From assembly GCF_018127785.1 (NCBI RefSeq), contig NZ_CP072389.1, positions 558,001-622,000 on the forward strand: 64,000 bases of DNA, read 5' to 3'. This document shows, piece after piece, positions 1-64,000 of the stretch. Origin of the DNA: Prevotella scopos JCM 17725 (lineage in GTDB: Bacteria > Bacteroidota > Bacteroidia > Bacteroidales > Bacteroidaceae). Within the stretch, counting starts at the first letter, position 1. The number at the start of each line of letters is the position of its first letter. A program made the position numbers and the translations under genes. The notes below the pieces were generated by a model. The model was not told where the DNA came from. It searched no databases and saw only the letters and a program-made list of their open reading frames with translations.

Positions 1-582
1 TTAGCAGCCAGTACTAACTATGCTCTTCGTTGGGCAGGTATGCCTGAACGGAGTGTGGAAGAGATACGTATGTTTGTGGGAAATGGTGTTAAATTGCTCA
101 TGGAAAGAGCCATCCCTGATGGAATAAATAATCCTAAGTTTGAAGAAACATATGCCAAATTCCGTGAACATTATATGGAACATAACCTTGATACAACCCG
201 TCCATACGATGGTATTCCAGAGTTATTACGTGAATTAAAAGGTCGTGGCAAGAAACTGGCTATTGTAAGTAACAAGTTCTATGCTGCTACACAAGAACTT
301 GCAAAATATTTCTTTCCAGATACCATTGAAATAGCTATCGGCGAACGCGACAATATCAGAAAGAAACCTGCACCTGATACCGTGCTTGAAGCGCTTAAGC
401 AATTGAATGCTTCTAAGGCTGGTGCTGTATATATTGGTGATAGTGATGTTGACATAATGACGGCCAAAAACTGCGAACTACCATGTATCAGTGTGCTTTG
501 GGGATTTCGTGATAAAGAATTCTTGATAAAACATGGTGGTAAGATATTTGTTGATAAGCCTTCCGAAATTCTGAGTGATTAG
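1..582 (+). CDS. gph: HAD-family phosphatase, phosphoglycolate phosphatase-like (5' truncated)
   Basis: Open from base 1 in frame 1, so the start and the first HAD motif (DxDxT) lie outside the window; about 193 codons are visible. Motifs seen are the SNK serine of motif II (LAIVSNK), the conserved lysine region KKPAPDT (motif III), and the metal-binding GDSDVD (motif IV), in an order typical of the Gph/PGMB subfamily, with the helical cap (VGNGVKLLMERA) before them. Known family role: dephosphorylation of 2-phosphoglycolate or similar small phosphoesters in the cytoplasm. Exact substrate cannot be told from sequence. It is followed 18 bases later by a strong terminator, so it ends a transcription unit. 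Confidence 0.88.
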   Translation, partial: LAASTNYALRWAGMPERSVEEIRMFVGNGVKLLMERAIPDGINNPKFEETYAKFREHYMEHNLDTTRPYDGIPELLRELKGRGKKLAIVSNKFYAATQELAKYFFPDTIEIAIGERDNIRKKPAPDTVLEALKQLNASKAGAVYIGDSDVDIMTAKNCELPCISVLWGFRDKEFLIKHGGKIFVDKPSEILSD

Positions 583-600
583 ACATTGGAATATTCTTCT

Positions 601-649
601 TTGCCATCTATAAGATTGTTAGGTCTTCATAGATGGCAATTTTCTTTTT
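601..649 (+). terminator. Intrinsic terminator of the gph-like gene
   Basis: Perfect 11-bp stem TTGCCATCTAT / ATAGATGGCAA (601-611 with 629-639) followed by a T-rich run to about 649, just after the stop at 582. Confidence 0.9.
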
Positions 650-1002
650 CTCTGTATATTAAAAGGTCGTGAGATAATAGTACTTTTTAAGTCTATTTAT
701 CATAACTACCATTATACTAAAAGTTATAAACACAATAATTGTTCGGATTTAAGCTATACGATGTTTGTAGTAACAAAAGGTGGTATGAGAAATTTAAGCT
801 TAACATGGTCTTTACAATTATAATACTTTATATATGTAAATCAAAGAATACTTCCCCTTTCTTATTAACGTTGGATGATACAGCAAGTGTTTTGAAATAA
901 CTTTACATAATTCTAGATAAAAGACGATAAAAACAGCCTAAAACTTCGTAAAAAACCGGATTTGTAACCAACAGGAAATCAGGTGATTATATAGATAGTT
1001 CT
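650..1002. other. AT-rich intergenic stretch, no gene seen
   Basis: Only short, non-conserved reading frames and no recognisable RNA. It precedes the family II array. A weak resemblance to the family III right arm (ACAGCAA near 880) is too poor to call. Confidence 0.5.
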
Positions 1003-1090
1003 AAAGGGGCCTTAGTAAGGGGCTCAAAGGGCCTTAGTAAGACCTTAAAAGGGCATCTTTTACAAGCCGATTGGGCGTCTTCTTGAAGCT
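1003..1090 (+). repeat. Family II array, four 22-bp units (copy 1)
   Basis: Four consecutive 22-bp units at 1003-1024, 1025-1046, 1047-1068 and 1069-1090. Each has GGGC at unit positions 5-8. The first two share GGGCCTTAGTAAG, whose core CCTTAGTAAGG is an 11-bp palindrome. The same four-unit architecture occurs inverted at 16671-16758. No coding potential. Function unknown. Confidence 0.8.
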
Positions 1091-1291
1091 CATAGAGCAT
1101 ATACTAATTTTATGATGTGTAAAAATACTTTACATTGACAATAGTAAAAACGAAAAAAGATTATTATTAGTAATAACAAAATTGATTAGTAACGAATAAA
1201 TAATGAGATTTTTATTAGCGTTATCTGATTATTGTTTTACTCAAATCATGCCACCGCGTAATGCGTATAAAGTATTCTATGCAATTAAAGA

Positions 1292-1572
1292 GGCTCTATA
1301 ATGAATCGTGTGGGTAATTCGTCATAGAGCCTAAAATATTGTCAGAAAGTATAGCCTCCAACTAAACACAACTCCAAATTGACCTTCGTTTTAATACGTT
1401 TAACTCACATTAAATTCCTACCCTTCCATATACAGCAATGGTATTAATCCTCCGCACATGTGGTGCATACCATCCGCACCATTGGTGCTAAGCATCCGCA
1501 CCACATGTGCTAAGCGTCCGCACCAAACCGGTGGAATATCAATACACAACCCACACGATTCGTTATAGAACC
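1292..1572. mobile_element. MITE-like element, family I, copy A (281 bp) with 8-bp target duplication
   Basis: Ends are inverted repeats of about 24 bp: left GGCTCTATAATGAATCGTGT, right (reverse complement) GGTTCTATAACGAATCGTGT. It is flanked by the perfect direct repeat ATTAAAGA (1284-1291 and 1573-1580). The left end also contains its own inverted copy (bases 1292-1331). No transposase. The right half carries five 22-bp units. GG-starting ends plus 8-bp duplications are known traits of the ISL3 family, so trans-mobilisation by such a transposase is inferred. It sits between the 3' ends of gph and rlmH. Confidence 0.85.
1427..1536 (-). repeat. Family I 22-bp unit array inside MITE copy A
   Basis: Five 22-bp units at 1427-1448, 1449-1470, 1471-1492, 1493-1514 and 1515-1536. 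Units 2-4 show a dyad of CCGCAC/GCAC and GTGC around 5 variable bases (for example GCACCATTGGTGC, GCACCACATGTGC); units 1 and 5 are diverged. Labelled minus because the GTGCGG-side motif reads on the other strand. Confidence 0.85.
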
Positions 1573-1616
1573 ATTAAAGATTACTGAAACGATGAACAGA
1601 AATTTAAATGGTAAAG

Positions 1617-2087
1617 TTATTCATGATGATATGGTTCACCTTTTATAATTGTACAAGCACGATAAAGTTGTTCTGTAAAGATAAGTCTAACCATCTGATG
1701 AGAAAATGTCATACGTGACAATGAAATCTTTTCATTGGCTCTAGCATATACATTTGATGAGAAACCATATGGTCCCCCAATGACAAAAACAAGTCGTCGA
1801 GATGTATTTTGTTTTTGTTTCATCCAATTAGCATATTCTATTGAACGAAATTCTGAACCATGTTCATCCAACAACACAACCGTATCTGAAGGCTGTATTT
1901 CTTTCAAAATCAGTTCACCTTCTTTTTGTTTCTGTTGTTCTTCTGAAAGACTTTTCGTATTTTTTAATTCTGGAATTGTCGTAATACTAAAAGGCATGTA
2001 ATGCTCGATACGGCTGACGTAATCATCTATACCAACCTTAAAAATCTTATTCTGCGTTTTCCCAACAAGGATAAGAATAGTCTTCAT
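1617..2087 (-). CDS. rlmH: 23S rRNA (pseudouridine1915-N3)-methyltransferase RlmH
   Basis: 156 aa, the normal RlmH length. It methylates pseudouridine 1915 in helix 69 of 23S rRNA on assembled ribosomes, using SAM. The SPOUT alpha/beta-knot signature is visible: LLDEHGSEFRS mid-protein, FVIGGPYGFS around residues 102-111, and the C-terminal QMVRLIFTEQLYRA...KGEPYHHE that closes the knot and SAM pocket. Last gene of a leftward operon: its ATG follows the maf stop by 1 bp. The family I MITE is inserted 37-44 bp beyond the stop. Confidence 0.97.
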   Translation of the reverse strand: MKTILILVGKTQNKIFKVGIDDYVSRIEHYMPFSITTIPELKNTKSLSEEQQKQKEGELILKEIQPSDTVVLLDEHGSEFRSIEYANWMKQKQNTSRRLVFVIGGPYGFSSNVYARANEKISLSRMTFSHQMVRLIFTEQLYRACTIIKGEPYHHE

Positions 2088-2088
2088 A

Positions 2089-2652
2089 TTATAATTTCTT
2101 TATCTCTTCCCACAATCTTTGAACAGGCAATCCCATGACATTAAAGTAGCTTCCATTGATAGATGTTACGCCAACATAACCAATCCATTCTTGAATACCA
2201 TAGGAACCAGCTTTATCAAAAGGTTTGTAATGTTCAATGTAATAGTCGATTTCATCATCAGAAAGCTGCTTGAACGTCACATCAGTTGTGACAGAAAAAG
2301 AACGCTCTTTATTTATAGTCAACAAGCAAACACCCGTTGTTACCTGATGTATCCTCCCACTTATAAGCCTAAGCATACGACGTGCATCGTCAATATCTTT
2401 TGGTTTTCCAAGCACCTCATCGCCAACAATCACCACTGTATCAGCCGTAATGACAAGGTCGTCCTCCCCTATCAACGCACGATAGGGAGCTGCCTTTTTA
2501 CACGCGATGAAGCCAGCTACCTCATTGACAGACAGGTTCTTAGGGTAAGACTCATCAATGTTAGGCAATACCTTTACCTCAAAATCTAAGCCCAAGCCTG
2601 CTAAAAGTTCACGTCTTCGTGGTGAATTACTTGCAAGTATAATATGTTTCAT
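2089..2652 (-). CDS. maf: Maf family nucleoside triphosphate pyrophosphatase
   Basis: 187 aa. Maf proteins hydrolyse non-canonical or dTTP/UTP nucleotides to monophosphates as cytoplasmic house-cleaning enzymes. The N-terminal signature ASNSPRRRELL is at residues 7-17, the catalytic/metal segment TADTVV around 69-74, with GKPKD after it. The segment IDESYP after the signature fits the YhdE-like (dTTP/UTP) subgroup rather than YceF; this is inference. Cotranscribed with kdsC upstream (11-bp gap) and rlmH downstream (1-bp gap). Confidence 0.95.
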   Translation of the reverse strand: MKHIILASNSPRRRELLAGLGLDFEVKVLPNIDESYPKNLSVNEVAGFIACKKAAPYRALIGEDDLVITADTVVIVGDEVLGKPKDIDDARRMLRLISGRIHQVTTGVCLLTINKERSFSVTTDVTFKQLSDDEIDYYIEHYKPFDKAGSYGIQEWIGYVGVTSINGSYFNVMGLPVQRLWEEIKKL

Positions 2653-2663
2653 TATATAAAATT

Positions 2664-3182
2664 TTACCAGCCAAAGGCCTTCTCATTCAACACCCATTTC
2701 CCTTGCGCCTTCATCACCTGCTCTAGAATATCACGTGCAACACCATGTCCACCCTTACAATCACTGATATAAGTTGATATTTCTTTGATTTCAACACAAG
2801 CATCTTTAGGACAACAAGGACAGCCAGCACGTTTCATCACTTCATAATCAGGAATGTCATCACCTACATAGATAATTTCGTCCTCCTTCAAATCGTATTT
2901 CTGAAGGAACTCCTCCCAGGTGCGCTTCTTCATTGAACAGCTGATGTAAACATCCTTAACACCGAGATATTCGTAGCGTGAACGAATATTCTCATTATGT
3001 CCACCAGTCATAATAGCAAGCTGTAAACCATGTTTAACAGCTAACTGGATAGCATAACCATCTTTGATATTAATCGTACGAAGTGGATCGCCCTTTTCAT
3101 CCATCTGAATGGTTGAAGCAGACAGTACACCATCAACATCAAAAACAATAGCCTTTATCTTTTTTAAATCGTAGTTTATCAT
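2664..3182 (-). CDS. kdsC: 3-deoxy-D-manno-octulosonate 8-phosphate phosphatase
   Basis: 172 aa, typical capless class C0 HAD phosphatase that works as a tetramer. It removes phosphate from KDO-8-P to give KDO for lipid A core synthesis. Motifs: FDVDGVLS at residues 14-21 (nucleophile Asp), TGG near 59-61, and GDDIPD around 107-112. Its product is the substrate of KdsB, encoded divergently 1 kb away, so both late KDO steps are clustered. A 90-bp gap separates it from the upstream DUF2520 gene. Confidence 0.95.
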   Translation of the reverse strand: MINYDLKKIKAIVFDVDGVLSASTIQMDEKGDPLRTINIKDGYAIQLAVKHGLQLAIMTGGHNENIRSRYEYLGVKDVYISCSMKKRTWEEFLQKYDLKEDEIIYVGDDIPDYEVMKRAGCPCCPKDACVEIKEISTYISDCKGGHGVARDILEQVMKAQGKWVLNEKAFGW

Positions 3183-3272
3183 AAATATGAACTTCTAATA
3201 AAGAATGTAAACTCTTTTATATTAACTTATTACAATGTTTTGTTTGAGCGTATAGTCAGATTATTTATCTTT

Positions 3273-4055
3273 TTAATCAAGGGTCTCAATGTGTGGGTTA
3301 ATACCCTTAGAAAGCATTTGATAAAGCCCCTGTAAATCTTCCCTATCCTCCATCAACTTCAATTGTTGATTCATCACGTTTCTATCGCCACGTACTGCTG
3401 GCCCAGTCTGTGCTTCTTTGGGACTAATCTTGTGAATCTTATCGGTTGTCTCATCAATCAGTGGCAACATAACATCAAATGGAATTCCATGCTGAGTAAG
3501 TAGATCAGATGCCACGGAATAACAGTAATTTGTGAAATTACAAGCCCAAACAGCAGATAAATGCAGATATTTTCTTTCAGCTGAAGACAGCGTTATCACA
3601 CGCTTAGAGATTTTATAGGCAAGACGTCTAATTGCATCTTCAGTCTCTATTGAGTTACTTTCGATAAACACGGGTATGTTTTCAAAATTCACATCTTTCG
3701 TTTTAGAAAAGGTCTGCATTGGATAAAACACGCCGTAATGTTTTGTCTTTCCTTCGAAACAACTCATTGGCATAGAGCCTGCTGTATGGAGGAAAAGTTT
3801 ATCTCCCCTACCCTTACAAACTTCAGATATTAATTCACAAAGAACACTATCCTTCACAGAGAAGATATAAATATCAGCCTCATCATGAAGTTTAGCGATA
3901 TCAGTTAACCATTCCGTATCAAGTAGTTCGCCCAATGATTTTGCCGATGCTTCAGTACGGCTATATACCTGACTGATAATAACACCAACCTTCTTAAGCG
4001 ACTTGCCTAACTGTGTAGCGAGATTACCAGCCCCAATCAATGTAACTTTCATCAT
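3273..4055 (-). CDS. Rossmann-fold DUF2520 protein (ProC-like)
   Basis: About 260 aa if it starts at 4055 (ATG ATG pair at 4055/4052). An upstream ATG at 4100 would put 15 unlikely residues before the dinucleotide-binding strand. The N-terminus has a clear NAD(P)-binding motif LIGAGNLATQLG. The C-terminal half is the all-helical DUF2520 domain with the conserved RGD...N segment (RGDRNVMNQQ). Family members look like pyrroline-5-carboxylate reductase or prephenate dehydrogenase, but the substrate is not known to me. First gene of the leftward operon leading to kdsC-maf-rlmH; head-to-head with kdsB. Confidence 0.88.
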   Translation of the reverse strand: MMKVTLIGAGNLATQLGKSLKKVGVIISQVYSRTEASAKSLGELLDTEWLTDIAKLHDEADIYIFSVKDSVLCELISEVCKGRGDKLFLHTAGSMPMSCFEGKTKHYGVFYPMQTFSKTKDVNFENIPVFIESNSIETEDAIRRLAYKISKRVITLSSAERKYLHLSAVWACNFTNYCYSVASDLLTQHGIPFDVMLPLIDETTDKIHKISPKEAQTGPAVRGDRNVMNQQLKLMEDREDLQGLYQMLSKGINPHIETLD

Positions 4056-4122
4056 GCCAACAAATTTAATACTTTTAAAGGAAATATGTCCTGAACTCAT
4101 CGCCTTTTTAATAAAGATTTAC

Positions 4123-4130
4123 TACTTTTG
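4123..4130 (+). promoter_or_regulatory. Bacteroidota -7 element for kdsB
   Basis: TACTTTTG matches TAnnTTTG, about 59 bases before the kdsB ATG. The upstream -33 element is not obvious. Confidence 0.6.
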
Positions 4131-4188
4131 CGCCAACAGATGCACTCAGTCTATTGAAAGTAACTTTATTAAACAGATAAACAAACTT

Positions 4189-4935
4189 ATGAAATTTATT
4201 GGAATCATCCCCGCTCGCTATAGTTCTTCACGCTTCCCAGGTAAGCCTTTAGCATTACTTGGAGGAAAAGCCGTAATAGAACATGTTTACAGACAAGTAC
4301 GTGGTGCAATGGAAGATGTTTTTGTTGCCACAGATGATCAGCGTATCTACTATGCAGTAGAAGCATTCGGGGGTAAGGCTGTGATGACGCGAAGTGATCA
4401 TAAAAGTGGTACTGACAGAATATGTGAGGCTCTTGACAAGATTGGAGGTGACTATGATGTTGTGATCAACATACAAGGTGATGAGCCTTTCATACAAAAA
4501 AGTCAACTTCAGACAGTTATGCAATGTTTCGATGATCCTCGCACACAGATTGCAACACTGGGTAAACCTTTTGAATCGATGCAAGCGGTAGAGAATCCTA
4601 ATTCGCCTAAAATAGTGCTCGACAAGGATGGCTACGCACTTTATTTCTCTCGTTCGGTTATCCCTTATGTTCGTGGTAAGGAAAGCAATGAATGGCATAC
4701 ACATTTCCCTTTCTTAAAGCACATCGGACTTTATGCTTATCGTACAGAAGTTCTTCGTGAGGTAAGTCATCTTCCACAATCCCCACTTGAATTGGCTGAA
4801 AGTCTTGAACAGCTCCGTTGGTTACAGAATGGATATAAGATAAAAGTAGGTCTGACGGATGTTGAAACAATCGGTATTGACACGCCAGAAGATCTTCAAC
4901 GCGCTGAAGTAAAGTTATCCCACTTGCAAGGATAA
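4189..4935 (+). CDS. kdsB: 3-deoxy-manno-octulosonate cytidylyltransferase (CMP-KDO synthetase)
   Basis: 248 aa. It activates KDO with CTP to give CMP-KDO for transfer to lipid A in the cytoplasm. The start at 4189 gives the textbook N-terminus (MKFIGIIPARYSSSRFPGK) with the nucleotide-binding PARxxSxRxPGK motif at residues 8-18; an upstream in-frame ATG adds only non-conserved residues. Other motifs: INIQGDEPF and the C-terminal GIDTPEDL. Divergent from the DUF2520-kdsC operon. The downstream hairpin at 5092-5158 ends it. Confidence 0.97.
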   Translation: MKFIGIIPARYSSSRFPGKPLALLGGKAVIEHVYRQVRGAMEDVFVATDDQRIYYAVEAFGGKAVMTRSDHKSGTDRICEALDKIGGDYDVVINIQGDEPFIQKSQLQTVMQCFDDPRTQIATLGKPFESMQAVENPNSPKIVLDKDGYALYFSRSVIPYVRGKESNEWHTHFPFLKHIGLYAYRTEVLREVSHLPQSPLELAESLEQLRWLQNGYKIKVGLTDVETIGIDTPEDLQRAEVKLSHLQG

Positions 4936-5089
4936 ACATTAAGAGCATAAATGATATACACAAGATTAAAGCCAAATACATGTATTCAATAATTTCGATT
5001 GAATGCTACCGGCATTTTTATGTGTGCTTCCAAGATGGTATTTACACATTAAACCGACTTGTCTAAAGTTTTGGTTTTAATCTTCGAAC

Positions 5090-5160
5090 ATAAAAAAAAA
5101 GGTTCTCCCGTTAATACTATATACTCTAGAGCATATATATAATTAACGGAAGAACCTTTC
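5090..5160. terminator. Bidirectional terminator between kdsB and htpG
   Basis: Long inverted repeat AAAGGTTCTcCCGTTAAT / ATTAACGGaAGAACCTTT around an AT-rich loop, with an A-run to the left (a U-run for the leftward htpG transcript) and T-rich sequence to the right (for kdsB). Confidence 0.85.
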
Positions 5161-5216
5161 TTTATAAGATTTGTCTATGAGTAGGAACCCTACTCATAAA
5201 CAAATATACTTAGCCT

Positions 5217-7271
5217 TTATTTTATCAAGCTGATAGAACGCTTAAGGAATTTGTCAAGTGCAGCTCCCTGAAGCATACCATTTTGCAGTAATGCCAAGTC
5301 AATGAGCTGATGAACGATGTCATTACCCTTAGCGTATTCTGCAACAATAGCCTTCTTCTTATTCTGAAGTTCAGAAACAGTCTTCTGCGTGTTCTGCATA
5401 TCGTCTTTCTCCTCCTGCGTCAGTTCCTCAGCCTTCTTCTTGTCCTGGGCCTGATGCAAAGCAGCAAGACGAGCCTCTTGCCCCTTAAGTTCGCTAGCTA
5501 CTGGCTTCAACTCCTCGGCTGTATTAGCAGTGACATCATCTAGTACCTTCTTAACTAATGGGTGGTCAGCATTAAGAACGAGATTATATGAATCAGGTAA
5601 CTGTCCATAGAACCCCATACCCTGCTGATACTGACTCATCTCCTTCATACGACGCATATACTCGTTCTGTGTTACAAGAACAGGCTGGAAAGCCTCTCCG
5701 AGTGACTGCACATCAATCGTGAAGTCTGCTTTTTCAATATGAGGAATCTGTGAACGGAAAGCCTCTGACAAATTGTCAGTCTCATCAGATGTCAATTTAT
5801 TTTTAGGAGTATCCTCCTTCTGAATAATACGATCAACGATATCAGAGTCAACACGTACATAGCGTGTTTTCTCCTGCTTCTGTTCAAGCATTGAAAGCAA
5901 TGGCACATCCAACTGTCCACTTGCGTCAATAACACTATAACCCTTCTGCTTTGCTGCCTCAATATAGCTATATTGTTCCTCTTTGTTATTCGTATAAAGA
6001 TTAACGAGGAAGCCATCCTTGTCAGTCTGGTTGTCCTTTACGAGTGTCTTATACTCCTCAAAGGTAAAGTACTTTCCATCAGTATCCTTGAAAAGAGCGA
6101 AGTCTTTTGCACGCTCATAGAAATCAGAATCTGAGAGCATTCCATAATTAATGAAAAGCTTCAAGTCGTCCCACTTCTCTTCAAACTCTTTACGATTTTC
6201 CTTAAAGATACTTTGCAGACGATCAGCTACCTTCTTAGAAATATAGGTTGATATCTTCTTCACGTTAGAATCACTCTGCAAGTAACTACGGCTCACGTTC
6301 AGAGGAATATCTGGAGAGTCTATGACACCATGAAGCAAAGTAAGGAACTCTGGTACAATCCCCTCAACCTGATCGGTCACGAATACCTGGTTGCAATAGA
6401 GTTGAATCTTATTACGCTGTAGTTCGATGTTGTTCTTCACACGTGGGAAATAGAGAATACCCGTGAGGTTGAATGGATAATCAACATTTAGATGAATCCA
6501 GAATAATGGTTCCTCATTCATTGGGAAGAGTGTACGATAGAAGCTCTTGTAATCCTCACCTTTCAATGTAGATGGTGCCTTAACCCACAATGGATCAATA
6601 CTATTGATTACATTATCTTCATCTGTATCGACCATCTTGCCGTCTTTCCACTCTGTCTTCTTACCAAAGACGATAGGAACAGCCATGAACTTACAATACT
6701 TATTCAGCAGCTCTTCAATCTTTGATTTCTGAAGGAACTCCTTGCAGTCATCATCGATATAAAGAACGATATCACTACCGCGTTTTGTCTTGTCAGTATC
6801 TTCAAGCGTATATTCTGGGCTACCATCACAGCTCCATTTCACGGCCTGGCTACCTTCTTTGTAACTCTTTGTTATAATCTCAACTTTCTTGGCTACCATA
6901 AAGGCAGAATAGAAACCAAGACCGAAGTGACCAATAATAGCTTCAGCTTTGTCTTGATACTTCTCGAGGAAGTCGTTGACACCAGAGAATGCAATCTGGT
7001 TGATATACTTCTCTATCTCCTCAGCAGTCATACCAATACCATGGTCGCTGATAGTCAATGTCCCTGCTTTCTCATCCAAGTTAACACGGACACTTAAATC
7101 GCCTAACTCGCCTTTAAACTCGCCTATTACAGAAAGCGTTTTCAGTTTCTGCGTTGCATCAACTGCGTTTGATACCATTTCACGCAAGAAGATGTCATGA
7201 TCAGAATATAAGAACTTTTTGATAACGGGGAAAATGTTCTCTGTTGTAACCCCAATATTTCCTTTTTGCAT
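5217..7271 (-). CDS. htpG: Molecular chaperone HtpG (bacterial Hsp90)
   Basis: 684 aa, close to the length of Bacteroidota HtpG (E. coli 624). ATP-dependent cytoplasmic chaperone working as a dimer. N-terminal GHKL ATPase motifs are complete: FLREMVSNAVDA (residues about 29-40), SDHGIGM, and GHFGLGFYSAF. Middle domain has NVSRSYLQ with the catalytic-loop arginine. The C-terminal dimerisation domain carries a Lys/Glu-rich helical insertion. Monocistronic, with terminators on both sides. Confidence 0.97.
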   Translation of the reverse strand: MQKGNIGVTTENIFPVIKKFLYSDHDIFLREMVSNAVDATQKLKTLSVIGEFKGELGDLSVRVNLDEKAGTLTISDHGIGMTAEEIEKYINQIAFSGVNDFLEKYQDKAEAIIGHFGLGFYSAFMVAKKVEIITKSYKEGSQAVKWSCDGSPEYTLEDTDKTKRGSDIVLYIDDDCKEFLQKSKIEELLNKYCKFMAVPIVFGKKTEWKDGKMVDTDEDNVINSIDPLWVKAPSTLKGEDYKSFYRTLFPMNEEPLFWIHLNVDYPFNLTGILYFPRVKNNIELQRNKIQLYCNQVFVTDQVEGIVPEFLTLLHGVIDSPDIPLNVSRSYLQSDSNVKKISTYISKKVADRLQSIFKENRKEFEEKWDDLKLFINYGMLSDSDFYERAKDFALFKDTDGKYFTFEEYKTLVKDNQTDKDGFLVNLYTNNKEEQYSYIEAAKQKGYSVIDASGQLDVPLLSMLEQKQEKTRYVRVDSDIVDRIIQKEDTPKNKLTSDETDNLSEAFRSQIPHIEKADFTIDVQSLGEAFQPVLVTQNEYMRRMKEMSQYQQGMGFYGQLPDSYNLVLNADHPLVKKVLDDVTANTAEELKPVASELKGQEARLAALHQAQDKKKAEELTQEEKDDMQNTQKTVSELQNKKKAIVAEYAKGNDIVHQLIDLALLQNGMLQGAALDKFLKRSISLIK

Positions 7272-7377
7272 AGCAATATAATTTGTTTATACTTTTATTT
7301 TTGCAGGGTATATAACAAACTCCGTGCCATGATAAGTAAACACAAGTAACTTTTCAACTACGAAGTAATAGAATTAA

Positions 7378-7414
7378 AAACGCCATCCTATTCAAAAGAA
7401 CAAGATGGCGTTTA
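7378..7414 (-). terminator. Intrinsic terminator of pepD
   Basis: Stem AAACGCCATC / GATGGCGTTT. On the minus strand it is followed by a U-run (complement of AAAAA at 7376-7380). It lies about 20 bases after the pepD stop. Confidence 0.85.
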
Positions 7415-7436
7415 ATTAGCTTATGGATATTGTTTG

Positions 7437-8888
7437 TTACTTGATGTTTTTAAGAATAGCAAGCAGATGATCCCATACCATTTGAACTGTTGGAATGAGA
7501 AGACATTCGTCAGGTGTGTGAACATAACGAAGTGTTGGGCCGAAACTAATCATATCTAAATGTGGATACTTCTCAGAGAAAAGACCGCACTCAAGACCAG
7601 CATGGATACCAAGAACGAGTGGTTCCTTGCCGAAGATCTTCTTATACTCCTCAACTGCTACATGTACTAACTCTGAATTTGGATTCATCTTCCATGCAGG
7701 ATAGCTGTCATCAACAACAATCTCAGCACCAGCCAACTCGAAACATGCACGAACAGTATTGGTCATGTTTTCTAAGTTACTCATTACGTTTGAACGCTGT
7801 GAAGAGACAACTGTTAACTTATTCTCCTCTGTCTGTATGCTTGCAACATTACTTGAAGTTTCAACCATATAAGCCAAGGCTTCATCCTGGCAGTTGGTCA
7901 ATGGACCATTGTCGAGTGCCTGCAAAGCAAGGATAACGTTATGTGAAATCTGTTTTGGCATAACAGGTGCAGCATCTGCACTCTCAAGATTCCATACCAT
8001 AGCTGTGTCAGTAACATGGAACTCGTCTGCAACCTCTGTGCTAAAGATATTCCAATCTGCCTTAACGGTCTCTTTATTAGCTGAAGGAACGGCGAAGAGT
8101 ACCTTACCATCACGTGGGATAGCGTTGTGCATCTTACCTGAATTCCAGTAGCTTAAACGAAGGTCCATCTTTGCCTGTTCAACATAGAGGAAGCGTGCAA
8201 GGAGTTTGATAGCATTGGCACGCTTCTTATTGATGTCATCACCAGAGTGACCACCAACAAGACCCTTCATACTTGCTTCCATAAAGAAATAGCCTTCTGG
8301 TGCATTCTCACGCTCAAAGTTGAATACTGCTGTCGTACTATTACCACCTGCACAACTTACAAAGATTTGACCTTCATCTTCTGAATCGAGGTTGATAAGA
8401 TAGTTTCCTGTCATGAAACCAGCTTCGAGACCGAAAGCACCTGTCAAGCCAGTCTCTTCATCACGTGTAAAGAGGCATTCGATTGGTCCGTGCTCAATGT
8501 CATTAGAATCGAGGATAGCCAACTCATAAGCCATACCGATACCATCATCGGCACCGAGTGTTGTACCCTTTGCATGAAGCCATTCACCATCAATATAGGT
8601 CTGAATAGCATCCTTATTAAAATCAAAATCTATATCAACAAGTTTGTCACATACCATGTCCATGTGACTCTGAAGAACAACCGTTGGCACATTCTCCATG
8701 CCCTTAGTAGCAGGTTTAGAAATTAGGACATTGCCAACCTTATCAACCTTTACATCAAGGTTGCGCTCTTTAGCAAACTCCTGTAAATAACTAATCATCT
8801 GCTCTTCATGCTTAGATGGGCGTGGTATTTGATTGATTTTAGCGAACTGCTCAAAGACACAAGCAGGTTTTAATTCTACATTTGCCAT
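7437..8888 (-). CDS. pepD: Aminoacyl-histidine dipeptidase (M20 family, PepD)
   Basis: 483 aa, the usual PepD length. Zinc-dependent cytosolic dipeptidase that cleaves Xaa-His and other dipeptides. Metal ligands are visible in order: QSHMDMV (His), LGADDGIGM (bridging Asp), DEETGLTG (catalytic Glu then Glu ligand), NLDSEDEG (Asp), and the C-terminal IHAGLECG (His). The GGHSGDDIN segment belongs to the lid domain. In this peptide-using organism it would release histidine for the hut pathway encoded 9 kb away; that link is inference. Confidence 0.95.
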   Translation of the reverse strand: MANVELKPACVFEQFAKINQIPRPSKHEEQMISYLQEFAKERNLDVKVDKVGNVLISKPATKGMENVPTVVLQSHMDMVCDKLVDIDFDFNKDAIQTYIDGEWLHAKGTTLGADDGIGMAYELAILDSNDIEHGPIECLFTRDEETGLTGAFGLEAGFMTGNYLINLDSEDEGQIFVSCAGGNSTTAVFNFERENAPEGYFFMEASMKGLVGGHSGDDINKKRANAIKLLARFLYVEQAKMDLRLSYWNSGKMHNAIPRDGKVLFAVPSANKETVKADWNIFSTEVADEFHVTDTAMVWNLESADAAPVMPKQISHNVILALQALDNGPLTNCQDEALAYMVETSSNVASIQTEENKLTVVSSQRSNVMSNLENMTNTVRACFELAGAEIVVDDSYPAWKMNPNSELVHVAVEEYKKIFGKEPLVLGIHAGLECGLFSEKYPHLDMISFGPTLRYVHTPDECLLIPTVQMVWDHLLAILKNIK

Positions 8889-8905
8889 TTTTAATAATAT
8901 TTTTT

Positions 8906-8959
8906 TTTGTAATGTTGCCGTTTTATATTACCTTTGCGGTCAATATAAATGCAAAGATA
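8906..8959. promoter_or_regulatory. Divergent promoters for pepD and the small membrane gene
   Basis: Rightward: TTTG (8906-8909), 19-bp spacer, TACCTTTG (8929-8936), a full Bacteroidota -33/-7 pair. Leftward: CAAAGATA at 8952-8959, reading TATCTTTG on the minus strand. The two -7 elements are only 15 bp apart, so the promoters interlock. Confidence 0.7.
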
Positions 8960-8965
8960 TAGAAA

Positions 8966-9160
8966 ATGTTTGTAACTTTATTGTTAACATTGTTAATAAT
9001 TGCTATAGCCATGTTGCTCCTCGGAGTGCGTGTGTTATTCAAGAAAGGCGGAGAATTCCAGTCGCAACATATATCGGATAATGCTTATCTCAAAGAGAAA
9101 GGAATCCATTGTGTTATCGAGCAGGACAAAGAAGCCCGAATGTCAAATAAAGCTTATTAG
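8966..9160 (+). CDS. Small conserved single-pass membrane protein
   Basis: 64 aa. Residues 1-23 form one hydrophobic segment (TLLLTLLIIAIAMLLLGVRV), followed by a short soluble tail containing FKKGGEF and HxxxN...KEKGIHC with a single cysteine. I recognise this pattern as a small Bacteroidota family of unknown function, usually with the FKK-G-F and KGI-C features. It has its own promoter, and an OmpH-like lipoprotein gene follows 29 bp later, so the two are probably cotranscribed. Confidence 0.75.
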   Translation: MFVTLLLTLLIIAIAMLLLGVRVLFKKGGEFQSQHISDNAYLKEKGIHCVIEQDKEARMSNKAY

Positions 9161-9189
9161 AAAGAGTAATTAATTAAATCAGAATAGAA

Positions 9190-9792
9190 ATGAAGAAATC
9201 ATTTAGCAGAATGGCAGTGCTTTCAATGGTAGCATTTGCTTTTGTTGCATGTAACAATCAGCCAGCGAAGAATGATACAACAGCAAACAAGGCTGAAACA
9301 TCTACAGCTGCTCCAACTACAAGTAGTCAGAAAGTTGCTTATGTAGAAATCGACTCAATCATGAGTCAATATACGTATTGGAAGGACGTTACTAAGCTCA
9401 TAAAGGCTAAGGAAGCTAATATTCAGCGTACACTTGCTGGCAAGCAGAAGGCTATTCAGGCTGCTGCTGCAAACTTCCAGCAGAATGTTCAAGCTAACAA
9501 ATACACACAGGCACAGGCACAACAGATTCAGGCAAGCATTCAGAAACAAGCACAGGATGCTGAAGTTTTACAGCAGCGCCTTGGTGCAGAATATCAGAAC
9601 GAGGTTGCTAAGTATAATAAGGCTCTTTCTGATAGCGTACATAACTACCTGAAAGAATATAATAAGGATAAGAAGTACAGTATCATTCTTGCTAAGAGTG
9701 GTGACAACATCCTTTATGCTGATCCAGCATATAACATCACCGATGATGTTGTAAAGGGTATGAATCAGGCTTACAAGGGTATGAAGAAGTAA
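9190..9792 (+). CDS. OmpH/Skp-like lipoprotein
   Basis: 200 aa. The signal peptide ends in a lipobox (FAFVAC, Cys21), so it is a lipoprotein, probably envelope-anchored. After a Thr/Ala/Ser-rich linker (about 25-48), the motif KVAYVEIDSIMSQY matches the first strand of Skp/OmpH chaperones. Residues about 70-150 are a Gln/Ala/Lys-rich coiled coil (the tentacle helices), and the C-terminus SIILAKSGDNILYADPA returns to the Skp body. Classical Skp is not a lipoprotein; tethered versions are common in Bacteroidota. Role: periplasmic holdase for outer-membrane proteins (inferred from family). Confidence 0.88.
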   Translation: MKKSFSRMAVLSMVAFAFVACNNQPAKNDTTANKAETSTAAPTTSSQKVAYVEIDSIMSQYTYWKDVTKLIKAKEANIQRTLAGKQKAIQAAAANFQQNVQANKYTQAQAQQIQASIQKQAQDAEVLQQRLGAEYQNEVAKYNKALSDSVHNYLKEYNKDKKYSIILAKSGDNILYADPAYNITDDVVKGMNQAYKGMKK

Positions 9793-9829
9793 TTCGTGAA
9801 ACAATAGTTACTTATCAAATAAACAAAAT

Positions 9830-9867
9830 AAAACCAGTCGTAATATACGGCTGGTTTTATTTTTATA
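9830..9867 (+). terminator. Intrinsic terminator of the OmpH-like gene
   Basis: Stem AAAACCAGTCG / CGGCTGGTTTT with a 7-base loop, then ATTTTTAT. Confidence 0.9.
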
Positions 9868-10021
9868 GGATATTTACATTAATAGTGATATTCATTCAAT
9901 CAATCATAATATAATTCCATTTGAAAGACACATATCCCTTAATTATGTTTTTTTGTATCTTTACTGAAGTGTATCATAATTTTAATTAGTCTAAAACCTC
10001 ACCTTTTAAAAATATGAGAAT

Positions 10022-10109
10022 CATCCGCACATGTGGTGCGGACGCCCAACACTAATGGTGCGGACGCCCAACACAAGTGGTGCGGAGGGTAAACACAAAT
10101 GCTGTTGAA
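10022..10109 (+). repeat. Family I array without MITE ends (copy B)
   Basis: Four 22-bp units at 10022-10043, 10044-10065, 10066-10087 and 10088-10109. Unit 1 holds the perfect 6-bp dyad CCGCAC-ATGTG-GTGCGG. Units 2-3 share GCCCAACACnAnTGGTGCGG. No terminal inverted repeats or target duplication could be found around it. Confidence 0.8.
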
Positions 10110-10705
10110 TATTTATGGAATTACAACTCATAATCTTATTAGAATTCGAATAGAACAAGACGAAAAGAAGTTATGACCAAGTGGCTCCTGCTCCTATAGA
10201 TTTTTTACATGAACGAATACCATCGTTATGCTTTATCGGATTGCACTAATTAATTAGCAGAACTCTTATCCTGCTCCCAAAAAATACCTTTTGAATGTGC
10301 CGGCTTAGTAGAAATGAACGTTATCGTCTTTAAATCATTAGCAAAACTCCGTAGGGCTATGTTATATGCGCTTCCACCATTCGATAAAGCCAATTATTTG
10401 CAATCGGTTTTCGTTTATGATATATCGTTCTTTCTTTAACATTTCTATAATAGTTTTCAAAATCTATTCTTGGTTAAGACCAATTGTACTGGCTGATAAC
10501 GTAATTTTTAATTTAATGAATCTAATCTGTGCATATATTTTTTGCAAAAGTCTTTATAACATTTGAGATATGCATTTATTTTCATTAAAATCAATTACAT
10601 GTATTTTGATTCTATTTTATATTCATGACGGATGTAAACCCAAATTTCGGAACTTACATCTTACGATTAATGTATTTTTTATAGAATAAAGGAAAAAGAC
10701 AACGA
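10110..10705. other. Intergenic stretch without recognisable genes
   Basis: About 600 bp with stop codons in all frames and only short frames without family similarity. It may contain decayed sequence, but I recognise none. Confidence 0.45.
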
Positions 10706-10710
10706 AAAAT

Positions 10711-10741
10711 TTTGAGGTATGAAAATAAAGTACTATCTTTG
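10711..10741 (+). promoter_or_regulatory. Promoter of the tRNA cluster
   Basis: TTTG (10711-10714), 19-bp spacer, TATCTTTG (10734-10741): an exact Bacteroidota primary sigma-factor promoter, about 48 bases before tRNA-Ser. Confidence 0.8.
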
Positions 10742-10788
10742 CACTCGCATTTGAGATAATGCTTGGTAATTCGGTTATAGGTCATCTT

Positions 10789-10875
10789 GGAAGGATGGGT
10801 GAGTGGCTGAAACCAGCAGTTTGCTAAACTGCCGTGCGCATTCGCGTACCGGGGGTTCGAATCCCCCTCCTTCCG
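10789..10875 (+). tRNA. tRNA-Ser (GCU anticodon)
   Basis: 87 nt without encoded CCA. Acceptor GGAAGGA pairs with TCCTTCC, discriminator G. Anticodon loop TTGCTAA gives GCU (serine AGC/AGU). The long variable arm (GTGCGCATTCGCGTAC) is typical of class II tRNA-Ser. T-arm GGGGGTTCGAATCCCCC is perfect. Confidence 0.95.
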
Positions 10876-10903
10876 CTTTATCTCATTCCCTCAAATGTAT
10901 TTT

Positions 10904-10975
10904 GGTCGATTCATCTAACGGTTAGGATACAAGATTCTCAATCTTGGCATAGGGGTTCGATTCCCCTATCGACTA
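10904..10975 (+). tRNA. tRNA-Glu (CUC anticodon), copy 1
   Basis: 72 nt. Acceptor GGTCGAT pairs with ATCGACT (first pair G-U), D-arm TCTAACGGTTAGGA, anticodon loop TTCTCAA giving CUC for GAG, T-arm GGGGTTCGATTCCCC. Identical to the copy at 11007. No encoded CCA. Confidence 0.93.
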
Positions 10976-11006
10976 CAAAACAAACTCTTAATGGGAAAAA
11001 CATTCT

Positions 11007-11078
11007 GGTCGATTCATCTAACGGTTAGGATACAAGATTCTCAATCTTGGCATAGGGGTTCGATTCCCCTATCGACTA
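11007..11078 (+). tRNA. tRNA-Glu (CUC anticodon), copy 2
   Basis: Identical over all 72 nt to the copy at 10904, with an unrelated 31-bp spacer between them. Followed within 5 bases by a terminator that ends the cluster. Confidence 0.93.
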
Positions 11079-11081
11079 CAA

Positions 11082-11113
11082 AAAAAGTTCAGCTTTATAG
11101 CTGAACTTTTATC
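11082..11113 (+). terminator. Terminator of the tRNA cluster
   Basis: Stem AAAAGTTCAGCT / AGCTGAACTTTT around a TTAT loop, symmetric A and T runs; works in both orientations. Confidence 0.9.
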
Positions 11114-11167
11114 GTTTTATAGAATCTCGTACTATACCTTTTTCATTTTTAATGTTGGGTGATAATG

Positions 11168-11690
11168 TTTACTAGGCTCGCAGGGAAATTCAGGGGAAAA
11201 TAGGGGCAAGGAGTATAAAATGAGATTGGGTGAAGGATGTTAGGTGGTAACAGTAATTTGCATGCTACAGTTCTGTAGCTCTTATTGTCATCGACACCTC
11301 TATGATGAGCGTTTAACTCAGTACATTCCTTTCTCTATGTTTCAAGTGATAGAGTAAACTTACTTTCATCACTTGATATCATGGAGGAGATGAAGTCTAT
11401 AACATCATCAGCCGATTTCGTTTTTCCGGATAACGTCATAAACTTAATTTGCTGTCACTCCTGTCATTTATAGTAGGTGCTTAACTGATTATATTACAGA
11501 AAGATACAGGAAATGTTAAAAGTGACAGCAAATTGAAATAAAACTTTTTGTTGTTTTATGTAGTAATCTTTCTTCTTTGGGAATACTTATTATTTCAAAA
11601 TTTTCGAGGGGCTTTCATCATTAGCTTTTTGTGTGTCTATTTCCCAAACTTTTTCCAACTAAGACCTCTTCAGTTGGAAAAAGTTGGGAT
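11168..11690 (+). repeat. Family III degenerate repeat (copy 1)
   Basis: About 500 bp alignable by eye to 50330-50815, with shared landmarks in order: GCATGCTA, CGTTTAACTC, TCATCACTT, AAGTCTATAAC, AGCCGATT, CTGTCACTCCTGTCATTTAT, GAAATGTTAAAA, TGACAGCAA, GAATACTT, TATCATTA-like and ACTAAG. It contains the perfect 14-bp inverted repeat AATTTGCTGTCACT (11446-11459) / AGTGACAGCAAATT (11521-11534). The only longer frame (about 76 codons from 11548) is not conserved between copies. Confidence 0.75.
11643..11688. terminator. Hairpin beyond dipeptidyl peptidase III
   Basis: 14-bp perfect stem AACTTTTTCCAACT / AGTTGGAAAAAGTT, extended by CCC/GGG across one bulged A. It lies about 93 bases after the leftward DPP III stop, at the end of the family III repeat. 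Internal U/A tracts suggest a bidirectional terminator. Confidence 0.55.
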
Positions 11691-11780
11691 TTCTACCCCA
11701 CGCTTATTTCAAACAAAATCACATACCATAGTAATTAACCTACGGCAAAGATTCTTGGATGCGAAAGAACATTCCTAAGT

Positions 11781-13772
11781 TTAAAGCGTCTGATACTCAC
11801 GAGAGTAACGAAGCATCTGTTCTGTATAAGTTTCCGAGTAATCAACATTAATATCAATCAACTCGCCTTGTTTGTTATATACGGGGGTAAGCACAGGGTT
11901 AATAAACCCTTTATAAGGCGCTATATTCAATCGTTCGTATCTACGGAGAACCTCTGTGTGAAGAGTAGGATCAAGATTGATAGCATATTTCTCAACTAAC
12001 ATTCGTGCAGCCTCAAAGTCACCTTCGCTCTTGATACGCTGTATCTCAGCAAGTTGTTTAGCAAAGATATGACGTAAGGCAACATAATCATTGATACGAA
12101 CGAAAGTTTTTGATTCATTGTTCGCTTTGTCTTCGCAAGAAATAAGTTCTACAACATTATTATCCTTACCTAACTCCATTGCCCATTGTGCGATAAGTGC
12201 ACGATTCTGCATATGTGATTCTTCTATTTGCTTTCCAGGTTTAATACGAACCTGCTGAGTCAGCAAACCGTTCATCATATAGCCATAATATTGTGCTTTA
12301 TAGGCCTCATTACTATCCAAAAGTCCTAAATCTAAAAGCTTTTGGTCGGCTATATAGTATAAGCCAAAGAGGTCAGCACGTGCCTCTTCTATCGTATTAC
12401 CATAGTTTTTCAGTGCATCAGGATCTGTTCCTGGCAATAATCGTCCACTACCATGGCCTAAACATTCGTGCAAGTCTGTATGTAGATTATCCGTTTTGTC
12501 AGCATACAAATCCATCAACTTACGCATGTCAGAATCAATGACAAACTCCTCACGAAACCCATTACCCCTGGCTGCCATATCATAGGCATGAGTAAGATTA
12601 GATATTGTTACACTCTTTGAACCATATTCAGCACGAATCCAATCAGCATTTGGTAAATTAATTCCAATAGCTGAAGATGGATATTCATCACCGCCTAACA
12701 TTGCTGCACAAATAACATTAGCGGTAACACCTTTCACAACCTTTTTGCGAAAAATAGGATTAACAGGAGAATGATCTTCAAACCATTGTGCGTTATCAGA
12801 TATTGCCTGTGTACGATGAGTGGCTTCAAGATCCTTATATTCAACTATGCCTTCCCAAGAACCTTTCAATCCCATTGGGTCACCATAGACTTCAATAAAA
12901 CCATTAATGAAATCTATTCTACCTTCTTGTTCACGTAACCACTCAATAGAATAAACATCAAAATCATGTAAATCACCTGTTTCATAATAGCGAATAAGCA
13001 GGTTAATTACTTTGAGTTGCTGTTCGTTTTCTACATAGTCTTTTGCTCGCATTAACCAGTATATAATCTTTGTAATCGCAGAACCATATTTGCCATCTAC
13101 TTTCCATACATCTTCACGAATGGACTTTCCTTCTTTGACAAGAGTTGAATTCAAACCATAAGATGGTGCTTCGTCTTTTGGTCCTTCTTTCTTCAATCTT
13201 GCATAGAATTCTTCAACGTCATTCTGAGATACTCCATCGTAATAATTACATGCAGAAGAGCGAACAATATCTTTTCCATCAGCCTTATCTACTCTCTTTG
13301 GCAGAATAGTTGGATCAAAGATTACAGGACAAAGTTCGTTGAGTAAAGAAGAAACTGTCTCCCCTTCTCTTAGAGGAAGATACTTAGAATCAATCGATAA
13401 GACCTCTTTATTAAAGAAATCTTCAGTGAATGAAGGTGAAAACTTATCACAAGCATAGTGATGATAAATACCATTAGCAAACCAAACGTGCTTCAGATAT
13501 TCTTCTAAAGCACGAAAGTTGTTATCTTCCCGATCACCTTTATAGTTCAAATAGACAGCCTCTAACATCTTTCTTATTCGGAGGTTATACTTACCAAATT
13601 GGTCAAATGTGATATCACGACCAAACAAAGTAGCCTCTGACAGACAATAAATTAGTTGCTTTTGCCGAGTTGTTAATGCTTCGAAACCAGAAAGCTGATA
13701 ACGAAGCATTTGAATATCAGCGAACCGTTCATCCTGAAAATTAAATTTTTCTTCTCCTTTTGATTCTATCAT
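11781..13772 (-). CDS. Dipeptidyl peptidase III (M49 metallopeptidase)
   Basis: 663 aa. Zinc exopeptidase releasing dipeptides from the N-terminus of oligopeptides. Catalytic motifs HECLGH (around residue 435; the bacterial six-residue form of HEXXGH) and the second zinc/Glu motif EEARAD (around 460) are intact. No signal peptide is present, unlike lipoprotein DPP III relatives in some Bacteroides, so a cytoplasmic site is inferred. It follows an AraC-type regulator gene with a 7-bp gap in the same operon. Confidence 0.93.
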   Translation of the reverse strand: MIESKGEEKFNFQDERFADIQMLRYQLSGFEALTTRQKQLIYCLSEATLFGRDITFDQFGKYNLRIRKMLEAVYLNYKGDREDNNFRALEEYLKHVWFANGIYHHYACDKFSPSFTEDFFNKEVLSIDSKYLPLREGETVSSLLNELCPVIFDPTILPKRVDKADGKDIVRSSACNYYDGVSQNDVEEFYARLKKEGPKDEAPSYGLNSTLVKEGKSIREDVWKVDGKYGSAITKIIYWLMRAKDYVENEQQLKVINLLIRYYETGDLHDFDVYSIEWLREQEGRIDFINGFIEVYGDPMGLKGSWEGIVEYKDLEATHRTQAISDNAQWFEDHSPVNPIFRKKVVKGVTANVICAAMLGGDEYPSSAIGINLPNADWIRAEYGSKSVTISNLTHAYDMAARGNGFREEFVIDSDMRKLMDLYADKTDNLHTDLHECLGHGSGRLLPGTDPDALKNYGNTIEEARADLFGLYYIADQKLLDLGLLDSNEAYKAQYYGYMMNGLLTQQVRIKPGKQIEESHMQNRALIAQWAMELGKDNNVVELISCEDKANNESKTFVRINDYVALRHIFAKQLAEIQRIKSEGDFEAARMLVEKYAINLDPTLHTEVLRRYERLNIAPYKGFINPVLTPVYNKQGELIDINVDYSETYTEQMLRYSREYQTL

Positions 13773-13779
13773 ATTTTAC

Positions 13780-14238
13780 TCATTTCTTAAGTGGTTTTTT
13801 CAAACGCACTTCTTCTGAAGAGGGTTGCGCCATGTGACGCATTCTATAATCACGTGGTGTGACACCATTTAATTTATAGAAAGAAGCATAGAAAGACTGC
13901 CTATTGGAGAAGCCCACCATATCACTGATATCTTCCATATTCAGTTCTTGATAACGCTTATCAACCAAAAGTGCCATTGCCTCCTCTATTCGGAATTTAT
14001 TGACAAATGATGTGTAGTTCATGTGGAATCGCACATTAACTACAGCTGAGATGTAGCGCGTATTTGTTCCTAAGTCCTCAGCAAGTTGCTTAGCAGAGTA
14101 ATTCTTGTCTTTGTAACGTTGCTGAATTAGAATGATATTAAGGATCTTTTCCTTTAATTCATCCATTAATTGCGGACTGACCAGACTACGATAGGCGGCT
14201 ACCTTCTCTTTTTTTTCAGTTAAATTGTACTTAGCCAT
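13780..14238 (-). CDS. Small AraC-family DNA-binding protein
   Basis: 152 aa, only the C-terminal AraC/XylS DNA-binding module plus a helical N-terminus; no sensor domain. First helix-turn-helix around residues 47-71 (SAKQLAEDLGTNTRYIS), second around 99-131 (MEDISDMVGFSNRQSFYASF...GVTPRDYR). The tail is basic (VRLKKPLKK). Cotranscribed with DPP III and divergent from hcp, so it could regulate either; that is inference. Confidence 0.88.
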   Translation of the reverse strand: MAKYNLTEKKEKVAAYRSLVSPQLMDELKEKILNIILIQQRYKDKNYSAKQLAEDLGTNTRYISAVVNVRFHMNYTSFVNKFRIEEAMALLVDKRYQELNMEDISDMVGFSNRQSFYASFYKLNGVTPRDYRMRHMAQPSSEEVRLKKPLKK

Positions 14239-14617
14239 AATCCGTGTATTTTTAGTTACCTATTTTGTTATTACACTGCAAATATAACATAATTAATTAA
14301 GAATGTCAAGTTTATGGCAACTTTTTTAATATCTATTAGTTATTAAAATTCATAAATATTTTATTACAATCCAGTAGATACATGTACGAAATGTTTACAA
14401 CCAACTTCTTAACATCTTTTTATACAAAGCGTTTCCGATTTTTATAATCTAAACTCTTCTTTACATTGAATCGTCCCCATTTATTATAAATCACGCTTAC
14501 TTATATTTATTATTTTTTAACTTTTATCCGTCACAAATGTTACCAATGTGGCTTTTTTTTATCTATAATTTTGCACCACATAAAACATTATAGGAATATT
14601 AAATAGAACTAAGAAAG
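14239..14617. promoter_or_regulatory. Divergent araC-type / hcp control region
   Basis: 379 bp without genes. Leftward -7: CAAATATA at 14279-14286 (TATATTTG on minus). Rightward -7: TAATTTTG at 14566-14573 for hcp. An imperfect dyad CACA-N11-TGTG lies at 14532-14550, centred near -40 from the expected hcp start, where a class II CRP/FNR-type activator would bind. No good -33 TTTG accompanies the hcp -7, which fits activator dependence. Confidence 0.55.
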
Positions 14618-16270
14618 ATGACAGAAAACAAGATGTTTTGTTTCCAATGTCAGGAAACAGCAAAGGGTACTGGATGCACAATCCAAGGTGTCTGCGGTAA
14701 AAAAGCAGAAACTAGTCGCTGGCAAGATTTGTTACTCGCAGTAACAAGAGGTGTTGCAACAATTTCAGATTCACTTCGTAATGCTGGTGTAAAAACAAGT
14801 CAAGAGGTTGGTGATTATATCGTTGATGCACTTTTCGCAACGATCACCAATGCTAACTTTGACGATCAGGCTATATTAAATAAGGTGGACAATGGTCTCC
14901 GCATTAAGCGTGAGTTGATTGAACTTGCTAAGAAGAACAATGTAGAATTGCCTAACTATCAGGAAGTAACTTGGGGTGGTGAGAAAGCTGACTACGAGGC
15001 AGAAGGTAATCGTGAAGGAGTTCTCCGCACAGAGAATGAAGATCTCCGCTCATTGAAGGAGTTAACAATATTGGGCTTGAAAGGTATGGCTGCTTACTAC
15101 GAGCATGCATCACGCCTTAATGAGCGTAACGAAGAAATTATTGCCTTCATCGAAAAAGCACTTGCTATTGTTTCCAACCCAGAAGCTGACATGGACACAC
15201 TTTTGGCAACAGTAATGGAAACAGGTAAATTCGGTGTAGATGCAATGGCATTACTCGACAAGGCAAACACACAGGCTTATGGTAATCCAGAACTTACCAA
15301 GGTAAATATAGGTACGGGTAGCCGTCCTGGTATTCTTATCTCAGGTCACGACTTAAAGGATATTGAGCAACTTCTTGAGCAGACTGAGGGTACTGGAGTA
15401 GATGTTTACACTCATGGTGAGATGCTTCCTGCACACTATTACCCACAGTTGAAGAAATACAAACATCTTGTTGGAAACTATGGTAACGCATGGTGGAAGC
15501 AGAAGGAAGAGTTTGAAACATTCAATGGACCAATCGTCTTCACAACTAACTGTATTGTTCCTCCTTCACCAAAGGCAAGTTACAAGGATCGTGTGTTCAC
15601 AACAAACGCAACTGGTTTCCCAGGCTGGAAGCATATTGTAGCTGATGAGAATGGTCGCAAAGATTTCTCTCAAGTTATTGAGATTGCTAAGACTTGTAAG
15701 GCACCAACAGCTATCGAGCAGGGTGAGATTATCGGTGGTTTTGCACATGCACAGGTATTCGCTTTGGCTGATCAGGTTATTGAGGCTGTTAAGAGTGGAG
15801 CTATCCGTAAGTTTGTTGTAATGAGTGGTTGCGATGGTCGTATGAAGAGCCGTGACTATTACACAGAGTTTGCTGCTAAGTTACCAAAAGATACCGTTAT
15901 TTTGACTAGTGGTTGTGCTAAGTTTAAATATAACAAGTTAAACCTTGGTGACATTAATGGCATTCCACGTGTATTGGATGCAGGACAATGTAACGACTCT
16001 TATTCATGGGCTGTTGTAGCATTGAAGTTGAAAGAAATCTTTGGTGCTAATGATATCAATGACCTTCCTATTGAGTTTAACATTGCATGGTATGAGCAGA
16101 AGGCAGTTATTGTTCTGTTAGCCCTACTCTACCTTGGTATTAAGAATATCCACATTGGACCAACATTACCAGCTTTCGTTTCACCAAACGTTCTAAACGT
16201 ATTGGTAGAGAACTTCGGTCTTGGTGGTATTACAACTGTTGAAGAAGATCTCAAAAACATGGTTGGATAA
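14618..16270 (+). CDS. hcp: Hydroxylamine reductase / hybrid cluster protein
   Basis: 550 aa. Hcp carries a [4Fe-4S] cluster and a hybrid Fe-S-O cluster; it reduces hydroxylamine and, in enterics, NO, protecting against nitrosative stress. The N-terminal cysteines C8-X2-C11-X8-C20-X5-C26 match the class I (anaerobe) spacing. Hybrid-cluster ligands appear later in [23 protein letters not shown] and [10 protein letters not shown], with a conserved Glu region near [10 protein letters not shown]. Monocistronic with its own terminator; no hcr reductase gene is adjacent. Confidence 0.97.
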
Positions 16271-16291
16271 ATTAATCACAAATTTAAAACT

Positions 16292-16324
16292 AAAGGCTCA
16301 CTCTTTTTTGAGTGGGCTTTTTAT
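16292..16324 (+). terminator. Intrinsic terminator of hcp
   Basis: Stem AAAGGCTCACTC / GAGTGGGCTTT with a T6 loop, then TTAT. Confidence 0.88.
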
Positions 16325-16670
16325 GTTTATTGCTATAGGAATGAAAAGAACTTGAATATTAAGATGATCACTCATACAAATGGATAATTCCATATAGTTT
16401 AAGTACAGAATGGACAATGCGCATACAATGTGATTCAGGAATGAATCACCATGAATTTCATATATAATGAGAATGACTGTACTTCATGGGAGAACATCCT
16501 GACACAGTTTACTTACTAGCCTGAATTCCATATTTCATAGTACACCTTATTTTATAGAAGGACATTCTAATATTTTAATTCGGTAAGATTCTCATTTACT
16601 CATCTGCTTCTAGTATTTATCTATTTATGTAAAATAAATTCAAACTCTAAAAATTCAAAGATGTTCTTTA
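16325..16670. other. Intergenic stretch, nothing recognised
   Basis: About 350 bp of AT-rich DNA after the hcp terminator without credible frames or RNA structure. Confidence 0.45.
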
Positions 16671-16758
16671 AGCTTTAAAAAGATGTCATACAGGCTTCTA
16701 AAAGGTGCCCTTTTAGAGTCTTGTTAACGCCCTTCAAGGCCCTTGTTAACGCTCTTTT
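16671..16758 (-). repeat. Family II array, four 22-bp units (copy 2, inverted)
   Basis: On the minus strand the units are 16758-16737, 16736-16715, 16714-16693 and 16692-16671. They align unit by unit with 1003-1090: units 1-2 share (A/G)GGCGTTAACAAG in place of GGGCCTTAGTAAG, unit 3 AAAAGGGCAnCTTTTA is nearly identical, and unit 4 keeps the AAGCT end. Upstream TTTGTAA and TTCTAAA are also shared, so the homologous block is a little longer than the array. Confidence 0.78.
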
Positions 16759-17149
16759 AGAAGTGCCTTTATAACTTATTGACAAAAAGCAAATTACAAA
16801 GAGGTTAAAAAAGCCAATTTTGAAGAGATTTTTATGTTTAGGCAATAATTAATTGTAATGTTTTTTTATATTTTGTAGGTTAGTATTTTCGATTATACGC
16901 TCTCCTCTCTCCATGAGATGAAGTTAATGACTTATTTCAAAATAAAGGATATCATTGTTTCTCTATAGCAAGACATCTTTTCTTGTTGCTCATTGTATAT
17001 AGGGTAACAAAAATACATAAAACTTATTTGATAAACTGTAACAAACTAAGAGAAACAATTCAGAGAAAAACGGTTATAATTATTAATTAATAATCATACA
17101 ACGACCATCAGGATTAATGTCAAAAGTTAGTATATATTGATTCTTACAA
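16759..17149. other. Intergenic stretch before the hut cluster
   Basis: About 390 bp without a gene. I see no operator or riboswitch. ATTAATTAATAAT near 17080 is simple AT sequence. Confidence 0.4.
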
Positions 17150-17157
17150 TAGTTTTG
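17150..17157 (+). promoter_or_regulatory. Possible -7 element for ftcD
   Basis: TAGTTTTG fits TAnnTTTG about 92 bases before the ftcD start, but no matching -33 element is at 19-21 bp. Confidence 0.4.
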
Positions 17158-17248
17158 CAGTAAAAGTTTTGAATTACAAAAACTTATTTGTATTTTTACG
17201 CTCGAAAACCTAAACACATAATTGTTTAAATCTATATTTAATATATAT

Positions 17249-18952
17249 ATGGTACGAGAAAAACAAATCATCGAGTGTGTTCCTAATTTTAGTGAAGGAC
17301 GTAACAAAGATGTAATCAAGCAGATTACTGATGAAGTTGAACGTGTTAAAGGCGTTAAATTATTAGATGTTGACCCAGGAGAAGCGACCAATCGCACGGT
17401 TGTTACCTTCGTTGGCGAACCATCAGTAGTTGTAGAGGCTGCTTTCCGTTGTGTTAAGAAGGCTGCGCAACTTATTGACATGCGACAGCATCATGGTGCT
17501 CACCCTCGTATGGGTGCAACGGATGTTTGTCCGCTTATCCCTGTTGCTGGTATCACCTTAGAGGAATGTGCCGTATTGGCACGCCAGTTGGCTGAGCGTA
17601 TTGCTAACGAACTACAGATTCCTTGCTACTGTTATGAAGCTGCAGCCAAGACTCCAGAACGTAAGAATCTTGCCATTTGCCGTAAGGGAGAGTATGAAGG
17701 ACTTCCACAGCGTATGTCAGAAGCAGCAGAGGCACCTGACTATGGAGCACGTGAATGGGATGAGCAGTTAGCACGAACAGGCTGTACAGCAGTCGGTGCA
17801 CGTGACTTCTTGATTGCAACAAACTTCAACCTGAACACAACCTCTACACGTCGTGCTAATGCAATAGCATTTGATGTAAGAGAGAAAGGGCGTCCGATGC
17901 GTGAAGGTGGTTCACCTGTGGGTAAGCCAATGAAGGACGAAAAGGGCGAAATCATTATGCAACCCGGTACGTTGAAAGCTACAAAGGCTATTGGCTGGTT
18001 CATTGATGAATATGGAATAGCACAGGTGTCAATGAATATAACTGACATTAATATCACACCCCTCCACATTGCCTTTGATGAGGTTTGTCGCTGTGCACAG
18101 AACCGAGGAATACGCGTGACTGGTACTGAAATAGTAGGTCTTATTCCTAAACGAACACTCCTTGAAGCTGGAACTTATTTCCTAAAGAAGCAGCAACGTT
18201 CAACAGGTATTCCAGAAGAAGACATCATCAAGATTGCCATTATGTCAATGGGCTTAGACGACTTGAAACCATTTAATCCACGTGAAAAGGTGATTGAATA
18301 TCTGTTGGAAGATGCCGATAAGACTCCAAAACTCATTGATTTGACTGTCAAAGAGTTTGCCAATGAAACTTCACGTGAATCTCCAGCACCTGGAGGTGGT
18401 ACTATCTCTGCTTATATGGGAGCTTTAGGTGCTGCTTTAGGTACAATGGTAGCCAACCTCTCCAGCCATAAGGCAGGATGGGATGCACGCTGGGAAGAGT
18501 TTAGTAATTGGGCAGAAAAGGGTCAGGCAATACAAGCTGAACTAATGATACTCGTTGATGAAGACACAGAAGCTTTTAACCGAATCATGTCTGCCTTTGG
18601 TCTTCCTAAGGGTACTGACGAGGAAAAGGCAGCACGCTCTGCAGCAATACAAGAAGCAACACTCTTTGCAACAGAAGTTCCATTGCATACAATGAAGGCT
18701 TCATACAAAGTATTTGAACTTTGCCGTGCTATGGCAGAAGAAGGTAATCCTAACAGTGTTTCAGACGCTGGTGTTGGTGTATTGGCAGCTCGTGCTGCTG
18801 TACTTGGTGCAGGTTTGAACGTGAAGATTAACGCTTCTGGCTTGAAAGACAAAGAAAAAGCAGAACATTTAGTTGCCGAGGCAAACAAGTTGATTGCTCA
18901 AGCTAATGAAGCTGAGGCAGAGATAATGAAGATAGTTGAGGCTAAACTGTAA
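17249..18952 (+). CDS. ftcD: Glutamate formimidoyltransferase / formimidoyl-THF cyclodeaminase fusion
   Basis: 567 aa from the ATG at 17249 (MVREKQIIECVPNFSEG). The upstream ATG at 17222 precedes a non-conserved AT-rich stretch. Residues about 1-330 are the formiminotransferase (VPNFSEGR, HHGAHPRMGATDVCP, FNLNT). Residues about 365-567 are the cyclodeaminase (SPAPGGGTISAYMGALGAAL). It moves the formimino group of N-formimino-glutamate to THF, then releases ammonia to give 5,10-methenyl-THF: the last step of histidine breakdown. First gene of the hut cluster; a 249-bp gap separates it from hutU. Confidence 0.96.
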   Translation: MVREKQIIECVPNFSEGRNKDVIKQITDEVERVKGVKLLDVDPGEATNRTVVTFVGEPSVVVEAAFRCVKKAAQLIDMRQHHGAHPRMGATDVCPLIPVAGITLEECAVLARQLAERIANELQIPCYCYEAAAKTPERKNLAICRKGEYEGLPQRMSEAAEAPDYGAREWDEQLARTGCTAVGARDFLIATNFNLNTTSTRRANAIAFDVREKGRPMREGGSPVGKPMKDEKGEIIMQPGTLKATKAIGWFIDEYGIAQVSMNITDINITPLHIAFDEVCRCAQNRGIRVTGTEIVGLIPKRTLLEAGTYFLKKQQRSTGIPEEDIIKIAIMSMGLDDLKPFNPREKVIEYLLEDADKTPKLIDLTVKEFANETSRESPAPGGGTISAYMGALGAALGTMVANLSSHKAGWDARWEEFSNWAEKGQAIQAELMILVDEDTEAFNRIMSAFGLPKGTDEEKAARSAAIQEATLFATEVPLHTMKASYKVFELCRAMAEEGNPNSVSDAGVGVLAARAAVLGAGLNVKINASGLKDKEKAEHLVAEANKLIAQANEAEAEIMKIVEAKL

Positions 18953-19074
18953 GGTGTCTTATTATATTATAAGGTCTCTTACACCTTATATATAATAGAC
19001 ATATACTACGCTCCAGCTACCTTTAGTAAGGTGAATAATATATCATTAAAAGGGCAGGTGTACTATGCCTGCCC
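18950..19074. other. Hairpins between ftcD and hutU
   Basis: Two inverted repeats without U-runs: TAAGGTGT / ACACCTTA (18950-18957 with 18981-18988) and the stronger GGGCAGG / CCTGCCC (19052-19058 with 19068-19074). They may be mRNA processing or weak attenuation structures; the first overlaps the ftcD stop. Confidence 0.45.
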
Positions 19075-19201
19075 AACTAAAAAACTACAATAACATAATG
19101 ATATATAGTGATAGCTTAGTCTGTTATAGGCTTTCGCTATTACCCTTCACTTTCGTAACCTATTCAAATAACTACAACCCAAATAGATCTACTACGTAAC
19201 T

Positions 19202-21211
19202 ATGACAAAAGAAGAATTTGTAAAAGACATTTGCACAGGTATAGCTGACACGCTACCTGATCCACAAGCATACGACCCTTCTATCAATCACGCACCAAAG
19301 CGTAAGGATATTCTCACACAAGAAGAGAAGAAATTGGCGCTGCGCAATGCCCTTCGTTATTTCCCAAAGAAGTTTCATGCTACATTAGCACCAGAGTTTG
19401 CAGAAGAATTAAAGCAATATGGTCGTATATACATGTACCGTTTCCGCCCTGCTTATGAGATGTATGCGCGCCCTATCGACGAATATCCGCATAATTCAAA
19501 ACAGGCGGCAGCAATCATGATGATGATTCAGAACAACCTTGACAAGGCTGTTGCACAACATCCGCATGAGCTGATTACATACGGTGGTAATGGTGCCGTA
19601 TTCCAGAATTGGGCACAATATCGATTGGTGATGAAGTATTTGAGCGAGATGACAGACGAACAAACCTTGGTGATGTATTCTGGTCATCCGCTCGGACTCT
19701 TCCCTTCTCATAAGAATGCTCCTCGTGTAGTGGTAACAAATGGTATGGTAATACCAAACTATTCTAAGCCTGATGATTGGGAACGAGATAATGCCTTGGG
19801 TGTAAGTCAGTATGGACAGATGACCGCTGGTTCCTATATGTATATCGGTCCACAGGGTATCGTTCATGGCACAACTATCACCGTTCTGAATGCAGCACGT
19901 AAACGATTGAAAGCTGGAGAAACCAGTATCAAAGGTATGCTCTTCGTTACTTCTGGCTTAGGAGGTATGTCTGGTGCTCAACCTAAGGCTGGTAACATAG
20001 CTGGGGTAGTAAGTATTACAGCAGAAATCAACCCATTGGCAGCACAGAAGCGTTATGACCAAGGTTGGGTTGACGAACTACATACTTCGCTTGACGAACT
20101 AATTCCTGCAGCATTGAAGGCTGTTGAAGAGAAACAAACTGTCTCTATGGCTTATGTTGGTAATGTTGTTGACCTTTGGGAACGCTTAGCAGCAGAAGAC
20201 ATACACGTTGACTTAGGAAGTGATCAGGCCTCCCTCCACAATCCATGGGCAGGTGGTTATTACCCTGTAGGTGTGTCATTAGAAGAATCTAAACGTATGA
20301 TGGCAGAGGAACCAGCGTTGTTTAAGGAGAAAGTTCAGGAGTCTTTACGTCGTCAGGTGGCAGCTATTAACAAGCTGACAGCGAAAGGTATGTACTTCTT
20401 CGACTATGGTAATGCTTTCCTTTTAGAGTCAAGTCGTGCGGGAGCGGACATCATGAAGACTGATGGCAAGTTCCGTTATCCTTCTTATGTACAAGATATT
20501 ATGGGACCAATGTTTTTCGATTATGGCTTTGGACCATTCCGTTGGGTTTGTTCTTCAGGTAATCCAAAGGACTTAGAAACATCTGATCGCATTGCAACAG
20601 AGGTATTAGAGGAAATACGCAAGACGGCAACTCCAGATATTATCGGTCAACTTGACGATAACATTCATTGGATAAAAGAAGCAGGAAAGAACCATTTAGT
20701 TGTTGGTTCTCAGGCTCGTATCCTTTATGCTGACTCGGAAGGACGCACCAAGATTGCCTTGGCTTTCAATGAAGCAATACGTAGGGGAGAAATCTCTCGA
20801 CCTATCGTTTTAGGACGTGATCACCATGATGTGTCGGGAACTGACTCTCCTTTCCGTGAGACTTCTAATATATATGATGGCTCACAGTTCTGCGCTGACA
20901 TGGCTGTACAGAATGTTATCGGCGACTCTTTCCGTGGTGCAACATGGGTATCTATCCACAATGGAGGCGGTGTTGGCTGGGGAGAAGTTATCAATGGTGG
21001 CTTCGGCATGGTGATTGATGGTAGCGAAGATTCCGATCGCCACATCCGTCAGATGCTGCTTTGGGATGTCAATAATGGTATTGCACGTCGCAGTTGGGCA
21101 CGCAACACAGGCTCTATAGATGCCATTCGAAGAGAGATGGAACGTACTCCAGGACTGAATGTGACGCTCCCTAACTTCGTCGATGATGACATTATTAATA
21201 CAGCTTTTTAA
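19202..21211 (+). CDS. hutU: Urocanate hydratase
   Basis: 669 aa, the long form, about 110 residues more than the proteobacterial enzyme (about 555). It hydrates urocanate to 4-imidazolone-5-propionate with a tightly bound NAD+ as electrophile. The NAD-binding region FVTSGLGGMSGAQPKA, the segment MYSGHPLG, and the C-terminal THNGGG-like SIHNGGGVGWGEVINGG are visible. Second gene of the hut cluster, 33 bp before hutH. No close TAnnTTTG element precedes it, so it probably depends on the ftcD transcript. Confidence 0.95.
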   Translation: MTKEEFVKDICTGIADTLPDPQAYDPSINHAPKRKDILTQEEKKLALRNALRYFPKKFHATLAPEFAEELKQYGRIYMYRFRPAYEMYARPIDEYPHNSKQAAAIMMMIQNNLDKAVAQHPHELITYGGNGAVFQNWAQYRLVMKYLSEMTDEQTLVMYSGHPLGLFPSHKNAPRVVVTNGMVIPNYSKPDDWERDNALGVSQYGQMTAGSYMYIGPQGIVHGTTITVLNAARKRLKAGETSIKGMLFVTSGLGGMSGAQPKAGNIAGVVSITAEINPLAAQKRYDQGWVDELHTSLDELIPAALKAVEEKQTVSMAYVGNVVDLWERLAAEDIHVDLGSDQASLHNPWAGGYYPVGVSLEESKRMMAEEPALFKEKVQESLRRQVAAINKLTAKGMYFFDYGNAFLLESSRAGADIMKTDGKFRYPSYVQDIMGPMFFDYGFGPFRWVCSSGNPKDLETSDRIATEVLEEIRKTATPDIIGQLDDNIHWIKEAGKNHLVVGSQARILYADSEGRTKIALAFNEAIRRGEISRPIVLGRDHHDVSGTDSPFRETSNIYDGSQFCADMAVQNVIGDSFRGATWVSIHNGGGVGWGEVINGGFGMVIDGSEDSDRHIRQMLLWDVNNGIARRSWARNTGSIDAIRREMERTPGLNVTLPNFVDDDIINTAF

Positions 21212-21244
21212 TCCTTTAAGTCTATTATACTAATCCAAAAAACT

Positions 21245-22726
21245 ATGAATAAAATTCATCAAATCAGTGCTGAACATCTTGCTATTGAACAGATTGGTGA
21301 GATTATCAAGAACGGCACAAAGCTTGAACTTTCTGAAGATGCTCGTAAACGTATTATCCGCTGCAGAGAGTATCTCGATAATAAAATTAAAGAGTCAGAG
21401 ACACCAATTTATGGTGTAACAACAGGCTTTGGTTCTCTATGTAAAATTTCAATTGATAAGGATAGCCTATCACAGTTACAGAAGAATCTGGTGATGTCAC
21501 ATGCTTGTGGTATTGGTGACCGTGTCCCTAATGAGATAGTAAAGATAATGTTACTGCTCAAGATACAGTCGCTCAGCTATGGCTATTCTGCTTGCCAGTT
21601 GAAGACCATTGAACGACTCATTGATTTCTTCAACAACGATATTTATCCTATTGTATATATGCAAGGTTCATTAGGTGCATCAGGTGACCTCGTCCCTCTG
21701 GCTCATCTTTCTCTGCCAATTCTCGGTATGGGAGAAGTTGAATATAAAGGAGAAATCTTCTCTGGTGCAGACATCCTAAAGAAAATGAACTGGGATGCTA
21801 TTGAACTCGTATCAAAGGAAGGACTTGCACTTCTCAATGGTACACAGAATATGAATGCTTTTGCGGTATGGGCACTCTTGCAGAGCGAGCGATTGAGCGA
21901 ATGGGCTGACATTATTGGTACGATGTCACTAGAAGCTTACGACGGACGAATTGAACCTTTCACACATGCTGTTCACGCTGTTCGTCCTCACAAAGGGCAG
22001 ATTGATACTGCAGCACGAATACGAGAGTTATTGGAAGGAAGTGAGCTTATCAAACAACCTAAGGTCAACGTGCAAGACCCTTATTCTTTCCGCTGTATGC
22101 CACAGGTACATGGGGCTTCAAAGGATACAATTACTTATGTTAAGTCTGTTATAGATATTGAAGTGAACGCAGCTACGGATAATCCAACGGTATGTCCTGA
22201 CGAAGACCTTGTCATCTCAGCAGGTAACTTCCACGGAGAGCCTATCGCACAGCCAATGGACTTCCTTGCTATTGCACTCTGTGAGCTAAGCAATATCTCT
22301 GAGCGTCGTATCTATAAACTGGTGTCTGGAACCCGCAACCTACCAAGTTTCCTTGTAGCGAAACCTGGAGTGAATAGTGGCTTTATGATTCCACAATATA
22401 CAGCTGCATCTATTGTTAGTCAGAGTAAGACTTATTGTACACCAGCATCAGTTGATAGTATTCCATCCTCACAAGGACAGGAAGATCACGTTAGCATGGG
22501 TGCTAATGCTGCAACAAAACTTTATCAGGTAGTATTGAACACAGAGCGTGTACTTGCCATTGAACTTTTCAATGCAGCACAAGCACTTGAGTTCCGTCGC
22601 CCATTGAAGTCTTCTCCAATGATAGAAAGCATACATCAGTCTTATCGTGAGTGTGTTCCTTTTATCGACACAGATGAGTTTATGGCACCACATATCGCCA
22701 AGTCTGTTGAATTCTTGCGTAAATAA
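21245..22726 (+). CDS. hutH: Histidine ammonia-lyase
   Basis: 493 aa. It deaminates L-histidine to urocanate through the MIO cofactor made from the Ala145-Ser146-Gly147 triad, seen in GSLGASGDLVPL. Other conserved parts: YGVTTGFG near residue 60 with the active-site Tyr, LLNGTQNMNA, DNP in ATDNPTV, and SSQGQEDHVSMG near the C-terminus. 33 bp after hutU. An intrinsic terminator immediately follows, separating it from hutI. Confidence 0.97.
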   Translation: MNKIHQISAEHLAIEQIGEIIKNGTKLELSEDARKRIIRCREYLDNKIKESETPIYGVTTGFGSLCKISIDKDSLSQLQKNLVMSHACGIGDRVPNEIVKIMLLLKIQSLSYGYSACQLKTIERLIDFFNNDIYPIVYMQGSLGASGDLVPLAHLSLPILGMGEVEYKGEIFSGADILKKMNWDAIELVSKEGLALLNGTQNMNAFAVWALLQSERLSEWADIIGTMSLEAYDGRIEPFTHAVHAVRPHKGQIDTAARIRELLEGSELIKQPKVNVQDPYSFRCMPQVHGASKDTITYVKSVIDIEVNAATDNPTVCPDEDLVISAGNFHGEPIAQPMDFLAIALCELSNISERRIYKLVSGTRNLPSFLVAKPGVNSGFMIPQYTAASIVSQSKTYCTPASVDSIPSSQGQEDHVSMGANAATKLYQVVLNTERVLAIELFNAAQALEFRRPLKSSPMIESIHQSYRECVPFIDTDEFMAPHIAKSVEFLRK

Positions 22727-22738
22727 AAAAGTAATATA

Positions 22739-22784
22739 GAGGGTATATTTAGATTGATAACAATTTTGATATACCCTCTTTTTG
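22739..22784 (+). terminator. Intrinsic terminator between hutH and hutI
   Basis: Perfect 10-bp stem GAGGGTATAT / ATATACCCTC followed by TTTTTGTTT. It would stop or reduce readthrough into hutI. Confidence 0.85.
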
Positions 22785-22833
22785 TTTGAATTTCCCACTT
22801 TCTCACACTTTCATAGATTAGAAAAACATTGAA

Positions 22834-24078
22834 ATGAAAAGACTAATAATAAAAAACATCGGCTTACTAGCTGGTATAGACCACGACGGAAAGTTATATC
22901 TTAAAGGTAAAGAGATGGCAGAATTAAACACACTGTCAGATGCTTATCTTGTCATAGAAGATGGACGATTTGCCGATTATGGTAAGATGAGTAGCTATTC
23001 GTCAGCTTATGATAACGATGAAATTATTGATGCCGAAGGTGGAACCATTCTCCCATCATGGTGCGACTCCCATACCCACATTGTCTTTGCTGGTAGTCGA
23101 GAGCAAGAGTTTGTTGACAAAATCCGTGGACTTAGCTATGCGGAAATTGCAAAGCGTGGTGGTGGTATCCTTAACTCGGCTGATCGCCTTCATGAACTGA
23201 GCGAAGACGAACTCTATCAGCAAGCCATGAAACGTGTTGACGAAGTGATTAGGAAAGGAACAGGCTGTGTAGAAATAAAGAGTGGCTATGGTCTTAACAC
23301 AGAAGATGAATTGAAAATGCTTCGCGTTATCCGACGCATCAAAGAGACAACCCGTTTGAAAGTTGTTTCAACCTTCCTCGGTGCTCACGCTGTATCAAGG
23401 GAATACAAAGGCAGACAAAGTGAATATGTTGATTTGATCATCAACGAGATGATACCAGCTGTGGGTAATGAGAATTTGGCAGAATTCATTGATGTCTTCT
23501 GTGATACAGGCTTCTTTACTCCTGAAGAAACTGCACGCATTCTTAAAGCTGGCGCAGAATATGGTATGCGACCAAAGATTCATGCTGACGAATTGGAATC
23601 ATCAGGAGGTGTAGAAGTTGGTGTAGCATATAACGCTCTGTCAGTAGATCACTTAGAGAGTATGACTGAAGAAGAGATAGAGATATTAAGGAATAGTGAG
23701 ACTATGCCAACTGCGCTCCCAGGCACCTCTTTCTTCCTCAACCTACCTTTTGCCTTAGGACGAAAGATAATAGATAAAGGACTACCGCTTACTCTAGCGA
23801 GTGATTACAACCCAGGGTCAACGCCATCAGGTGACATGAAGTTTATAGTTTCTCTTGGTTGTATCAAGATGCGTTTAATGCCTGCGGAAGCTATCAATGC
23901 TGCTACCTTAAATGGTGCATGTGCCATGGGATTAAGCAAGGAGTATGGTTCAATCACACGCGGAAAAGTGGCAAACTTTTTTATAACAGACGCTATCCCT
24001 TCTATTGAATTTATCCCTTACGCTTATACAACACCTATCATAAAACGTGTCTTCTTACAAGGAGAGGAGTACATGTAG
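22834..24078 (+). CDS. hutI: Imidazolonepropionase
   Basis: 414 aa amidohydrolase. It hydrolyses 4-imidazolone-5-propionate to N-formimino-L-glutamate, the substrate of FtcD. The metal-binding HxH is in DSHTHIVFAGSRE; further ligands lie in FLGAHAV, KIHADEL, and SVDHLE, with the C-terminal DYNPGSTPSGDM closing the site. It completes the four-step His-to-Glu pathway, in the order ftcD-hutU-hutH-hutI, but sits beyond a terminator, so it may be expressed at a lower level or from its own start. Confidence 0.96.
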   Translation: MKRLIIKNIGLLAGIDHDGKLYLKGKEMAELNTLSDAYLVIEDGRFADYGKMSSYSSAYDNDEIIDAEGGTILPSWCDSHTHIVFAGSREQEFVDKIRGLSYAEIAKRGGGILNSADRLHELSEDELYQQAMKRVDEVIRKGTGCVEIKSGYGLNTEDELKMLRVIRRIKETTRLKVVSTFLGAHAVSREYKGRQSEYVDLIINEMIPAVGNENLAEFIDVFCDTGFFTPEETARILKAGAEYGMRPKIHADELESSGGVEVGVAYNALSVDHLESMTEEEIEILRNSETMPTALPGTSFFLNLPFALGRKIIDKGLPLTLASDYNPGSTPSGDMKFIVSLGCIKMRLMPAEAINAATLNGACAMGLSKEYGSITRGKVANFFITDAIPSIEFIPYAYTTPIIKRVFLQGEEYM

Positions 24079-24258
24079 GCAGTTACCAAAGTCGATGATA
24101 TCCATTTGTTATTGATGTGGTTATATACTAACTTGGAATTAATATTCAATACAAATGGTAATTATCATCAGATTGAGTGGTACGTAGCATTAATACCAAT
24201 ATTGTTGAACATTAGTACCAATAGTTCGAACTACAAATCTCAATTGAAAAAGGGAAAG

Positions 24259-24307
24259 AAAGAGTCATTATTGTCATTGCTAACAGGTAAGACAATATTG
24301 ACTCTTT
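24259..24307 (+). terminator. Two-tier hairpin after hutI
   Basis: AAAGAGTCA / TGACTCTTT with an inner ATTGTC / GACAAT stem. No clean U-run follows, so it may be a Rho-dependent end or 3' stabiliser. The rest of 24079-24373 holds no credible gene. Confidence 0.6.
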
Positions 24308-24373
24308 AATATATCTGCGAATTTTACCTTGTATATTAGAAGTCAATATCACTTTCAAAAGTTAAGAATTTAT

Positions 24374-24414
24374 AAAACAAAAAGCCCATAAACCCCAATA
24401 GAGCCTATGGACTT
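24374..24414 (-). terminator. Terminator of rpsP
   Basis: On the minus strand AGTCCATA ... TATGGGCT, then TTTTTGTTTT. About 20 bases after the rpsP stop. Confidence 0.8.
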
Positions 24415-24433
24415 ATGTTTTAGTGAGCGAGGA

Positions 24434-24958
24434 TTATGCCTCTGCTGGAGCCTCTGAAGTAGATTCTTCAGCCTGAGCCTCAGCCTGAGCTGCAACGGCA
24501 GCAGCCTTCTTGTCTGCAACCTTCTTAGCAATAGCCTCGTTAACTTTCTTCTCAGCCTCAAGGTTATGAGCAGCAGCAGCCTTCTTAGCGTCGGTTACCT
24601 TCTTCTCAACAGCCTCTGTAGCTGCATCCTTAGCCTGTTTCCAAGCATCGAACTTCTGCTGGCATGCAGCCTCATCGAATGCGCCCTTCTTAACACCACC
24701 ACGGAGGTGCTTCATCATGTAAACGCCCTCACCCTTAAGGATGTTACGAGCAGTGTCTGTTGGCTGAGCACCTGTCTCAACCCAATAAAGAGCACGATCA
24801 AAATTCAAATCTACTGTGGCTGGATTGGTGTTAGGGTTATAAGTACCAATCTTCTCAGTAAACTTACCATCACGTGGTGCACGAGCGTCAGCGATTACGA
24901 TGCTGTAGAAAGCATAGTTCTTACGACCACCGCGCTGCAATCTGATTTTTGTTGCCAT
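24434..24958 (-). CDS. rpsP: 30S ribosomal protein S16, long Bacteroidota form
   Basis: 174 aa. Residues 1-85 are canonical S16 ([14 protein letters not shown] at the start, [18 protein letters not shown]), which binds 16S rRNA early in 30S assembly. Residues about 90-174 form an Ala/Lys/Glu-rich helical extension ending in repeated AEA steps, typical of Bacteroidota S16 and absent from the about 82-residue E. coli protein. Monocistronic; its leader carries a tight hairpin. Confidence 0.97.
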
Positions 24959-24994
24959 AATTCTTTAATAAATTTTTAAAGGTTTGAATTTAAT

Positions 24995-25026
24995 GCTGTC
25001 ATCTCGTGACAGCAACTGCAAAATTA
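24995..25026 (-). promoter_or_regulatory. rpsP promoter and leader hairpin
   Basis: CAAAATTA at 25019-25026 is TAATTTTG on the minus strand. Immediately downstream GCTGTCA-TCTCG-TGACAGC (25013-24995) would form a 7-bp hairpin at the very 5' end of the mRNA, about 36 bases before the ATG. Confidence 0.6.
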
Positions 25027-25149
25027 CTTCTTTTTTTTCTAACAAACAAATAATCTGATGATTATATTAATGATCGTATGATTTATTTTTAAAGTTTCAT
25101 CAAGTACCTCGAGAAGTCACAAGTACACTTCGTTAGAACTGAAGCCAAA

Positions 25150-25944
25150 TCATCTTACGGTAATATGAAAACATCCTTGATGATTTTCATGTTTAATAAA
25201 GCATCTTCCTTGCGAACGTAAATCATTCAATACTTCACTCAACACCCATTTAAGCGTATCATTTGTCACAGGACGTGTGACTGAAGCATACTTATTGTAA
25301 GCTATATCAAAGGTTGTTCCATATAAATGGCAACTATTTTCCGTTGCATTATGATTGTATCGACGAAGTTTTTCAACATCTTCTTTAGTTCTCAAAACAC
25401 TTGAAATCAGAAGCTTATTAATTGGTACCCCCTTAGTTTGCAAGCTATCCATAAAGTTACGTGCTATATCTTGAAGCAAGATAGCAGCACGAGGTACAAG
25501 ATAAGGAATACTACTATTAAGCTTCTTCATCTTATAATATGGGTTACTCCCGATATATACCAATTCGTTTTTACGTTTCTCGGCATCAGCTCGGTTGGCA
25601 ACAGGTTTCACACCATATCGTAAAGCCGCTTCAAGTTGTTGTGGCTGAGAATCTGGAAAACTCTCCTCGTAATCTCTTACGCCGACAATCCTATTCTTCT
25701 TTTGTGAACCATCTGCTTTAAAGAAATTTGATAATTTTAAATCAGTTGGAGTTGACTGATCTTTAATCTTAGCGGAATCTACTTTATCCACGTCATGAAT
25801 ACTATCACGATCAAGCTTGGATAGTACTTTCGTCTTATCATGGGCAATAGACGGAAACACTAAACGAATGATAGCTAAAAGAAAAGTTATAGCGATGAAG
25901 CTCAATAAAAAGCGCTTCTTGGTAATCTTTGTTTTTTGTTTCAT
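25150..25944 (-). CDS. DUF5715 membrane-anchored protein, M15 peptidase-like
   Basis: 264 aa. Basic N-terminus then a membrane segment (FLLSFIAITFLLAIIRLVF, about 12-31), so it is anchored with an external body. The C-terminal third has SCHLYGTTFDIAY, matching the SxHxxGxxxD zinc motif of LAS/M15 D-Ala-D-Ala peptidases, and ends in FHITVR, in the place of the family's final HxH. Upstream LISSVLRTKEDVEKLRRYN resembles the VanY-type substrate strand. A murein peptidase role is plausible but not established. Divergent from phoH. Confidence 0.8.
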   Translation of the reverse strand: MKQKTKITKKRFLLSFIAITFLLAIIRLVFPSIAHDKTKVLSKLDRDSIHDVDKVDSAKIKDQSTPTDLKLSNFFKADGSQKKNRIVGVRDYEESFPDSQPQQLEAALRYGVKPVANRADAEKRKNELVYIGSNPYYKMKKLNSSIPYLVPRAAILLQDIARNFMDSLQTKGVPINKLLISSVLRTKEDVEKLRRYNHNATENSCHLYGTTFDIAYNKYASVTRPVTNDTLKWVLSEVLNDLRSQGRCFIKHENHQGCFHITVR

Positions 25945-25996
25945 TGATACAAAGGTAATAAGTTTTTGCTAAATGATAATTATGAATTAAGAATAA

Positions 25997-26028
25997 TTTG
26001 TAAGTATCATTATTTTATAGTAACTTTG
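25997..26028 (+). promoter_or_regulatory. phoH promoter
   Basis: TTTG (25997-26000), 20-bp spacer, TAACTTTG (26021-26028). Start codon only about 24 bases downstream, so the leader is short. Confidence 0.75.
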
Positions 26029-26051
26029 CGAAAAATATAAAGTAGAGAAAA

Positions 26052-26999
26052 TTGATAGAAAAGCATATAGTTCTTGAAGATATAGATCCAGTGGTCTTCT
26101 ATGGGGTTGGTAATGGTCACCTCCAGATGATAAAATCGCTCTTCCCAAAGTTGAGGATTGTTGCAAGAGACAACGTAGTCCGCATCTTAGGTGATGAAGA
26201 AGAGATCGTAAAGATTGAAGAAGACATTGAAACCATGCGTAAGCATGTAGTGCGGTATAACACCATTACAGAAGAGGACATCCTTGATATCGTGAAAGGT
26301 CGTAAGACTAAAGCTGATGCGGTAAAGGACGTCCTTATTTATTCTGTATCGGGAAGGCCTATTAAGGGACGATCAGAGAATCAGCAGCAATTGATCGATG
26401 CCTTCGAGAAAAGCGATATGATATTTGCTGTCGGACCAGCAGGAACAGGTAAGACTTACCTCAGTATAGCTTTGGCTGTAAAAGCACTGAAGGAAAAGGC
26501 AGCTAAGAAAATTATCCTTTCACGCCCTGCCGTTGAAGCTGGCGAGAAACTTGGTTTCCTCCCAGGAGATATGAAGGATAAGATTGACCCTTATCTTCAA
26601 CCACTTTATGACGCATTGGAAGATATGTTTCCCGCCGTCAAGTTACAGGACATGATGGACAAACATATCATTCAGATTGCCCCCCTGGCATTTATGCGAG
26701 GAAGAACGTTGAGTGACGCAGTGGTCATTCTTGATGAAGCACAGAATACAACACCTGCACAGATCCGTATGTTCTTAACACGAATGGGTTGGAACACAAA
26801 GATGATTATAACGGGTGACCTCACACAGATCGACCTCCCTCATGCGGAAAAGAGTGGATTAAAGGAGGCGCTTTCCATCTTAGATGGAGTAGATGGTATC
26901 TCAGTTATCAATCTTGACAAAAAAGATATTGTAAGACACAAATTGGTTACGCGTATCGTGAATGCCTACGAGGCACACGATAAGGCTAACAAGAGATAG
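26052..26999 (+). CDS. PhoH-like P-loop ATPase with TTG start
   Basis: 315 aa. An in-frame TAG lies three codons upstream and no ATG occurs before residue 33, so TTG at 26052 is the only start that keeps the conserved N-terminal region (IEKHIVLEDIDPVVFYG). N-terminal KH-like region about 1-85; P-loop GPAGTGKT at residues 128-135; Walker B VVILDEAQN about 225; GDLTQIDLP after it. PhoH/PhoL proteins are phosphate-regulated ATPases linked to RNA metabolism; the exact role is not settled. 21 bp before purC, likely one operon. Confidence 0.92.
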   Translation: MIEKHIVLEDIDPVVFYGVGNGHLQMIKSLFPKLRIVARDNVVRILGDEEEIVKIEEDIETMRKHVVRYNTITEEDILDIVKGRKTKADAVKDVLIYSVSGRPIKGRSENQQQLIDAFEKSDMIFAVGPAGTGKTYLSIALAVKALKEKAAKKIILSRPAVEAGEKLGFLPGDMKDKIDPYLQPLYDALEDMFPAVKLQDMMDKHIIQIAPLAFMRGRTLSDAVVILDEAQNTTPAQIRMFLTRMGWNTKMIITGDLTQIDLPHAEKSGLKEALSILDGVDGISVINLDKKDIVRHKLVTRIVNAYEAHDKANKR

Positions 27000-27020
27000 G
27001 ACTCTATAAACATAAAAACA

Positions 27021-27971
27021 ATGAAAGCATTAACAAAAACTGAATTCCATTTCGATGGACAGAAGAGTGTTTATCACGGCAAAGTGCGTGATGTGTATGA
27101 CATCAATGACGATCTTATCGTCATGGTAGCAACCGATAGAATCTCAGCATTCGACGTTGTTCTACCAAAAGGAATACCATACAAAGGACAGGTTTTGAAC
27201 CAGATTGCTGCCAAGTTCCTTGATCTGACAACAGACATCTGTCCTAATTGGAAGTTGGCTACTCCTGACCCTATGGTAACGGTTGGTCTGAAGTGTGAAG
27301 GCTTTCGTGTTGAAATGATTATCCGTTCAATCCTTACAGGTTCTGCATGGCGTGCCTACAAGGACGGATGTCGCGAGATTTGTGGCGTGAAACTTCCTGA
27401 TGGCATGCGTGAGAACGAACGTTTCCCAGAGCCTATCGTTACGCCAACAACCAAGGCTGACGAAGGTCACGACATGAACATCTCTAAGGAAGAGATTATT
27501 GAGCAGGGTATTGTTTCTGCAGAAGACTATGCAATCATCGAAGACTGGACACGCAAACTCTTTGCACGTGGTCAGGAGATTGCTGCAAAGCAGGGTTTGA
27601 TACTTGTTGATACTAAGTATGAGTTCGGTAAGCGTGATGGTCAGTGCTACCTCATTGATGAGATTCACACACCAGACTCAAGTCGTTACTTCTATGCAGA
27701 AGGCTACGAGGAGAAACTTGAGAAAGGTGAACCACAGAAGCAGCTTTCTAAGGAATTCCTTCGTCAGTGGCTTATTGAGCATAACTTCATGAATGAGCCA
27801 GGACAGAAGATGCCTGAGATTACAGATGAATATGCTGAGATTGTTAGCGACCGTTATATCGAACTCTACGAGCATATCACAGGAGAGAAGTTTGACAAGG
27901 CTGCTGAAGACGGAGATATTGCTGCACGTATTGAAAAGAACGTGAAGGAGTACTTAGCTTCAAGAAAGTAA
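27021..27971 (+). CDS. purC: Phosphoribosylaminoimidazole-succinocarboxamide synthase
   Basis: 316 aa, longer than E. coli PurC (237) as usual for the eukaryote/Bacteroidota-like form. It joins CAIR and aspartate with ATP to give SAICAR in purine synthesis. Signature segments [33 protein letters not shown] and LVDTKYEFG are all present, as is [13 protein letters not shown]. Cotranscribed with phoH. Confidence 0.97.
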
Positions 27972-27984
27972 ATTGATAAATATT

Positions 27985-28109
27985 AAATTCATAATTCTAA
28001 ATTCATAATTTTGATAAGAACTGTTCAGTGCTTAAAACCTAATACGCTCTAATGGTATATCAAAGAATAGTAATCATAATTATGAATTATGAATTATGAA
28101 TTATGAATT
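27985..28109. repeat. ATGAATT iterons bracketing the purC-ubiE gap
   Basis: Right side: four to five head-to-tail copies of the 7-mer ATGAATT (about 28074-28109), ending eight bases before the ubiE start. Left side: two inverted copies in ATTCATAATTCTAAATTCAT (27986-28005). The two blocks can pair as long AT-rich arms around about 65 bases. Confidence 0.7.
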
Positions 28110-28117
28110 AAACAAAT

Positions 28118-28852
28118 ATGTACGAACAGGAAAAGATAAAACCCTACGATGGCGATGGCGAGAAAGGCAAACTCATTGAAAAGATGTTTGACAATATCGC
28201 ACCAACTTACGACACCCTTAATCACCGTCTTTCAGGAAATATTGATAAAGGATGGCGCAAGAAAGCAATCCATCAACTACTTCCTTTCCACCCCAAGATG
28301 ATGCTTGACATTGCAACAGGTACTGGAGACTTTGCCATTCTTGCTGCCAAAGAATTAAAACCTAAACAGCTCATCGGTGCAGATATTTCTGAAGGGATGA
28401 TGGCTATTGGTCGTGAGAAGGTGAAAGCAGCTGGTCTAAGTGATGTCATTTTTTTCCAGAAAGAGGATTGTACGGACCTCTCTTTTCCTGACAACACGTT
28501 TGATGCTGTGACTGCAGCATTCGGTATTCGTAACTTCCAAAACCTTGATAAAGGGCTAGCAGAGATTTGTCGTGTACTGAAGAAGGGCGGACATCTGAGC
28601 ATTGTCGAACTAACTACACCCGTGAAGTTTCCAATGAAACAGCTTTTCCGTTTCTATTCTAACACTTTCCTTCTCAACTACGCAAAATTTATCTCTAAAG
28701 ATAAAAGTGCTTACGAGTACCTTAACAAAACTGTTGAGGCATTCCCACAAGGTGAAAAAATGATGGATATATTCCACAAAGCAGGCTTTGCGAAAAGCTC
28801 TTTTCGTCGATTGACATTCGGCATCTGTACAATGTATTTTGCGGAGAAATAA
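28118..28852 (+). CDS. ubiE: Demethylmenaquinone methyltransferase (UbiE/MenG)
   Basis: 244 aa class I SAM methyltransferase. It methylates demethylmenaquinol to menaquinol, the anaerobic respiratory quinone of this phylum. UbiE signatures: [16 protein letters not shown] near residue 25 and [17 protein letters not shown] mid-protein; SAM motif [11 protein letters not shown] about 66-75. Because Bacteroidota make menaquinone only, the MenG reaction is the expected one. 21 bp upstream of aroE. Confidence 0.95.
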
Positions 28853-28873
28853 TTTATAGAACAAGGTAAAGAT

Positions 28874-29626
28874 ATGGACAAATACGGACTAATTGGCTAC
28901 CCATTAGGGCATTCCTTTTCTATTGGCTATTTCAATGAGAAATTCGAGAATGAACGCATCAATGCCCAATATTTTAACTTTGAAATCCCATCAATAGAGG
29001 ATTTCAAAGAAGTTATTGATTCTAATCCGCAGTTACGTGGATTAAATGTTACCATTCCTTATAAGGAACAGGTTATTCCTTATCTTGACAGCCTTAGCCC
29101 AGAAGCGAAAGCTATCGGTGCTGTGAATGTTATTCGTGTGACTCACAAAGGAAACAAAACTATACTTAAAGGGTTTAATAGTGACGTTATTGGTTTCACA
29201 AGAAGTATTGAACCACTACTTGAACGTCATCATAAAAAAGCACTGATCCTTGGTACAGGAGGTGCCTCAAAGGCTGTCAACTATGGTTTAAAATCACTTG
29301 GATTGGAAACGAAGTTTGTGTCACGTACGAAGAAAGCTAACCTCTTTACCTATGAAGAGATAACACCTGAGATTATACATGAGTATAATGTGATTATTAA
29401 TTGTACTCCACTTGGTATGTATCCTAACACAGAAGTGTGCCCATCTCTTCCTTATGAGGCAATGGATAGCCATACCCTACTCTATGATCTCCTTTATAAC
29501 CCTGACGAAACTTTGTTTATGGCTAAAGGCCGCGAACATGGAGCCATCGTAAAAAATGGTCTTGAAATGCTTCTCCTTCAGGCATTCGCTAGTTGGGAAT
29601 TCTGGGAGGGAGAAGAACGAAGGTAA
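28874..29626 (+). CDS. aroE: Shikimate dehydrogenase
   Basis: 250 aa. NADPH-dependent reduction of 3-dehydroshikimate in chorismate synthesis; chorismate also feeds menaquinone, made by the neighbouring ubiE. Substrate motif GHSFS near residue 12, catalytic lysine in NVTIPYKE (about 58-65), nucleotide loop GTGGASKAV (about 127-135), and C-terminal NGLEMLLLQA. The family I MITE (copy C) begins about six bases after its stop. Confidence 0.95.
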   Translation: MDKYGLIGYPLGHSFSIGYFNEKFENERINAQYFNFEIPSIEDFKEVIDSNPQLRGLNVTIPYKEQVIPYLDSLSPEAKAIGAVNVIRVTHKGNKTILKGFNSDVIGFTRSIEPLLERHHKKALILGTGGASKAVNYGLKSLGLETKFVSRTKKANLFTYEEITPEIIHEYNVIINCTPLGMYPNTEVCPSLPYEAMDSHTLLYDLLYNPDETLFMAKGREHGAIVKNGLEMLLLQAFASWEFWEGEERR

Positions 29627-29631
29627 AAAAG

Positions 29632-29912
29632 GGCTCTAGGACGAGGTTTGTGGGTAATTTGTCATAGAGCCTAAAAATGTGTCAAAAAGTATAGTATCGA
29701 ACTAAACAAAACTCCTGATTGAGCTTAGTTTTAAAACGCTTAACTCACATTAAATCCCTACTCTTTCATTTACAGCAATGGTGCTGACCCTTCGCACATG
29801 TGGTGCATACCATCCGCACCATAAGTGTTAAGCACCCGCACCACATGTGCTAAGCACCCGCACCAAACCGGTGGAAAATCAACACAGAACCCACACGATT
29901 CTTTCTAGGGTC
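29632..29912. mobile_element. MITE-like element, family I, copy C (about 281 bp)
   Basis: Aligns along its whole length with copy A. Left end GGCTCTAGGACGAGGTTTGT, right end (reverse complement) GACCCTAGAAAGAATCGTGT; ends more diverged than in A and F. Flanks share AAAAAG, possibly a decayed target duplication, but this is simple sequence. Lies directly behind aroE and before the convergent galE terminator. Confidence 0.8.
29767..29876 (-). repeat. Family I 22-bp unit array inside MITE copy C
   Basis: Five units at 29767-29788, 29789-29810, 29811-29832, 29833-29854 and 29855-29876. Unit 4 is CACCCGCACCACATGTGCTA-AG, nearly identical to the matching unit of copy A, and the last keeps GCACCAAACCGGTGG. 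Confidence 0.85.
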
Positions 29913-30029
29913 AAAAAGGAAAATAGTAAAAAGGTAAAAGAGCAAAAGCGGTGCCCTGACATTATTCTTGTTCGGGCTGATAACCAGTATGATTTGGCAT
30001 AGATTCATAAGAATAGTTTGTAGTCATTA

Positions 30030-30190
30030 CTATCATTTGTTGAAGTTTTTTAGTTAGTTATTTAGCAGATTCTTTGTAAAATGTAAAAATGACAGCAAAC
30101 TGAAACTAAACTTTTATTTTAGAATCTTCATACGATTTTTTCACTTAAGAATACTTATCACATCAAAATATAGTACGTTTTTAGTTCTCT
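30030..30190 (+). repeat. Family III repeat, partial copy
   Basis: Matches the right half of the family: ATCATTTG, TTTAG, AAATGTAAAAATGACAGCAA-ACTGAAACTAAAC, then GAATACTTATCACATCAAAAT. The left arm of the inverted repeat is decayed. About 120 bp to the right of MITE copy C. Confidence 0.6.
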
Positions 30191-30257
30191 GGATAACATC
30201 AACCTCTCCTATTTTCTATTATGTAAAATCATAACATTTAATCAATCATTTTGTGTA

Positions 30258-30296
30258 TAAAACAAAAATTATCCCTCGATTCACATCGAGGGATAA
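30258..30296 (-). terminator. Intrinsic terminator of galE
   Basis: Perfect 12-bp stem TTATCCCTCGAT / ATCGAGGGATAA with a TCAC loop; on the minus strand followed by TTTTTGTTTT. Confidence 0.9.
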
Positions 30297-30382
30297 CAAC
30301 AACACAAACACAAAATAAAGCAGGATATACCTGCAATATTTCTTTGCTTACTAATCTAGACTTTATTACTTGTAAAAATATT

Positions 30383-31420
30383 CTACATTATTCCGTCTGC
30401 TCTTAGCTTTTCCTGCCATTTCCAAGCAGTTGCAAGAACATCGCCTAATGGTGTATCAGCTTTCCACCCCAGAACAGTATTGGCCTTGGTGCAGTCACCC
30501 CAAATCTTTTCAATATCACCTTCACGTCGTGGACCATATTTCCAATTCACCTTAACACCAGTAGCTTTTTCAAAGGTTTCTACAATTTCTTTTGTTGAGT
30601 TTCCACTGCCTGTACCAATATTGAAGTATTCTATCTTATCCGTATCTTGATCAAGTACACGTGCCATTGCTGCAACATGGGCTTTAGCCAAGTCAACAAC
30701 ATAAATGTAATCACGGATACAAGTACCATCAGGTGTATTGTAATCATGACCGAAGATGGTAAGTTCCTTTCTTATACCCATAGCTGTCTGTGTAACGAAA
30801 GGAATCAAGTTGTTAGGTACACCATTTGGTAATTCACCAATCAATGCTGATGGATGTGCACCGATAGGATTAAAATATCTTAATATTATACTCTTAATAT
30901 CTGCACCGCTATGAATATAATCTAAAATGATTTGTTCGTTGATTTCTTTTGTGTTTCCGTAAGGTGAAGTTGCTTTCTGATGTGGAGCATCTTCTGTCAC
31001 AGGGAGGTTTTCAGGATTTGGCTGACCATACACTGTACAAGAACTTGAGAAAATTATTCCCTTGACATTGTACTTTGGCATCAATTCTAAGAGATTCAGC
31101 AATGAAACAATATTGTTTCTGTAATACATCAAAGGTTTCTGAACACTTTCGCCAACCGCTTTTGAAGCTGCAAAATGGATAATACCTTCAATCTTTGGAT
31201 ATTTACGGAAGACCTCTTCTGCTGCTTTGTAATTACAAAGGTCAACTTGCTCGAACGCTGGTCTAACTCCTGTTATTTTCTCAATACCATCCAATACTTC
31301 AATTTTAGAGTTGGATAAATTGTCCACAATAACAACTTCGTATCCAACCTCAATCAGCTCAACACTTGTGTGTGAACCAATAAAACCAGTTCCACCAGTA
31401 ACAAGAATCGTTTGTTTCAT
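30383..31420 (-). CDS. galE: UDP-glucose 4-epimerase
   Basis: 345 aa short-chain dehydrogenase of the extended GalE class. Interconverts UDP-glucose and UDP-galactose for glycan synthesis. NAD motif TGGTGFIGSH at residues 7-16, Ser in FSSSCTVYG, catalytic YGNTK (Tyr-X3-Lys) near 150, and the GalE signature RYFNPIGAHPS. Its promoter faces that of the 31589 gene. Confidence 0.96.
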   Translation of the reverse strand: MKQTILVTGGTGFIGSHTSVELIEVGYEVVIVDNLSNSKIEVLDGIEKITGVRPAFEQVDLCNYKAAEEVFRKYPKIEGIIHFAASKAVGESVQKPLMYYRNNIVSLLNLLELMPKYNVKGIIFSSSCTVYGQPNPENLPVTEDAPHQKATSPYGNTKEINEQIILDYIHSGADIKSIILRYFNPIGAHPSALIGELPNGVPNNLIPFVTQTAMGIRKELTIFGHDYNTPDGTCIRDYIYVVDLAKAHVAAMARVLDQDTDKIEYFNIGTGSGNSTKEIVETFEKATGVKVNWKYGPRREGDIEKIWGDCTKANTVLGWKADTPLGDVLATAWKWQEKLRADGIM

Positions 31421-31469
31421 TTTTATTTAGATTTTTTTTGAGCTAATTTATAGCTAGTAAGTAATGATG

Positions 31470-31502
31470 CAAAGATAGTGTTTTTTTTATAATCATCAAA
31501 AA
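31470..31502 (-). promoter_or_regulatory. galE promoter
   Basis: On the minus strand TTTG (31502-31499), 21-bp spacer, TATCTTTG (31477-31470). Confidence 0.75.
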
Positions 31503-31550
31503 AAGAACGTGAAAAAATGTATTAACCTATACAAAATCGAAAACTTTTTG

Positions 31551-31558
31551 TATATTTG
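31551..31558 (+). promoter_or_regulatory. -7 element for the 31589 gene
   Basis: TATATTTG, about 31 bases before the start codon; -33 element not clear. Confidence 0.6.
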
Positions 31559-31588
31559 CCATTATATAAATAAACATATACCAAGGAT

Positions 31589-32035
31589 ATGACAGAAACT
31601 GAACAAACACAGCAACAGATTGAACGCTTTTTAAAGAAAATCACACAGAAATTTACTGCTAGCGATTGTGATATGCCTATGACAGATATTCATTTGCGAG
31701 TTTCACAAGATAGTGGTGATCTTATGGCTTTTGACGATAGTGATGAAGAGATTACTCGCTGTGTCATAAGTCAATGGATTGATAATAAGAGTGATAATTT
31801 TTATCAAGAGGTTTCTTTACTTTTACGTTCAGAATTGAATAGAGTAAAGGACCAAATTGAGAATATGTCTATTATGAAGCCTTATAGCTTTATCCTTGAA
31901 GATGAAGATAAAAATAACATCTCAGAACTTTATCTTGTTGATGACGATATTGTTATCATAAACGATGATTTGATGCATGGTTTAGATAGCGACCTCGACA
32001 ACTTCCTTAAAGATTTATTAAGCAAAGAAGAATGA
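31589..32035 (+). CDS. Conserved hypothetical acidic protein upstream of the T9SS plug gene
   Basis: 148 aa, soluble and strongly acidic (DDSDEE, EDEDKNN, DDDIVIINDD), no signal peptide or membrane segment. I do not recognise a named domain. Its stop overlaps the next ATG by four bases (ATGA at 32032-32035), implying translational coupling with the DUF5103 protein. Function unknown. Confidence 0.75.
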   Translation: MTETEQTQQQIERFLKKITQKFTASDCDMPMTDIHLRVSQDSGDLMAFDDSDEEITRCVISQWIDNKSDNFYQEVSLLLRSELNRVKDQIENMSIMKPYSFILEDEDKNNISELYLVDDDIVIINDDLMHGLDSDLDNFLKDLLSKEE

Positions 32036-33294
32036 AAAGAGTTTACTTTATTTTCATCTATATTATATTTTTCCTTTTTCCCTGTTCAGTATATGCTCAA
32101 CGGCATGAAATCCATGATGATAACTTTCGTTCTTTGCAGGTAATAGCAAATAAAAGATGGATGGATTTACCCATCATGGAACTAAATTCCGGTAAGATTA
32201 GTATAGACTTTGATGACCTATCTCATACTTATCGTCGTTTGACCTATCGACTAGAACATTGTGAAGCAGACTGGAAACCTTCTGTTGGACTTTTCGATAG
32301 TGATGTTGTCGATGGGTTCATTTCTGGAAATACAATAGATGACGTAAAGGAATCAACACTTACAAACACACTATATACACATTATCATTTAGATATTCCC
32401 AATGATAAGTGTCGCCCAAAGTTGTCTGGGAATTATCGTCTCTCTGTATATGACGATGACGATACTAATCATCCTTTGCTTACTGCTTGCTTTATGCTTG
32501 TGGAACCTGCTGAGAATTCTATGGGGGTTAGATTGAACATAACAACGCAAACTGATCAGTCTATTAACGGCGAACAACAACAGGTAGAAATGCTTCTTGA
32601 TTTTGGAAACTACGTTGTAACGAATCCTTATCAGCAAATAAAAACTGTAATTTTGCAAAATCGTAACTGGCTCGATGCTCGTTGGAATAGTAAACCACAA
32701 TATGTCATGTCTAATAGTTTGCGTTGGTCACACAATCAAGATTATATATTTTGGGCAGGGAATGAATATAGAAAGTTCGAGATACTCTCAACCGATATAG
32801 CTTCCATGGGAGTTGACAAGATTGGTTGGGATGGTAACAATTATCATGCTTATCTATTTCCAACAGCACCCATATTGAACTATCTTTATGATGAAGATGC
32901 AGATGGTGCATTCTTAATACGAAATTCAGATAATGTAGAGATTAACACAACAAGCGACTATATGCTGACTCACTTTCGATTAAATACACCTTCTCCCTAC
33001 CCTTACAGAATATTTTTGAATGGAGATTGGACGTACAATCGATTACTTCCAGCTTATGAAATGATCTATAATGCAGCCGGTGGATATTATGAGGCTGTAG
33101 TTCCATTGAAGTTTGGCTATTATAACTATCAATTTCTTGCAGCAGACGGACAAGGTAAACTCTCTTCGTTTAGAATAGATAAAAGTCATTATCAAACAGA
33201 GAATAGCTATCAATCGCTCGTTTATTTCCGTCCACAAAGTGGTCGTACCGATAAGCTTGTTGGTTATGCAAATGTAAGATTTATCAAAAAATAA
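32032..33294 (+). CDS. DUF5103 protein, type IX secretion plug-like
   Basis: 420 aa. Signal peptide about 1-22 (hydrophobic run then VYAQ). The body has beta-rich motifs typical of DUF5103: RLEHCEADW near residue 80, VILQNRNW about 205, FWAGNEYRKFE, LTHFRLN, and YRIFLNGDW. DUF5103 is known as the Plug that closes the periplasmic opening of the SprA/Sov translocon in type IX secretion; other T9SS genes are not in this window, so the role is by family only. Confidence 0.88.
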   Translation: MKRVYFIFIYIIFFLFPCSVYAQRHEIHDDNFRSLQVIANKRWMDLPIMELNSGKISIDFDDLSHTYRRLTYRLEHCEADWKPSVGLFDSDVVDGFISGNTIDDVKESTLTNTLYTHYHLDIPNDKCRPKLSGNYRLSVYDDDDTNHPLLTACFMLVEPAENSMGVRLNITTQTDQSINGEQQQVEMLLDFGNYVVTNPYQQIKTVILQNRNWLDARWNSKPQYVMSNSLRWSHNQDYIFWAGNEYRKFEILSTDIASMGVDKIGWDGNNYHAYLFPTAPILNYLYDEDADGAFLIRNSDNVEINTTSDYMLTHFRLNTPSPYPYRIFLNGDWTYNRLLPAYEMIYNAAGGYYEAVVPLKFGYYNYQFLAADGQGKLSSFRIDKSHYQTENSYQSLVYFRPQSGRTDKLVGYANVRFIKK

Positions 33295-33346
33295 GCAGTA
33301 TAAAAATTCTTGATGTCCATCGCCTTCTGAGATGGTCTGTAGATAT

Positions 33347-33409
33347 AAAAAGTGTATTAAAGGTAGATGCAAAACTGAACCAATCCTTTAATACACTTTT
33401 TTTATTTTA
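33347..33409. terminator. Bidirectional terminator between the plug gene and rho
   Basis: Perfect 16-bp stem AAAAAGTGTATTAAAG / CTTTAATACACTTTTT, then TTATTTT. Confidence 0.88.
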
Positions 33410-33463
33410 ATACCCACTATTCCTTTCATTGGAAGGAAAAGCATGCAGGACTTTAAGTCTTAA

Positions 33464-35419
33464 CTAGTCATTCATTGACAATAAAAATTCTTCATTGTTC
33501 TCAGTACGTCTCATACGGTCGTGAATAGAGTTCATAGCTTCAATAGAATTCATATCAGCAATATACTTACGGAGAATCCACATACGATCAAGTGTTGTAC
33601 GATCTTGTAAGAGATCATCGCGACGAGTACTTGATGCAACCAAGTTGACAGCTGGGTAGATACGCTTATTGCTTAAGCTGCGATCAAGCTGCAACTCCAT
33701 ATTACCTGTACCCTTGAATTCCTCGAAGATAACTTCATCCATCTTAGAGCCTGTATCGATTAAGGCTGTTGCAATGATGGTAAGAGAACCACCACCCTCA
33801 ATATTACGTGCAGCACCGAAGAAACGCTTTGGCTTCTGCAAGGCATTGGCATCAACACCACCTGTCAACACCTTACCAGATGCAGGTGCAACCGTGTTGT
33901 AAGCGCGTGCCAAACGAGTAATAGAATCAAGGAAAATAACAACATCGTGACCGCATTCAACCATACGTTTAGCCTTCTCTAATACAATACCAGCAATTTT
34001 CACGTGGCGTTCTGCAGGTTCGTCAAATGTAGAAGCAATAACTTCTGCATTTACAGTACGTGCCATATCCGTAACCTCCTCTGGGCGCTCATCAATCAAC
34101 AACATCATCAAGTAAGCCTCAGGATGGTTGGCAGCAATAGCATTTGCGATATCCTTCATCAAGATAGTCTTACCTGTTTTAGGTTGTGCAACAATCAATG
34201 CACGCTGTCCCTTTCCGATTGGTGAAAATAGGTCAACGATACGTGTTGAAAGATTTGTTGTACGAGGGTCACCACATAGCGTAAACTTCTCATCAGGGAA
34301 AAGTGGTGTAAGGTGTTCAAAAGGAATACGATCACGTACCTCAGAAGGATTACGACCATTAATCTTATCAATGCTTGTCAGTGGGAAATACTTCTCTCCC
34401 TCATGTGGTGGGCGTACGTGGCATTCCACAACATCACCAGTTTTTAAGCCATATTGCTTAATCTGATTGTTTGCTATATAAACATCATCAGGTGATGATA
34501 AGTAGTTATAATCACTTGAACGTAAGAAACCATAACCATCAGGCATTACTTCAAGAACACCATTAGCCTTGATAATGTCAGAGAAATCATAGTTGGCATT
34601 GTTTACAACAGGAGCATTCTCATAGATAGGAGTTGATGGCAGGTGTGCAGGTGTTGTAGGCTGATCAAACATGTCATAGTTTGGTACAATACCTTGATCC
34701 TCTATCGGCAAATCTACTATAGGAATGAAATCGGTACCATCTCCAGGGTCTCCCGGCCATATACCATCAGGAAGTTCTGAGTAACCAGCAGCTTCCATAT
34801 TCATGTTATGTGCGTTTACTTTTTCTTGAAGACGTGCTAACAATTCTTCTTTATCTTCACCCTCATCTTGCGGAGTTACGTTAGAGAATTGATCTTCTGG
34901 AATAAAATCTTCAGATGTAGAAGGCTCTAACTTCTCTTCTTTCTCCTCCTCTTTCATCTTTTCTGTATTTTTCTGCTCTGCTTCTTTTGCCTTTATTGCA
35001 GCTTCTGCGGCAGCAATGGCTTCTAGCTCAGCTTTAGATTTACGGCCACGATGTTTAGGGATAGATGCTAATATCTCTTCTGGTGATTTCTCGTCATTCT
35101 GTTCTACCTTCGTTTGTGGTAACTCTTTAAAAAGTGATTGTTGAGCTGTGGCCGTATTTTTGTTCTTTTGCACGTCGAAGTTTTCTCCCTCATCACCATG
35201 AACTGAATATACTCGGTCAGTATCTTTTCGTGCTATTCTGGTACGCTTCCGCTTGGACTCTAAAGGATGTGCTGTACCTGCTTCTTCCGCTTGGCGGTCA
35301 AGAATAGCATAAACGAGCTTGTCTTTATCATCTCCAGGTGAATAAACAGCCCCAGTGCTCTGAGCAATAGCTTCAAGCTCTGAAACTCCTTTCTCTAATA
35401 ATTCTTCTTTGCTTAACAT
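33464..35419 (-). CDS. rho: Transcription termination factor Rho with long acidic insert
   Basis: 651 aa from the ATG at 35419 ([19 protein letters not shown], the Rho N-domain); a 28-codon upstream extension from 35503 runs through the promoter and is rejected. Layout: N-domain about 1-45; a low-complexity Glu/Lys/Asp/Pro-rich insert about 46-275; RNA-binding cold-shock domain about 285-350 ([14 protein letters not shown]); RecA-like ATPase with P-loop AQPKTGKT and the Q-loop/R-loop region. E. coli Rho has 419 residues. Long disordered inserts are usual in Bacteroidota Rho and have been linked to phase separation in Bacteroides. Confidence 0.97.
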
Positions 35420-35500
35420 ATAAATATGTATCGAAAATTTCTTTGATTGTGTGGATGTTTCATAAGGTGAAACATCATTGAATGATATCTTTTTGTGGCG

Positions 35501-35531
35501 CAAAGGTATAATTTTTATTTGAACCTTACAA
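35501..35531 (-). promoter_or_regulatory. rho promoter
   Basis: On the minus strand TTG (35531-35529), 20-bp spacer, TACCTTTG (35508-35501). Leader of about 75 bases. Confidence 0.7.
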
Positions 35532-35640
35532 GAAAATAACTTATCTTTTTTAATATTCTTTTAGTAAAGAGAATTAAGGCAGCATATATTAAAGTCGTCC
35601 TTTGCTGGTAAGATACATATATGGCTCTGTTTTAGATATT

Positions 35641-35688
35641 AAATACTCCTAGACAATGAGAATGAATTCCTAATGTCTGGGAGTATTT
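35641..35688 (-). terminator. Terminator of the DUF4301 gene
   Basis: AAATACTCCtAGACA / TGTCTgGGAGTATTT, 14 of 15 pairs, with AT-rich sequence on both sides. Confidence 0.75.
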
Positions 35689-35724
35689 TATATTATGATT
35701 TAATTACTTGTTATATTATTAACT

Positions 35725-37242
35725 TTACTGATGCTGTTCACGTAGAAGATCATTGACTGTCTTTACAGGATTGAAAGTATCGAGTGGTACTTCGATAAAG
35801 ATTGTATTCCAATCGCTCATAGCACCGTTCCATAAACCTGGAAGTTCTAAGGCTTTGAGTTCATGGCCATTCTTAGATTTAGAGCTTATAAAACCTGTAG
35901 ATTTATCAACATATTTTGTCAAGTCAAAAGCATTTCCCATATAATCCTTGATGGCGCAAACAAGGTCAACAGGATTGAAGTGGGTTCCTTCTGTAAACAT
36001 CTTCATTGATGCTTCATCATTCTTATCAATCTGCGAACTCTCAAGAATTTGAAGACTTACTGTGGCATCATGGTTATAGGCAAGAAAAGGACCACCACCA
36101 GGTTCACCTACATTCTTCACCATACCACATACACGCATTGGCCTGTTTAATTTCTTGTATAAATATTCTGCGAGTGCTGCATCATCAAGGGATACAACAT
36201 CATGCTTTTCGCAAGAAAGTTCGTTCTGCAAGAAGTTTAGCATTTCTTCCTGTTCTGTATGTGAACAACCACCCTTCTGCAATTTACGAAGATAAGCGAA
36301 GGTACGCTCTTGTAAAGCAACTAGTTTACCCGCAATGATCATTTTCCAAATGATGGTATCTTCCTTCAAACTGTCTGGCACCACGTTATCAATATTCTTG
36401 ATAAATACAATATCTGCCTCTAAGTCATTCAAATTCTCTATCAAGGCTCCATGACCACCTGGGCGGAACAATAACGAGTCATCTTCATTACGGAAAGGTG
36501 TGTTGTCAAGGTTTACTGCTATTGTATCTGTGCTAGGCTTTTGTTCTGAGAAGGAAATATCAAACTTCACTCCAAACTTAGCTTCATATTTAGCTTGTTT
36601 ATCAGTTACCTTTTGTTTAAATAATTGTAAGTGCTCGTGTGAAACGGTGAAATGAACGTGAGCCTGTTTATTACTTTCTGCATATCGAGCTGCTTCAACC
36701 AAGTGTTCTTCCATTGGAGTGCGTTCTCCATCGTTATAAGAATGGAACAATAGCAAACCCTTAGGGAGCTGTCCGTAATTCATTCCTTCCTTATTCAGTA
36801 GCGTTGCAACAACGGCTTTGTATTGCCCATTAGCCACCAGTTCATCTACACTCTTACCTTCTAACTGTTTACATTTTTCTGATAATTCGTCAAAAAAGGC
36901 AAACCTGTGGATCTTAGAGAAGAACTCTTTTTCAAAATCACTTACTGGAACTTCGTTATTTCCATTAAGGAAAGCAAAGAGATCTTTGAACATACGACTT
37001 GCTGCACCAGACGCTGGAACAAACTTAACAACCTTGTGTCCCTCTGTCTGATAATGTTGCCATTTATGACAGGCATCCTCGCATGCTTCTTTATCAAGTA
37101 CTATGACACCTTTCTTAGGTGTTGCCGCACCTTCAAGTTTCAAATAAGGGAAGCCTTTTTTAAAATCTTCCAATTGCCTATTAATCTGTTCTTCACTGAT
37201 TCCTTTGTCGTGAATTTGTTTTAGGTCTTGTTCCTTTAACAT
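35725..37242 (-). CDS. DUF4301 family protein
   Basis: 505 aa cytoplasmic protein. Conserved segments FVPASGAASRMFKDL near residue 80, LLLFHSYNDGERTPMEEHL near 185, and DNTPFRNEDDSLLFRPGGHGALI near 260 are typical of this Bacteroidota family. The ASGAASRM and RPGGHGAL segments resemble nucleotide-sugar pyrophosphorylase loops, so a nucleotidyltransferase-type fold is possible; no activity is known to me. Divergent from the RelA/SpoT homologue. -7 element CAAAAATA (TATTTTTG on minus) lies at 37278-37285. Confidence 0.85.
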   Translation of the reverse strand: MLKEQDLKQIHDKGISEEQINRQLEDFKKGFPYLKLEGAATPKKGVIVLDKEACEDACHKWQHYQTEGHKVVKFVPASGAASRMFKDLFAFLNGNNEVPVSDFEKEFFSKIHRFAFFDELSEKCKQLEGKSVDELVANGQYKAVVATLLNKEGMNYGQLPKGLLLFHSYNDGERTPMEEHLVEAARYAESNKQAHVHFTVSHEHLQLFKQKVTDKQAKYEAKFGVKFDISFSEQKPSTDTIAVNLDNTPFRNEDDSLLFRPGGHGALIENLNDLEADIVFIKNIDNVVPDSLKEDTIIWKMIIAGKLVALQERTFAYLRKLQKGGCSHTEQEEMLNFLQNELSCEKHDVVSLDDAALAEYLYKKLNRPMRVCGMVKNVGEPGGGPFLAYNHDATVSLQILESSQIDKNDEASMKMFTEGTHFNPVDLVCAIKDYMGNAFDLTKYVDKSTGFISSKSKNGHELKALELPGLWNGAMSDWNTIFIEVPLDTFNPVKTVNDLLREQHQ

Positions 37243-37277
37243 AATGGTAAGGTGTTAAAAAGATTGTATTTTATCTG

Positions 37278-37358
37278 CAAAAATAACGAATTAAAGCGAA
37301 ATAAAGAAGTTATTTGATACATTAATTCTTAATTATATCAATTTTCTTTGTATCTTTG
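37278..37358. promoter_or_regulatory. Divergent promoters, DUF4301 gene and rsh
   Basis: Leftward TATTTTTG (complement of 37278-37285) and rightward TATCTTTG (37351-37358), about 24 bases before the rsh start. Confidence 0.65.
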
Positions 37359-37381
37359 CCTTTGAATAATAGTTATTTATT

Positions 37382-39598
37382 ATGCCTATGGAAGAGAAAT
37401 TCATTTATACGGATAAAGAAAGAGAATTATCTGAACAGATATTTGAAGGTTTTAAAGAAACACTTGGGCAAACGTTTTATGGGACAGATCTTCCTAAATT
37501 GCGCGAACATCTGAATAAGGTTGTATCAGATAACAACATCCATCGTAATGTATTCGGTTTAAACCCAATCCTCTGCTCATTGCAGACAGCAGCGATTGCT
37601 GTAAAGGATATCGGTTTAAATCGTGATTCAGTTGTTGCAATTCTCCTGTATCAGAGTGTTCAGGAAGGAATTCTCACACTTGAGAACATTAGTAAGGCAT
37701 ATGGCGAGGGTGTGTCAAAGATTATCCATGGGCTTATACGCGTTCAGATACTTTATCAAAAGACTCCAGTTATCGAAACTGAAAACTTCAGAAACCTTCT
37801 CCTGTCTTTCGCCGAAGACATGCGAGTCATTTTGATTATGATAGCTGATCGTGTCAATCTTATGCGGCAAATTCGTGATGTTGAGAATAAGGAGGCACAA
37901 CGAAAAGTGTCTGAGGAAGCAAGCTATCTTTATGCACCTTTAGCTCATAAGTTAGGTTTATATCAGTTAAAGAGCGAGTTAGAAGACCTATCCTTGAAGT
38001 ATCTTGAACACGATGCTTACTATCATATAAAGGATAAGTTAAACGCTACAAAGAAGGTTCGTGATGCTTATATCAGCAGTTTTATCAATCCTGTTAGCGA
38101 ACAACTTAAGACAGCTGGTCTTAAATTCCATATAAAAGGCAGAACAAAGTCAATTCATTCTATCTGGCAGAAGATGAAGAAGCAAAAATGTGCCTTTGAA
38201 GGTATTTATGACCTCTTTGCCATCCGTATCATTCTCGATTCACCAGAAGATAAGGAGAAGATGCAATGTTGGCAGGCATATTCTATTGTAACCGATATGT
38301 ATCAGCCAAATCCAAAACGACTACGTGACTGGCTCTCTGTTCCAAAGTCTAATGGATACGAATGTCTTCACATCACCGTACTTGGTCCTGACAAGAAGTG
38401 GGTAGAAGTGCAAATTCGTACAGAGCGTATGGATGAGATTGCCGAACATGGACTTGCAGCACACTGGAGATATAAAGGCGTAAAGGCTGAAGGCGGTATG
38501 GATAACTGGTTAGCTTCTATTCGTTCAGCACTCGAGGCCGGTAATAACCTGGAAGTAATGGATCAGTTCAAGTCTGACCTTTATGAAAAGGAGATTTATG
38601 TCTTCACACCAAAAGGCGACTTATTAAAGTTCCCAAAAGGTGTAACAGTTCTCGACTTTGCTTATCACATTCACTCAAAGATAGGAAATCAATGTGTCGG
38701 AGGAAAAATCAATGGTAAGAATGTTTCCTTCCGTACCGAGTTACATAGTGGTGATTCTGTTGAGATTTTAACTTCAACAACGCAAAAGCCTAATCGTGAT
38801 TGGCTGAATATCTGTAAGTCATCACGTGCAAAAGCAAAGATACGTCTTGCATTGAAAGAAACTCAGATAAAGGATGGTCTTTATGCCAAGGAATTGCTCG
38901 AACGAAGGTTTAAGAACAAGAAAATTGAGATAGAAGATTCTACAATGGGCTATCTCATTCGTAAGTTAGGCTTCAAGGAAGTTTCTGAATTCTATAAACA
39001 GATTGCTGACGAGAAGCTTGATCCAAACCATGTTATTGAGGAATATCAGAAGGCCTACAACCATGTTCATAACCTCAATCAACCTAAAGAGGCTGAAAGT
39101 GCAGAAAACTTCGAGTTTGAAAGTCATACAACAGAATATATAAAGAATAATGATGACGTCCTTGTTATCGACAAAAATCTCAAAGGATTAGACTTCTCTC
39201 TTGCAAAGTGTTGCCACCCTATCTATGGTGATCCTGTCTTTGGCTTTGTGACAGTTAGTGGCGGAATCAAGATTCATCGTGAGGATTGTCCTAATGCACC
39301 AGAGATGCGTAAACGTTTTGGCTATAGAGTTGTTAAAGCACGTTGGAGCGGCAAGGGAACTTCTCAGTATGCAATTACACTTCGTGTCATAGGTAATGAT
39401 GATATCGGTATTGTGAGTAACATTTCGAATATCATTTCAAAAGATGAGAAGATAGTAATGCGTTCTATTAATATCGATTCGCATGATGGTCTTTTCTCTG
39501 GCAACCTTGTTGTTCTGCTTGATGATAATTCAAAGTTGAATATGCTCATTAAGAAACTAAGAACTGTCAAGGGTGTTAAAGAAGTAGTGAGGATATAA
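37382..39598 (+). CDS. RelA/SpoT homologue, apparently hydrolase-dead
   Basis: 738 aa with the long RSH layout: N-terminal HD-like region (about 40-190), (p)ppGpp synthetase (about 235-350), TGS domain (about 400-460), helical region, ACT domain (about 660-738). Synthetase motifs are intact (YDLFAIRIILD, SNGYECLHITV, EVQIRTERMDEIAEHG). In the HD region the usual LLHD is replaced by LLYQSVQE and the HP of the substrate loop is missing, so pppGpp hydrolysis is probably lost, giving a RelA-like enzyme. A separate hydrolase should exist elsewhere. Monocistronic. Confidence 0.93.
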   Translation: MPMEEKFIYTDKERELSEQIFEGFKETLGQTFYGTDLPKLREHLNKVVSDNNIHRNVFGLNPILCSLQTAAIAVKDIGLNRDSVVAILLYQSVQEGILTLENISKAYGEGVSKIIHGLIRVQILYQKTPVIETENFRNLLLSFAEDMRVILIMIADRVNLMRQIRDVENKEAQRKVSEEASYLYAPLAHKLGLYQLKSELEDLSLKYLEHDAYYHIKDKLNATKKVRDAYISSFINPVSEQLKTAGLKFHIKGRTKSIHSIWQKMKKQKCAFEGIYDLFAIRIILDSPEDKEKMQCWQAYSIVTDMYQPNPKRLRDWLSVPKSNGYECLHITVLGPDKKWVEVQIRTERMDEIAEHGLAAHWRYKGVKAEGGMDNWLASIRSALEAGNNLEVMDQFKSDLYEKEIYVFTPKGDLLKFPKGVTVLDFAYHIHSKIGNQCVGGKINGKNVSFRTELHSGDSVEILTSTTQKPNRDWLNICKSSRAKAKIRLALKETQIKDGLYAKELLERRFKNKKIEIEDSTMGYLIRKLGFKEVSEFYKQIADEKLDPNHVIEEYQKAYNHVHNLNQPKEAESAENFEFESHTTEYIKNNDDVLVIDKNLKGLDFSLAKCCHPIYGDPVFGFVTVSGGIKIHREDCPNAPEMRKRFGYRVVKARWSGKGTSQYAITLRVIGNDDIGIVSNISNIISKDEKIVMRSINIDSHDGLFSGNLVVLLDDNSKLNMLIKKLRTVKGVKEVVRI

Positions 39599-39611
39599 AA
39601 TTATCTAATAG

Positions 39612-39668
39612 TTCAGCCCCCTTCTCTATCATACTATTGTGGTGGAGAATGGGGCTTGTTTATTCGTT
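39612..39668 (+). terminator. Terminator of rsh
   Basis: AGCCCCcttCTC / GAGaatGGGGCT enclosing an inner loop, followed by TGTTTATT. Confidence 0.75.
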
Positions 39669-39669
39669 G

Positions 39670-39785
39670 TAATTCCATTATATGTATTTTTATCGCAGTA
39701 GGAAAAGGGTGGGAAATAGATACACAAAAAGCTAATGATAAAAAGGGCTTTCAACTTTTGAATAACAAGTGTGCTAAAACAAGAA
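39670..39785 (-). repeat. Family III repeat, right-end fragment (inverted)
   Basis: On the minus strand it reads CTTGTTATTCAAAAG...GGGCTTTTTATCATTAGCTTTTTGTG..CTATTTCCCA, close to the end of copy 1 at 11586-11650 (CATTAGCTTTTTGTGTGTCT). Only the last fifth of the family is present. Confidence 0.65.
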
Positions 39786-39887
39786 AGATATTATATTGCG
39801 TTGTCAGGTATTGGACTATTTATGGATAGTTGGACTATTGTAAGCTATTAAAATCTTTAAGAGCATAAAGAAACTTAGAGATAAATT

Positions 39888-39940
39888 GAGGCATCCCCTG
39901 CAAATATGAGATACATTTGTTGAGGGATGCCTTGTTATTT
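39888..39940. terminator. Strong two-tier hairpin, unassigned
   Basis: GGCATCCC / GGGATGCC with an inner CAAAT / ATTTG stem, followed by TTGTTATTTT on the plus strand. It lies 290 bases beyond rsh, already terminated, and 270 beyond the leftward PBP gene, so the transcript it ends is unclear. Confidence 0.65.
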
Positions 39941-40086
39941 TATCTATGCTTTCATTGTTTCTTGTAATATGCAATCATTCGTTGGAGGAGGCTCAATGCC
40001 TACCTTATCACCATAAAGAAAGTATCAAAGGTTTCTAGGGAGAAAACTTCGATCCCCAATATACCATCTTTAGCTGTTGTGCACAT

Positions 40087-40152
40087 GCCCCGCACCAATG
40101 GTGCAGAGGCTTCGCACAGTATGTGCGGGTGCTTAGCACCAAACGTGATGAA
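40087..40152 (+). repeat. Family I array without MITE ends (copy D)
   Basis: Three clear 22-bp units at 40087-40108, 40109-40130 and 40131-40152 (GCACCAATGGTGC, GCACAGTATGTGC, then GCACCAAACGTGA), perhaps with a decayed unit before. No terminal repeats. Between convergent rsh and PBP genes. Confidence 0.75.
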
Positions 40153-40210
40153 ACTTAACGCTAGATAAAGGATATCTGAACAGAATTGTCTGAGTGCTAT
40201 ACATTGGTTA

Positions 40211-41341
40211 TTAGTCCATTGTATTCACTCGTTCAATACGTTTCGACAAAGCTTTAGATTTTGGACTTAGTTTTCCTTTAAGATACTTTTCCATCATCAA
40301 CCCAGCTATTGGAGCAGCTGCATCAGCACCAAAACCTCCATGCTCAATATATACAGAAATGGCAATCTTAGGCTCATTCATTGGTGCAAAACCGATGAAG
40401 ACAGAATGGTCTTTACCTGCGTTCTCGGCTGTACCTGTCTTACCGCAAACTGGATAGCTTGTTCCATTAAGAATGGTTGCAGTTCCTTTTGTTACTGCGA
40501 GTCGCATACCTTCTATCACGCTTGTATATATATAGGGAGGGACTTTTGTATGATGAGGAGTCAAGAAACGTGAAGGTAGAGGTGACCAATCTACGTTCTT
40601 ATGAATGTGGGGTGTAAAGAAGAAACCACGGTTGGCTATCGATGCAGCTAAATTACATAATTGTAAAGGTGTGGCAGTGATATCTCCTTGACCCATACCA
40701 GCCCACATAATAGTCTTTGGACTCCAGTTATTTTTATAACGACGTGATAGATAGTTCACATTTGCAACTAAACCACCCTTTTCTCCAGCCATATCAATAC
40801 CTAATGGACCACCAAGTCCCATACTCGTAATGTATTCCCACCAAGTTGTTACAGCTTTTTCCTTTGAACCATATTTATCTATATTACCTAACATGGAAAG
40901 ATATGATTTCAGAAACCAGGTGTTGCAAGATACTGCAATAGCACCACGTAATGCTTCGGGAGAGTAGTGAGGATGGCATTTAACCTTTATATTTCCATCA
41001 CGAAAGCCATCATGACAAGCAACCTTTGTTTCAGGCTTAACGATTCCTTCAGCGAGGAAGGTCAGTGCTTGTGCTGGTTTAATTGCAGAACCAGGAGGAT
41101 AGGCTGTTGCAATGGCCAGGGCGTCATTCGAACCTGTAGGTGAATTTGTCACCATACAGAGTACTTCTCCCGTAGCTGGATCTATTGCAACAATGCTACC
41201 CTTCTTACCTTGCATTAATTTTGTTCCAAGTTCTTGAAGCAGTGGACGGAATGTTAATAGTGGTTCTTCGTAAAATTCTTGTGCTTGTACACTACTCATT
41301 GTAAAAAGTAGTAGTAAAAAAGCTATAGTACGAAAAAACAT
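40211..41341 (-). CDS. Short class B-type penicillin-binding transpeptidase
   Basis: 376 aa from the ATG at 41341, which gives a signal peptide (FFRTIAFLLLLFTMSSVQAQ); a 30-codon upstream extension is AT-rich and unlikely. All active-site motifs are present: SxxK in PGSAIK, SxN in SCN, and KTGT in GKTGTAEN. The dimerisation/pedestal domain of PBP2/PBP3 (about 250 residues) is absent, and the signal looks cleavable instead of forming an anchor. Upstream -7 is CAAAAGTA (TACTTTTG on minus) at 41526-41533. Expected role is peptidoglycan cross-linking or a specialised transpeptidase; which pathway is unknown. Confidence 0.88.
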   Translation of the reverse strand: MFFRTIAFLLLLFTMSSVQAQEFYEEPLLTFRPLLQELGTKLMQGKKGSIVAIDPATGEVLCMVTNSPTGSNDALAIATAYPPGSAIKPAQALTFLAEGIVKPETKVACHDGFRDGNIKVKCHPHYSPEALRGAIAVSCNTWFLKSYLSMLGNIDKYGSKEKAVTTWWEYITSMGLGGPLGIDMAGEKGGLVANVNYLSRRYKNNWSPKTIMWAGMGQGDITATPLQLCNLAASIANRGFFFTPHIHKNVDWSPLPSRFLTPHHTKVPPYIYTSVIEGMRLAVTKGTATILNGTSYPVCGKTGTAENAGKDHSVFIGFAPMNEPKIAISVYIEHGGFGADAAAPIAGLMMEKYLKGKLSPKSKALSKRIERVNTMD

Positions 41342-41525
41342 AATAGTCTTGTTTATAGTTATTTTATACATATTTATTAAATTCTTTATTGATGTAATAT
41401 TTGCCATTAGTTTAGAGAATTTATATCTCAAAAAGCTGTTGATATTTTCTTCTTTTAGGGCTATTTTATGCTCTTGCTCTTCCTGCTAAAAAGAGCAGAT
41501 TTGGTGAGCTAAGTTTAACGAGTTA

Positions 41526-41533
41526 CAAAAGTA
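41526..41533 (-). promoter_or_regulatory. -7 element for the PBP gene
   Basis: TACTTTTG on the minus strand, about 185 bases before the chosen start. The leader contains a small TGCTCTT / AAGAGCA hairpin near 41470-41500. Confidence 0.5.
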
Positions 41534-41610
41534 CAAATAAATTATTTGCTTAACATATCCTTTGTCGAGTTTATATTTCATTTGCAACTACCCTAAAGAT
41601 TTGTAAATAA

Positions 41611-42321
41611 CTACAGACGGATATCCGCAAGTGATGTGCCTGACATGAAACAATCGAGGTCAACATGTCCACGGATGCCACGTATTTTTCCACGATCAGA
41701 GTACTGCCAAATATTATGTCGCCCTACCCCTTTGATAGAAGGACGCACAGAACTATATCTGCTTAGGAAAAGGAAATGCTTATTAAAACGAGGACTAAGA
41801 TGAGAATTGTAGAAGTTGACATGAGAATAAATAAGTGGTTTCTTGCCATACTTATTTTTTATCAATTTCGCAAATAAGGCGACGCTATCTTGAACTTGCT
41901 TCTTACTCCAACATTTCACTCCTTCTCGTTCTATGTCAATCATCGGAATCAAGTCTTGTTTGTGTCCTTTCATCGCTTGCTGAAAATTGCGAAATTGAGA
42001 ACGAATTGACGTAAGGCATGAGAGGTAATGATATGAACCGCAACGCAAACCTTGTCGGTGCGCAGCCTTGATGTTACGTTCGTAGTTATTGTCTTTAACG
42101 CTTGTTCCTTGCGTTGCCTTGATATATACAAACCTAATATGTTTGTCTTTTGCCACTTCTTTCCAATCAATGTTTCCTTGATGATGCGACACATCAATAC
42201 CATCATATTGACGTTTTACACTTTTAGAAGATTTATGTGAAGTTTTTGATGCATAAGCTATTACGCAAATAGCTGATAAAAGAATAATGTAAATGAAACG
42301 TTGAAATATATTGGATTTCAT
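41611..42321 (-). CDS. GH25 lysozyme (muramidase), exported
   Basis: 236 aa from the ATG at 42321, chosen because it directly opens the signal/anchor (IFQRFIYIILLSAICVIAYA). GH25 fold motifs: YDGIDVSHHQG near residue 40 with catalytic-region Asp, FVYIKATQG, GSYHYLS, PMIDIERE with the catalytic Asp-Glu, and NIWQYSD near the end. Cleaves the MurNAc-GlcNAc bond. Its -7 CAAAATTA (TAATTTTG on minus) is at 42400-42407. A second GH25 of similar layout lies at 53293. Confidence 0.93.
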   Translation of the reverse strand: MKSNIFQRFIYIILLSAICVIAYASKTSHKSSKSVKRQYDGIDVSHHQGNIDWKEVAKDKHIRFVYIKATQGTSVKDNNYERNIKAAHRQGLRCGSYHYLSCLTSIRSQFRNFQQAMKGHKQDLIPMIDIEREGVKCWSKKQVQDSVALFAKLIKNKYGKKPLIYSHVNFYNSHLSPRFNKHFLFLSRYSSVRPSIKGVGRHNIWQYSDRGKIRGIRGHVDLDCFMSGTSLADIRL

Positions 42322-42399
42322 TATATATAAATTTGAAACATTTTGATTGAGATTCAACTAGAATCTATATTATCCTATTATTATGCTTGAAAAGCGCTG

Positions 42400-42460
42400 C
42401 AAAATTAGCATATTTTTCTTGAACAAACCCATAAAAATCCGATAATAATCATTATCTTTG
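42400..42460. promoter_or_regulatory. Divergent promoters, GH25 and serine acetyltransferase genes
   Basis: Leftward TAATTTTG (complement of 42400-42407) and rightward TATCTTTG (42453-42460), 30 bases before the acetyltransferase ATG. Confidence 0.65.
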
Positions 42461-42489
42461 CAACATAATTATATCTCGAAATAGCATCA

Positions 42490-43434
42490 ATGAGTAAACA
42501 GGACATCACTCAGCAGCTCATACAAACGATTGATGAGCTTTCTGATTTAAACGCATTGCAAGGCATTTTTCATGAGCATCGTGATGGTGATCCATTGCCA
42601 TCAGCTGTTGAATTAGAAGAGATTATAATGCTCTCACGTTCCATTCTTTTCCCTGGCTTTTTTGGTCGGTCGTCTGTTAATTGTGAGACGATTAAATACC
42701 AGATCGGCGTAAATATTGAACGACTTCAAAAACTGCTCTATAGGCAGATAATGGCTGGATTATGTTTCGACACAGATTGCCATTGTCCGCATGCAGAAAA
42801 TACCCGTCGTTGTTTGAATGTGGAAGCCGAAAAAATAGTAGTTCGTGTCATAGCAAAGTTCCCGAAATTGCGTACTATACTCTCAACTGATATACAAGCA
42901 GCCTTTGATGGTGATCCTGCAGCTGCTAACATCGGTGAAGTTATCTCATGTTACCCAGCACTCAAAGCTGTAATAAACTATCGTTTGGCACATGAGTTAG
43001 CATTAGAGAATGTACCACTCATTCCTCGTATGATTACTGAGATGGCACATTCCGAGACAGGAATTGATATCCATCCCGCAGCAACCATTGGTTCACACTT
43101 CACCATTGACCATGGCACTGGTGTTGTCATAGGTGCTACTTGTATTATAGGCAATCATGTGAAACTCTATCAAGGTGTGACATTAGGAGCTAAAAGCTTC
43201 CCGCTCGACAAAGATGGCAAACCTATAAAAGGAATTGCACGTCACCCAATCTTAAAAGATTACGTCGTTGTTTATGCCAATGCAACCATTCTTGGACGTA
43301 TAACCATTGGGAAAGGTTGTGTAATCGGAGCCAACGTGTGGGTTACACGAGACATGCGTCCACAGTCAAAGAAATACAAACAAAGTAAAACAGATATCCT
43401 CGATACCGACTTTGAATATGGTGATGGAATATAA
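42490..43434 (+). CDS. epsC: Serine O-acetyltransferase (EpsC/SrpH type)
   Basis: 314 aa. Acetylates L-serine with acetyl-CoA, the first committed step to cysteine. N-terminal helical region about 1-170 then a left-handed beta-helix of hexapeptide repeats (IDIHPAATIG, IDHGTGVVIG, VKLYQGVTLGA, GRITIGKGCVIGANVWV). Catalytic His is in IDHGTG. The 314-residue length matches the longer EpsC class rather than CysE (about 273). Next gene 52 bp downstream. Confidence 0.93.
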   Translation: MSKQDITQQLIQTIDELSDLNALQGIFHEHRDGDPLPSAVELEEIIMLSRSILFPGFFGRSSVNCETIKYQIGVNIERLQKLLYRQIMAGLCFDTDCHCPHAENTRRCLNVEAEKIVVRVIAKFPKLRTILSTDIQAAFDGDPAAANIGEVISCYPALKAVINYRLAHELALENVPLIPRMITEMAHSETGIDIHPAATIGSHFTIDHGTGVVIGATCIIGNHVKLYQGVTLGAKSFPLDKDGKPIKGIARHPILKDYVVVYANATILGRITIGKGCVIGANVWVTRDMRPQSKKYKQSKTDILDTDFEYGDGI

Positions 43435-43486
43435 ACTTCCAAACCAAGAATCATTTAATATCGCAAATAAAATACTTAATACATAA

Positions 43487-45001
43487 ATGCAAGAATTTGA
43501 ACTCATCGCCAAAACCTTCATGGGTTTGGAACAAGTATTAGCAAAAGAGCTAACGCAGTTAGGTGCCAACAACGTACAGATAGGTCGCCGTATGGTTTCC
43601 TTCACTGGTGACAAGGAAATGATGTATCGTGCAAATTTCCAATTACACACAGCTATTCGTATCCTTAAACCTATCGCACACTTCAAGGCGAAGAGTGCTG
43701 AAGATATGTATGAGGAGGTGATGAAGATTGACTGGAGTAAGTATATTCTTCAAGGTAAGACCTTCTCTGTTGATTCAGTTGTTTATTCAGAAGAGTTCAC
43801 AAATTCACGTTTTGTTACATACAAAGTAAAAGATGCTATCGTTGATCAGTTCCGTGAACGTACTGGCACTCGCCCAAACATCTCTGTCAGCAATCCAGAT
43901 ATTCGTTTGAATATTCATGTAGCAGAAGATGATGCAACACTGTCCTTGGACTCAAGTGGTGAGTCACTGCATCGTCGAGGCTATCGCCAAGAGAGCGTAG
44001 AAGCCCCATTGAACGAGGTCTTGGCTGCAGGAATGATTCTGATGACGGGCTGGAAAGGTGAGACAGACTTCATTGACCCTATGTGTGGTTCTGGTACATT
44101 ACCTATTGAGGCGGCTCTTATCGCTCGTAACATTTCTCCAGGTGTATTCCGTAAGGAGTTTGCATTCGAGAAATGGCCTGATTTTGATCAGGAATTGTTC
44201 GACGCAATATATAATGATGATTCACAAGAACGTGAGTTCACACACCATATTTATGGTTACGATACTGATATGAAGGCTGTTAATACAGCTCGTATGAATG
44301 TTGCAGCAGCTGGTTTTTCTCGATATATAACTATCGAACAACAGGATTTCAAGGATTTCACACAACCAAAAGAAAAGAGTGTCATTGTGATGAATCCTCC
44401 TTACGGAGAGCGTATTTCTACACCCAACTTGCTGGGAACCTATAAGATGATCGGTGAACGATTGAAGCATCAGTTTATGGGAAATGAAGCTTGGATTTTG
44501 TCTTATCGCGAGGAGTGTTTCCGCCAGATAGGTTTAAAACCAAGTATTAAGATACCTGTATATAATGGCTCTTTAGAGTGTGAATTCCGTCGTTACCAGA
44601 TGTTTGATGGTAAAATGAGTAACTTTAGACATGAAGGTGGTGTCGTAAAGACCGAAGAAGAAAAGCGTGAGATGGCTCAGAAACATCGTTTTAAGAAAGA
44701 TCGTGAATTTAAGAAACGTCTTGATGAAAACGAGGAGAATGCAGAAGCTGATATTCGTTCATTTACTTTTCATAGCTTAGAACGTAACAAATTTAGTGGT
44801 GGTAAGTTCCGTGAAGAACGTGAGCGTCGTCCTCGTTTTGACAGAGATGTAGAAGACCGTAAACGTTCTTTCAGACGCGGAGACGATGATCGCAGACGTC
44901 CGTTCAGAGAGGATGATCATAAGTTTGGCGGTAAACGATATGATAAATCTAACAAGCGCGGAGGATTCCGTGGTAAAAACACATATAAAAATGAAGATTA
45001 A
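43487..45001 (+). CDS. THUMP-domain class I rRNA methyltransferase (RlmL-like) with Arg/Gly tail
   Basis: 504 aa. THUMP domain about 45-165, Rossmann methyltransferase about 170-385 with SAM motif IDPMCGSGTLPIEAA and the N2-guanine/amino-MTase motif NPPYGER. Resembles the RlmL N-terminal half (23S rRNA m2G2445), without the RlmK half. Residues about 390-504 form a charged low-complexity tail rich in Arg, Asp, Lys, Gly, and Phe (RRGDDDRRRPF, KRGGFRGK), an RNA-binding style extension. It overlaps the DPP IV start by 11 bases. Confidence 0.9.
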   Translation: MQEFELIAKTFMGLEQVLAKELTQLGANNVQIGRRMVSFTGDKEMMYRANFQLHTAIRILKPIAHFKAKSAEDMYEEVMKIDWSKYILQGKTFSVDSVVYSEEFTNSRFVTYKVKDAIVDQFRERTGTRPNISVSNPDIRLNIHVAEDDATLSLDSSGESLHRRGYRQESVEAPLNEVLAAGMILMTGWKGETDFIDPMCGSGTLPIEAALIARNISPGVFRKEFAFEKWPDFDQELFDAIYNDDSQEREFTHHIYGYDTDMKAVNTARMNVAAAGFSRYITIEQQDFKDFTQPKEKSVIVMNPPYGERISTPNLLGTYKMIGERLKHQFMGNEAWILSYREECFRQIGLKPSIKIPVYNGSLECEFRRYQMFDGKMSNFRHEGGVVKTEEEKREMAQKHRFKKDREFKKRLDENEENAEADIRSFTFHSLERNKFSGGKFREERERRPRFDRDVEDRKRSFRRGDDDRRRPFREDDHKFGGKRYDKSNKRGGFRGKNTYKNED

Positions 45002-47201
45002 AACATTTATTGGTCTTGTGGGGTTTTGTGCCTTCACAGGACTTTTATGTCCTACTGAGAGTATGGCACAAAAGCAGTTTACACTTGAAGATTTGAACTT
45101 TGGTGGTAAGAACTTCTACAACATGCGCCCTGAGGCACGTTATCTTACGTGGTGGGGAGGGAATTTAGTTCGTCAAGATCTTAACAACTGTTCGTTGGTT
45201 GACCCAAAAACGGGTAAAGAGACGATACTCTTCACACTGGATGATATCAATAAATGGACGGGCTTATCAGCCTCAGATAAGGTTGTTCGTCATCTCTATG
45301 GTGCTGAGTTCCCATACGCTGACAGTCCTATTGTGATGATTCAGAATGGTAACGAGGACCTTTATGTTAACTTTAAGGAGCATAAATTAGAACAACGATT
45401 GAATCGCCCTGCAGGTCTTCAGGCTTATGATTGGAATAAAGTATCTGGTGCAACAGCTTTTGTAAAGGATTATCAATTATTCGTTACAGATGCTAAAGGA
45501 ATTCAAAAGCAGTTGACAACAGATGGTTCTAAGAATATTGTTTATGGTCAGAGCGTACACCGAGATGAGTTTGGTATTAATGGTGGACTTTATTGGAGTC
45601 CTAGGGGAAATCGTCTAGCTTTCTATCGTATGGACCAAAGCATGGTTGCTGATTATCCTCTGATTGATGTTCCTGAGTTGGATTGGGAGCCTAAAAAGGG
45701 TGAGTCACGTGTTGCCAAGGCTGATATCATAAAATATCCTATGACAGGTGAAACTTCTCATAAAGTAACCGTGGGTGTATATGATCTTGCAAGCGGTAAG
45801 ACCATGTATCTTCAGGCAGGTGACCCAACTGATCGTTATTTTACTAACATCGCATGGAGTCTTGATGAGAAGACTATCTACATGTTTGAACTTAACCGCG
45901 ATCAGAATGACTGTCGATTGGTTTCTTATGATGCTGCAACGGGAGCTAAACTGAAGGAGCTTTATCGTGAGACGGACGCAAAATATGTGGAGCCATGTCA
46001 TCCTATCCAGTTCTTACCATGGAACAGCAATGAGTTCATCATGCAGAGTCAGAAAGATGGTTATAATCATCTATATCTCTTTAACAAGGATGGACGACAG
46101 CTAAAGCAGATTACGAGTGGCAAATGGCTTGTGATGGATGTTCTCGGCTTCAATAATAAGCAGAAGAGTATTGTTTATGTCTCTAACGAGTGTAACCCTA
46201 TTCAGCGCAATGCATGGATTGTAAATGTAGCTTCAGGAAAGCGCACACTTCTTGATAATGGTCGTGGTTATCACTATCCAAAATTAAGTCAAGATGGCAA
46301 TGCTATTATGGATAGTTACAGTGAGCCATCTGTACCTCACAAATATGAAATTATTAGTTTAATTGGTAAGCCACAACGACATGATTACTTCACTTCTGCT
46401 AATCCTTGGGTAGGCTATACAGTTCCTGAATTTTCAAATGGTACGATAAAGGCTGCAGATGGTAAGACGGATCTTTATTGGCGCATGGTGAAGCCTGTCA
46501 ACTTTGATCCTAATAAGAAGTATCCAACGATTATCTATGTATATGGAGGTCCTCATGCTCATAATGTTGAGGCATCATGGAACTGGGGATCACGTGGCTG
46601 GGAGACTTATATGGCACAGAAAGGCTATCTACTATTCATCCTAGACAACCGTGGTAGTGATAATCGCGGTAAGGACTTTGAGCAGGCTACATTCCGTCAT
46701 CTTGGTCAAGAAGAAATGAAAGACCAGATGGAAGGTGTTAAATACTTAATGTCTCTTCCATACGTTGATCAGAATCGTATAGGTGTGCATGGATGGTCAT
46801 TTGGTGGTTTCATGACTACTTCATTGATTACTAATTATCCTGACGTTTTTAAAGTTGGCGTTGCTGGTGGTCCTGTTATTGACTGGAAATGGTATGAGGC
46901 TATGTATGGTGAGCGTTATATGGATACTCCACAAACTAATCCAGAAGGATATGCTCAGACATCACTTCTAACAAAAGCAAAGAACCTCAAGGGTAAACTT
47001 CAGATTATCACAGGATTAAACGACCCTGTTGTTGTTCCTCAAAATTCTTATTCGTTCTTGAAGGCTTGTATAGCAGCTGGTACACAACCTGACTTTTTCG
47101 TTTATCCTGGTGAGCCACATAACATGCGAGGACATCAGAGTGTACACTTACATGAACGTATTACACAGTACTTTGAGGATTATCTTAAGCCTATCAAATA
47201 G
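44991..47201 (+). CDS. Dipeptidyl peptidase IV (S9B), exported
   Basis: 736 aa from the ATG at 44991 (signal peptide KIKTFIGLVGFCAFTGLLC...SMAQ); upstream in-frame codons run inside the previous gene and are rejected. N-terminal beta-propeller about 50-480, C-terminal alpha/beta hydrolase. Catalytic triad: Ser in GWSFGG, Asp in TGLNDPVV, His in GEPHNMRGH. Removes Xaa-Pro dipeptides from peptides, periplasmic or cell surface; DPP IV is a known nutrition and virulence enzyme in oral Bacteroidota. Coupled by overlap to the methyltransferase gene. Confidence 0.95.
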   Translation: MKIKTFIGLVGFCAFTGLLCPTESMAQKQFTLEDLNFGGKNFYNMRPEARYLTWWGGNLVRQDLNNCSLVDPKTGKETILFTLDDINKWTGLSASDKVVRHLYGAEFPYADSPIVMIQNGNEDLYVNFKEHKLEQRLNRPAGLQAYDWNKVSGATAFVKDYQLFVTDAKGIQKQLTTDGSKNIVYGQSVHRDEFGINGGLYWSPRGNRLAFYRMDQSMVADYPLIDVPELDWEPKKGESRVAKADIIKYPMTGETSHKVTVGVYDLASGKTMYLQAGDPTDRYFTNIAWSLDEKTIYMFELNRDQNDCRLVSYDAATGAKLKELYRETDAKYVEPCHPIQFLPWNSNEFIMQSQKDGYNHLYLFNKDGRQLKQITSGKWLVMDVLGFNNKQKSIVYVSNECNPIQRNAWIVNVASGKRTLLDNGRGYHYPKLSQDGNAIMDSYSEPSVPHKYEIISLIGKPQRHDYFTSANPWVGYTVPEFSNGTIKAADGKTDLYWRMVKPVNFDPNKKYPTIIYVYGGPHAHNVEASWNWGSRGWETYMAQKGYLLFILDNRGSDNRGKDFEQATFRHLGQEEMKDQMEGVKYLMSLPYVDQNRIGVHGWSFGGFMTTSLITNYPDVFKVGVAGGPVIDWKWYEAMYGERYMDTPQTNPEGYAQTSLLTKAKNLKGKLQIITGLNDPVVVPQNSYSFLKACIAAGTQPDFFVYPGEPHNMRGHQSVHLHERITQYFEDYLKPIK

Positions 47202-47266
47202 CGTTTGTTTAATCATTTGAGCGTACGCTTTAACATTACTTTTTAATCGCATCTAACAATTAATAA

Positions 47267-47312
47267 ATACCCACGTACAGTAAGTCTGTACCCCCTCCTT
47301 TCATAGGAGGGG
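47267..47312 (+). other. Hairpins before purD
   Basis: GTACA / TGTAC (about 47274-47290) then CCCCTCC-TTTCATA-GGAGGGG (about 47292-47312) in the DPP IV-purD gap; no U-run. Possible attenuator or 3' end of the DPP IV mRNA. Confidence 0.45.
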
Positions 47313-47327
47313 CTTGGGCTAAGCTTT

Positions 47328-48596
47328 ATGAGAATATTACTTTTAGGCAGTGGCGGTCGTGAACACGCCTTAGCATGGAAAATTGCACAGAGCGCAAAGT
47401 GTTGTAAACTCTTCATCGCACCTGGTAATGCTGGTACAAGTGCAGTTGGCGAGAATGTTGCGATTGGAGTGAACGACTTTAGTAAACTGAAGGACTTCGT
47501 TGTTGAAGAGAAGGTTGAGATGGTTGTTGTGGGTCCAGAAGACCCGTTGGTGAATGGGATTTATGACAGCTTTAAGGAAGATAGCCGCACAGCTAACATC
47601 CCGGTCATTGGTCCTTCAAAAGCTGGTGCAGTTCTGGAAGGCTCAAAGGACTTTGCCAAAGTTTTCATGAAACGCCATAACATTCCGACAGCTGCATACG
47701 AGACATTTGATGGTACAACAATTGAGCAGGGACTGAAATTTCTTGAAACCCTCAAGGCTCCTTATGTCTTAAAAGCTGATGGCTTGGCAGCTGGCAAGGG
47801 TGTTCTCATTCTTCCTACGCTTGAAGAAGCTAAGAAAGAATTGCGTGAAATGCTTGGAGGAATGTTTGGTAATGCTTCCGCTAAAGTTGTTATCGAAGAA
47901 TTTCTGTCTGGTATAGAGTGTTCTGTATTTGTTCTTACAGATGGTACTCATTACAAGATATTACCAGAAGCAAAAGATTACAAGCGCATTGGTGAACATG
48001 ATACAGGTTTGAATACTGGTGGTATGGGTAGTGTTACTCCCGTTCCATTTGCGACAAAGGAGTGGATGGCAAAGGTAGAAGATCGTATTATCCGTCCAAC
48101 AATCAATGGGTTAAAGGCAGAGGGTATTGATTATAAAGGTTTCATCTTCTTTGGACTGATTAATGTTGCTGGTGAGCCAATGGTTATTGAGTACAACTGC
48201 CGTATGGGTGACCCAGAGACAGAGAGTGTCATGTTACGTTTAAAGAGTGATATAGTTGAACTTTTTGAAGGTGTTGCAGAAGGAAATCTCAATGAAAAAC
48301 AGATTGAGTTTGACTCACGTTCTGCAGTATGTGTGATGCTTGTCAGTGGCGGCTATCCAGAGGAATATGTAAAAGGTTATCCAATCACAGGACTTGGCAA
48401 GGTTGAAGATTCTGTTATCTTCCATAGTGGTACAGCTTTGAAAGATGGTCAGGTTGTTACTGCAGGCGGTCGAGTAATCGCTGTGTCTTCTTATGGTGAG
48501 AATAAAGAAGAAGCACTTAGAAAGAGTTTCGCAGAAGCTCAGAAGATTGAATTTAAGGATAAATACTTTAGAAGAGATATAGGTCAAGACTTATAG
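47328..48596 (+). CDS. purD: Phosphoribosylamine-glycine ligase
   Basis: 422 aa ATP-grasp enzyme making GAR from phosphoribosylamine, glycine, and ATP in purine synthesis. N-terminal [12 protein letters not shown] at residues 6-17, [10 protein letters not shown] in the ATP-grasp, [21 protein letters not shown] with metal-binding Glu/Asn, and the C-terminal VTAGGRV. Purines are a scattered theme here (purC at 27 kb). Confidence 0.97.
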
Positions 48597-48674
48597 ATCG
48601 TGGCTCTTTAAAGTAAAGGAAATAGCTATTTTGTTCTGAAGAACCAATATGGCGATTTCCATATATCATTTATT

Positions 48675-49619
48675 ATGCAACAAAAACGCATTCAAAATCG
48701 AATAGCAGAAAGCCGCTGGACACAAGCATACGTTGTCTCAGCGGCTGCTCTTGTATGGATTGCTGCAGGTTTTTATAATCATGCAGTGATAGTTCCGGGC
48801 ATTTGCCTCTTGTTGTCAGGCTATCTTATGATGGAGTTGAATAATGCCAATGCACTTATTCGCATCTACAGTAGAATGGTTTCATGTTCATACTTGGTCT
48901 TTGCGACCATGGCTGTCTTCATGTTCCCCTCTATCCAAGCGGCTATTATCATGTTAGGCTTTGTCGGCTTTTATACCTTTGCTTTCCGATGCTATCAAGA
49001 CACACATGCGCCAGGTTGGATTTTCTACGCCTTCTTTTGTATAGGAATGTCGAGTATTGTTTGGGTGCAAACACTCTACTTCCTACCTATTCTATGGATT
49101 GTTATGCGCACCAATATTCTTGCGATGAGTCCTCGCAATTTCGTTGCATCATTGCTTGGCATAATACTTCCTTATTGGTTTTATGCAGGATATCTTGCTG
49201 TTAAAGGAGACATAACAATACTCTTAAATCATTTTACAAAGATTGCGGTATTTGCTGAACCATTCAATTTTAAGTTATTGAATAGTTATCAAATCATAAC
49301 ATTATCATACGTGTTGACATGTGCTGTGATAGGTATATTCCATTTTATTAATCAGAAGCGTAATGACAACATACGCACACGATTGTTTTACCAAGTTTTC
49401 ATATCTATTGATCTTGCAACAATCGTTTTTCTGATTCTCCAACCTCAGCACTATGATGCATTGCTGAGTATTATGATGGTTACAACAGCACCACTCATAG
49501 CACATTTCTTTGCACTGACACGTTCACGGATAACCAACTGGATATTCCTCATCCTTTCTTATTCTGCTCTTATCATTACTTTACTCAATTTATGGATTTT
49601 CTTACACAATTACTCGTAG
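48675..49619 (+). CDS. Polytopic membrane protein of unknown function
   Basis: 314 aa with about ten hydrophobic segments (for example 19-54, 67-85, 90-107, 115-150, 162-183, 207-226, 235-254, 262-282, 290-311). No charged catalytic pattern or named family recognised. Its 3' end overlaps the YqaA gene by 28 bases, so the two are translated from one mRNA. Confidence 0.8.
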   Translation: MQQKRIQNRIAESRWTQAYVVSAAALVWIAAGFYNHAVIVPGICLLLSGYLMMELNNANALIRIYSRMVSCSYLVFATMAVFMFPSIQAAIIMLGFVGFYTFAFRCYQDTHAPGWIFYAFFCIGMSSIVWVQTLYFLPILWIVMRTNILAMSPRNFVASLLGIILPYWFYAGYLAVKGDITILLNHFTKIAVFAEPFNFKLLNSYQIITLSYVLTCAVIGIFHFINQKRNDNIRTRLFYQVFISIDLATIVFLILQPQHYDALLSIMMVTTAPLIAHFFALTRSRITNWIFLILSYSALIITLLNLWIFLHNYS

Positions 49620-50044
49620 ATTATGGATATTGGGGAATGTTTCTATCAGCATTCCTAGCAGGAAGTTTCTTACCTTTTAGTAGCGAGGCTGTAATGCTTG
49701 CGTTGCTTGCTGCTGGAGTAGATCCAGTCTTATTACTTATTTATGGAAGTATTGGTAACGTCCTAGGTGGAATGTTTAATTATGGCCTTGGTAGATTAGG
49801 CAAGCTTGAATGGCTTGAGCGTTACTTCCATGTGAAGCAAGCATCCTTAGATAGAGCTTATCGTTTTATGGGTGGACGCGGTGCTTGGATGGGATTCTTT
49901 GCTTTTCTTCCAATTTTGGGTAGTGCGATAACTATTGTGCTCGGTCTCACACGTGCTAACATTGCCCTGTCAGTATTGAGTATTACAACTGGTAAAGTGC
50001 TGCGTTATGCAGTACTTATTTGGGGAGCAAACTTCCTTTTTTAG
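49592..50044 (+). CDS. YqaA-family membrane protein (DedA-like)
   Basis: 150 aa. Short relative of DedA/SNARE-associated proteins, with FLAGSFLPFSSEAVMLALLAAG near residue 20-41 (the conserved Pro-Glu segment), GNVLGGMFNYGLGR and GGRGAWMGFFAFLPILGS. DedA proteins are linked to lipid-carrier flipping and envelope homeostasis; YqaA's role is not defined. The start overlaps the preceding gene by 28 bp. Confidence 0.9.
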   Translation: MDFLTQLLVDYGYWGMFLSAFLAGSFLPFSSEAVMLALLAAGVDPVLLLIYGSIGNVLGGMFNYGLGRLGKLEWLERYFHVKQASLDRAYRFMGGRGAWMGFFAFLPILGSAITIVLGLTRANIALSVLSITTGKVLRYAVLIWGANFLF

Positions 50045-50163
50045 GTTGCCTGGTATTAGAAAGATAAAAGTATATCTTGTATTTAGAACTACAGAGTCAT
50101 CGAACGCAATGAGCAAAGAACAATCTTACACAGACGTAAACCATCTTTTGTTGTATTGCTGAT

Positions 50164-50251
50164 ATTCTTTAATTTTGGTGCGGAGGCTTAGCACTAGTTG
50201 TGCGGAGGCTCAACACAAGTGGTGCGGAGGGTATGCACCACATGTGTGGAG
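50164..50251 (+). repeat. Family I array without MITE ends (copy E)
   Basis: Units at 50164-50185 (left half decayed), 50186-50207, 50208-50229 and 50230-50251. Dyads GCACTAGTTGTGC, CACAAGTGGTG, GCACCACATGTG; linkers CGGAGGCT(T/C)A. About 80 bp to the left of family III copy 2. Confidence 0.8.
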
Positions 50252-50329
50252 AGCTAAACTAATCATGATACATTGATGACTTAGGATATATTGTGGGTAA
50301 ACCATTGTAAAACAAAGGATAACTACTAA

Positions 50330-50815
50330 AGCTGCTTACTAGCCAGAATAGTGGTAAACAATACTCGTTAGATATATTTTTTAAAATTATCAGTTACTTG
50401 CATGCTATGGCACTATCGGTCTCTGCACTATAGGCTCCTCCATGATGTGTCGTTTAACTCTGTGTCTTCTATTCTCTGGATGCCAAATGATGTTTTGAGA
50501 CTTGCGTTCATCACTTCATGTTTTGGAAAAGAAGAAGTCTATAACTATTAGCCGATTCTGTTTTACCAGATAACTCATAAATTTAAGTTCCTGTCACTCC
50601 TGTCATTTATTACAAGTGTTTAACTTATTATATTTCAGAAAGATGTGTGAAATGTTAAAAATGACAGCAACTTAAAATAAAACTAATCTTGTTTTTATGC
50701 GATATTTTTTTTCTTATTTTTGAATACTTGTTATTCCAAAATAAGAAAGTACTTTTTATCATTAACCTTTTGTATGCTTATTTCTCCACTTTTTTTCCTA
50801 CTAAGCCCATCAAAC
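50330..50815 (+). repeat. Family III degenerate repeat (copy 2)
   Basis: Aligns by eye with 11168-11690. The inverted arms TTTAAGTTCCTGTCA (50582-50596) and TGACAGCAACTTAAA (50662-50676) pair at 14 of 15 positions although their outer bases differ from copy 1, so both arms changed together. No coding potential. Confidence 0.75.
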
Positions 50816-51002
50816 CTAGTACGAAGATAAGGTAAAGATTATGCTAAAGTAGAAAGCATGATGATTTTATTATACCTTATTTATGTACCAATCGAGATCA
50901 TTTTATCCAAACGATACCCCTTAGAACCTTATTTCTTTATCAAACGTTACTAAAAGCGAAAAACTTTCTTCCTAAGATGTGGTTATATTCAGATTTTATT
51001 TT

Positions 51003-51010
51003 TATCTTTG
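51003..51010 (+). promoter_or_regulatory. -7 element for fhs
   Basis: TATCTTTG, 29 bases before the ATG at 51040; no clear -33. Confidence 0.6.
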
Positions 51011-51039
51011 CGATTATTACTTTAAAAAAGAAAATAACT

Positions 51040-52707
51040 ATGAAATCTGACATCGAAATTGCACGCTCATGTAAAATGAAGCCTATTGAGGAAGTAGCAG
51101 CAACGGTAGGAATTCCAGCTGATGCTTTAGAGAACTATGGTAAGTATATGGCGAAAGTTCCTCTTTCATTAATTAATGAAGAGAAGGTTGCCAACAATCG
51201 TCTTGTTCTTGTTAGTTCAATCTCCCCTACCCGAGCTGGTATCGGAAAGACGACTGTTAGTATTGGTTTATCAATGGCCTTAAATCGTATAGGTAAGCGT
51301 TCTGTCCTTGCCTTACGCGAACCTAGTCTAGGTCCTTGTTTCGGTATGAAAGGTGGAGCTGCAGGTGGTGGCTATGCTCAGGTTGTACCAATGGAGAAGA
51401 TTAACCTTCATTTTACTGGTGACTTCCATGCCATTACGAGTGCACATGACATGATTGCAGCCTTGCTTGACAACTATATTTATCAGCACCGTAGTGAAGG
51501 TTTTGCATTAAAACAGGTTCTCTGGAAACGCGTCTTAGACGTGAATGATCGTAGCCTACGCAACATTGTTACAGGCTTAGGAGCTACAACAGATGGTTTG
51601 CCAACACAATCTGGCTTCGATATCACACCTGCTAGTGAGATTATGGCAGCACTATGTCTTGCTGATAGTGAAGAAGACCTTCGTCGTCGTATTGAGAATA
51701 TGGTTTTAGGTATTACCTTTGATGATAAACCATTTAGAGTACGTGACCTTGGTGTTGCAGGAGCAATAACAGTTCTCTTATTGGATGCTATTAAACCAAA
51801 CCTTGTTCAGACACTTGAAGGTACACCAGCCTTTGTTCATGGTGGTCCATTTGCTAACATAGCCCATGGCTGTAACAGTTTGGTTGCTACGAAGATGGCA
51901 ATGTCGCTAAGTGATTATGCTATTACTGAAGCTGGTTTCGGTGCAGATCTCGGTGCAGAGAAGTTTATGGACATCAAGTGTCGTAAAGCAAATATACATC
52001 CTCGTGCCACTGTCCTTGTTTCTACTCTACGTGGTCTGAAGATGCATGGTGGACTTGTTGATGGTGCTTCACACGAACAGGAGCGTCAGGCACTTATTGA
52101 TGGCTTTGCTAATCTTGATCGTCATGTTGAGAACATGCAGCGTTTTGGGCAGCCTGTGATTGTAACACTTAACAGATATGGCGACGATACAGAGGAAGAA
52201 ATAGTTCTTCTCGCTGAACATTGTAAGACGTTGGGTGTTGGTTTTGCAGAAAACAACGTATTCTTGAAAGGCGGTGAAGGTGCTGAAGACTTAGCTCGTC
52301 TTGTTGTTGAAACGATTGATAAACATGGAGCAAAAGAAATCAACATGGTTTATTCAGATGATGATAGCATCGAAGATAAGGTAAACAAGATTGCCAAGAA
52401 TATTTATGGCGCACACTCTGTGATCCTTCAGAAGTCAGCAAAGAATAAGCTTGCACGTATTAAAGCGTGGGGAATGGATCGTTTCCCTGTATGCATTGCT
52501 AAAACACAATTCTCATTCAGTGAAGATCCAAAACAAGTTGGCGTTGCTAAAAACTTTGATATTACCATACGCGACTTTGTTATCAATGGAGGTTCAGAGA
52601 TGATTGTTGCTATTGTTGGCGAAATTATGCGTATGCCTGGTTTACCAAAGGTACCACAAGCTGAAAAAATTGATATCGTAAATGGTCAGATTGAAGGTTT
52701 GGCTTAA
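51040..52707 (+). CDS. fhs: Formate-tetrahydrofolate ligase
   Basis: 555 aa from the ATG at 51040; the ATG at 50977 lies before the promoter. ATP-dependent formation of 10-formyl-THF from formate, reversible. P-loop-like [14 protein letters not shown] near residue 66, [15 protein letters not shown], and [13 protein letters not shown]. Together with FtcD (methenyl-THF from histidine) it could recover formate and ATP from one-carbon units, as in histidine-fermenting anaerobes; that coupling is inference. Confidence 0.96.
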
Positions 52708-52735
52708 TAACAATCAATGTTTTGATTAAATCTAC

Positions 52736-52778
52736 ACTTGTCTGGTTTTTCTGGAGTTACTAGAGAAACTAGACAAGT
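52736..52778 (+). terminator. Hairpin after fhs
   Basis: ACTTGTCTgGTTTTTCT / AGAGAAACTAGACAAGT, a 16-17 bp imperfect stem, but no U-run follows. Confidence 0.55.
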
Positions 52779-52839
52779 AAAACTTAAAACCAATGTTATT
52801 CTGATAGAATAAAACAATGGGGCTGTTAACTAAAATTAT

Positions 52840-53274
52840 ATGAAAAAAAAGACACTACTACTAATCATCTTTTCTGTCGTCCTTATTGGTGCAATTGCCT
52901 GGTGTGCCAACACTCCCTATCGTGAGGTAAATTTAAATGAGAACATACAAAGGATTAAGAATTCAAACACTTGTTTTTCTGTCCATGAGTTATATAAAGA
53001 AAAACCGTGGGACACAATGATTGTTGTAAAGCCTTATGATAGTCGTACAGCGTCTGATGAAAAAATAGATATGGGCTATGCTGGAGACAGGGAGGCTGTC
53101 CGTGATAATATTTTGTATGATAGTATCTGTACGCTTCTATTCCTTAAGAATAATAAACTAGTTGCGTTCACAAGCATATATCGTAATATAATTGACTTCA
53201 GTAATTTAAACAAACTATCCTATAAAAGTACAGAAAAAATATGTATCGTCAATAAGATAGCTGTTGATTGCTGA
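52840..53274 (+). CDS. Hypothetical exported protein
   Basis: 144 aa. N-terminal basic residues and a hydrophobic segment (TLLLIIFSVVLIGAIAWCA, about 5-23) form a signal peptide or anchor. The remainder is soluble with no domain I recognise (KPWDTMIVVKPYD, CTLLFLKNNKLVAFTSI look like a small alpha/beta domain). No obvious promoter; ends 18 bases before the convergent GH25 stop. Confidence 0.65.
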   Translation: MKKKTLLLIIFSVVLIGAIAWCANTPYREVNLNENIQRIKNSNTCFSVHELYKEKPWDTMIVVKPYDSRTASDEKIDMGYAGDREAVRDNILYDSICTLLFLKNNKLVAFTSIYRNIIDFSNLNKLSYKSTEKICIVNKIAVDC

Positions 53275-53292
53275 TATGTTTGATATAGCCTA

Positions 53293-54084
53293 TCATCTCG
53301 GGAACCTGAAGTCATCAACGGAAACACCTTTGCGTAATTGATTTACATCAACGTAAGTCCATATTCCGCGAACTCTTCCACGTTTACTTGATTGCCATAT
53401 ATCATATTTTGTATCAACTAGTTGTGGAGGTATGTTATAGTTTGCAATGAATAGATGATATCGATTAAACTCTGGATAAAGGTTCAGGTGATAATAAGCT
53501 TCATTAGTATAAATCATTGGAGAATGGCCCGTTCGTTCCTTAATAAGACGAATAAACTCGGCTAAATTCTTCTGAATAATTTCACGCGTCCAATTACGCG
53601 TACCATCTTTCTCAACATCGACTAGCAATAATAAATCCTGCTGATCAAGATCAATGTTAGCAAGGAAATTCTCCACTTGTCGTTCCATTGATGTTCTATA
53701 GGTCAAGAAATGATAAGAACCTGCTAATAAGCCTCTTTTCTTTGCCTCTTTTAAGTTTCGCTTATAGTATGGGTCAACAATAGAGCTACCCTCGGTCGCC
53801 TTAATATAAACAAAGCTAAGTTGTGAATTCTCCTCCATCAATTCATCCCAATGAATCCTACCTTGGTGCCGGGATATGTCAATTCCATCAAAGTCTTTAG
53901 TGTAAGGTCCCTTAGTCATATCTCGAAAAGGCCATTGATCACTATCCCCAGCACGACGTTTATGCCATGGCTTAAGATCAATGATAAGAACTACAATCAG
54001 TACTGCCAATGCTGCACCGACCCACCACCAAAAGTTGCTTTTATTACGCATTCTCTTCTTGCGCCTACGTCTATGCTTTATCAT
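53293..54084 (-). CDS. GH25 lysozyme (muramidase), membrane-anchored
   Basis: 263 aa. Very basic start (KHRRRRKKRMRNK) then one membrane segment (FWWWVGAALAVLIVVLIIDL, about 18-37), so likely an inner-membrane anchor with a periplasmic enzyme. GH25 motifs FDGIDISRHQG near 64, FVYIKATEGSSI, GSYHFLTYR, LLLVDVEKDG with the catalytic Asp-Glu, and DIWQSS. Paralogue of the 41611 gene, with a different anchor. -7 TACCTTTG (minus) at 54179-54186. Confidence 0.93.
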   Translation of the reverse strand: MIKHRRRRKKRMRNKSNFWWWVGAALAVLIVVLIIDLKPWHKRRAGDSDQWPFRDMTKGPYTKDFDGIDISRHQGRIHWDELMEENSQLSFVYIKATEGSSIVDPYYKRNLKEAKKRGLLAGSYHFLTYRTSMERQVENFLANIDLDQQDLLLLVDVEKDGTRNWTREIIQKNLAEFIRLIKERTGHSPMIYTNEAYYHLNLYPEFNRYHLFIANYNIPPQLVDTKYDIWQSSKRGRVRGIWTYVDVNQLRKGVSVDDFRFPR

Positions 54085-54178
54085 CCTTTCCTTAATGTGA
54101 GTGAACGTGAATGTTTTTAAAGAAAAATATTACGTAATATGACTAAAACAAGAGTTTTTTATTGATACAAAACTTTCA

Positions 54179-54186
54179 CAAAGGTA
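54179..54186 (-). promoter_or_regulatory. -7 element of the second GH25 gene
   Basis: TACCTTTG on the minus strand, about 95 bases before the start. Confidence 0.6.
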
Positions 54187-54318
54187 TATATTCTTTTTTA
54201 ATTCCACAAATGGTACACCCCGCAAAAACATTGGGGTTCCATAAAGTTTGAACTACAAAAGTCTAACATTTTTCACACTAAGATTCATTCTTAACTTTAT
54301 GATTTAAATATTAAAGTA

Positions 54319-54349
54319 TTGTATATCAGGAATATTTTTTGTAACTTTG
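54319..54349 (+). promoter_or_regulatory. Promoter of the transglycosylase-like gene
   Basis: TTG (54319-54321), 20-bp spacer, TAACTTTG (54342-54349). Confidence 0.7.
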
Positions 54350-54355
54350 CAACGT

Positions 54356-54457
54356 TAACATGAAACTGAGGCGTGGTGGTAACTCATTCTCACATAGGAA
54401 CACGCCGTAGAGGGTAGCTCTATTGACTTACTCTTCCAAGGTTTCGGAAAATTATTA
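54356..54457 (+). promoter_or_regulatory. Structured 5' leader of the transglycosylase-like gene
   Basis: About 100-base leader. GGCGTG / CACGCC (54370-54375 with 54401-54406) can be extended inward by GTG / CAC, and a second small stem AGAG-GGTAG-CTCT follows. Gives a richer fold than neighbouring leaders; resembles no riboswitch I know. Confidence 0.5.
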
Positions 54458-54880
54458 ATGATGAGAATTTTAAAAGTAGTAAGTATTTGTTTCTTAATGA
54501 TTTTCGCTTCACATGTTGAAGTGTCAGCCAAAAAAAATGGTTTTGATTGGGAACCAGTAATGAGAGCAATCATTCAAATTGAAAGCAAGGGCAATCCTGC
54601 AGCCGTGAATGGTCCTTATGTTGGAGTTCTGCAGATTTCTCCAGTTTTAGTAAAAGAGTGTAATAACATTCTAAGAAGTACAGGTAGCACCAAGCGTTAT
54701 TCACTTTCTGATCGCTTTAATGCAACAAAGTCAAAAGAGATGTTTGTAATCATCCAAGGTTTCTACAACCCTTTGAACAGTATAGAGAAGGCTATCCGTT
54801 TATGGAGCGGTGGTATTCGATATAACGTAGCAAAGACACAAGCATATTTAAGTAAAGTACTGCGTCACATGAGTAATTAA
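54458..54880 (+). CDS. Small exported lysozyme-fold (transglycosylase-like) protein
   Basis: 140 aa. Signal peptide (RILKVVSICFLMIFASHVEVSA). The motif AIIQIESKGNPAAVNG then GVLQISP matches the ES-GNP...GxMQI motif of SLT-type transglycosylases, with Glu as the candidate catalytic acid. The C-terminal half WSGGIRYNVAKTQAYLSKV corresponds to the last helices of the fold. Much shorter than full lytic transglycosylases. Start is the first or second of two adjacent ATGs. Confidence 0.78.
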   Translation: MMRILKVVSICFLMIFASHVEVSAKKNGFDWEPVMRAIIQIESKGNPAAVNGPYVGVLQISPVLVKECNNILRSTGSTKRYSLSDRFNATKSKEMFVIIQGFYNPLNSIEKAIRLWSGGIRYNVAKTQAYLSKVLRHMSN

Positions 54881-54911
54881 AAGCTACAATCATTTAAGAA
54901 TCCTCTTATTT

Positions 54912-54965
54912 AAAAGTCCGGCTATCCTCTTCTTTTGGAATAGATAACCGGACTTTTCCTTTTTA
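54912..54965 (+). terminator. Terminator of the transglycosylase-like gene
   Basis: AAAAGTCCGG / CCGGACTTTT with inner TATC / GATA pairs, then CCTTTTTAA. Confidence 0.88.
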
Positions 54966-54982
54966 ATCTCGGTCTTTTTTCT

Positions 54983-54990
54983 TATTTTTG
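54983..54990 (+). promoter_or_regulatory. -7 element of the first SGNH hydrolase gene
   Basis: TATTTTTG, 65 bases before the start. Confidence 0.55.
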
Positions 54991-55055
54991 CAGTTCGAAT
55001 CAATCAGATATATACTTTCATTCCTGATAATTTCCGTCTTTTATAAAGTATCTAT

Positions 55056-55736
55056 ATGAAGAAAAAAATATTACTTAGCCTCTTTTTCACACTTACTACC
55101 CTCTCAATTCATGCTCAAGATGTTACATATCATGGCTCAAAACATTACAGAATCAAAGTGAATCAGTTCAAACAAGAGGGTCCATTACCCGATAATGCTA
55201 TTGTCATGTTAGGAGATAGTCATTCTGAATATGGAAAGGACTGGAATCGTTTCTTTCCTAATGCGAGAAAGATTATCAACAGAGGCATAATTGGTGATGA
55301 TAGTCGAGGTATCTCGAAACGCTTAGATCAGATTTTACCTTATCACCCCAGCAAAATATTCTTTGAATGTGGGACAAATGATTTAAGTCATGGGTGGTCT
55401 GTTGAACGTTCTTTTCAAGGTATCATTAGTATCATTGATACGATTCTAAAAACATGTCCAAACACTAAACTTTATGTACAAAGTCTTCTTCCTTTTAATG
55501 AGAATGTAGGTGTATGGAAACTACTTAAAGGTAAGGAGGATATGATAATTCAACTAAATGAGAGATTAAAGGACTATTGCAAACATAAGAAACTTGTTTT
55601 TATCGATCTATATCATCCTCTTTTAGGAACACAAGCTAAGACAATGCATCCTGCCTATTGTCGCGACGGATTGCATCTTACGAATAAAGGTTATGAGGTA
55701 TGGGCGAACACCATTCATTCTTATATCAATGAATAA
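55056..55736 (+). CDS. SGNH/GDSL hydrolase, exported
   Basis: 226 aa. Signal peptide about 1-20 (ILLSLFFTLTTLSIHAQ). Block I MLGDSHSEYG (Ser nucleophile), block III GTNDLSHG, block V RDGLHLTNKGY (Asp and His). Closest in type to PAF-acetylhydrolase/sialate esterase-like lipases; substrate unknown. Monocistronic. Confidence 0.9.
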   Translation: MKKKILLSLFFTLTTLSIHAQDVTYHGSKHYRIKVNQFKQEGPLPDNAIVMLGDSHSEYGKDWNRFFPNARKIINRGIIGDDSRGISKRLDQILPYHPSKIFFECGTNDLSHGWSVERSFQGIISIIDTILKTCPNTKLYVQSLLPFNENVGVWKLLKGKEDMIIQLNERLKDYCKHKKLVFIDLYHPLLGTQAKTMHPAYCRDGLHLTNKGYEVWANTIHSYINE

Positions 55737-55888
55737 ATTCAGAACTTCTTCCCTTTGAAGACTAATAATTCATATCGATACTAACAAAGAAGATGTTTCT
55801 TAACAGGTATCACTATTATCATTTATAATCTCTTCAACAACAGAAAGAATTGATTGCTTAGAAACAAGAAAAGAGATTATAGCCTAAG

Positions 55889-56141
55889 ATTTAAAGATAT
55901 TGGTGTCCGATAAAACTTTTGAGGAGTTATCTGTATTAGATAAAATAGACTTAAACTTATGATTTCATTAATTTATTTGGTTATTATAAGGCTTCCCTTG
56001 TCAAAATAAGCACATTTTATAATGCTTACAGTTTAAAACTGAAAACCAAGCCCATGGATAAGTAAAACGGCTGCAACACCGATGGGTAAAGAGATACAGA
56101 ACTTTCAGTTTATTTTTATCGGACAGCAATAATTTAAAGAT
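55889..56141. mobile_element. IS-like remnant or MITE with 10-bp target duplication
   Basis: About 233 bp (55899-56131) bounded by inverted ends ATTGGTGTCCGATAAAA (left) and ATTGCTGTCCGATAAAA (right, reverse complement), 16 of 17 identical. Flanked by the direct repeat ATTTAAAGAT (55889-55898 and 56132-56141). No transposase frame survives. A 10-bp duplication is in the range of IS4-group elements (inference). Confidence 0.78.
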
Positions 56142-56150
56142 TACTTAATG

Positions 56151-56190
56151 TTAGTAGGGTATTAGTTTTTCGAAACTAATACCCTACTAA
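56151..56190. terminator. Perfect 18-bp stem with TTCG loop
   Basis: TTAGTAGGGTATTAGTTT-TTCG-AAACTAATACCCTACTAA. A flawless inverted repeat 10 bases past the IS-like remnant and about 125 bases beyond the leftward SGNH stop. Likely terminator; weak U-run. Confidence 0.75.
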
Positions 56191-56194
56191 TATC

Positions 56195-56275
56195 TCATCG
56201 TATTTTTATTCCTTGCATACGATCCATAAGCAACTGCGGGTCTTGACGGAACTCGAGATTTAGAACCAAAGACAT
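56195..56275 (-). pseudogene. Possible C-terminal gene fragment (26 codons)
   Basis: Minus-strand frame ending at TGA (56197-56195) with composition unlike its surroundings (LEFRQDPQLLMDRMQGI). It lies between the SGNH hydrolase stop and the perfect hairpin, as the end of a lost gene would. Could be chance. Confidence 0.3.
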
Positions 56276-56316
56276 TTGAAAGCATAGATAAAGGAGATGG
56301 TTTTCAAATATCAATA

Positions 56317-57117
56317 CTATCTACGACCATGATAGTTCATGCCATGTTTCTCATCATGCTTGAAACGTGTAGTGAAGTCGGGCTTATCCATCTCTATCGG
56401 ATTAGCATTCAACTCCGGCTCACCCATCCACTCTACAATCTTATCAACCCATAGAGCAGCTCCCTGACGCGTTGGATGTATGCCATCTGCACGTGAAGCA
56501 ATAACTGAACTACTATCGAAAAAGCGACCTTCACCCGTACAGTCACGTATTACATCAACGATGGTTCTATCCTTTATCTTCTTCCAAGGGAGAGGTCCAA
56601 TCCACACGTATGGTATTGTACCCACACGACTCAGGATCGTTTGGATTGCTGTTTCTCTTCTACTATAATCTTTATAACCTAAGTCATTGGTACCTAAACT
56701 AATAATAATATATGTAGGACGTAACTTTTCTATCTGATATTGAAGGTCGGCAGCTATTGCCCAATCACGTGTTGTACTACCATACCACACGATTGAATGA
56801 AACTTAAAACCATTTTTTACTGCATAGTCATTAAATCGTGCGCCAAGCCCATCAGCCATAGAATCTCCAATTAGAAGCACTACTTGGTCACGACTTTCTG
56901 CTACCTGTGCCACTCGGGTTGTCGAGGTAGGCAGCGGTTCCATTGCCATCTCTTCTACTGAAGCTGAAGCTGTTTGAGATTTAGCAGCTACTGGCATTGC
57001 ATCTGGCTCTACTGATTTAGCTGATTCAACATCATGCTCGTTAATTCCATTAGCATCCTGCGCTGAAACTGCAGGTGACAAGAGGGAAAGAAATAGTAAT
57101 ACTATAAAATACTTCAT
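56317..57117 (-). CDS. SGNH/GDSL hydrolase with low-complexity linker
   Basis: 266 aa from the ATG at 57117 (a GTG at 57126 is possible). Signal peptide KYFIVLLFLSLLSPAVSAQ; Ala/Ser/Glu/Thr-rich linker about 20-75; hydrolase with LLIGDSMADG, SLGTNDLGYK and RADGIHPTRQGA. The GDSMADG...LGTND pattern resembles DUF459/OafB-type esterases acting on envelope glycans. Second gene after the SBF transporter, with a 15-bp gap. Confidence 0.88.
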   Translation of the reverse strand: MKYFIVLLFLSLLSPAVSAQDANGINEHDVESAKSVEPDAMPVAAKSQTASASVEEMAMEPLPTSTTRVAQVAESRDQVVLLIGDSMADGLGARFNDYAVKNGFKFHSIVWYGSTTRDWAIAADLQYQIEKLRPTYIIISLGTNDLGYKDYSRRETAIQTILSRVGTIPYVWIGPLPWKKIKDRTIVDVIRDCTGEGRFFDSSSVIASRADGIHPTRQGAALWVDKIVEWMGEPELNANPIEMDKPDFTTRFKHDEKHGMNYHGRR

Positions 57118-57132
57118 TGTTCTCACAATTAT

Positions 57133-58104
57133 TTATTTTTTGCGTTGAATGGTGTGGTCATACCGCCATATCTCTACGCTGTTAATAATATTCTGCCACA
57201 AGATGTAGCAGCCTGGCCCCATAGTTGACAATGGATTCAGATAAGTGTAGGCTATCCAGATAGCAAAAGCAGTATTCTTCTGCCCTAAAGCCTGTCCCGC
57301 ATTTATCGTACTGCAGAAGAAATGACCAATATATCTGCCAAAGGCAAATTGTATCAAGCAAAGCACTAAGGCCAATATTGCTATCAACAAAAGGAAGCTA
57401 ACAGCTACCTCAGCATGAACAATATTCTTTATTGTTGTGCCTGAAACGATAAGTAATGAACATCCCCAAAGATAATAACTAAGGTTGTTCACACTGATAA
57501 CCCACTGATAGAACCTACATAAAGCGTGCCAATGTTTAGTTATATAGGCCAAAATCATCGGTACTACCAATACCAGACACACCTTATAAAGAATTGCAAC
57601 AAAGGCACTCCAGAAAGTTATATCCGCTTCAGCATCAAGCAAGGGAAAGCAGACAGGTATCAACAAGGCACATAGAAAGTTGGAGAGGAAGGTATAAGTT
57701 GTCATTTCCTCAAGGTTTCCACCTAACTTCTGTGTAACCACTGCGGCTGCAGAGGCACAAGGACAAATAATACAAGTGAGTAAAGCTTCAAGCAATATGA
57801 GCGATTCACCTGTGACATGAAAAAACAGAATTGCCCCAATAATAACCGCAACCATTAGCACTTGAGAGAGTGCTATCCAAAGATGCCAACCCACTGGAAT
57901 CAACTTACGGAAATCTACCTTGCAGAAGGTAACGTATAAGACGAGGAACATAAACAATGGAAGAGCTGCGTCAAGGATAGGAGCAAAAAAACTTGCTACG
58001 CCATCCAAGGCTGGAATAAAGGCAAAAACAAGATATAAAAAGCTACCTGTAGCTATTGCCACCGGCAGTGTCCACTCCTTGAGAAATTGTATGATTCTCC
58101 TCAT
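57133..58104 (-). CDS. Bile acid:sodium symporter-like (SBF) membrane transporter
   Basis: 323 aa with about ten hydrophobic segments. The segment CIICPCASAAAVVTQKLGG near residue 113-131 and NAGQALGQKNTAFAIWIA near 272 correspond to the two discontinuous-helix Na+ sites of the SBF/ASBT fold. Substrate unknown; bacterial members carry organic anions, not necessarily bile acids. Leads an operon with the SGNH hydrolase. Confidence 0.85.
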   Translation of the reverse strand: MRRIIQFLKEWTLPVAIATGSFLYLVFAFIPALDGVASFFAPILDAALPLFMFLVLYVTFCKVDFRKLIPVGWHLWIALSQVLMVAVIIGAILFFHVTGESLILLEALLTCIICPCASAAAVVTQKLGGNLEEMTTYTFLSNFLCALLIPVCFPLLDAEADITFWSAFVAILYKVCLVLVVPMILAYITKHWHALCRFYQWVISVNNLSYYLWGCSLLIVSGTTIKNIVHAEVAVSFLLLIAILALVLCLIQFAFGRYIGHFFCSTINAGQALGQKNTAFAIWIAYTYLNPLSTMGPGCYILWQNIINSVEIWRYDHTIQRKK

Positions 58105-58116
58105 CTTCTATCATCA

Positions 58117-58167
58117 AATCATGAAGTTTCTCTCCCCTTTTCAGGGGGAGAATAGGTTGCAAAGTTA
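58117..58167 (-). promoter_or_regulatory. Promoter and leader hairpin of the SBF transporter gene
   Basis: CAAAGTTA at 58160-58167 is TAACTTTG on minus. Just downstream TTCTCTCCCC / GGGGGAGAA (about 58128-58153) forms a GC-rich hairpin in the leader. Confidence 0.6.
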
Positions 58168-58275
58168 CGAAAAAAGACTGAAAATCAGCAATATAATTCT
58201 AAAAACGTAAATATGATTAAGACTAATTCAGTATTTATGTTGACTAAATATAGTCTTTAGATGACAATTTATTAA

Positions 58276-58309
58276 AAGAAAAATCCCACCAACTTTGTTG
58301 TTGGTGGGA
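58276..58309 (-). terminator. Terminator of the lipoprotein gene
   Basis: TCCCACCAA / TTGGTGGGA with a U-run on the minus strand (complement of GAAAAA). Confidence 0.88.
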
Positions 58310-58355
58310 ACCATTTAAATGATCTATGAAGCAATAGAAAAGCAATTAGCTTTTG

Positions 58356-59204
58356 TTATCTCTTACGTAAGCCATTTACTGCGCCGGCAGTAGTCTTCTC
58401 ATAATCATTTTCCTTAGCAGAACCGAAGGAAGCTGTACTTGAAGCTCTTGTCAATGCATTCTCTGCCTTTGCATTTGCTGGTCTCTGACGAGCAAGGTCA
58501 AAACGCAGAACATCAGTTGTGTTTGTACTACGTGCTACACCAAAGAAGGTATCATAACCCTTTGATTCATCATATCCTAAATGGAAGCTATCATTAACAG
58601 AATTTGCATCAAGAATGAAGATAGTTGTACTCTTTGAGTACTTTATTTCAATACTTCCATTATCCAAGACTTTCCAAGAGAAGTCCAATGTCTGCGTATT
58701 GCCTCTTGCATCTGTGTCAATCTCAACACCATTTCCTTGTAATGAATTAGCAGATGATCTATACTGGAAGAACTTCATATTCGCATGGAAAGAGCTACGC
58801 TTACGCTCACCAGTATTATCATCCGTGTACTCGTTAGTCATATCACCAGCCCATTCACCAGTTAGTGTTTGTGCCTCCTGTGCAAGTCTGCTCAACTGTT
58901 CATTCTGGTCCTGACGATAATTATAGTTCCAGTTATAATAGCTATTACTTCCTACTGCATTCATGAAATCATAGAACTCTGAGGTTGTTGCTTCAGGGTA
59001 ATAAAAATAAAACCAGTTATAAGCTGTATAATAGCTTGAACCATTTGGATACTTAGCGAGATAATTATGTACCGCTTCATTTACCAAACTATTGTTGTAA
59101 TAATCATTTTCGCCCCAATAGTCATCATCACAACTTGTCAATGTAAAGGGACTCGCAACAATTGCAAGTGCCAAGAATAATTTAGTAATTCGTTTCATAT
59201 TCAT
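58356..59204 (-). CDS. Hypothetical lipoprotein
   Basis: 282 aa. Signal peptide with lipobox LTSC (Cys25), followed by CDDDYWGEND; the acidic residues after Cys resemble the Bacteroidota lipoprotein export signal for surface exposure. Residues 30-100 are very Tyr/Asn-rich (SSYYTAYNWFYFYYPE). The central part LTGEWAGDM...SFHANMKFFQYRS looks like a small beta-barrel, lipocalin-like domain. No named family recognised. -7 TATTTTTG (minus) at 59243-59250. Confidence 0.8.
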   Translation of the reverse strand: MNMKRITKLFLALAIVASPFTLTSCDDDYWGENDYYNNSLVNEAVHNYLAKYPNGSSYYTAYNWFYFYYPEATTSEFYDFMNAVGSNSYYNWNYNYRQDQNEQLSRLAQEAQTLTGEWAGDMTNEYTDDNTGERKRSSFHANMKFFQYRSSANSLQGNGVEIDTDARGNTQTLDFSWKVLDNGSIEIKYSKSTTIFILDANSVNDSFHLGYDESKGYDTFFGVARSTNTTDVLRFDLARQRPANAKAENALTRASSTASFGSAKENDYEKTTAGAVNGLRKR

Positions 59205-59242
59205 AACTATTTAAATTTTTATACTCTCTTAATTATCTGATG

Positions 59243-59250
59243 CAAAAATA
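59243..59250 (-). promoter_or_regulatory. -7 element of the lipoprotein gene
   Basis: TATTTTTG on the minus strand, about 39 bases before the start. Confidence 0.6.
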
Positions 59251-59428
59251 AAGAAATTATAAGATGTTAATTGCGTAAATATACTATTTGAATATAGGGA
59301 AATCCCTATTAAAGAAGATTGTCCTCACAAATCATCAACTTAATTGAGTGAACTTCAACAATCTATTACAATTGAAAGTGAATACTAAAAATCTCCTAAA
59401 CAATGAAGGAAGAAACAAATAAAATTTG

Positions 59429-59436
59429 TACATTTG
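59429..59436 (+). promoter_or_regulatory. -7 element of the glutathione peroxidase gene
   Basis: TACATTTG, 44 bases before the start. Confidence 0.55.
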
Positions 59437-59479
59437 CATCATACAAATAAACTATATAAAGAGAAGATAAGAAACAGAA

Positions 59480-60028
59480 ATGAGAACAGTTTATGAATTC
59501 ACTGTCAAAGACAGAAAAGGTAAAGCATTTTCACTTAAAGAGTTTTCTAATGAAGTGCTGCTGATTGTAAATACAGCTACAAAATGTGGCTTTACACCAA
59601 CCTATGAGGAATTGGAAGCACTCTATGAGAAGTACCATGCACAAGGTTTTGAAGTACTTGATTTCCCTTGCAACCAATTTGGACAGCAGGCACCAGGTAC
59701 AGATGAAAGTATCCATGAGTTCTGCAAACTTACATACGGCACAAAATTCCCACGTTTCAAGAAAGTTAAGGTGAATGGCGAAGATGCTGACCCTCTCTTC
59801 AAGTTCTTAAAGGAACAGAAGGGCTTCGCAGGTTGGGATGAGTCACATAAGCTCTACCCTATCCTTGACAAGATGCTTTCTGAGGCTGACCCCAATTACA
59901 AAGAGAGCTCAGATATCAAATGGAACTTCACCAAGTTCTTAATCAATAAAAAAGGTCAGGTAGTGGCACGCTTTGAACCAACTGAGAGCATTGAGAATAT
60001 ATCAAAACAGATTGAGGCATTACTATAG
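59480..60028 (+). CDS. Glutathione peroxidase-family thiol peroxidase
   Basis: 182 aa thioredoxin-fold peroxidase. Peroxidatic Cys36 in NTATKCGFTPTYEEL, Gln in DFPCNQFGQQAPG (the family LeFPCNQFG motif), Trp in KWNFTKFL. Like most bacterial members it uses cysteine, not selenocysteine, and probably thioredoxin as reductant; glutathione is generally lacking in Bacteroidota (inference). Monocistronic. Confidence 0.95.
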   Translation: MRTVYEFTVKDRKGKAFSLKEFSNEVLLIVNTATKCGFTPTYEELEALYEKYHAQGFEVLDFPCNQFGQQAPGTDESIHEFCKLTYGTKFPRFKKVKVNGEDADPLFKFLKEQKGFAGWDESHKLYPILDKMLSEADPNYKESSDIKWNFTKFLINKKGQVVARFEPTESIENISKQIEALL

Positions 60029-60092
60029 AATAGATTTCTTGCAACAATTTTCATCTACAAAAGACGCAAGCTATTTATGAGTTTACAGATAA

Positions 60093-60138
60093 AAAAGATA
60101 AAAGGCAAAGGGTTAACGCTCTTTGCCTTTTATCTTTT
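60093..60138. terminator. Bidirectional terminator, peroxidase and symporter genes
   Basis: Perfect 18-bp stem AAAAGATAAAAGGCAAAG / CTTTGCCTTTTATCTTTT with a 10-base loop. Confidence 0.9.
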
Positions 60139-60160
60139 ATCAGTTCTATACTATACCACC

Positions 60161-61585
60161 TTAGCTATTTCTTCTTGCGGAAAGTAAGTAGCAGGCTGCA
60201 AATGTAATCAATCCATTTAACATCAACAACTCATAACCAAACTTGTAACCTGTAGTCTTGAAAACAATTGTGTCTAAAGCAAAACAAATCAGTGGACTCC
60301 CTACTGCAATATAAGGCGTCAACCTATCATACACTGTTCGCTTTGTGAGCATGCCAAATGCAAAAAGACCTAAGAGCGGTCCGTAGGTATAAGACGCGAT
60401 AGTATAAATTGCATCGATCAGACTTGTTGAGTTGACATAACGGAAAATAAGGATAAATAAAATAAACACTATGGATACGCCTATATGTGCTTGTTTGCGT
60501 AACTTTTCATCCTTTGGACGATTACAGATATCTACACAATAAGTTGTTGTTAAGGCTGTTAAGGCCGAGTCTGCACTAGAGAAGCAAGCTGCTACAATAC
60601 CTATCGTAAACAGAATAACAACCAATGTACCCAACTGTCTGCCTGCAACAGCCTGTAACATAAGATTGTCTGGCACGTCAGGCAAGGCTTGTCCAATACT
60701 ATTGAAATACATCATTAACAGTACACCCAAGGATAAAAAGAGTAAATTTGCAGGTACAAAGGCAAAGCCATAGGTACACATATCCTTCTGTGCCTCACGC
60801 AAAGTCTTACAAGTAAGGTTCTTTTGCATCATATCTTGGTCCAATCCCGTCATAACAATGACAATGAAGATACCACTGAGGAACTGTTTCCAAAAGTTCT
60901 GCTTTGATACCCAGTCATCAAATACAAAAATACGAGAATGGCTGTCATTTACTATTGCTTGAACAGCTTCCGGAAGAGACATGCCCAATGTATCGATAAC
61001 CTTATATATAATCAGAATAAGTGCAAGGAGCATACAAAGGGTCTGAAAGGTGTCTGTCAAAACAAGTGTACGAATTCCTCCTCGACGCGTGTAGAACCAA
61101 ATAAGTGCCACAAGAGCCACAACCGTAAAAGGAAAAGGAATGCCATAAGCATCTAACACAAAACGTTGAAGTATCATGCAAACAACATAGAAGCGAACCG
61201 CAGAACCTGTCATTTTAGACAATAAGAAGAAAGAAGCGCCCGTCTTATAGCTATAATTACCTAAACGTGTTTGTAAATAAGAGTAGATGGTTGTCAACTT
61301 CAAGCGATAATAAACAGGAAGTAACAGATATGCAACAGCAAAATAACCAAGAACAAAACCTAAACATGTCTGCATATAGGTCATATCGCTCAACAGTACC
61401 ATACCTGGAACACTAACGAAAGTAACGCCAGAGATACTGGCACCAATCATTCCGAAGGCAACAAGATACCAAGGTGACTGCCGGTTTGCACGAAAGAAAG
61501 CATCGTTGTCAGCTTTATGTCCCGTTATTCTACTTATTAATAATAAGATGCAAAAATATGCAAGAATAGTAGCGATTATTATCAT
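60161..61585 (-). CDS. Sodium:solute symporter (SSS family)
   Basis: 474 aa with about 13 hydrophobic segments. Features: GASISGVTFVSVPG near residue 50 (helix 1/2 Na+ region), TGSAVRFY, RRGGIRTLVLTDTFQT, GLDQDMMQKNLTCKT and CFSSADSALTALTTT near 335 (Na2 site). Substrate cannot be told; sialic acid, sugar, or organic acid uptake all occur in this family. Promoter TAATTTTG (minus) at 61594-61601 lies against the start codon. Confidence 0.92.
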   Translation of the reverse strand: MIIIATILAYFCILLLISRITGHKADNDAFFRANRQSPWYLVAFGMIGASISGVTFVSVPGMVLLSDMTYMQTCLGFVLGYFAVAYLLLPVYYRLKLTTIYSYLQTRLGNYSYKTGASFFLLSKMTGSAVRFYVVCMILQRFVLDAYGIPFPFTVVALVALIWFYTRRGGIRTLVLTDTFQTLCMLLALILIIYKVIDTLGMSLPEAVQAIVNDSHSRIFVFDDWVSKQNFWKQFLSGIFIVIVMTGLDQDMMQKNLTCKTLREAQKDMCTYGFAFVPANLLFLSLGVLLMMYFNSIGQALPDVPDNLMLQAVAGRQLGTLVVILFTIGIVAACFSSADSALTALTTTYCVDICNRPKDEKLRKQAHIGVSIVFILFILIFRYVNSTSLIDAIYTIASYTYGPLLGLFAFGMLTKRTVYDRLTPYIAVGSPLICFALDTIVFKTTGYKFGYELLMLNGLITFAACYLLSARRNS

Positions 61586-61593
61586 AATGGCAG

Positions 61594-61652
61594 CAAAATT
61601 ACGAAAAATATTATCATTTCATGCAATTAAGAAATCTTATTTTGTAACTTTG
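61594..61652. promoter_or_regulatory. Divergent promoters, symporter and trpB2 genes
   Basis: Leftward TAATTTTG (complement of 61594-61601), only about nine bases from the symporter ATG, implying a very short or absent leader; rightward TAACTTTG (61645-61652), 53 bases before trpB2. Confidence 0.55.
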
Positions 61653-61704
61653 TAGAATATCATCTTTCAAGAAACATTCATCCATTGTATAATTGAGTAA
61701 CGGT

Positions 61705-63066
61705 ATGGCACAACAGAAAAGATTTATACTTGACGAAAAAGATATCCCTACCCAGTGGTATAATATTCAGGCAGACATGCCAACGAAACCTCTTCCTCCA
61801 CTCCACCCTGGTACGCATAAACCATTGAAAGCAAAAGATCTGGCTGAAATATTCAGTTTAGAATGTTCCAAACAAGAGCTTGATACAGAGCATGCTTGGA
61901 TAGATATTCCAGAAGAAGTGTTGGATATGTATAAATATTATCGTTCCACACCGCTCGTTCGTGCGTATGCGTTGGAGAAAGCATTAGATACCCCTGCACA
62001 TATTTATTTCAAGAATGAAAGTGTAAACCCACTTGGCTCACATAAGGTCAATTCTGCCATCCCTCAATGTTATTACTGTAAAAAAGAAGGTGTAACAAAC
62101 GTTACAACTGAGACAGGAGCAGGTCAATGGGGAGCTGCCTTATCATATGCAGCTAAAGTATATGGACTTGAGGCTGCAGTTTATCAGGTAAAGATATCTA
62201 TGCAACAGAAGCCTTATCGTTCAATGATAATGAGGACTTTTGGAGCCATGGTAGAAGGTTCTCCATCAATGTCAACACGTGCAGGAAAGGATATCGTTAC
62301 ACGCGACCCAATACATCTGGGTTCGTTGGGAACAGCTATCTCAGAGGCTATTGAGTTGGCAAGGACCACACCTAATTGTAAGTACACCTTAGGTTCAGTA
62401 CTCAATCACGTTGCATTGCACCAAACGATTATAGGTTTGGAAGCAGAAAAGCAAATGGAAATGGCTGAAGAATATCCCGATAAGGTGATTGCCTGCTTTG
62501 GTGGTGGTAGTAATTTCGGTGGTATTGCATTTCCATTTATGCGCCACAATATCCTTGAAGGAAAGAATACAGAGTTTATCGCAGCAGAGCCAAACAGCTG
62601 TCCAAAACTGACACGTGGTAAGTTTGAATACGACTTCGGTGATGAAGCGGGTTACACTCCATTGTTACCGATGTTCACGCTTGGCCATGATTTCAAGCCT
62701 GCAAATATCCATGCAGGGGGGTTACGCTATCATGGTGCAGGCGTTATTGTGAGTCAGCTGCTAAAGGATGGCTATATGACTGGAATGGATATACCACAAT
62801 TGGAAAGTTTTGAAGCTGGTATTCTTTTCTCTCGTACAGAAGGAGTCATCCCTGCACCCGAAAGCTGTCATGCTATTGCTGCAGCTATTCGAGAAGCAAA
62901 GAAGGCAAAGGAAATAGGAAAAGAAGATGTTATCCTCTTCTGTCTTTCTGGTCATGGACTCATTGACATGACTGCTTATGACACTTATATTAATGGTGAC
63001 TTGAGAAACTATACGATTTCTGATGAAGAAATCGAGAAGAATCTTGGTACTGTTCCAAAGGTGTGA
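61705..63066 (+). CDS. TrpB2-type tryptophan synthase beta-like enzyme
   Basis: 453 aa from the ATG at 61705 (a TTG at 61693 is upstream). PLP enzyme making tryptophan from indole and serine. PLP lysine in LGSHKVNSA; GAGQWG; phosphate loop CFGGGSNFGG. Length and the N-terminal extension (WYNIQADMP, PLPPLHPGT) mark the TrpB2 class, which does not pair tightly with TrpA; no trp genes adjoin. It may salvage free indole (inference). Confidence 0.93.
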   Translation: MAQQKRFILDEKDIPTQWYNIQADMPTKPLPPLHPGTHKPLKAKDLAEIFSLECSKQELDTEHAWIDIPEEVLDMYKYYRSTPLVRAYALEKALDTPAHIYFKNESVNPLGSHKVNSAIPQCYYCKKEGVTNVTTETGAGQWGAALSYAAKVYGLEAAVYQVKISMQQKPYRSMIMRTFGAMVEGSPSMSTRAGKDIVTRDPIHLGSLGTAISEAIELARTTPNCKYTLGSVLNHVALHQTIIGLEAEKQMEMAEEYPDKVIACFGGGSNFGGIAFPFMRHNILEGKNTEFIAAEPNSCPKLTRGKFEYDFGDEAGYTPLLPMFTLGHDFKPANIHAGGLRYHGAGVIVSQLLKDGYMTGMDIPQLESFEAGILFSRTEGVIPAPESCHAIAAAIREAKKAKEIGKEDVILFCLSGHGLIDMTAYDTYINGDLRNYTISDEEIEKNLGTVPKV

Positions 63067-63109
63067 AGGCTAGGCGATTACACCTACACTTATAATGCTA
63101 TAAAATTAA

Positions 63110-63149
63110 AGCCACTTTGTAGATAACGCTACAAAGTGGCTGTTTATAT
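63110..63149 (+). terminator. Terminator of trpB2, interrupted by the MITE
   Basis: Perfect 13-bp stem AGCCACTTTGTAG / CTACAAAGTGGCT, then GTTTATAT, which is also the left target duplication of MITE copy F. The element therefore landed in the terminator tail. Confidence 0.88.
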
Positions 63150-63419
63150 GGTTCTATAACGAATCGTGTCGGTTGTGTATTGATATTCCACCGGTTTGGT
63201 GCGGGTGCTTAGCACATGTCGTGCGGGTGCTTAGCACCAATGGTGCGGATGGTATGCACCACATGTGCTAAGGATTAACACCATTGCTGTATATGAAAGG
63301 GTAGGAATTAAATGTGCGTCAAGCGTATTAAAACTAAGGTCAATTTGGAGTTGTGTTTAGTTTTTTGACAATATTTTTAGGCTCTATAACGAATTACCCA
63401 CACAATTCGTTATTGAGCT
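63150..63419. mobile_element. MITE-like element, family I, copy F (270 bp) with 8-bp target duplication
   Basis: Inverted relative to copy A. Left end GGTTCTATAACGAATCGTGT, right end (reverse complement) AGCTCAATAACGAATTGTGT. Flanked by perfect direct repeats GTTTATAT (63142-63149 and 63420-63427). The right end also contains a self-inverted segment (63380-63417), matching the left end of copy A. Lies between the convergent trpB2 and pantothenate kinase genes. Confidence 0.85.
63186..63295 (+). repeat. Family I 22-bp unit array inside MITE copy F
   Basis: Five units at 63186-63207, 63208-63229, 63230-63251, 63252-63273 and 63274-63295, with dyads GCACATGTCGTGC, GCACCAATGGTGC, GCACCACATGTGC and linkers GGGTGCTTA / GGATGGTAT. 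Confidence 0.85.
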
Positions 63420-63440
63420 GTTTATATTTAATGAGAAGAT

Positions 63441-64000
63441 TTACATCAACTCAATTTTATCTGCTTGTAAAGCCGCACCAATGGCCGTACAATATTCTGA
63501 ATTCTTTGGAATGATAAACCGTACATCATATATCTTCTCCATCACAGGAAAAAGAAGCTCACATTGAGGCAGTAAACTAAGATTACCAATGAGTACAAAG
63601 TCGCGGATATCACTATTCAAAGCACTTAGTATTGTTGCCGAACCAATAGATTGTAACACCAAGCCAATCAATCCTAAGGCTATATCCTCACGACTTGCAT
63701 TAGCCTGTGCGTTGGCAAAAAGGGATGCCGTAGCATTCAGAGGCAAACCAGGAAGTGGACTAGTTGAGATATCTTTAATCTGAAGGTTAATACGAGAAAT
63801 ATCTCCCTTATTGGCTAAAGCAATAATTTCACTGAAATTATCGGTCTGCAGAAGTAAACGTGAAAGACCACTCAACGTACCGCCACCAATACCAATACCA
63901 CCAATATGACGCACCTCGTTACCATCACAAAGCACAAGAGACGTACCTGTCCCCATCGAGACAACTATCATACGTTGCAGTTTCGACTCAAATTGAGCAC
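63441..64000 (-). CDS. coaW: Type II pantothenate kinase (5' truncated)
   Basis: Visible part about 186 codons, open to the window edge (the frame continues past the first internal Met at 63971 with AQFESKLQR). Second half of an ASKHA-fold kinase: SMGTGTSLV (adenosine/phosphate-2 loop), HIGGIGIGGGTL (type II PanK signature), ALGLIGLVLQSIG, VLIGNLS, and the C-terminal YCTAIGAAL. It phosphorylates pantothenate, first step to CoA. Similar to staphylococcal/fumble-type PanK. Confidence 0.88.
   Translation of the reverse strand, partial: AQFESKLQRMIVVSMGTGTSLVLCDGNEVRHIGGIGIGGGTLSGLSRLLLQTDNFSEIIALANKGDISRINLQIKDISTSPLPGLPLNATASLFANAQANASREDIALGLIGLVLQSIGSATILSALNSDIRDFVLIGNLSLLPQCELLFPVMEKIYDVRFIIPKNSEYCTAIGAALQADKIELM

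Follow-up and report, generated by a model that had tools for sequence, protein, structure and literature searches.

Inspection of the nucleotide sequence of the window (the whole 64-kb stretch of Prevotella scopos JCM 17725 that was analysed) revealed all six arrays listed in the initial annotation; in six of six the units lie head to tail at a constant length of 22 bp (Table 1). Tandem Repeats Finder returned period 22 for five of them (1451-1525, 10034-10101, 29814-29865, 50176-50230 and 63197-63248). The array at 40087-40152 was not reported by this program, and inspection placed GCAC at 40092, 40114 and 40136. The motif GCAC-N5-GTGC matched 12 times in the window against a shuffle mean of 0.40 (largest shuffle, 2) and CCGCAC 26 times against 8.93 expected, while CCGCACNANNNGTG gave 261 matches genome-wide (135+126) and its reversed-pattern control none. 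The annotation placed both half-sites in each unit, but not all units have the pair: CAACAC replaces GCAC in the 10022 array and once in the 50164 array. Further 22-bp repeats of other sequence, absent from its list, are also present in the window, the one at 16707-16756 being weak. A CRISPR array was considered and rejected, since on inspection the units are contiguous, with no unique spacers, and the columns of centre and linker retain some conservation.

Table 1. Positions of the 22-bp repeats and MITE copies in the window
Position	Strand	Feature	Remarks
1001..1054		22-bp array, different family (CTAAAAGGGCCTTAGTAAGACC)	Tandem Repeats Finder
1292..1572		MITE copy carrying the 1427 array	TIR matches 1292-1313 and 1551-1572, GGCTCTATAACGAATCGTGTGG-like; 273-bp element
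1427..1536	+	GCAC-family 22-bp array inside MITE	three full units and part-units
10022..10109	-	GCAC-family 22-bp array, free-standing	300 bp on either side free of listed MITE ends
16707..16756		segment of other sequence with weak 22-bp periodicity	score 12.4 (threshold 12)
29767..29876	+	22-bp array, GCAC family; surrounding MITE copy decayed	a single TIR identified
40087..40152		GCAC-family 22-bp array, free-standing	roughly three units
50164..50251	-	GCAC-family 22-bp array, free-standing	no TIR match nearby
55109..55149		22-bp tandem pair, other sequence (TCATGCTCAAAACATTACATA)	Tandem Repeats Finder
63150..63419		MITE copy carrying the 63186 array	TIR matches 63150-63171 and 63398-63419; 262-bp element
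63186..63295	-	GCAC-family 22-bp array inside MITE	three units

Comparison of neighbouring units bore out the earlier observation that the half-sites are kept and the centres vary. Within the GCAC family, differences between adjacent units amount to 7.5% over the eight GCAC/GTGC positions and to 31% over the remaining ones (42 arrays without a nearby TIR, n=55 adjacent-unit pairs), the register being set by a profile from anchored units, which biases the comparison toward conserved arms. In the same 42 arrays CAC and GTG differ at 0-2% and the final C of GTGC at 45%.

Array places and their association with a MITE

Three of the six window arrays (1427, 29767 and 63186) lie inside MITE copies and the other three outside. 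Analysis of all array places in the own genome (n=125) indicated a TIR within 300 bp of at least 55 (at least 30 on both sides and 25 on one side) and, among the matches listed, none within 300 bp of 70, these counts resting on 100 of 111 TIR matches. The MITE carries the array and has spread along with it, which is shown here as an association. The idea that the arrays exist solely since one MITE carried one array around draws on the places near a TIR, and also on 29 places without a listed TIR that nonetheless have flanks in common with the MITE group, among the 68 of 70 that were fetched (the remaining two being inside the window). Against it, 39 of 80 sampled array stretches share no flank with any other, a possible MITE end was seen in at most 2 of 16 sampled array places from four sister genomes, leaving at least 14 without one, and unrelated 22-bp families occur across Prevotellaceae (see below). 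Carriage by a single MITE is very improbable as the sole cause, and as a complete account it is refuted. The initial annotation had allowed that the arrays might occur only inside intact MITEs; free-standing arrays and sister arrays without a MITE end show otherwise. Because sister arrays are found without the MITE, the element probably captured a pre-existing array in this species.

Length steps of an 11-bp half-unit among MITE copies were rejected: the 262- and 273-bp elements have the same three units, and therefore the length step lies outside the array. In four TIR-matching stretches without an obvious partner, no transposase was recognised by eye in the first 60 ORF residues. Viral carriers were likewise rejected, the 73 stretches recovered each having a single 14-mer match that was read as chance.

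REP/BIME elements with RAYT transposases are short dispersed intergenic dyads and are not known to be arranged in a tandem 22-bp register. Movement of REP/BIME-like elements by a RAYT (TnpA-REP) transposase would explain why short dyads are scattered between the genes of one genome, but a search for Y1_Tnp (PF01797) that was positive in 5 of 14 control genomes returned nothing from the own genome, and this origin is scarcely credible.

The GCAC family is limited to a small Prevotella group and is mostly intergenic in the own genome, where the arrays have no orientation preference relative to the gene strand (16 same, 18 opposite). In the window five of six arrays lie between convergent ORFs; a preference for convergent ORFs was not found in the own genome (14/59 arrays vs 29%). 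The spacing of arrays along the chromosomes is near random (interval CV 0.84 and 0.93), and 52 of 118 arrays match the sign of the local GC skew, interpolated from 24 sampled stretches. A replichore-linked orientation was not upheld by the complete listing of a narrower pattern. Near-random spacing and the lack of a gene-context preference in the own genome are expected also for neutral repeats.

Comparison with sister genomes revealed that the array places differ between the window and related species at both loci compared. Five sister genomes hold a different 22-bp array family in the intergenic region of 40087-40152, while three (94-98% alike) hold a GCAC-family array elsewhere within the region of 50164-50251. 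Two of five sister stretches contain places that match positions 891-1134, around the 1001-1054 array. Three genomes 94-98% alike differ inside a GCAC array by a single gain or loss of 22 bp, and MITE copies have about 0, 2 or 3 units, so that copy number changes by whole units, as in minisatellites.

Period and dyad geometry in Prevotellaceae

Intergenic DNA of Prevotellaceae, with genes masked by a simple ORF caller and not by annotation, showed 22 bp as the commonest tandem-repeat period, in unit sequences that are unrelated. Among the 145 best periodic intergenic segments, a set that includes sister genomes and is not independent, 69 were at period 22, 10 at 44 and 10 at 23, the next period, 14, having 13. 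The stretches L001-L080 alone gave 38 of 101 segments at period 22. In a hold-out of 20 further stretches from genomes of the genus, hand-picked from those listed as 99% complete (two yielded only short contigs, and species overlap with L001-L080 is possible), 22 was again the commonest period (8/32 segments). A Markov-1 null of L001-L080 and the hold-out produced 14 segments, 0 at 22. From an additional set (26 of 30 loci used, own and sister loci left out), 15 same-genus loci gave 4 segments, 2 of them at 22, and only 2.1 kb from other genera of the same family gave 1 segment, at 22. Elsewhere in the order, 40 stretches representing 16 further families (48.6 kb of intergenic DNA) contained 17 periodic segments, 1 at 22, and 26 kb of E. 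coli contained 0. Little DNA from beyond the genus was compared, and confinement of the class to Prevotellaceae is therefore at most tentative.

Before the dyad tests, segments scoring <15 in two analyses and <13 in two others were dropped, together with arrays of <2 full units and arrays with >=4 11-mers common to an earlier array. The mean dyad score of 56 arrays was 4.93 against 3.75 (sd 0.12) for the column-permuted null, a value reached by 0 of 200 permutations; the 8 hold-out arrays scored 4.75 against 3.40, again with 0/200. A dyad at p<=0.05 was found in 13/47, 16/47 and 13/46 arrays in three analyses, not every array being clear, and 27 of 51 arrays are without a perfect arm of 5 bp.

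Base-centred dyads are over-represented in the units. A count of perfect arms of >=5 bp gave 52 axes, where letter shuffles predict 19.0; odd-length loops (1, 3, 5, 7, 9) accounted for 38 axes vs 7.3 expected and even loops of 0-10 for 14 vs 9.0, in a set to which arrays L401 and L407 were added by hand after inspection, only L407 having an arm. Loops of 3, 5 and 7 were found at 9, 11 and 9 axes (1.3-1.4 expected each), and 4-base loops at 4 (1.4 expected). Several families (L003, L407) agree with a fixed 6-5-6-5 layout, but it is no general rule; 3-, 5- and 7-base loops are all common.

Arms also diverge more slowly than the rest of the unit. Adjacent units of the 56 arrays, mostly unrelated sequences chosen without the GCAC profile, differed at 222/1254 arm positions vs 344/1276 others (0/200 permutations), and those of the hold-out at 25/186 vs 48/210 (2/200). 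Array by array, arms were slower than the rest in 36 and faster in 17; the hold-out split of 5 slower and 3 faster is reached by 58 of 200 permutations. The slower arms are a contrast of rates and not proof of function.

RNA, neutral and DNA-binding readings

The initial annotation had also read the arrays as strings of small RNA hairpins. For most of the 12 arrays tested, both strands do fold better than their dinucleotide shuffles (24 strands, z ranging from -1.0 to -9.8, 18/24 between -3 and -6), while the proposed covariation of the half-sites was not seen: there is none within the GCAC family, and across families 8 compensatory changes were counted against a null mean of 5.5, with 40 of 200 permutations reaching 8. 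On these two grounds the RNA-stem reading is without covariation support. If the arrays were transcribed at gene ends, their hairpin strings or nested stacks might stabilise or terminate transcripts. In agreement with this, the 22/23-bp arrays of L001-L080 lie between convergent ORFs in 20/50 cases (26.5% expected, p=0.037), are rare in divergent regions (6/50 vs 28%, p=0.011) and are closer to stops than to starts (medians 102 vs 238 bp), and sister arrays, from genomes that are not independent, are convergent in 16/30 (31.5% expected, p=0.017). However, no such enrichment was found in the own genome, including its 22/23-bp set (6/22 vs 28.4%), or in the hold-out (2/10 vs 19.7%), and both the absence of a strand preference and the smaller excess of 4-base loops than of loops of 3, 5 and 7 count against RNA. 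A role at the RNA level is unlikely; a weak convergent-gene preference may exist outside this species, where the L001-L080 and sister sets exceed expectation. A terminator scan of 49900-51100 only returned one terminator-like site, at 50022, outside the 50164 array.

Non-functional dyad minisatellites would arise by slipped-strand expansion of hairpin-prone units, with template switching from one arm to the other mending imperfect palindromes and so keeping the arms alike, and with chance recombination and MITEs dispersing the arrays. The near-random spacing, the absence of a context or orientation rule in the own genome, the unit-wise copy change, array places not common to the window and its sisters at the two loci, the strong folding on both strands of most arrays tested and the absence of any known RNA family (Rfam) at the window arrays are all consistent with neutrality. 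It leaves unexplained, however, why sequences without relationship should have a common 22-bp period and why odd loops are favoured over even ones, and the sharing of GCAC-type arrays by three sisters at one locus and of another family's array by five sisters at the second also argues against it. We consider a purely neutral origin somewhat unlikely.

The reading tentatively favoured here is that the arrays belong to one family of Prevotellaceae-wide short intergenic dyad minisatellites in which a dimeric protein would recognise the dyad as DNA. The unit is a 22-bp module in which, in many families, a half-site of 5-8 bp alternates with its own reverse complement, so that base-centred dyad axes recur 11 bp apart, as the statistics show. 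Placement of the dyads on nearly one helix face, proposed in the initial annotation, would be a geometric consequence of the spacing. Arrays change by whole 22-bp units (one close-relative case and the MITE copies of differing unit number) and their places differ between related species (two loci). In families that are mostly unrelated in sequence, the arms vary less from one unit to the next than do loops and linkers. A dimeric DNA-binding protein may recognise the dyad and tile the array in register, and its preferred sequence would drift between lineages together with the putative protein. The absence of a strand rule and the odd-loop excess mean that DNA recognition fits at least as well as RNA. 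It counts against this reading that unit sequences are highly different between lineages, and therefore a single protein cannot serve all arrays. In a more specific form of DNA recognition, which is rather unlikely, a fast-evolving dimeric DNA-binding protein or structure-specific factor would coat intergenic dyad arrays lineage-wide, with the geometry fixed and a sequence 'dialect' in each lineage; if so, dyads would be spaced two helical turns apart while their sequence turns over between lineages.

Described repeats and significance

A literature search found nothing on 22-bp arrays in Prevotella. The statement of the initial annotation that no described system has such a form was nevertheless too strong, because BrickBuilt of Porphyromonas gingivalis (Klein et al. 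2015, PMC4596501) is described as a 23-nt minisatellite in a MITE, and on that description it is the closest precedent. Its tandem units are reported as always intergenic, with some copies in a MITE and others without leader or tail, with unit number varying between strains and with predicted stem-loops, and no species other than P. gingivalis and P. gulae is reported to carry it (PMC4596501). The likeness (unit length near 22, intergenic position, a minisatellite trapped in a MITE) is one of kind and not homology. BrickBuilt differs in belonging to another genus and in its TIRs, which by eye in Table 2 of PMC4596501 are of the GAGACCTTTGCA type, IS5-like, vs GGCTCTATAACGAATCGTGTGG here, and the parts of its description drawn on here give no cross-family common period, dyad rule or arm constraint. 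The same paper mentions 22-, 23- and 41-nt tandem direct repeats in P. gingivalis W83; judged from this mention alone, the 22-nt repeats resemble the present arrays in unit length and belong to the same order. PINSR of Prevotella intermedia/nigrescens (Naito et al. 2015, PMC4755523), intergenic, with 177 and 184 copies in two strains and not a MITE, is similarly an intergenic repeat amplified within one Prevotella clade; compared by description, it differs in being one 188-bp repeat for which no 22-bp unit is mentioned in the part of the source used here.

Bacterial intergenic repeats are usually catalogued by sequence family, whereas here it is the geometry that appears conserved: a unit length of 22 bp and, in many cases, base-centred dyads recur in sequences with little else in common. 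This would provide an annotation rule for a large share of the intergenic tandem repeats of Prevotella, and BrickBuilt, as it is described, might then be one instance of something more widespread. For a group that comprises a large set of human and animal commensals, it raises the testable question of which protein, whether an enzyme or one that binds DNA, sets the two-turn register of this intergenic DNA.

GCAC-family arrays in Prevotella scopos and its relatives

Inspection of the window revealed a 22-bp repeat at all six positions at which the initial annotation had placed arrays of GCAC-N5-GTGC units, and this motif was matched 12 times in the window against 0.40 expected. The pattern CCGCACNANNNGTG gave 261 matches across the whole 3.3-Mb genome and its reversed form gave 0. 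The merged match lists of several pattern searches indicated at least 125 array places in the genome, a lower bound that misses degenerate units and may include some single chance matches. The arrays were spaced approximately at random, and the anchor fell within an ORF of at least 300 bp in 7 of 79 fetched stretches, some of these being single chance matches or spurious ORFs.

The scan of Prevotella genomes proposed at the outset detected the stricter GCAC-family pattern in 5 of 398 genus genomes, namely P. scopos (94 matches) and the sister genomes G158 (20), G172 (15), G374 (14) and G336 (3). A looser pattern gave 29 matches against 2 for controls in Prevotella jejuni (G040), the nearest named relative (94% identity over the one protein compared), and 2-7 in each of nine other genomes searched alongside, at or near control counts. 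Since counts in 39 other relatives were also at control level, the GCAC family appears confined to a small clade.

Coordinates and units of the arrays and neighbouring features
Stretch	Position	Feature	Remarks
Window	1427-1536; 10022-10109; 29767-29876; 40087-40152; 50164-50251; 63186-63295	GCAC-family arrays	22-bp units
Window	1001-1054	22-bp array, second family	surrounding sequence 891-1134
Window	10789-11078	three consecutive tRNA genes	103 bp separate the second from the third, which have equal scores; probably the source of the 103-bp peak in the window autocorrelation
Window	28078-28110	AATTATG, 4.7 perfect copies, 7-bp period	just upstream of ORF at 28118; could be a slippage-variable promoter
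Window	27984-28010	14-bp repeat	adjoins AATTATG repeat
L003 (Prevotellaceae locus)		unit TTCCCA-ACGGC-TGGGAA
L005 (Prevotellaceae locus)		unit ATTATACAAACGTGTATAA	even loop
L012 (Segatella maculosa)	6988-7345	23-bp-period array; example unit at this locus ACAAGT-CCTAT-ACTTGT	at least 3 unlike 23-bp unit types adjacent in one register, as if register were kept rather than sequence
L066 (Prevotellaceae locus)		unit TTCCATATCAGCTGGAA
L071 (distant Prevotellaceae MAG)	13421-13491	22-bp unit CTCCGCACATCGTGCGGAG	half-sites identical to window GCAC family, by chance or common origin
L358 (further stretch)	about 1290-1365	free-standing array	the two ends form an inverted repeat of about 13 bp, which allows the entire array to fold as one long stem
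L379 (further stretch)	2-88	22-bp array	one unit a perfect 20-bp palindrome (TTGGCAGCGGCCGCTGCCAA)
L407 (further stretch)		unit ATGAAT-GGCCT-ATTCAT

Relation to the MITE and turnover among sister genomes

Three of the window arrays sit in a MITE, an element with terminal inverted repeats (TIRs), of which two copies measure 273 and 262 bp between the terminal repeats and the third is decayed. MITE copies carried 3 or 2 units, and one carried essentially none. TIRs, from 100 of the 111 TIR matches, lay within 300 bp of the 125 array places on both sides in 30, on one side in 25 and on neither in 70. The fetched stretches numbered 80 and comprised 68 that had no listed TIR, 11 that had one and a single MITE lacking a full array; 41 of them had flanking sequence in common, and the other 39 had none. 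A possible TIR (up to 4 mismatches) was present in at most 2 of 16 array places in four sister genomes, 4 of these places being without a periodic segment. The array places without TIR or shared flanks, together with the sister places, mostly without TIR, thus show that the GCAC-family array is independent of the MITE, and the arrays are not restricted to intact MITEs, a case that the initial annotation had named as a refutation. Most likely the MITE trapped one array; no autonomous partner was recognised by eye among the ORFs, over their first 60 residues, of four stretches with TIR matches.

The window is collinear from 30.3 to 55.7 kb with stretches of G158, G172, G374 and G040 and from 33.5 to 50.0 kb with G336. 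None of the five sisters has the 40.1-kb array of the window; each has at that site a 22-bp array from a different family (AAAAGGGC type), which was scored as periodic in four genomes and read from the alignment in G374. At 50.2 kb, three sisters (G158, G172 and G374) have a GCAC-type array elsewhere within this intergenic region. The long alignment blocks of these three genomes are 94-98% alike and, in alignments longer than 2 kb (larger differences that end alignments fall outside the count), contain two distinct indels of at least 8 bp, which measure 14 bp and exactly 22 bp; the latter, counted in two pairs, is one unit gained or lost in a GCAC array of G374. The second 22-bp family of the window may also be dispersed, since the sequence around its array matched places in two of the five sister stretches at 69-72% identity.

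The 22-bp period in Prevotellaceae intergenic DNA

Because TRF and the sister alignment had yielded unrelated 22-bp arrays, we determined the period spectrum of intergenic DNA, using 201,804 bp drawn from the window, the five sisters and 80 Prevotellaceae loci (L001-L080). The best tandem period of the 145 regions was 22 in 69, 44 in 10, 23 in 10 and 14 in 13. The 80 loci by themselves (101 segments) gave 22 in 38, 44 in 6 and 23 in 9, and 29 of them contained a segment at 22 or 44. Period 22 was found in 17 of 39 cases in 400 kb sampled from P. scopos and in 8 of 32 in a hold-out of 20 further stretches from genus genomes (14 in 5, 21 in 3). A Markov-1 null built from these 80 loci and the hold-out gave 14 segments, 0 at 22; a 48,614-bp control from 16 other families of the order gave 17, one at 22, and 26,077 bp of E. 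coli K-12 gave none at any period. Other genera of the same family, represented by 2,086 bp, gave one weak segment, at 22. The unit sequences of different arrays have little in common besides geometry.

Similar objects are known. BrickBuilt of Porphyromonas gingivalis is an object of this kind whose 23-nt units lie within a MITE (PMC4596501), and its description also mentions 22-nt repeats of P. gingivalis W83. A different Prevotella clade has amplified PINSR, a repeat of 188 bp (PMC4755523). The open-licence literature, outside which most subscription journals lie, yielded no description of a shared 22-bp dyad period.

Dyad symmetry, genomic context and proposed mechanism

Three tests against permuted columns or letters placed 13 of 47, 16 of 47 and 13 of 46 arrays at p<=0.05 for dyad symmetry. 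The mean dyad score of 56 non-redundant arrays was 4.93 against 3.75 (sd 0.12) after permutation, a value reached by 0 of 200 permutations, and eight hold-out arrays agreed on the excess. Perfect arms of at least 5 bp were located at 52 axes, where 19.0 were expected; every dyad on the 22-bp circle contributes two axes to this count. Odd loops of 1-9 gave 38 axes (7.3 expected) and even loops of 0-10 gave 14 (9.0 expected). Such an arm was absent from 27 of 51 arrays.

Neighbouring units differed in 222 of 1254 comparisons at arm positions and in 344 of 1276 at other positions, a contrast reached by 0 of 200 permutations, and the hold-out gave 25/186 and 48/210 (2/200). At the level of single arrays, 36 had slower arms and 17 had faster ones (1/200); in the hold-out the split was 5 to 3 (58/200). 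Compensatory changes across arrays were not in excess, and paired columns of the GCAC family paired no more than composition predicts. Judged from these slower arms without covariation excess, the arms resemble a conserved recognition sequence more than freely covarying stems; of the initial idea of half-sites kept as a bound site or stem, the lower rate of change in the arms was borne out and the covariation was not.

Arrays of P. scopos showed no preference for convergent regions (14/59 vs 29%), for GC-skew sign (52/118 agree) or for the orientation of tandem genes (same strand in 16, opposite in 18). Arrays of L001-L080 somewhat favoured convergent regions (20/50 vs 26.5%, p=0.037), avoided divergent ones (6/50 vs 28%, p=0.011) and lay closer to stops than to starts, a trend also seen in the sisters, which are not independent, but not in the hold-out or P. 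scopos. Rfam gave no match at the window arrays, and folding of 12 arrays on both strands gave z of -1.0 to -9.8. The main rival explanation, itself plausible, is a neutral minisatellite driven by hairpins.

The GCAC-family arrays are a real feature and the finding is larger than the initial annotation stated; unless a dedicated binding system emerges, they rank as a variant of the known MITE-associated minisatellites. They consist of tandem units that change unit by unit, and the wider set of 22-bp arrays has an excess of odd-loop dyads and slower arms. We propose that the arrays would expand by slipped-strand events or unequal exchange and that the dyad would be recognised. Recognition as DNA is likelier than as RNA, given the lack of covariation and of a strand preference and the greater excess of odd loops compared with four-base loops. 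A putative binding protein would drift together with the array sequence.
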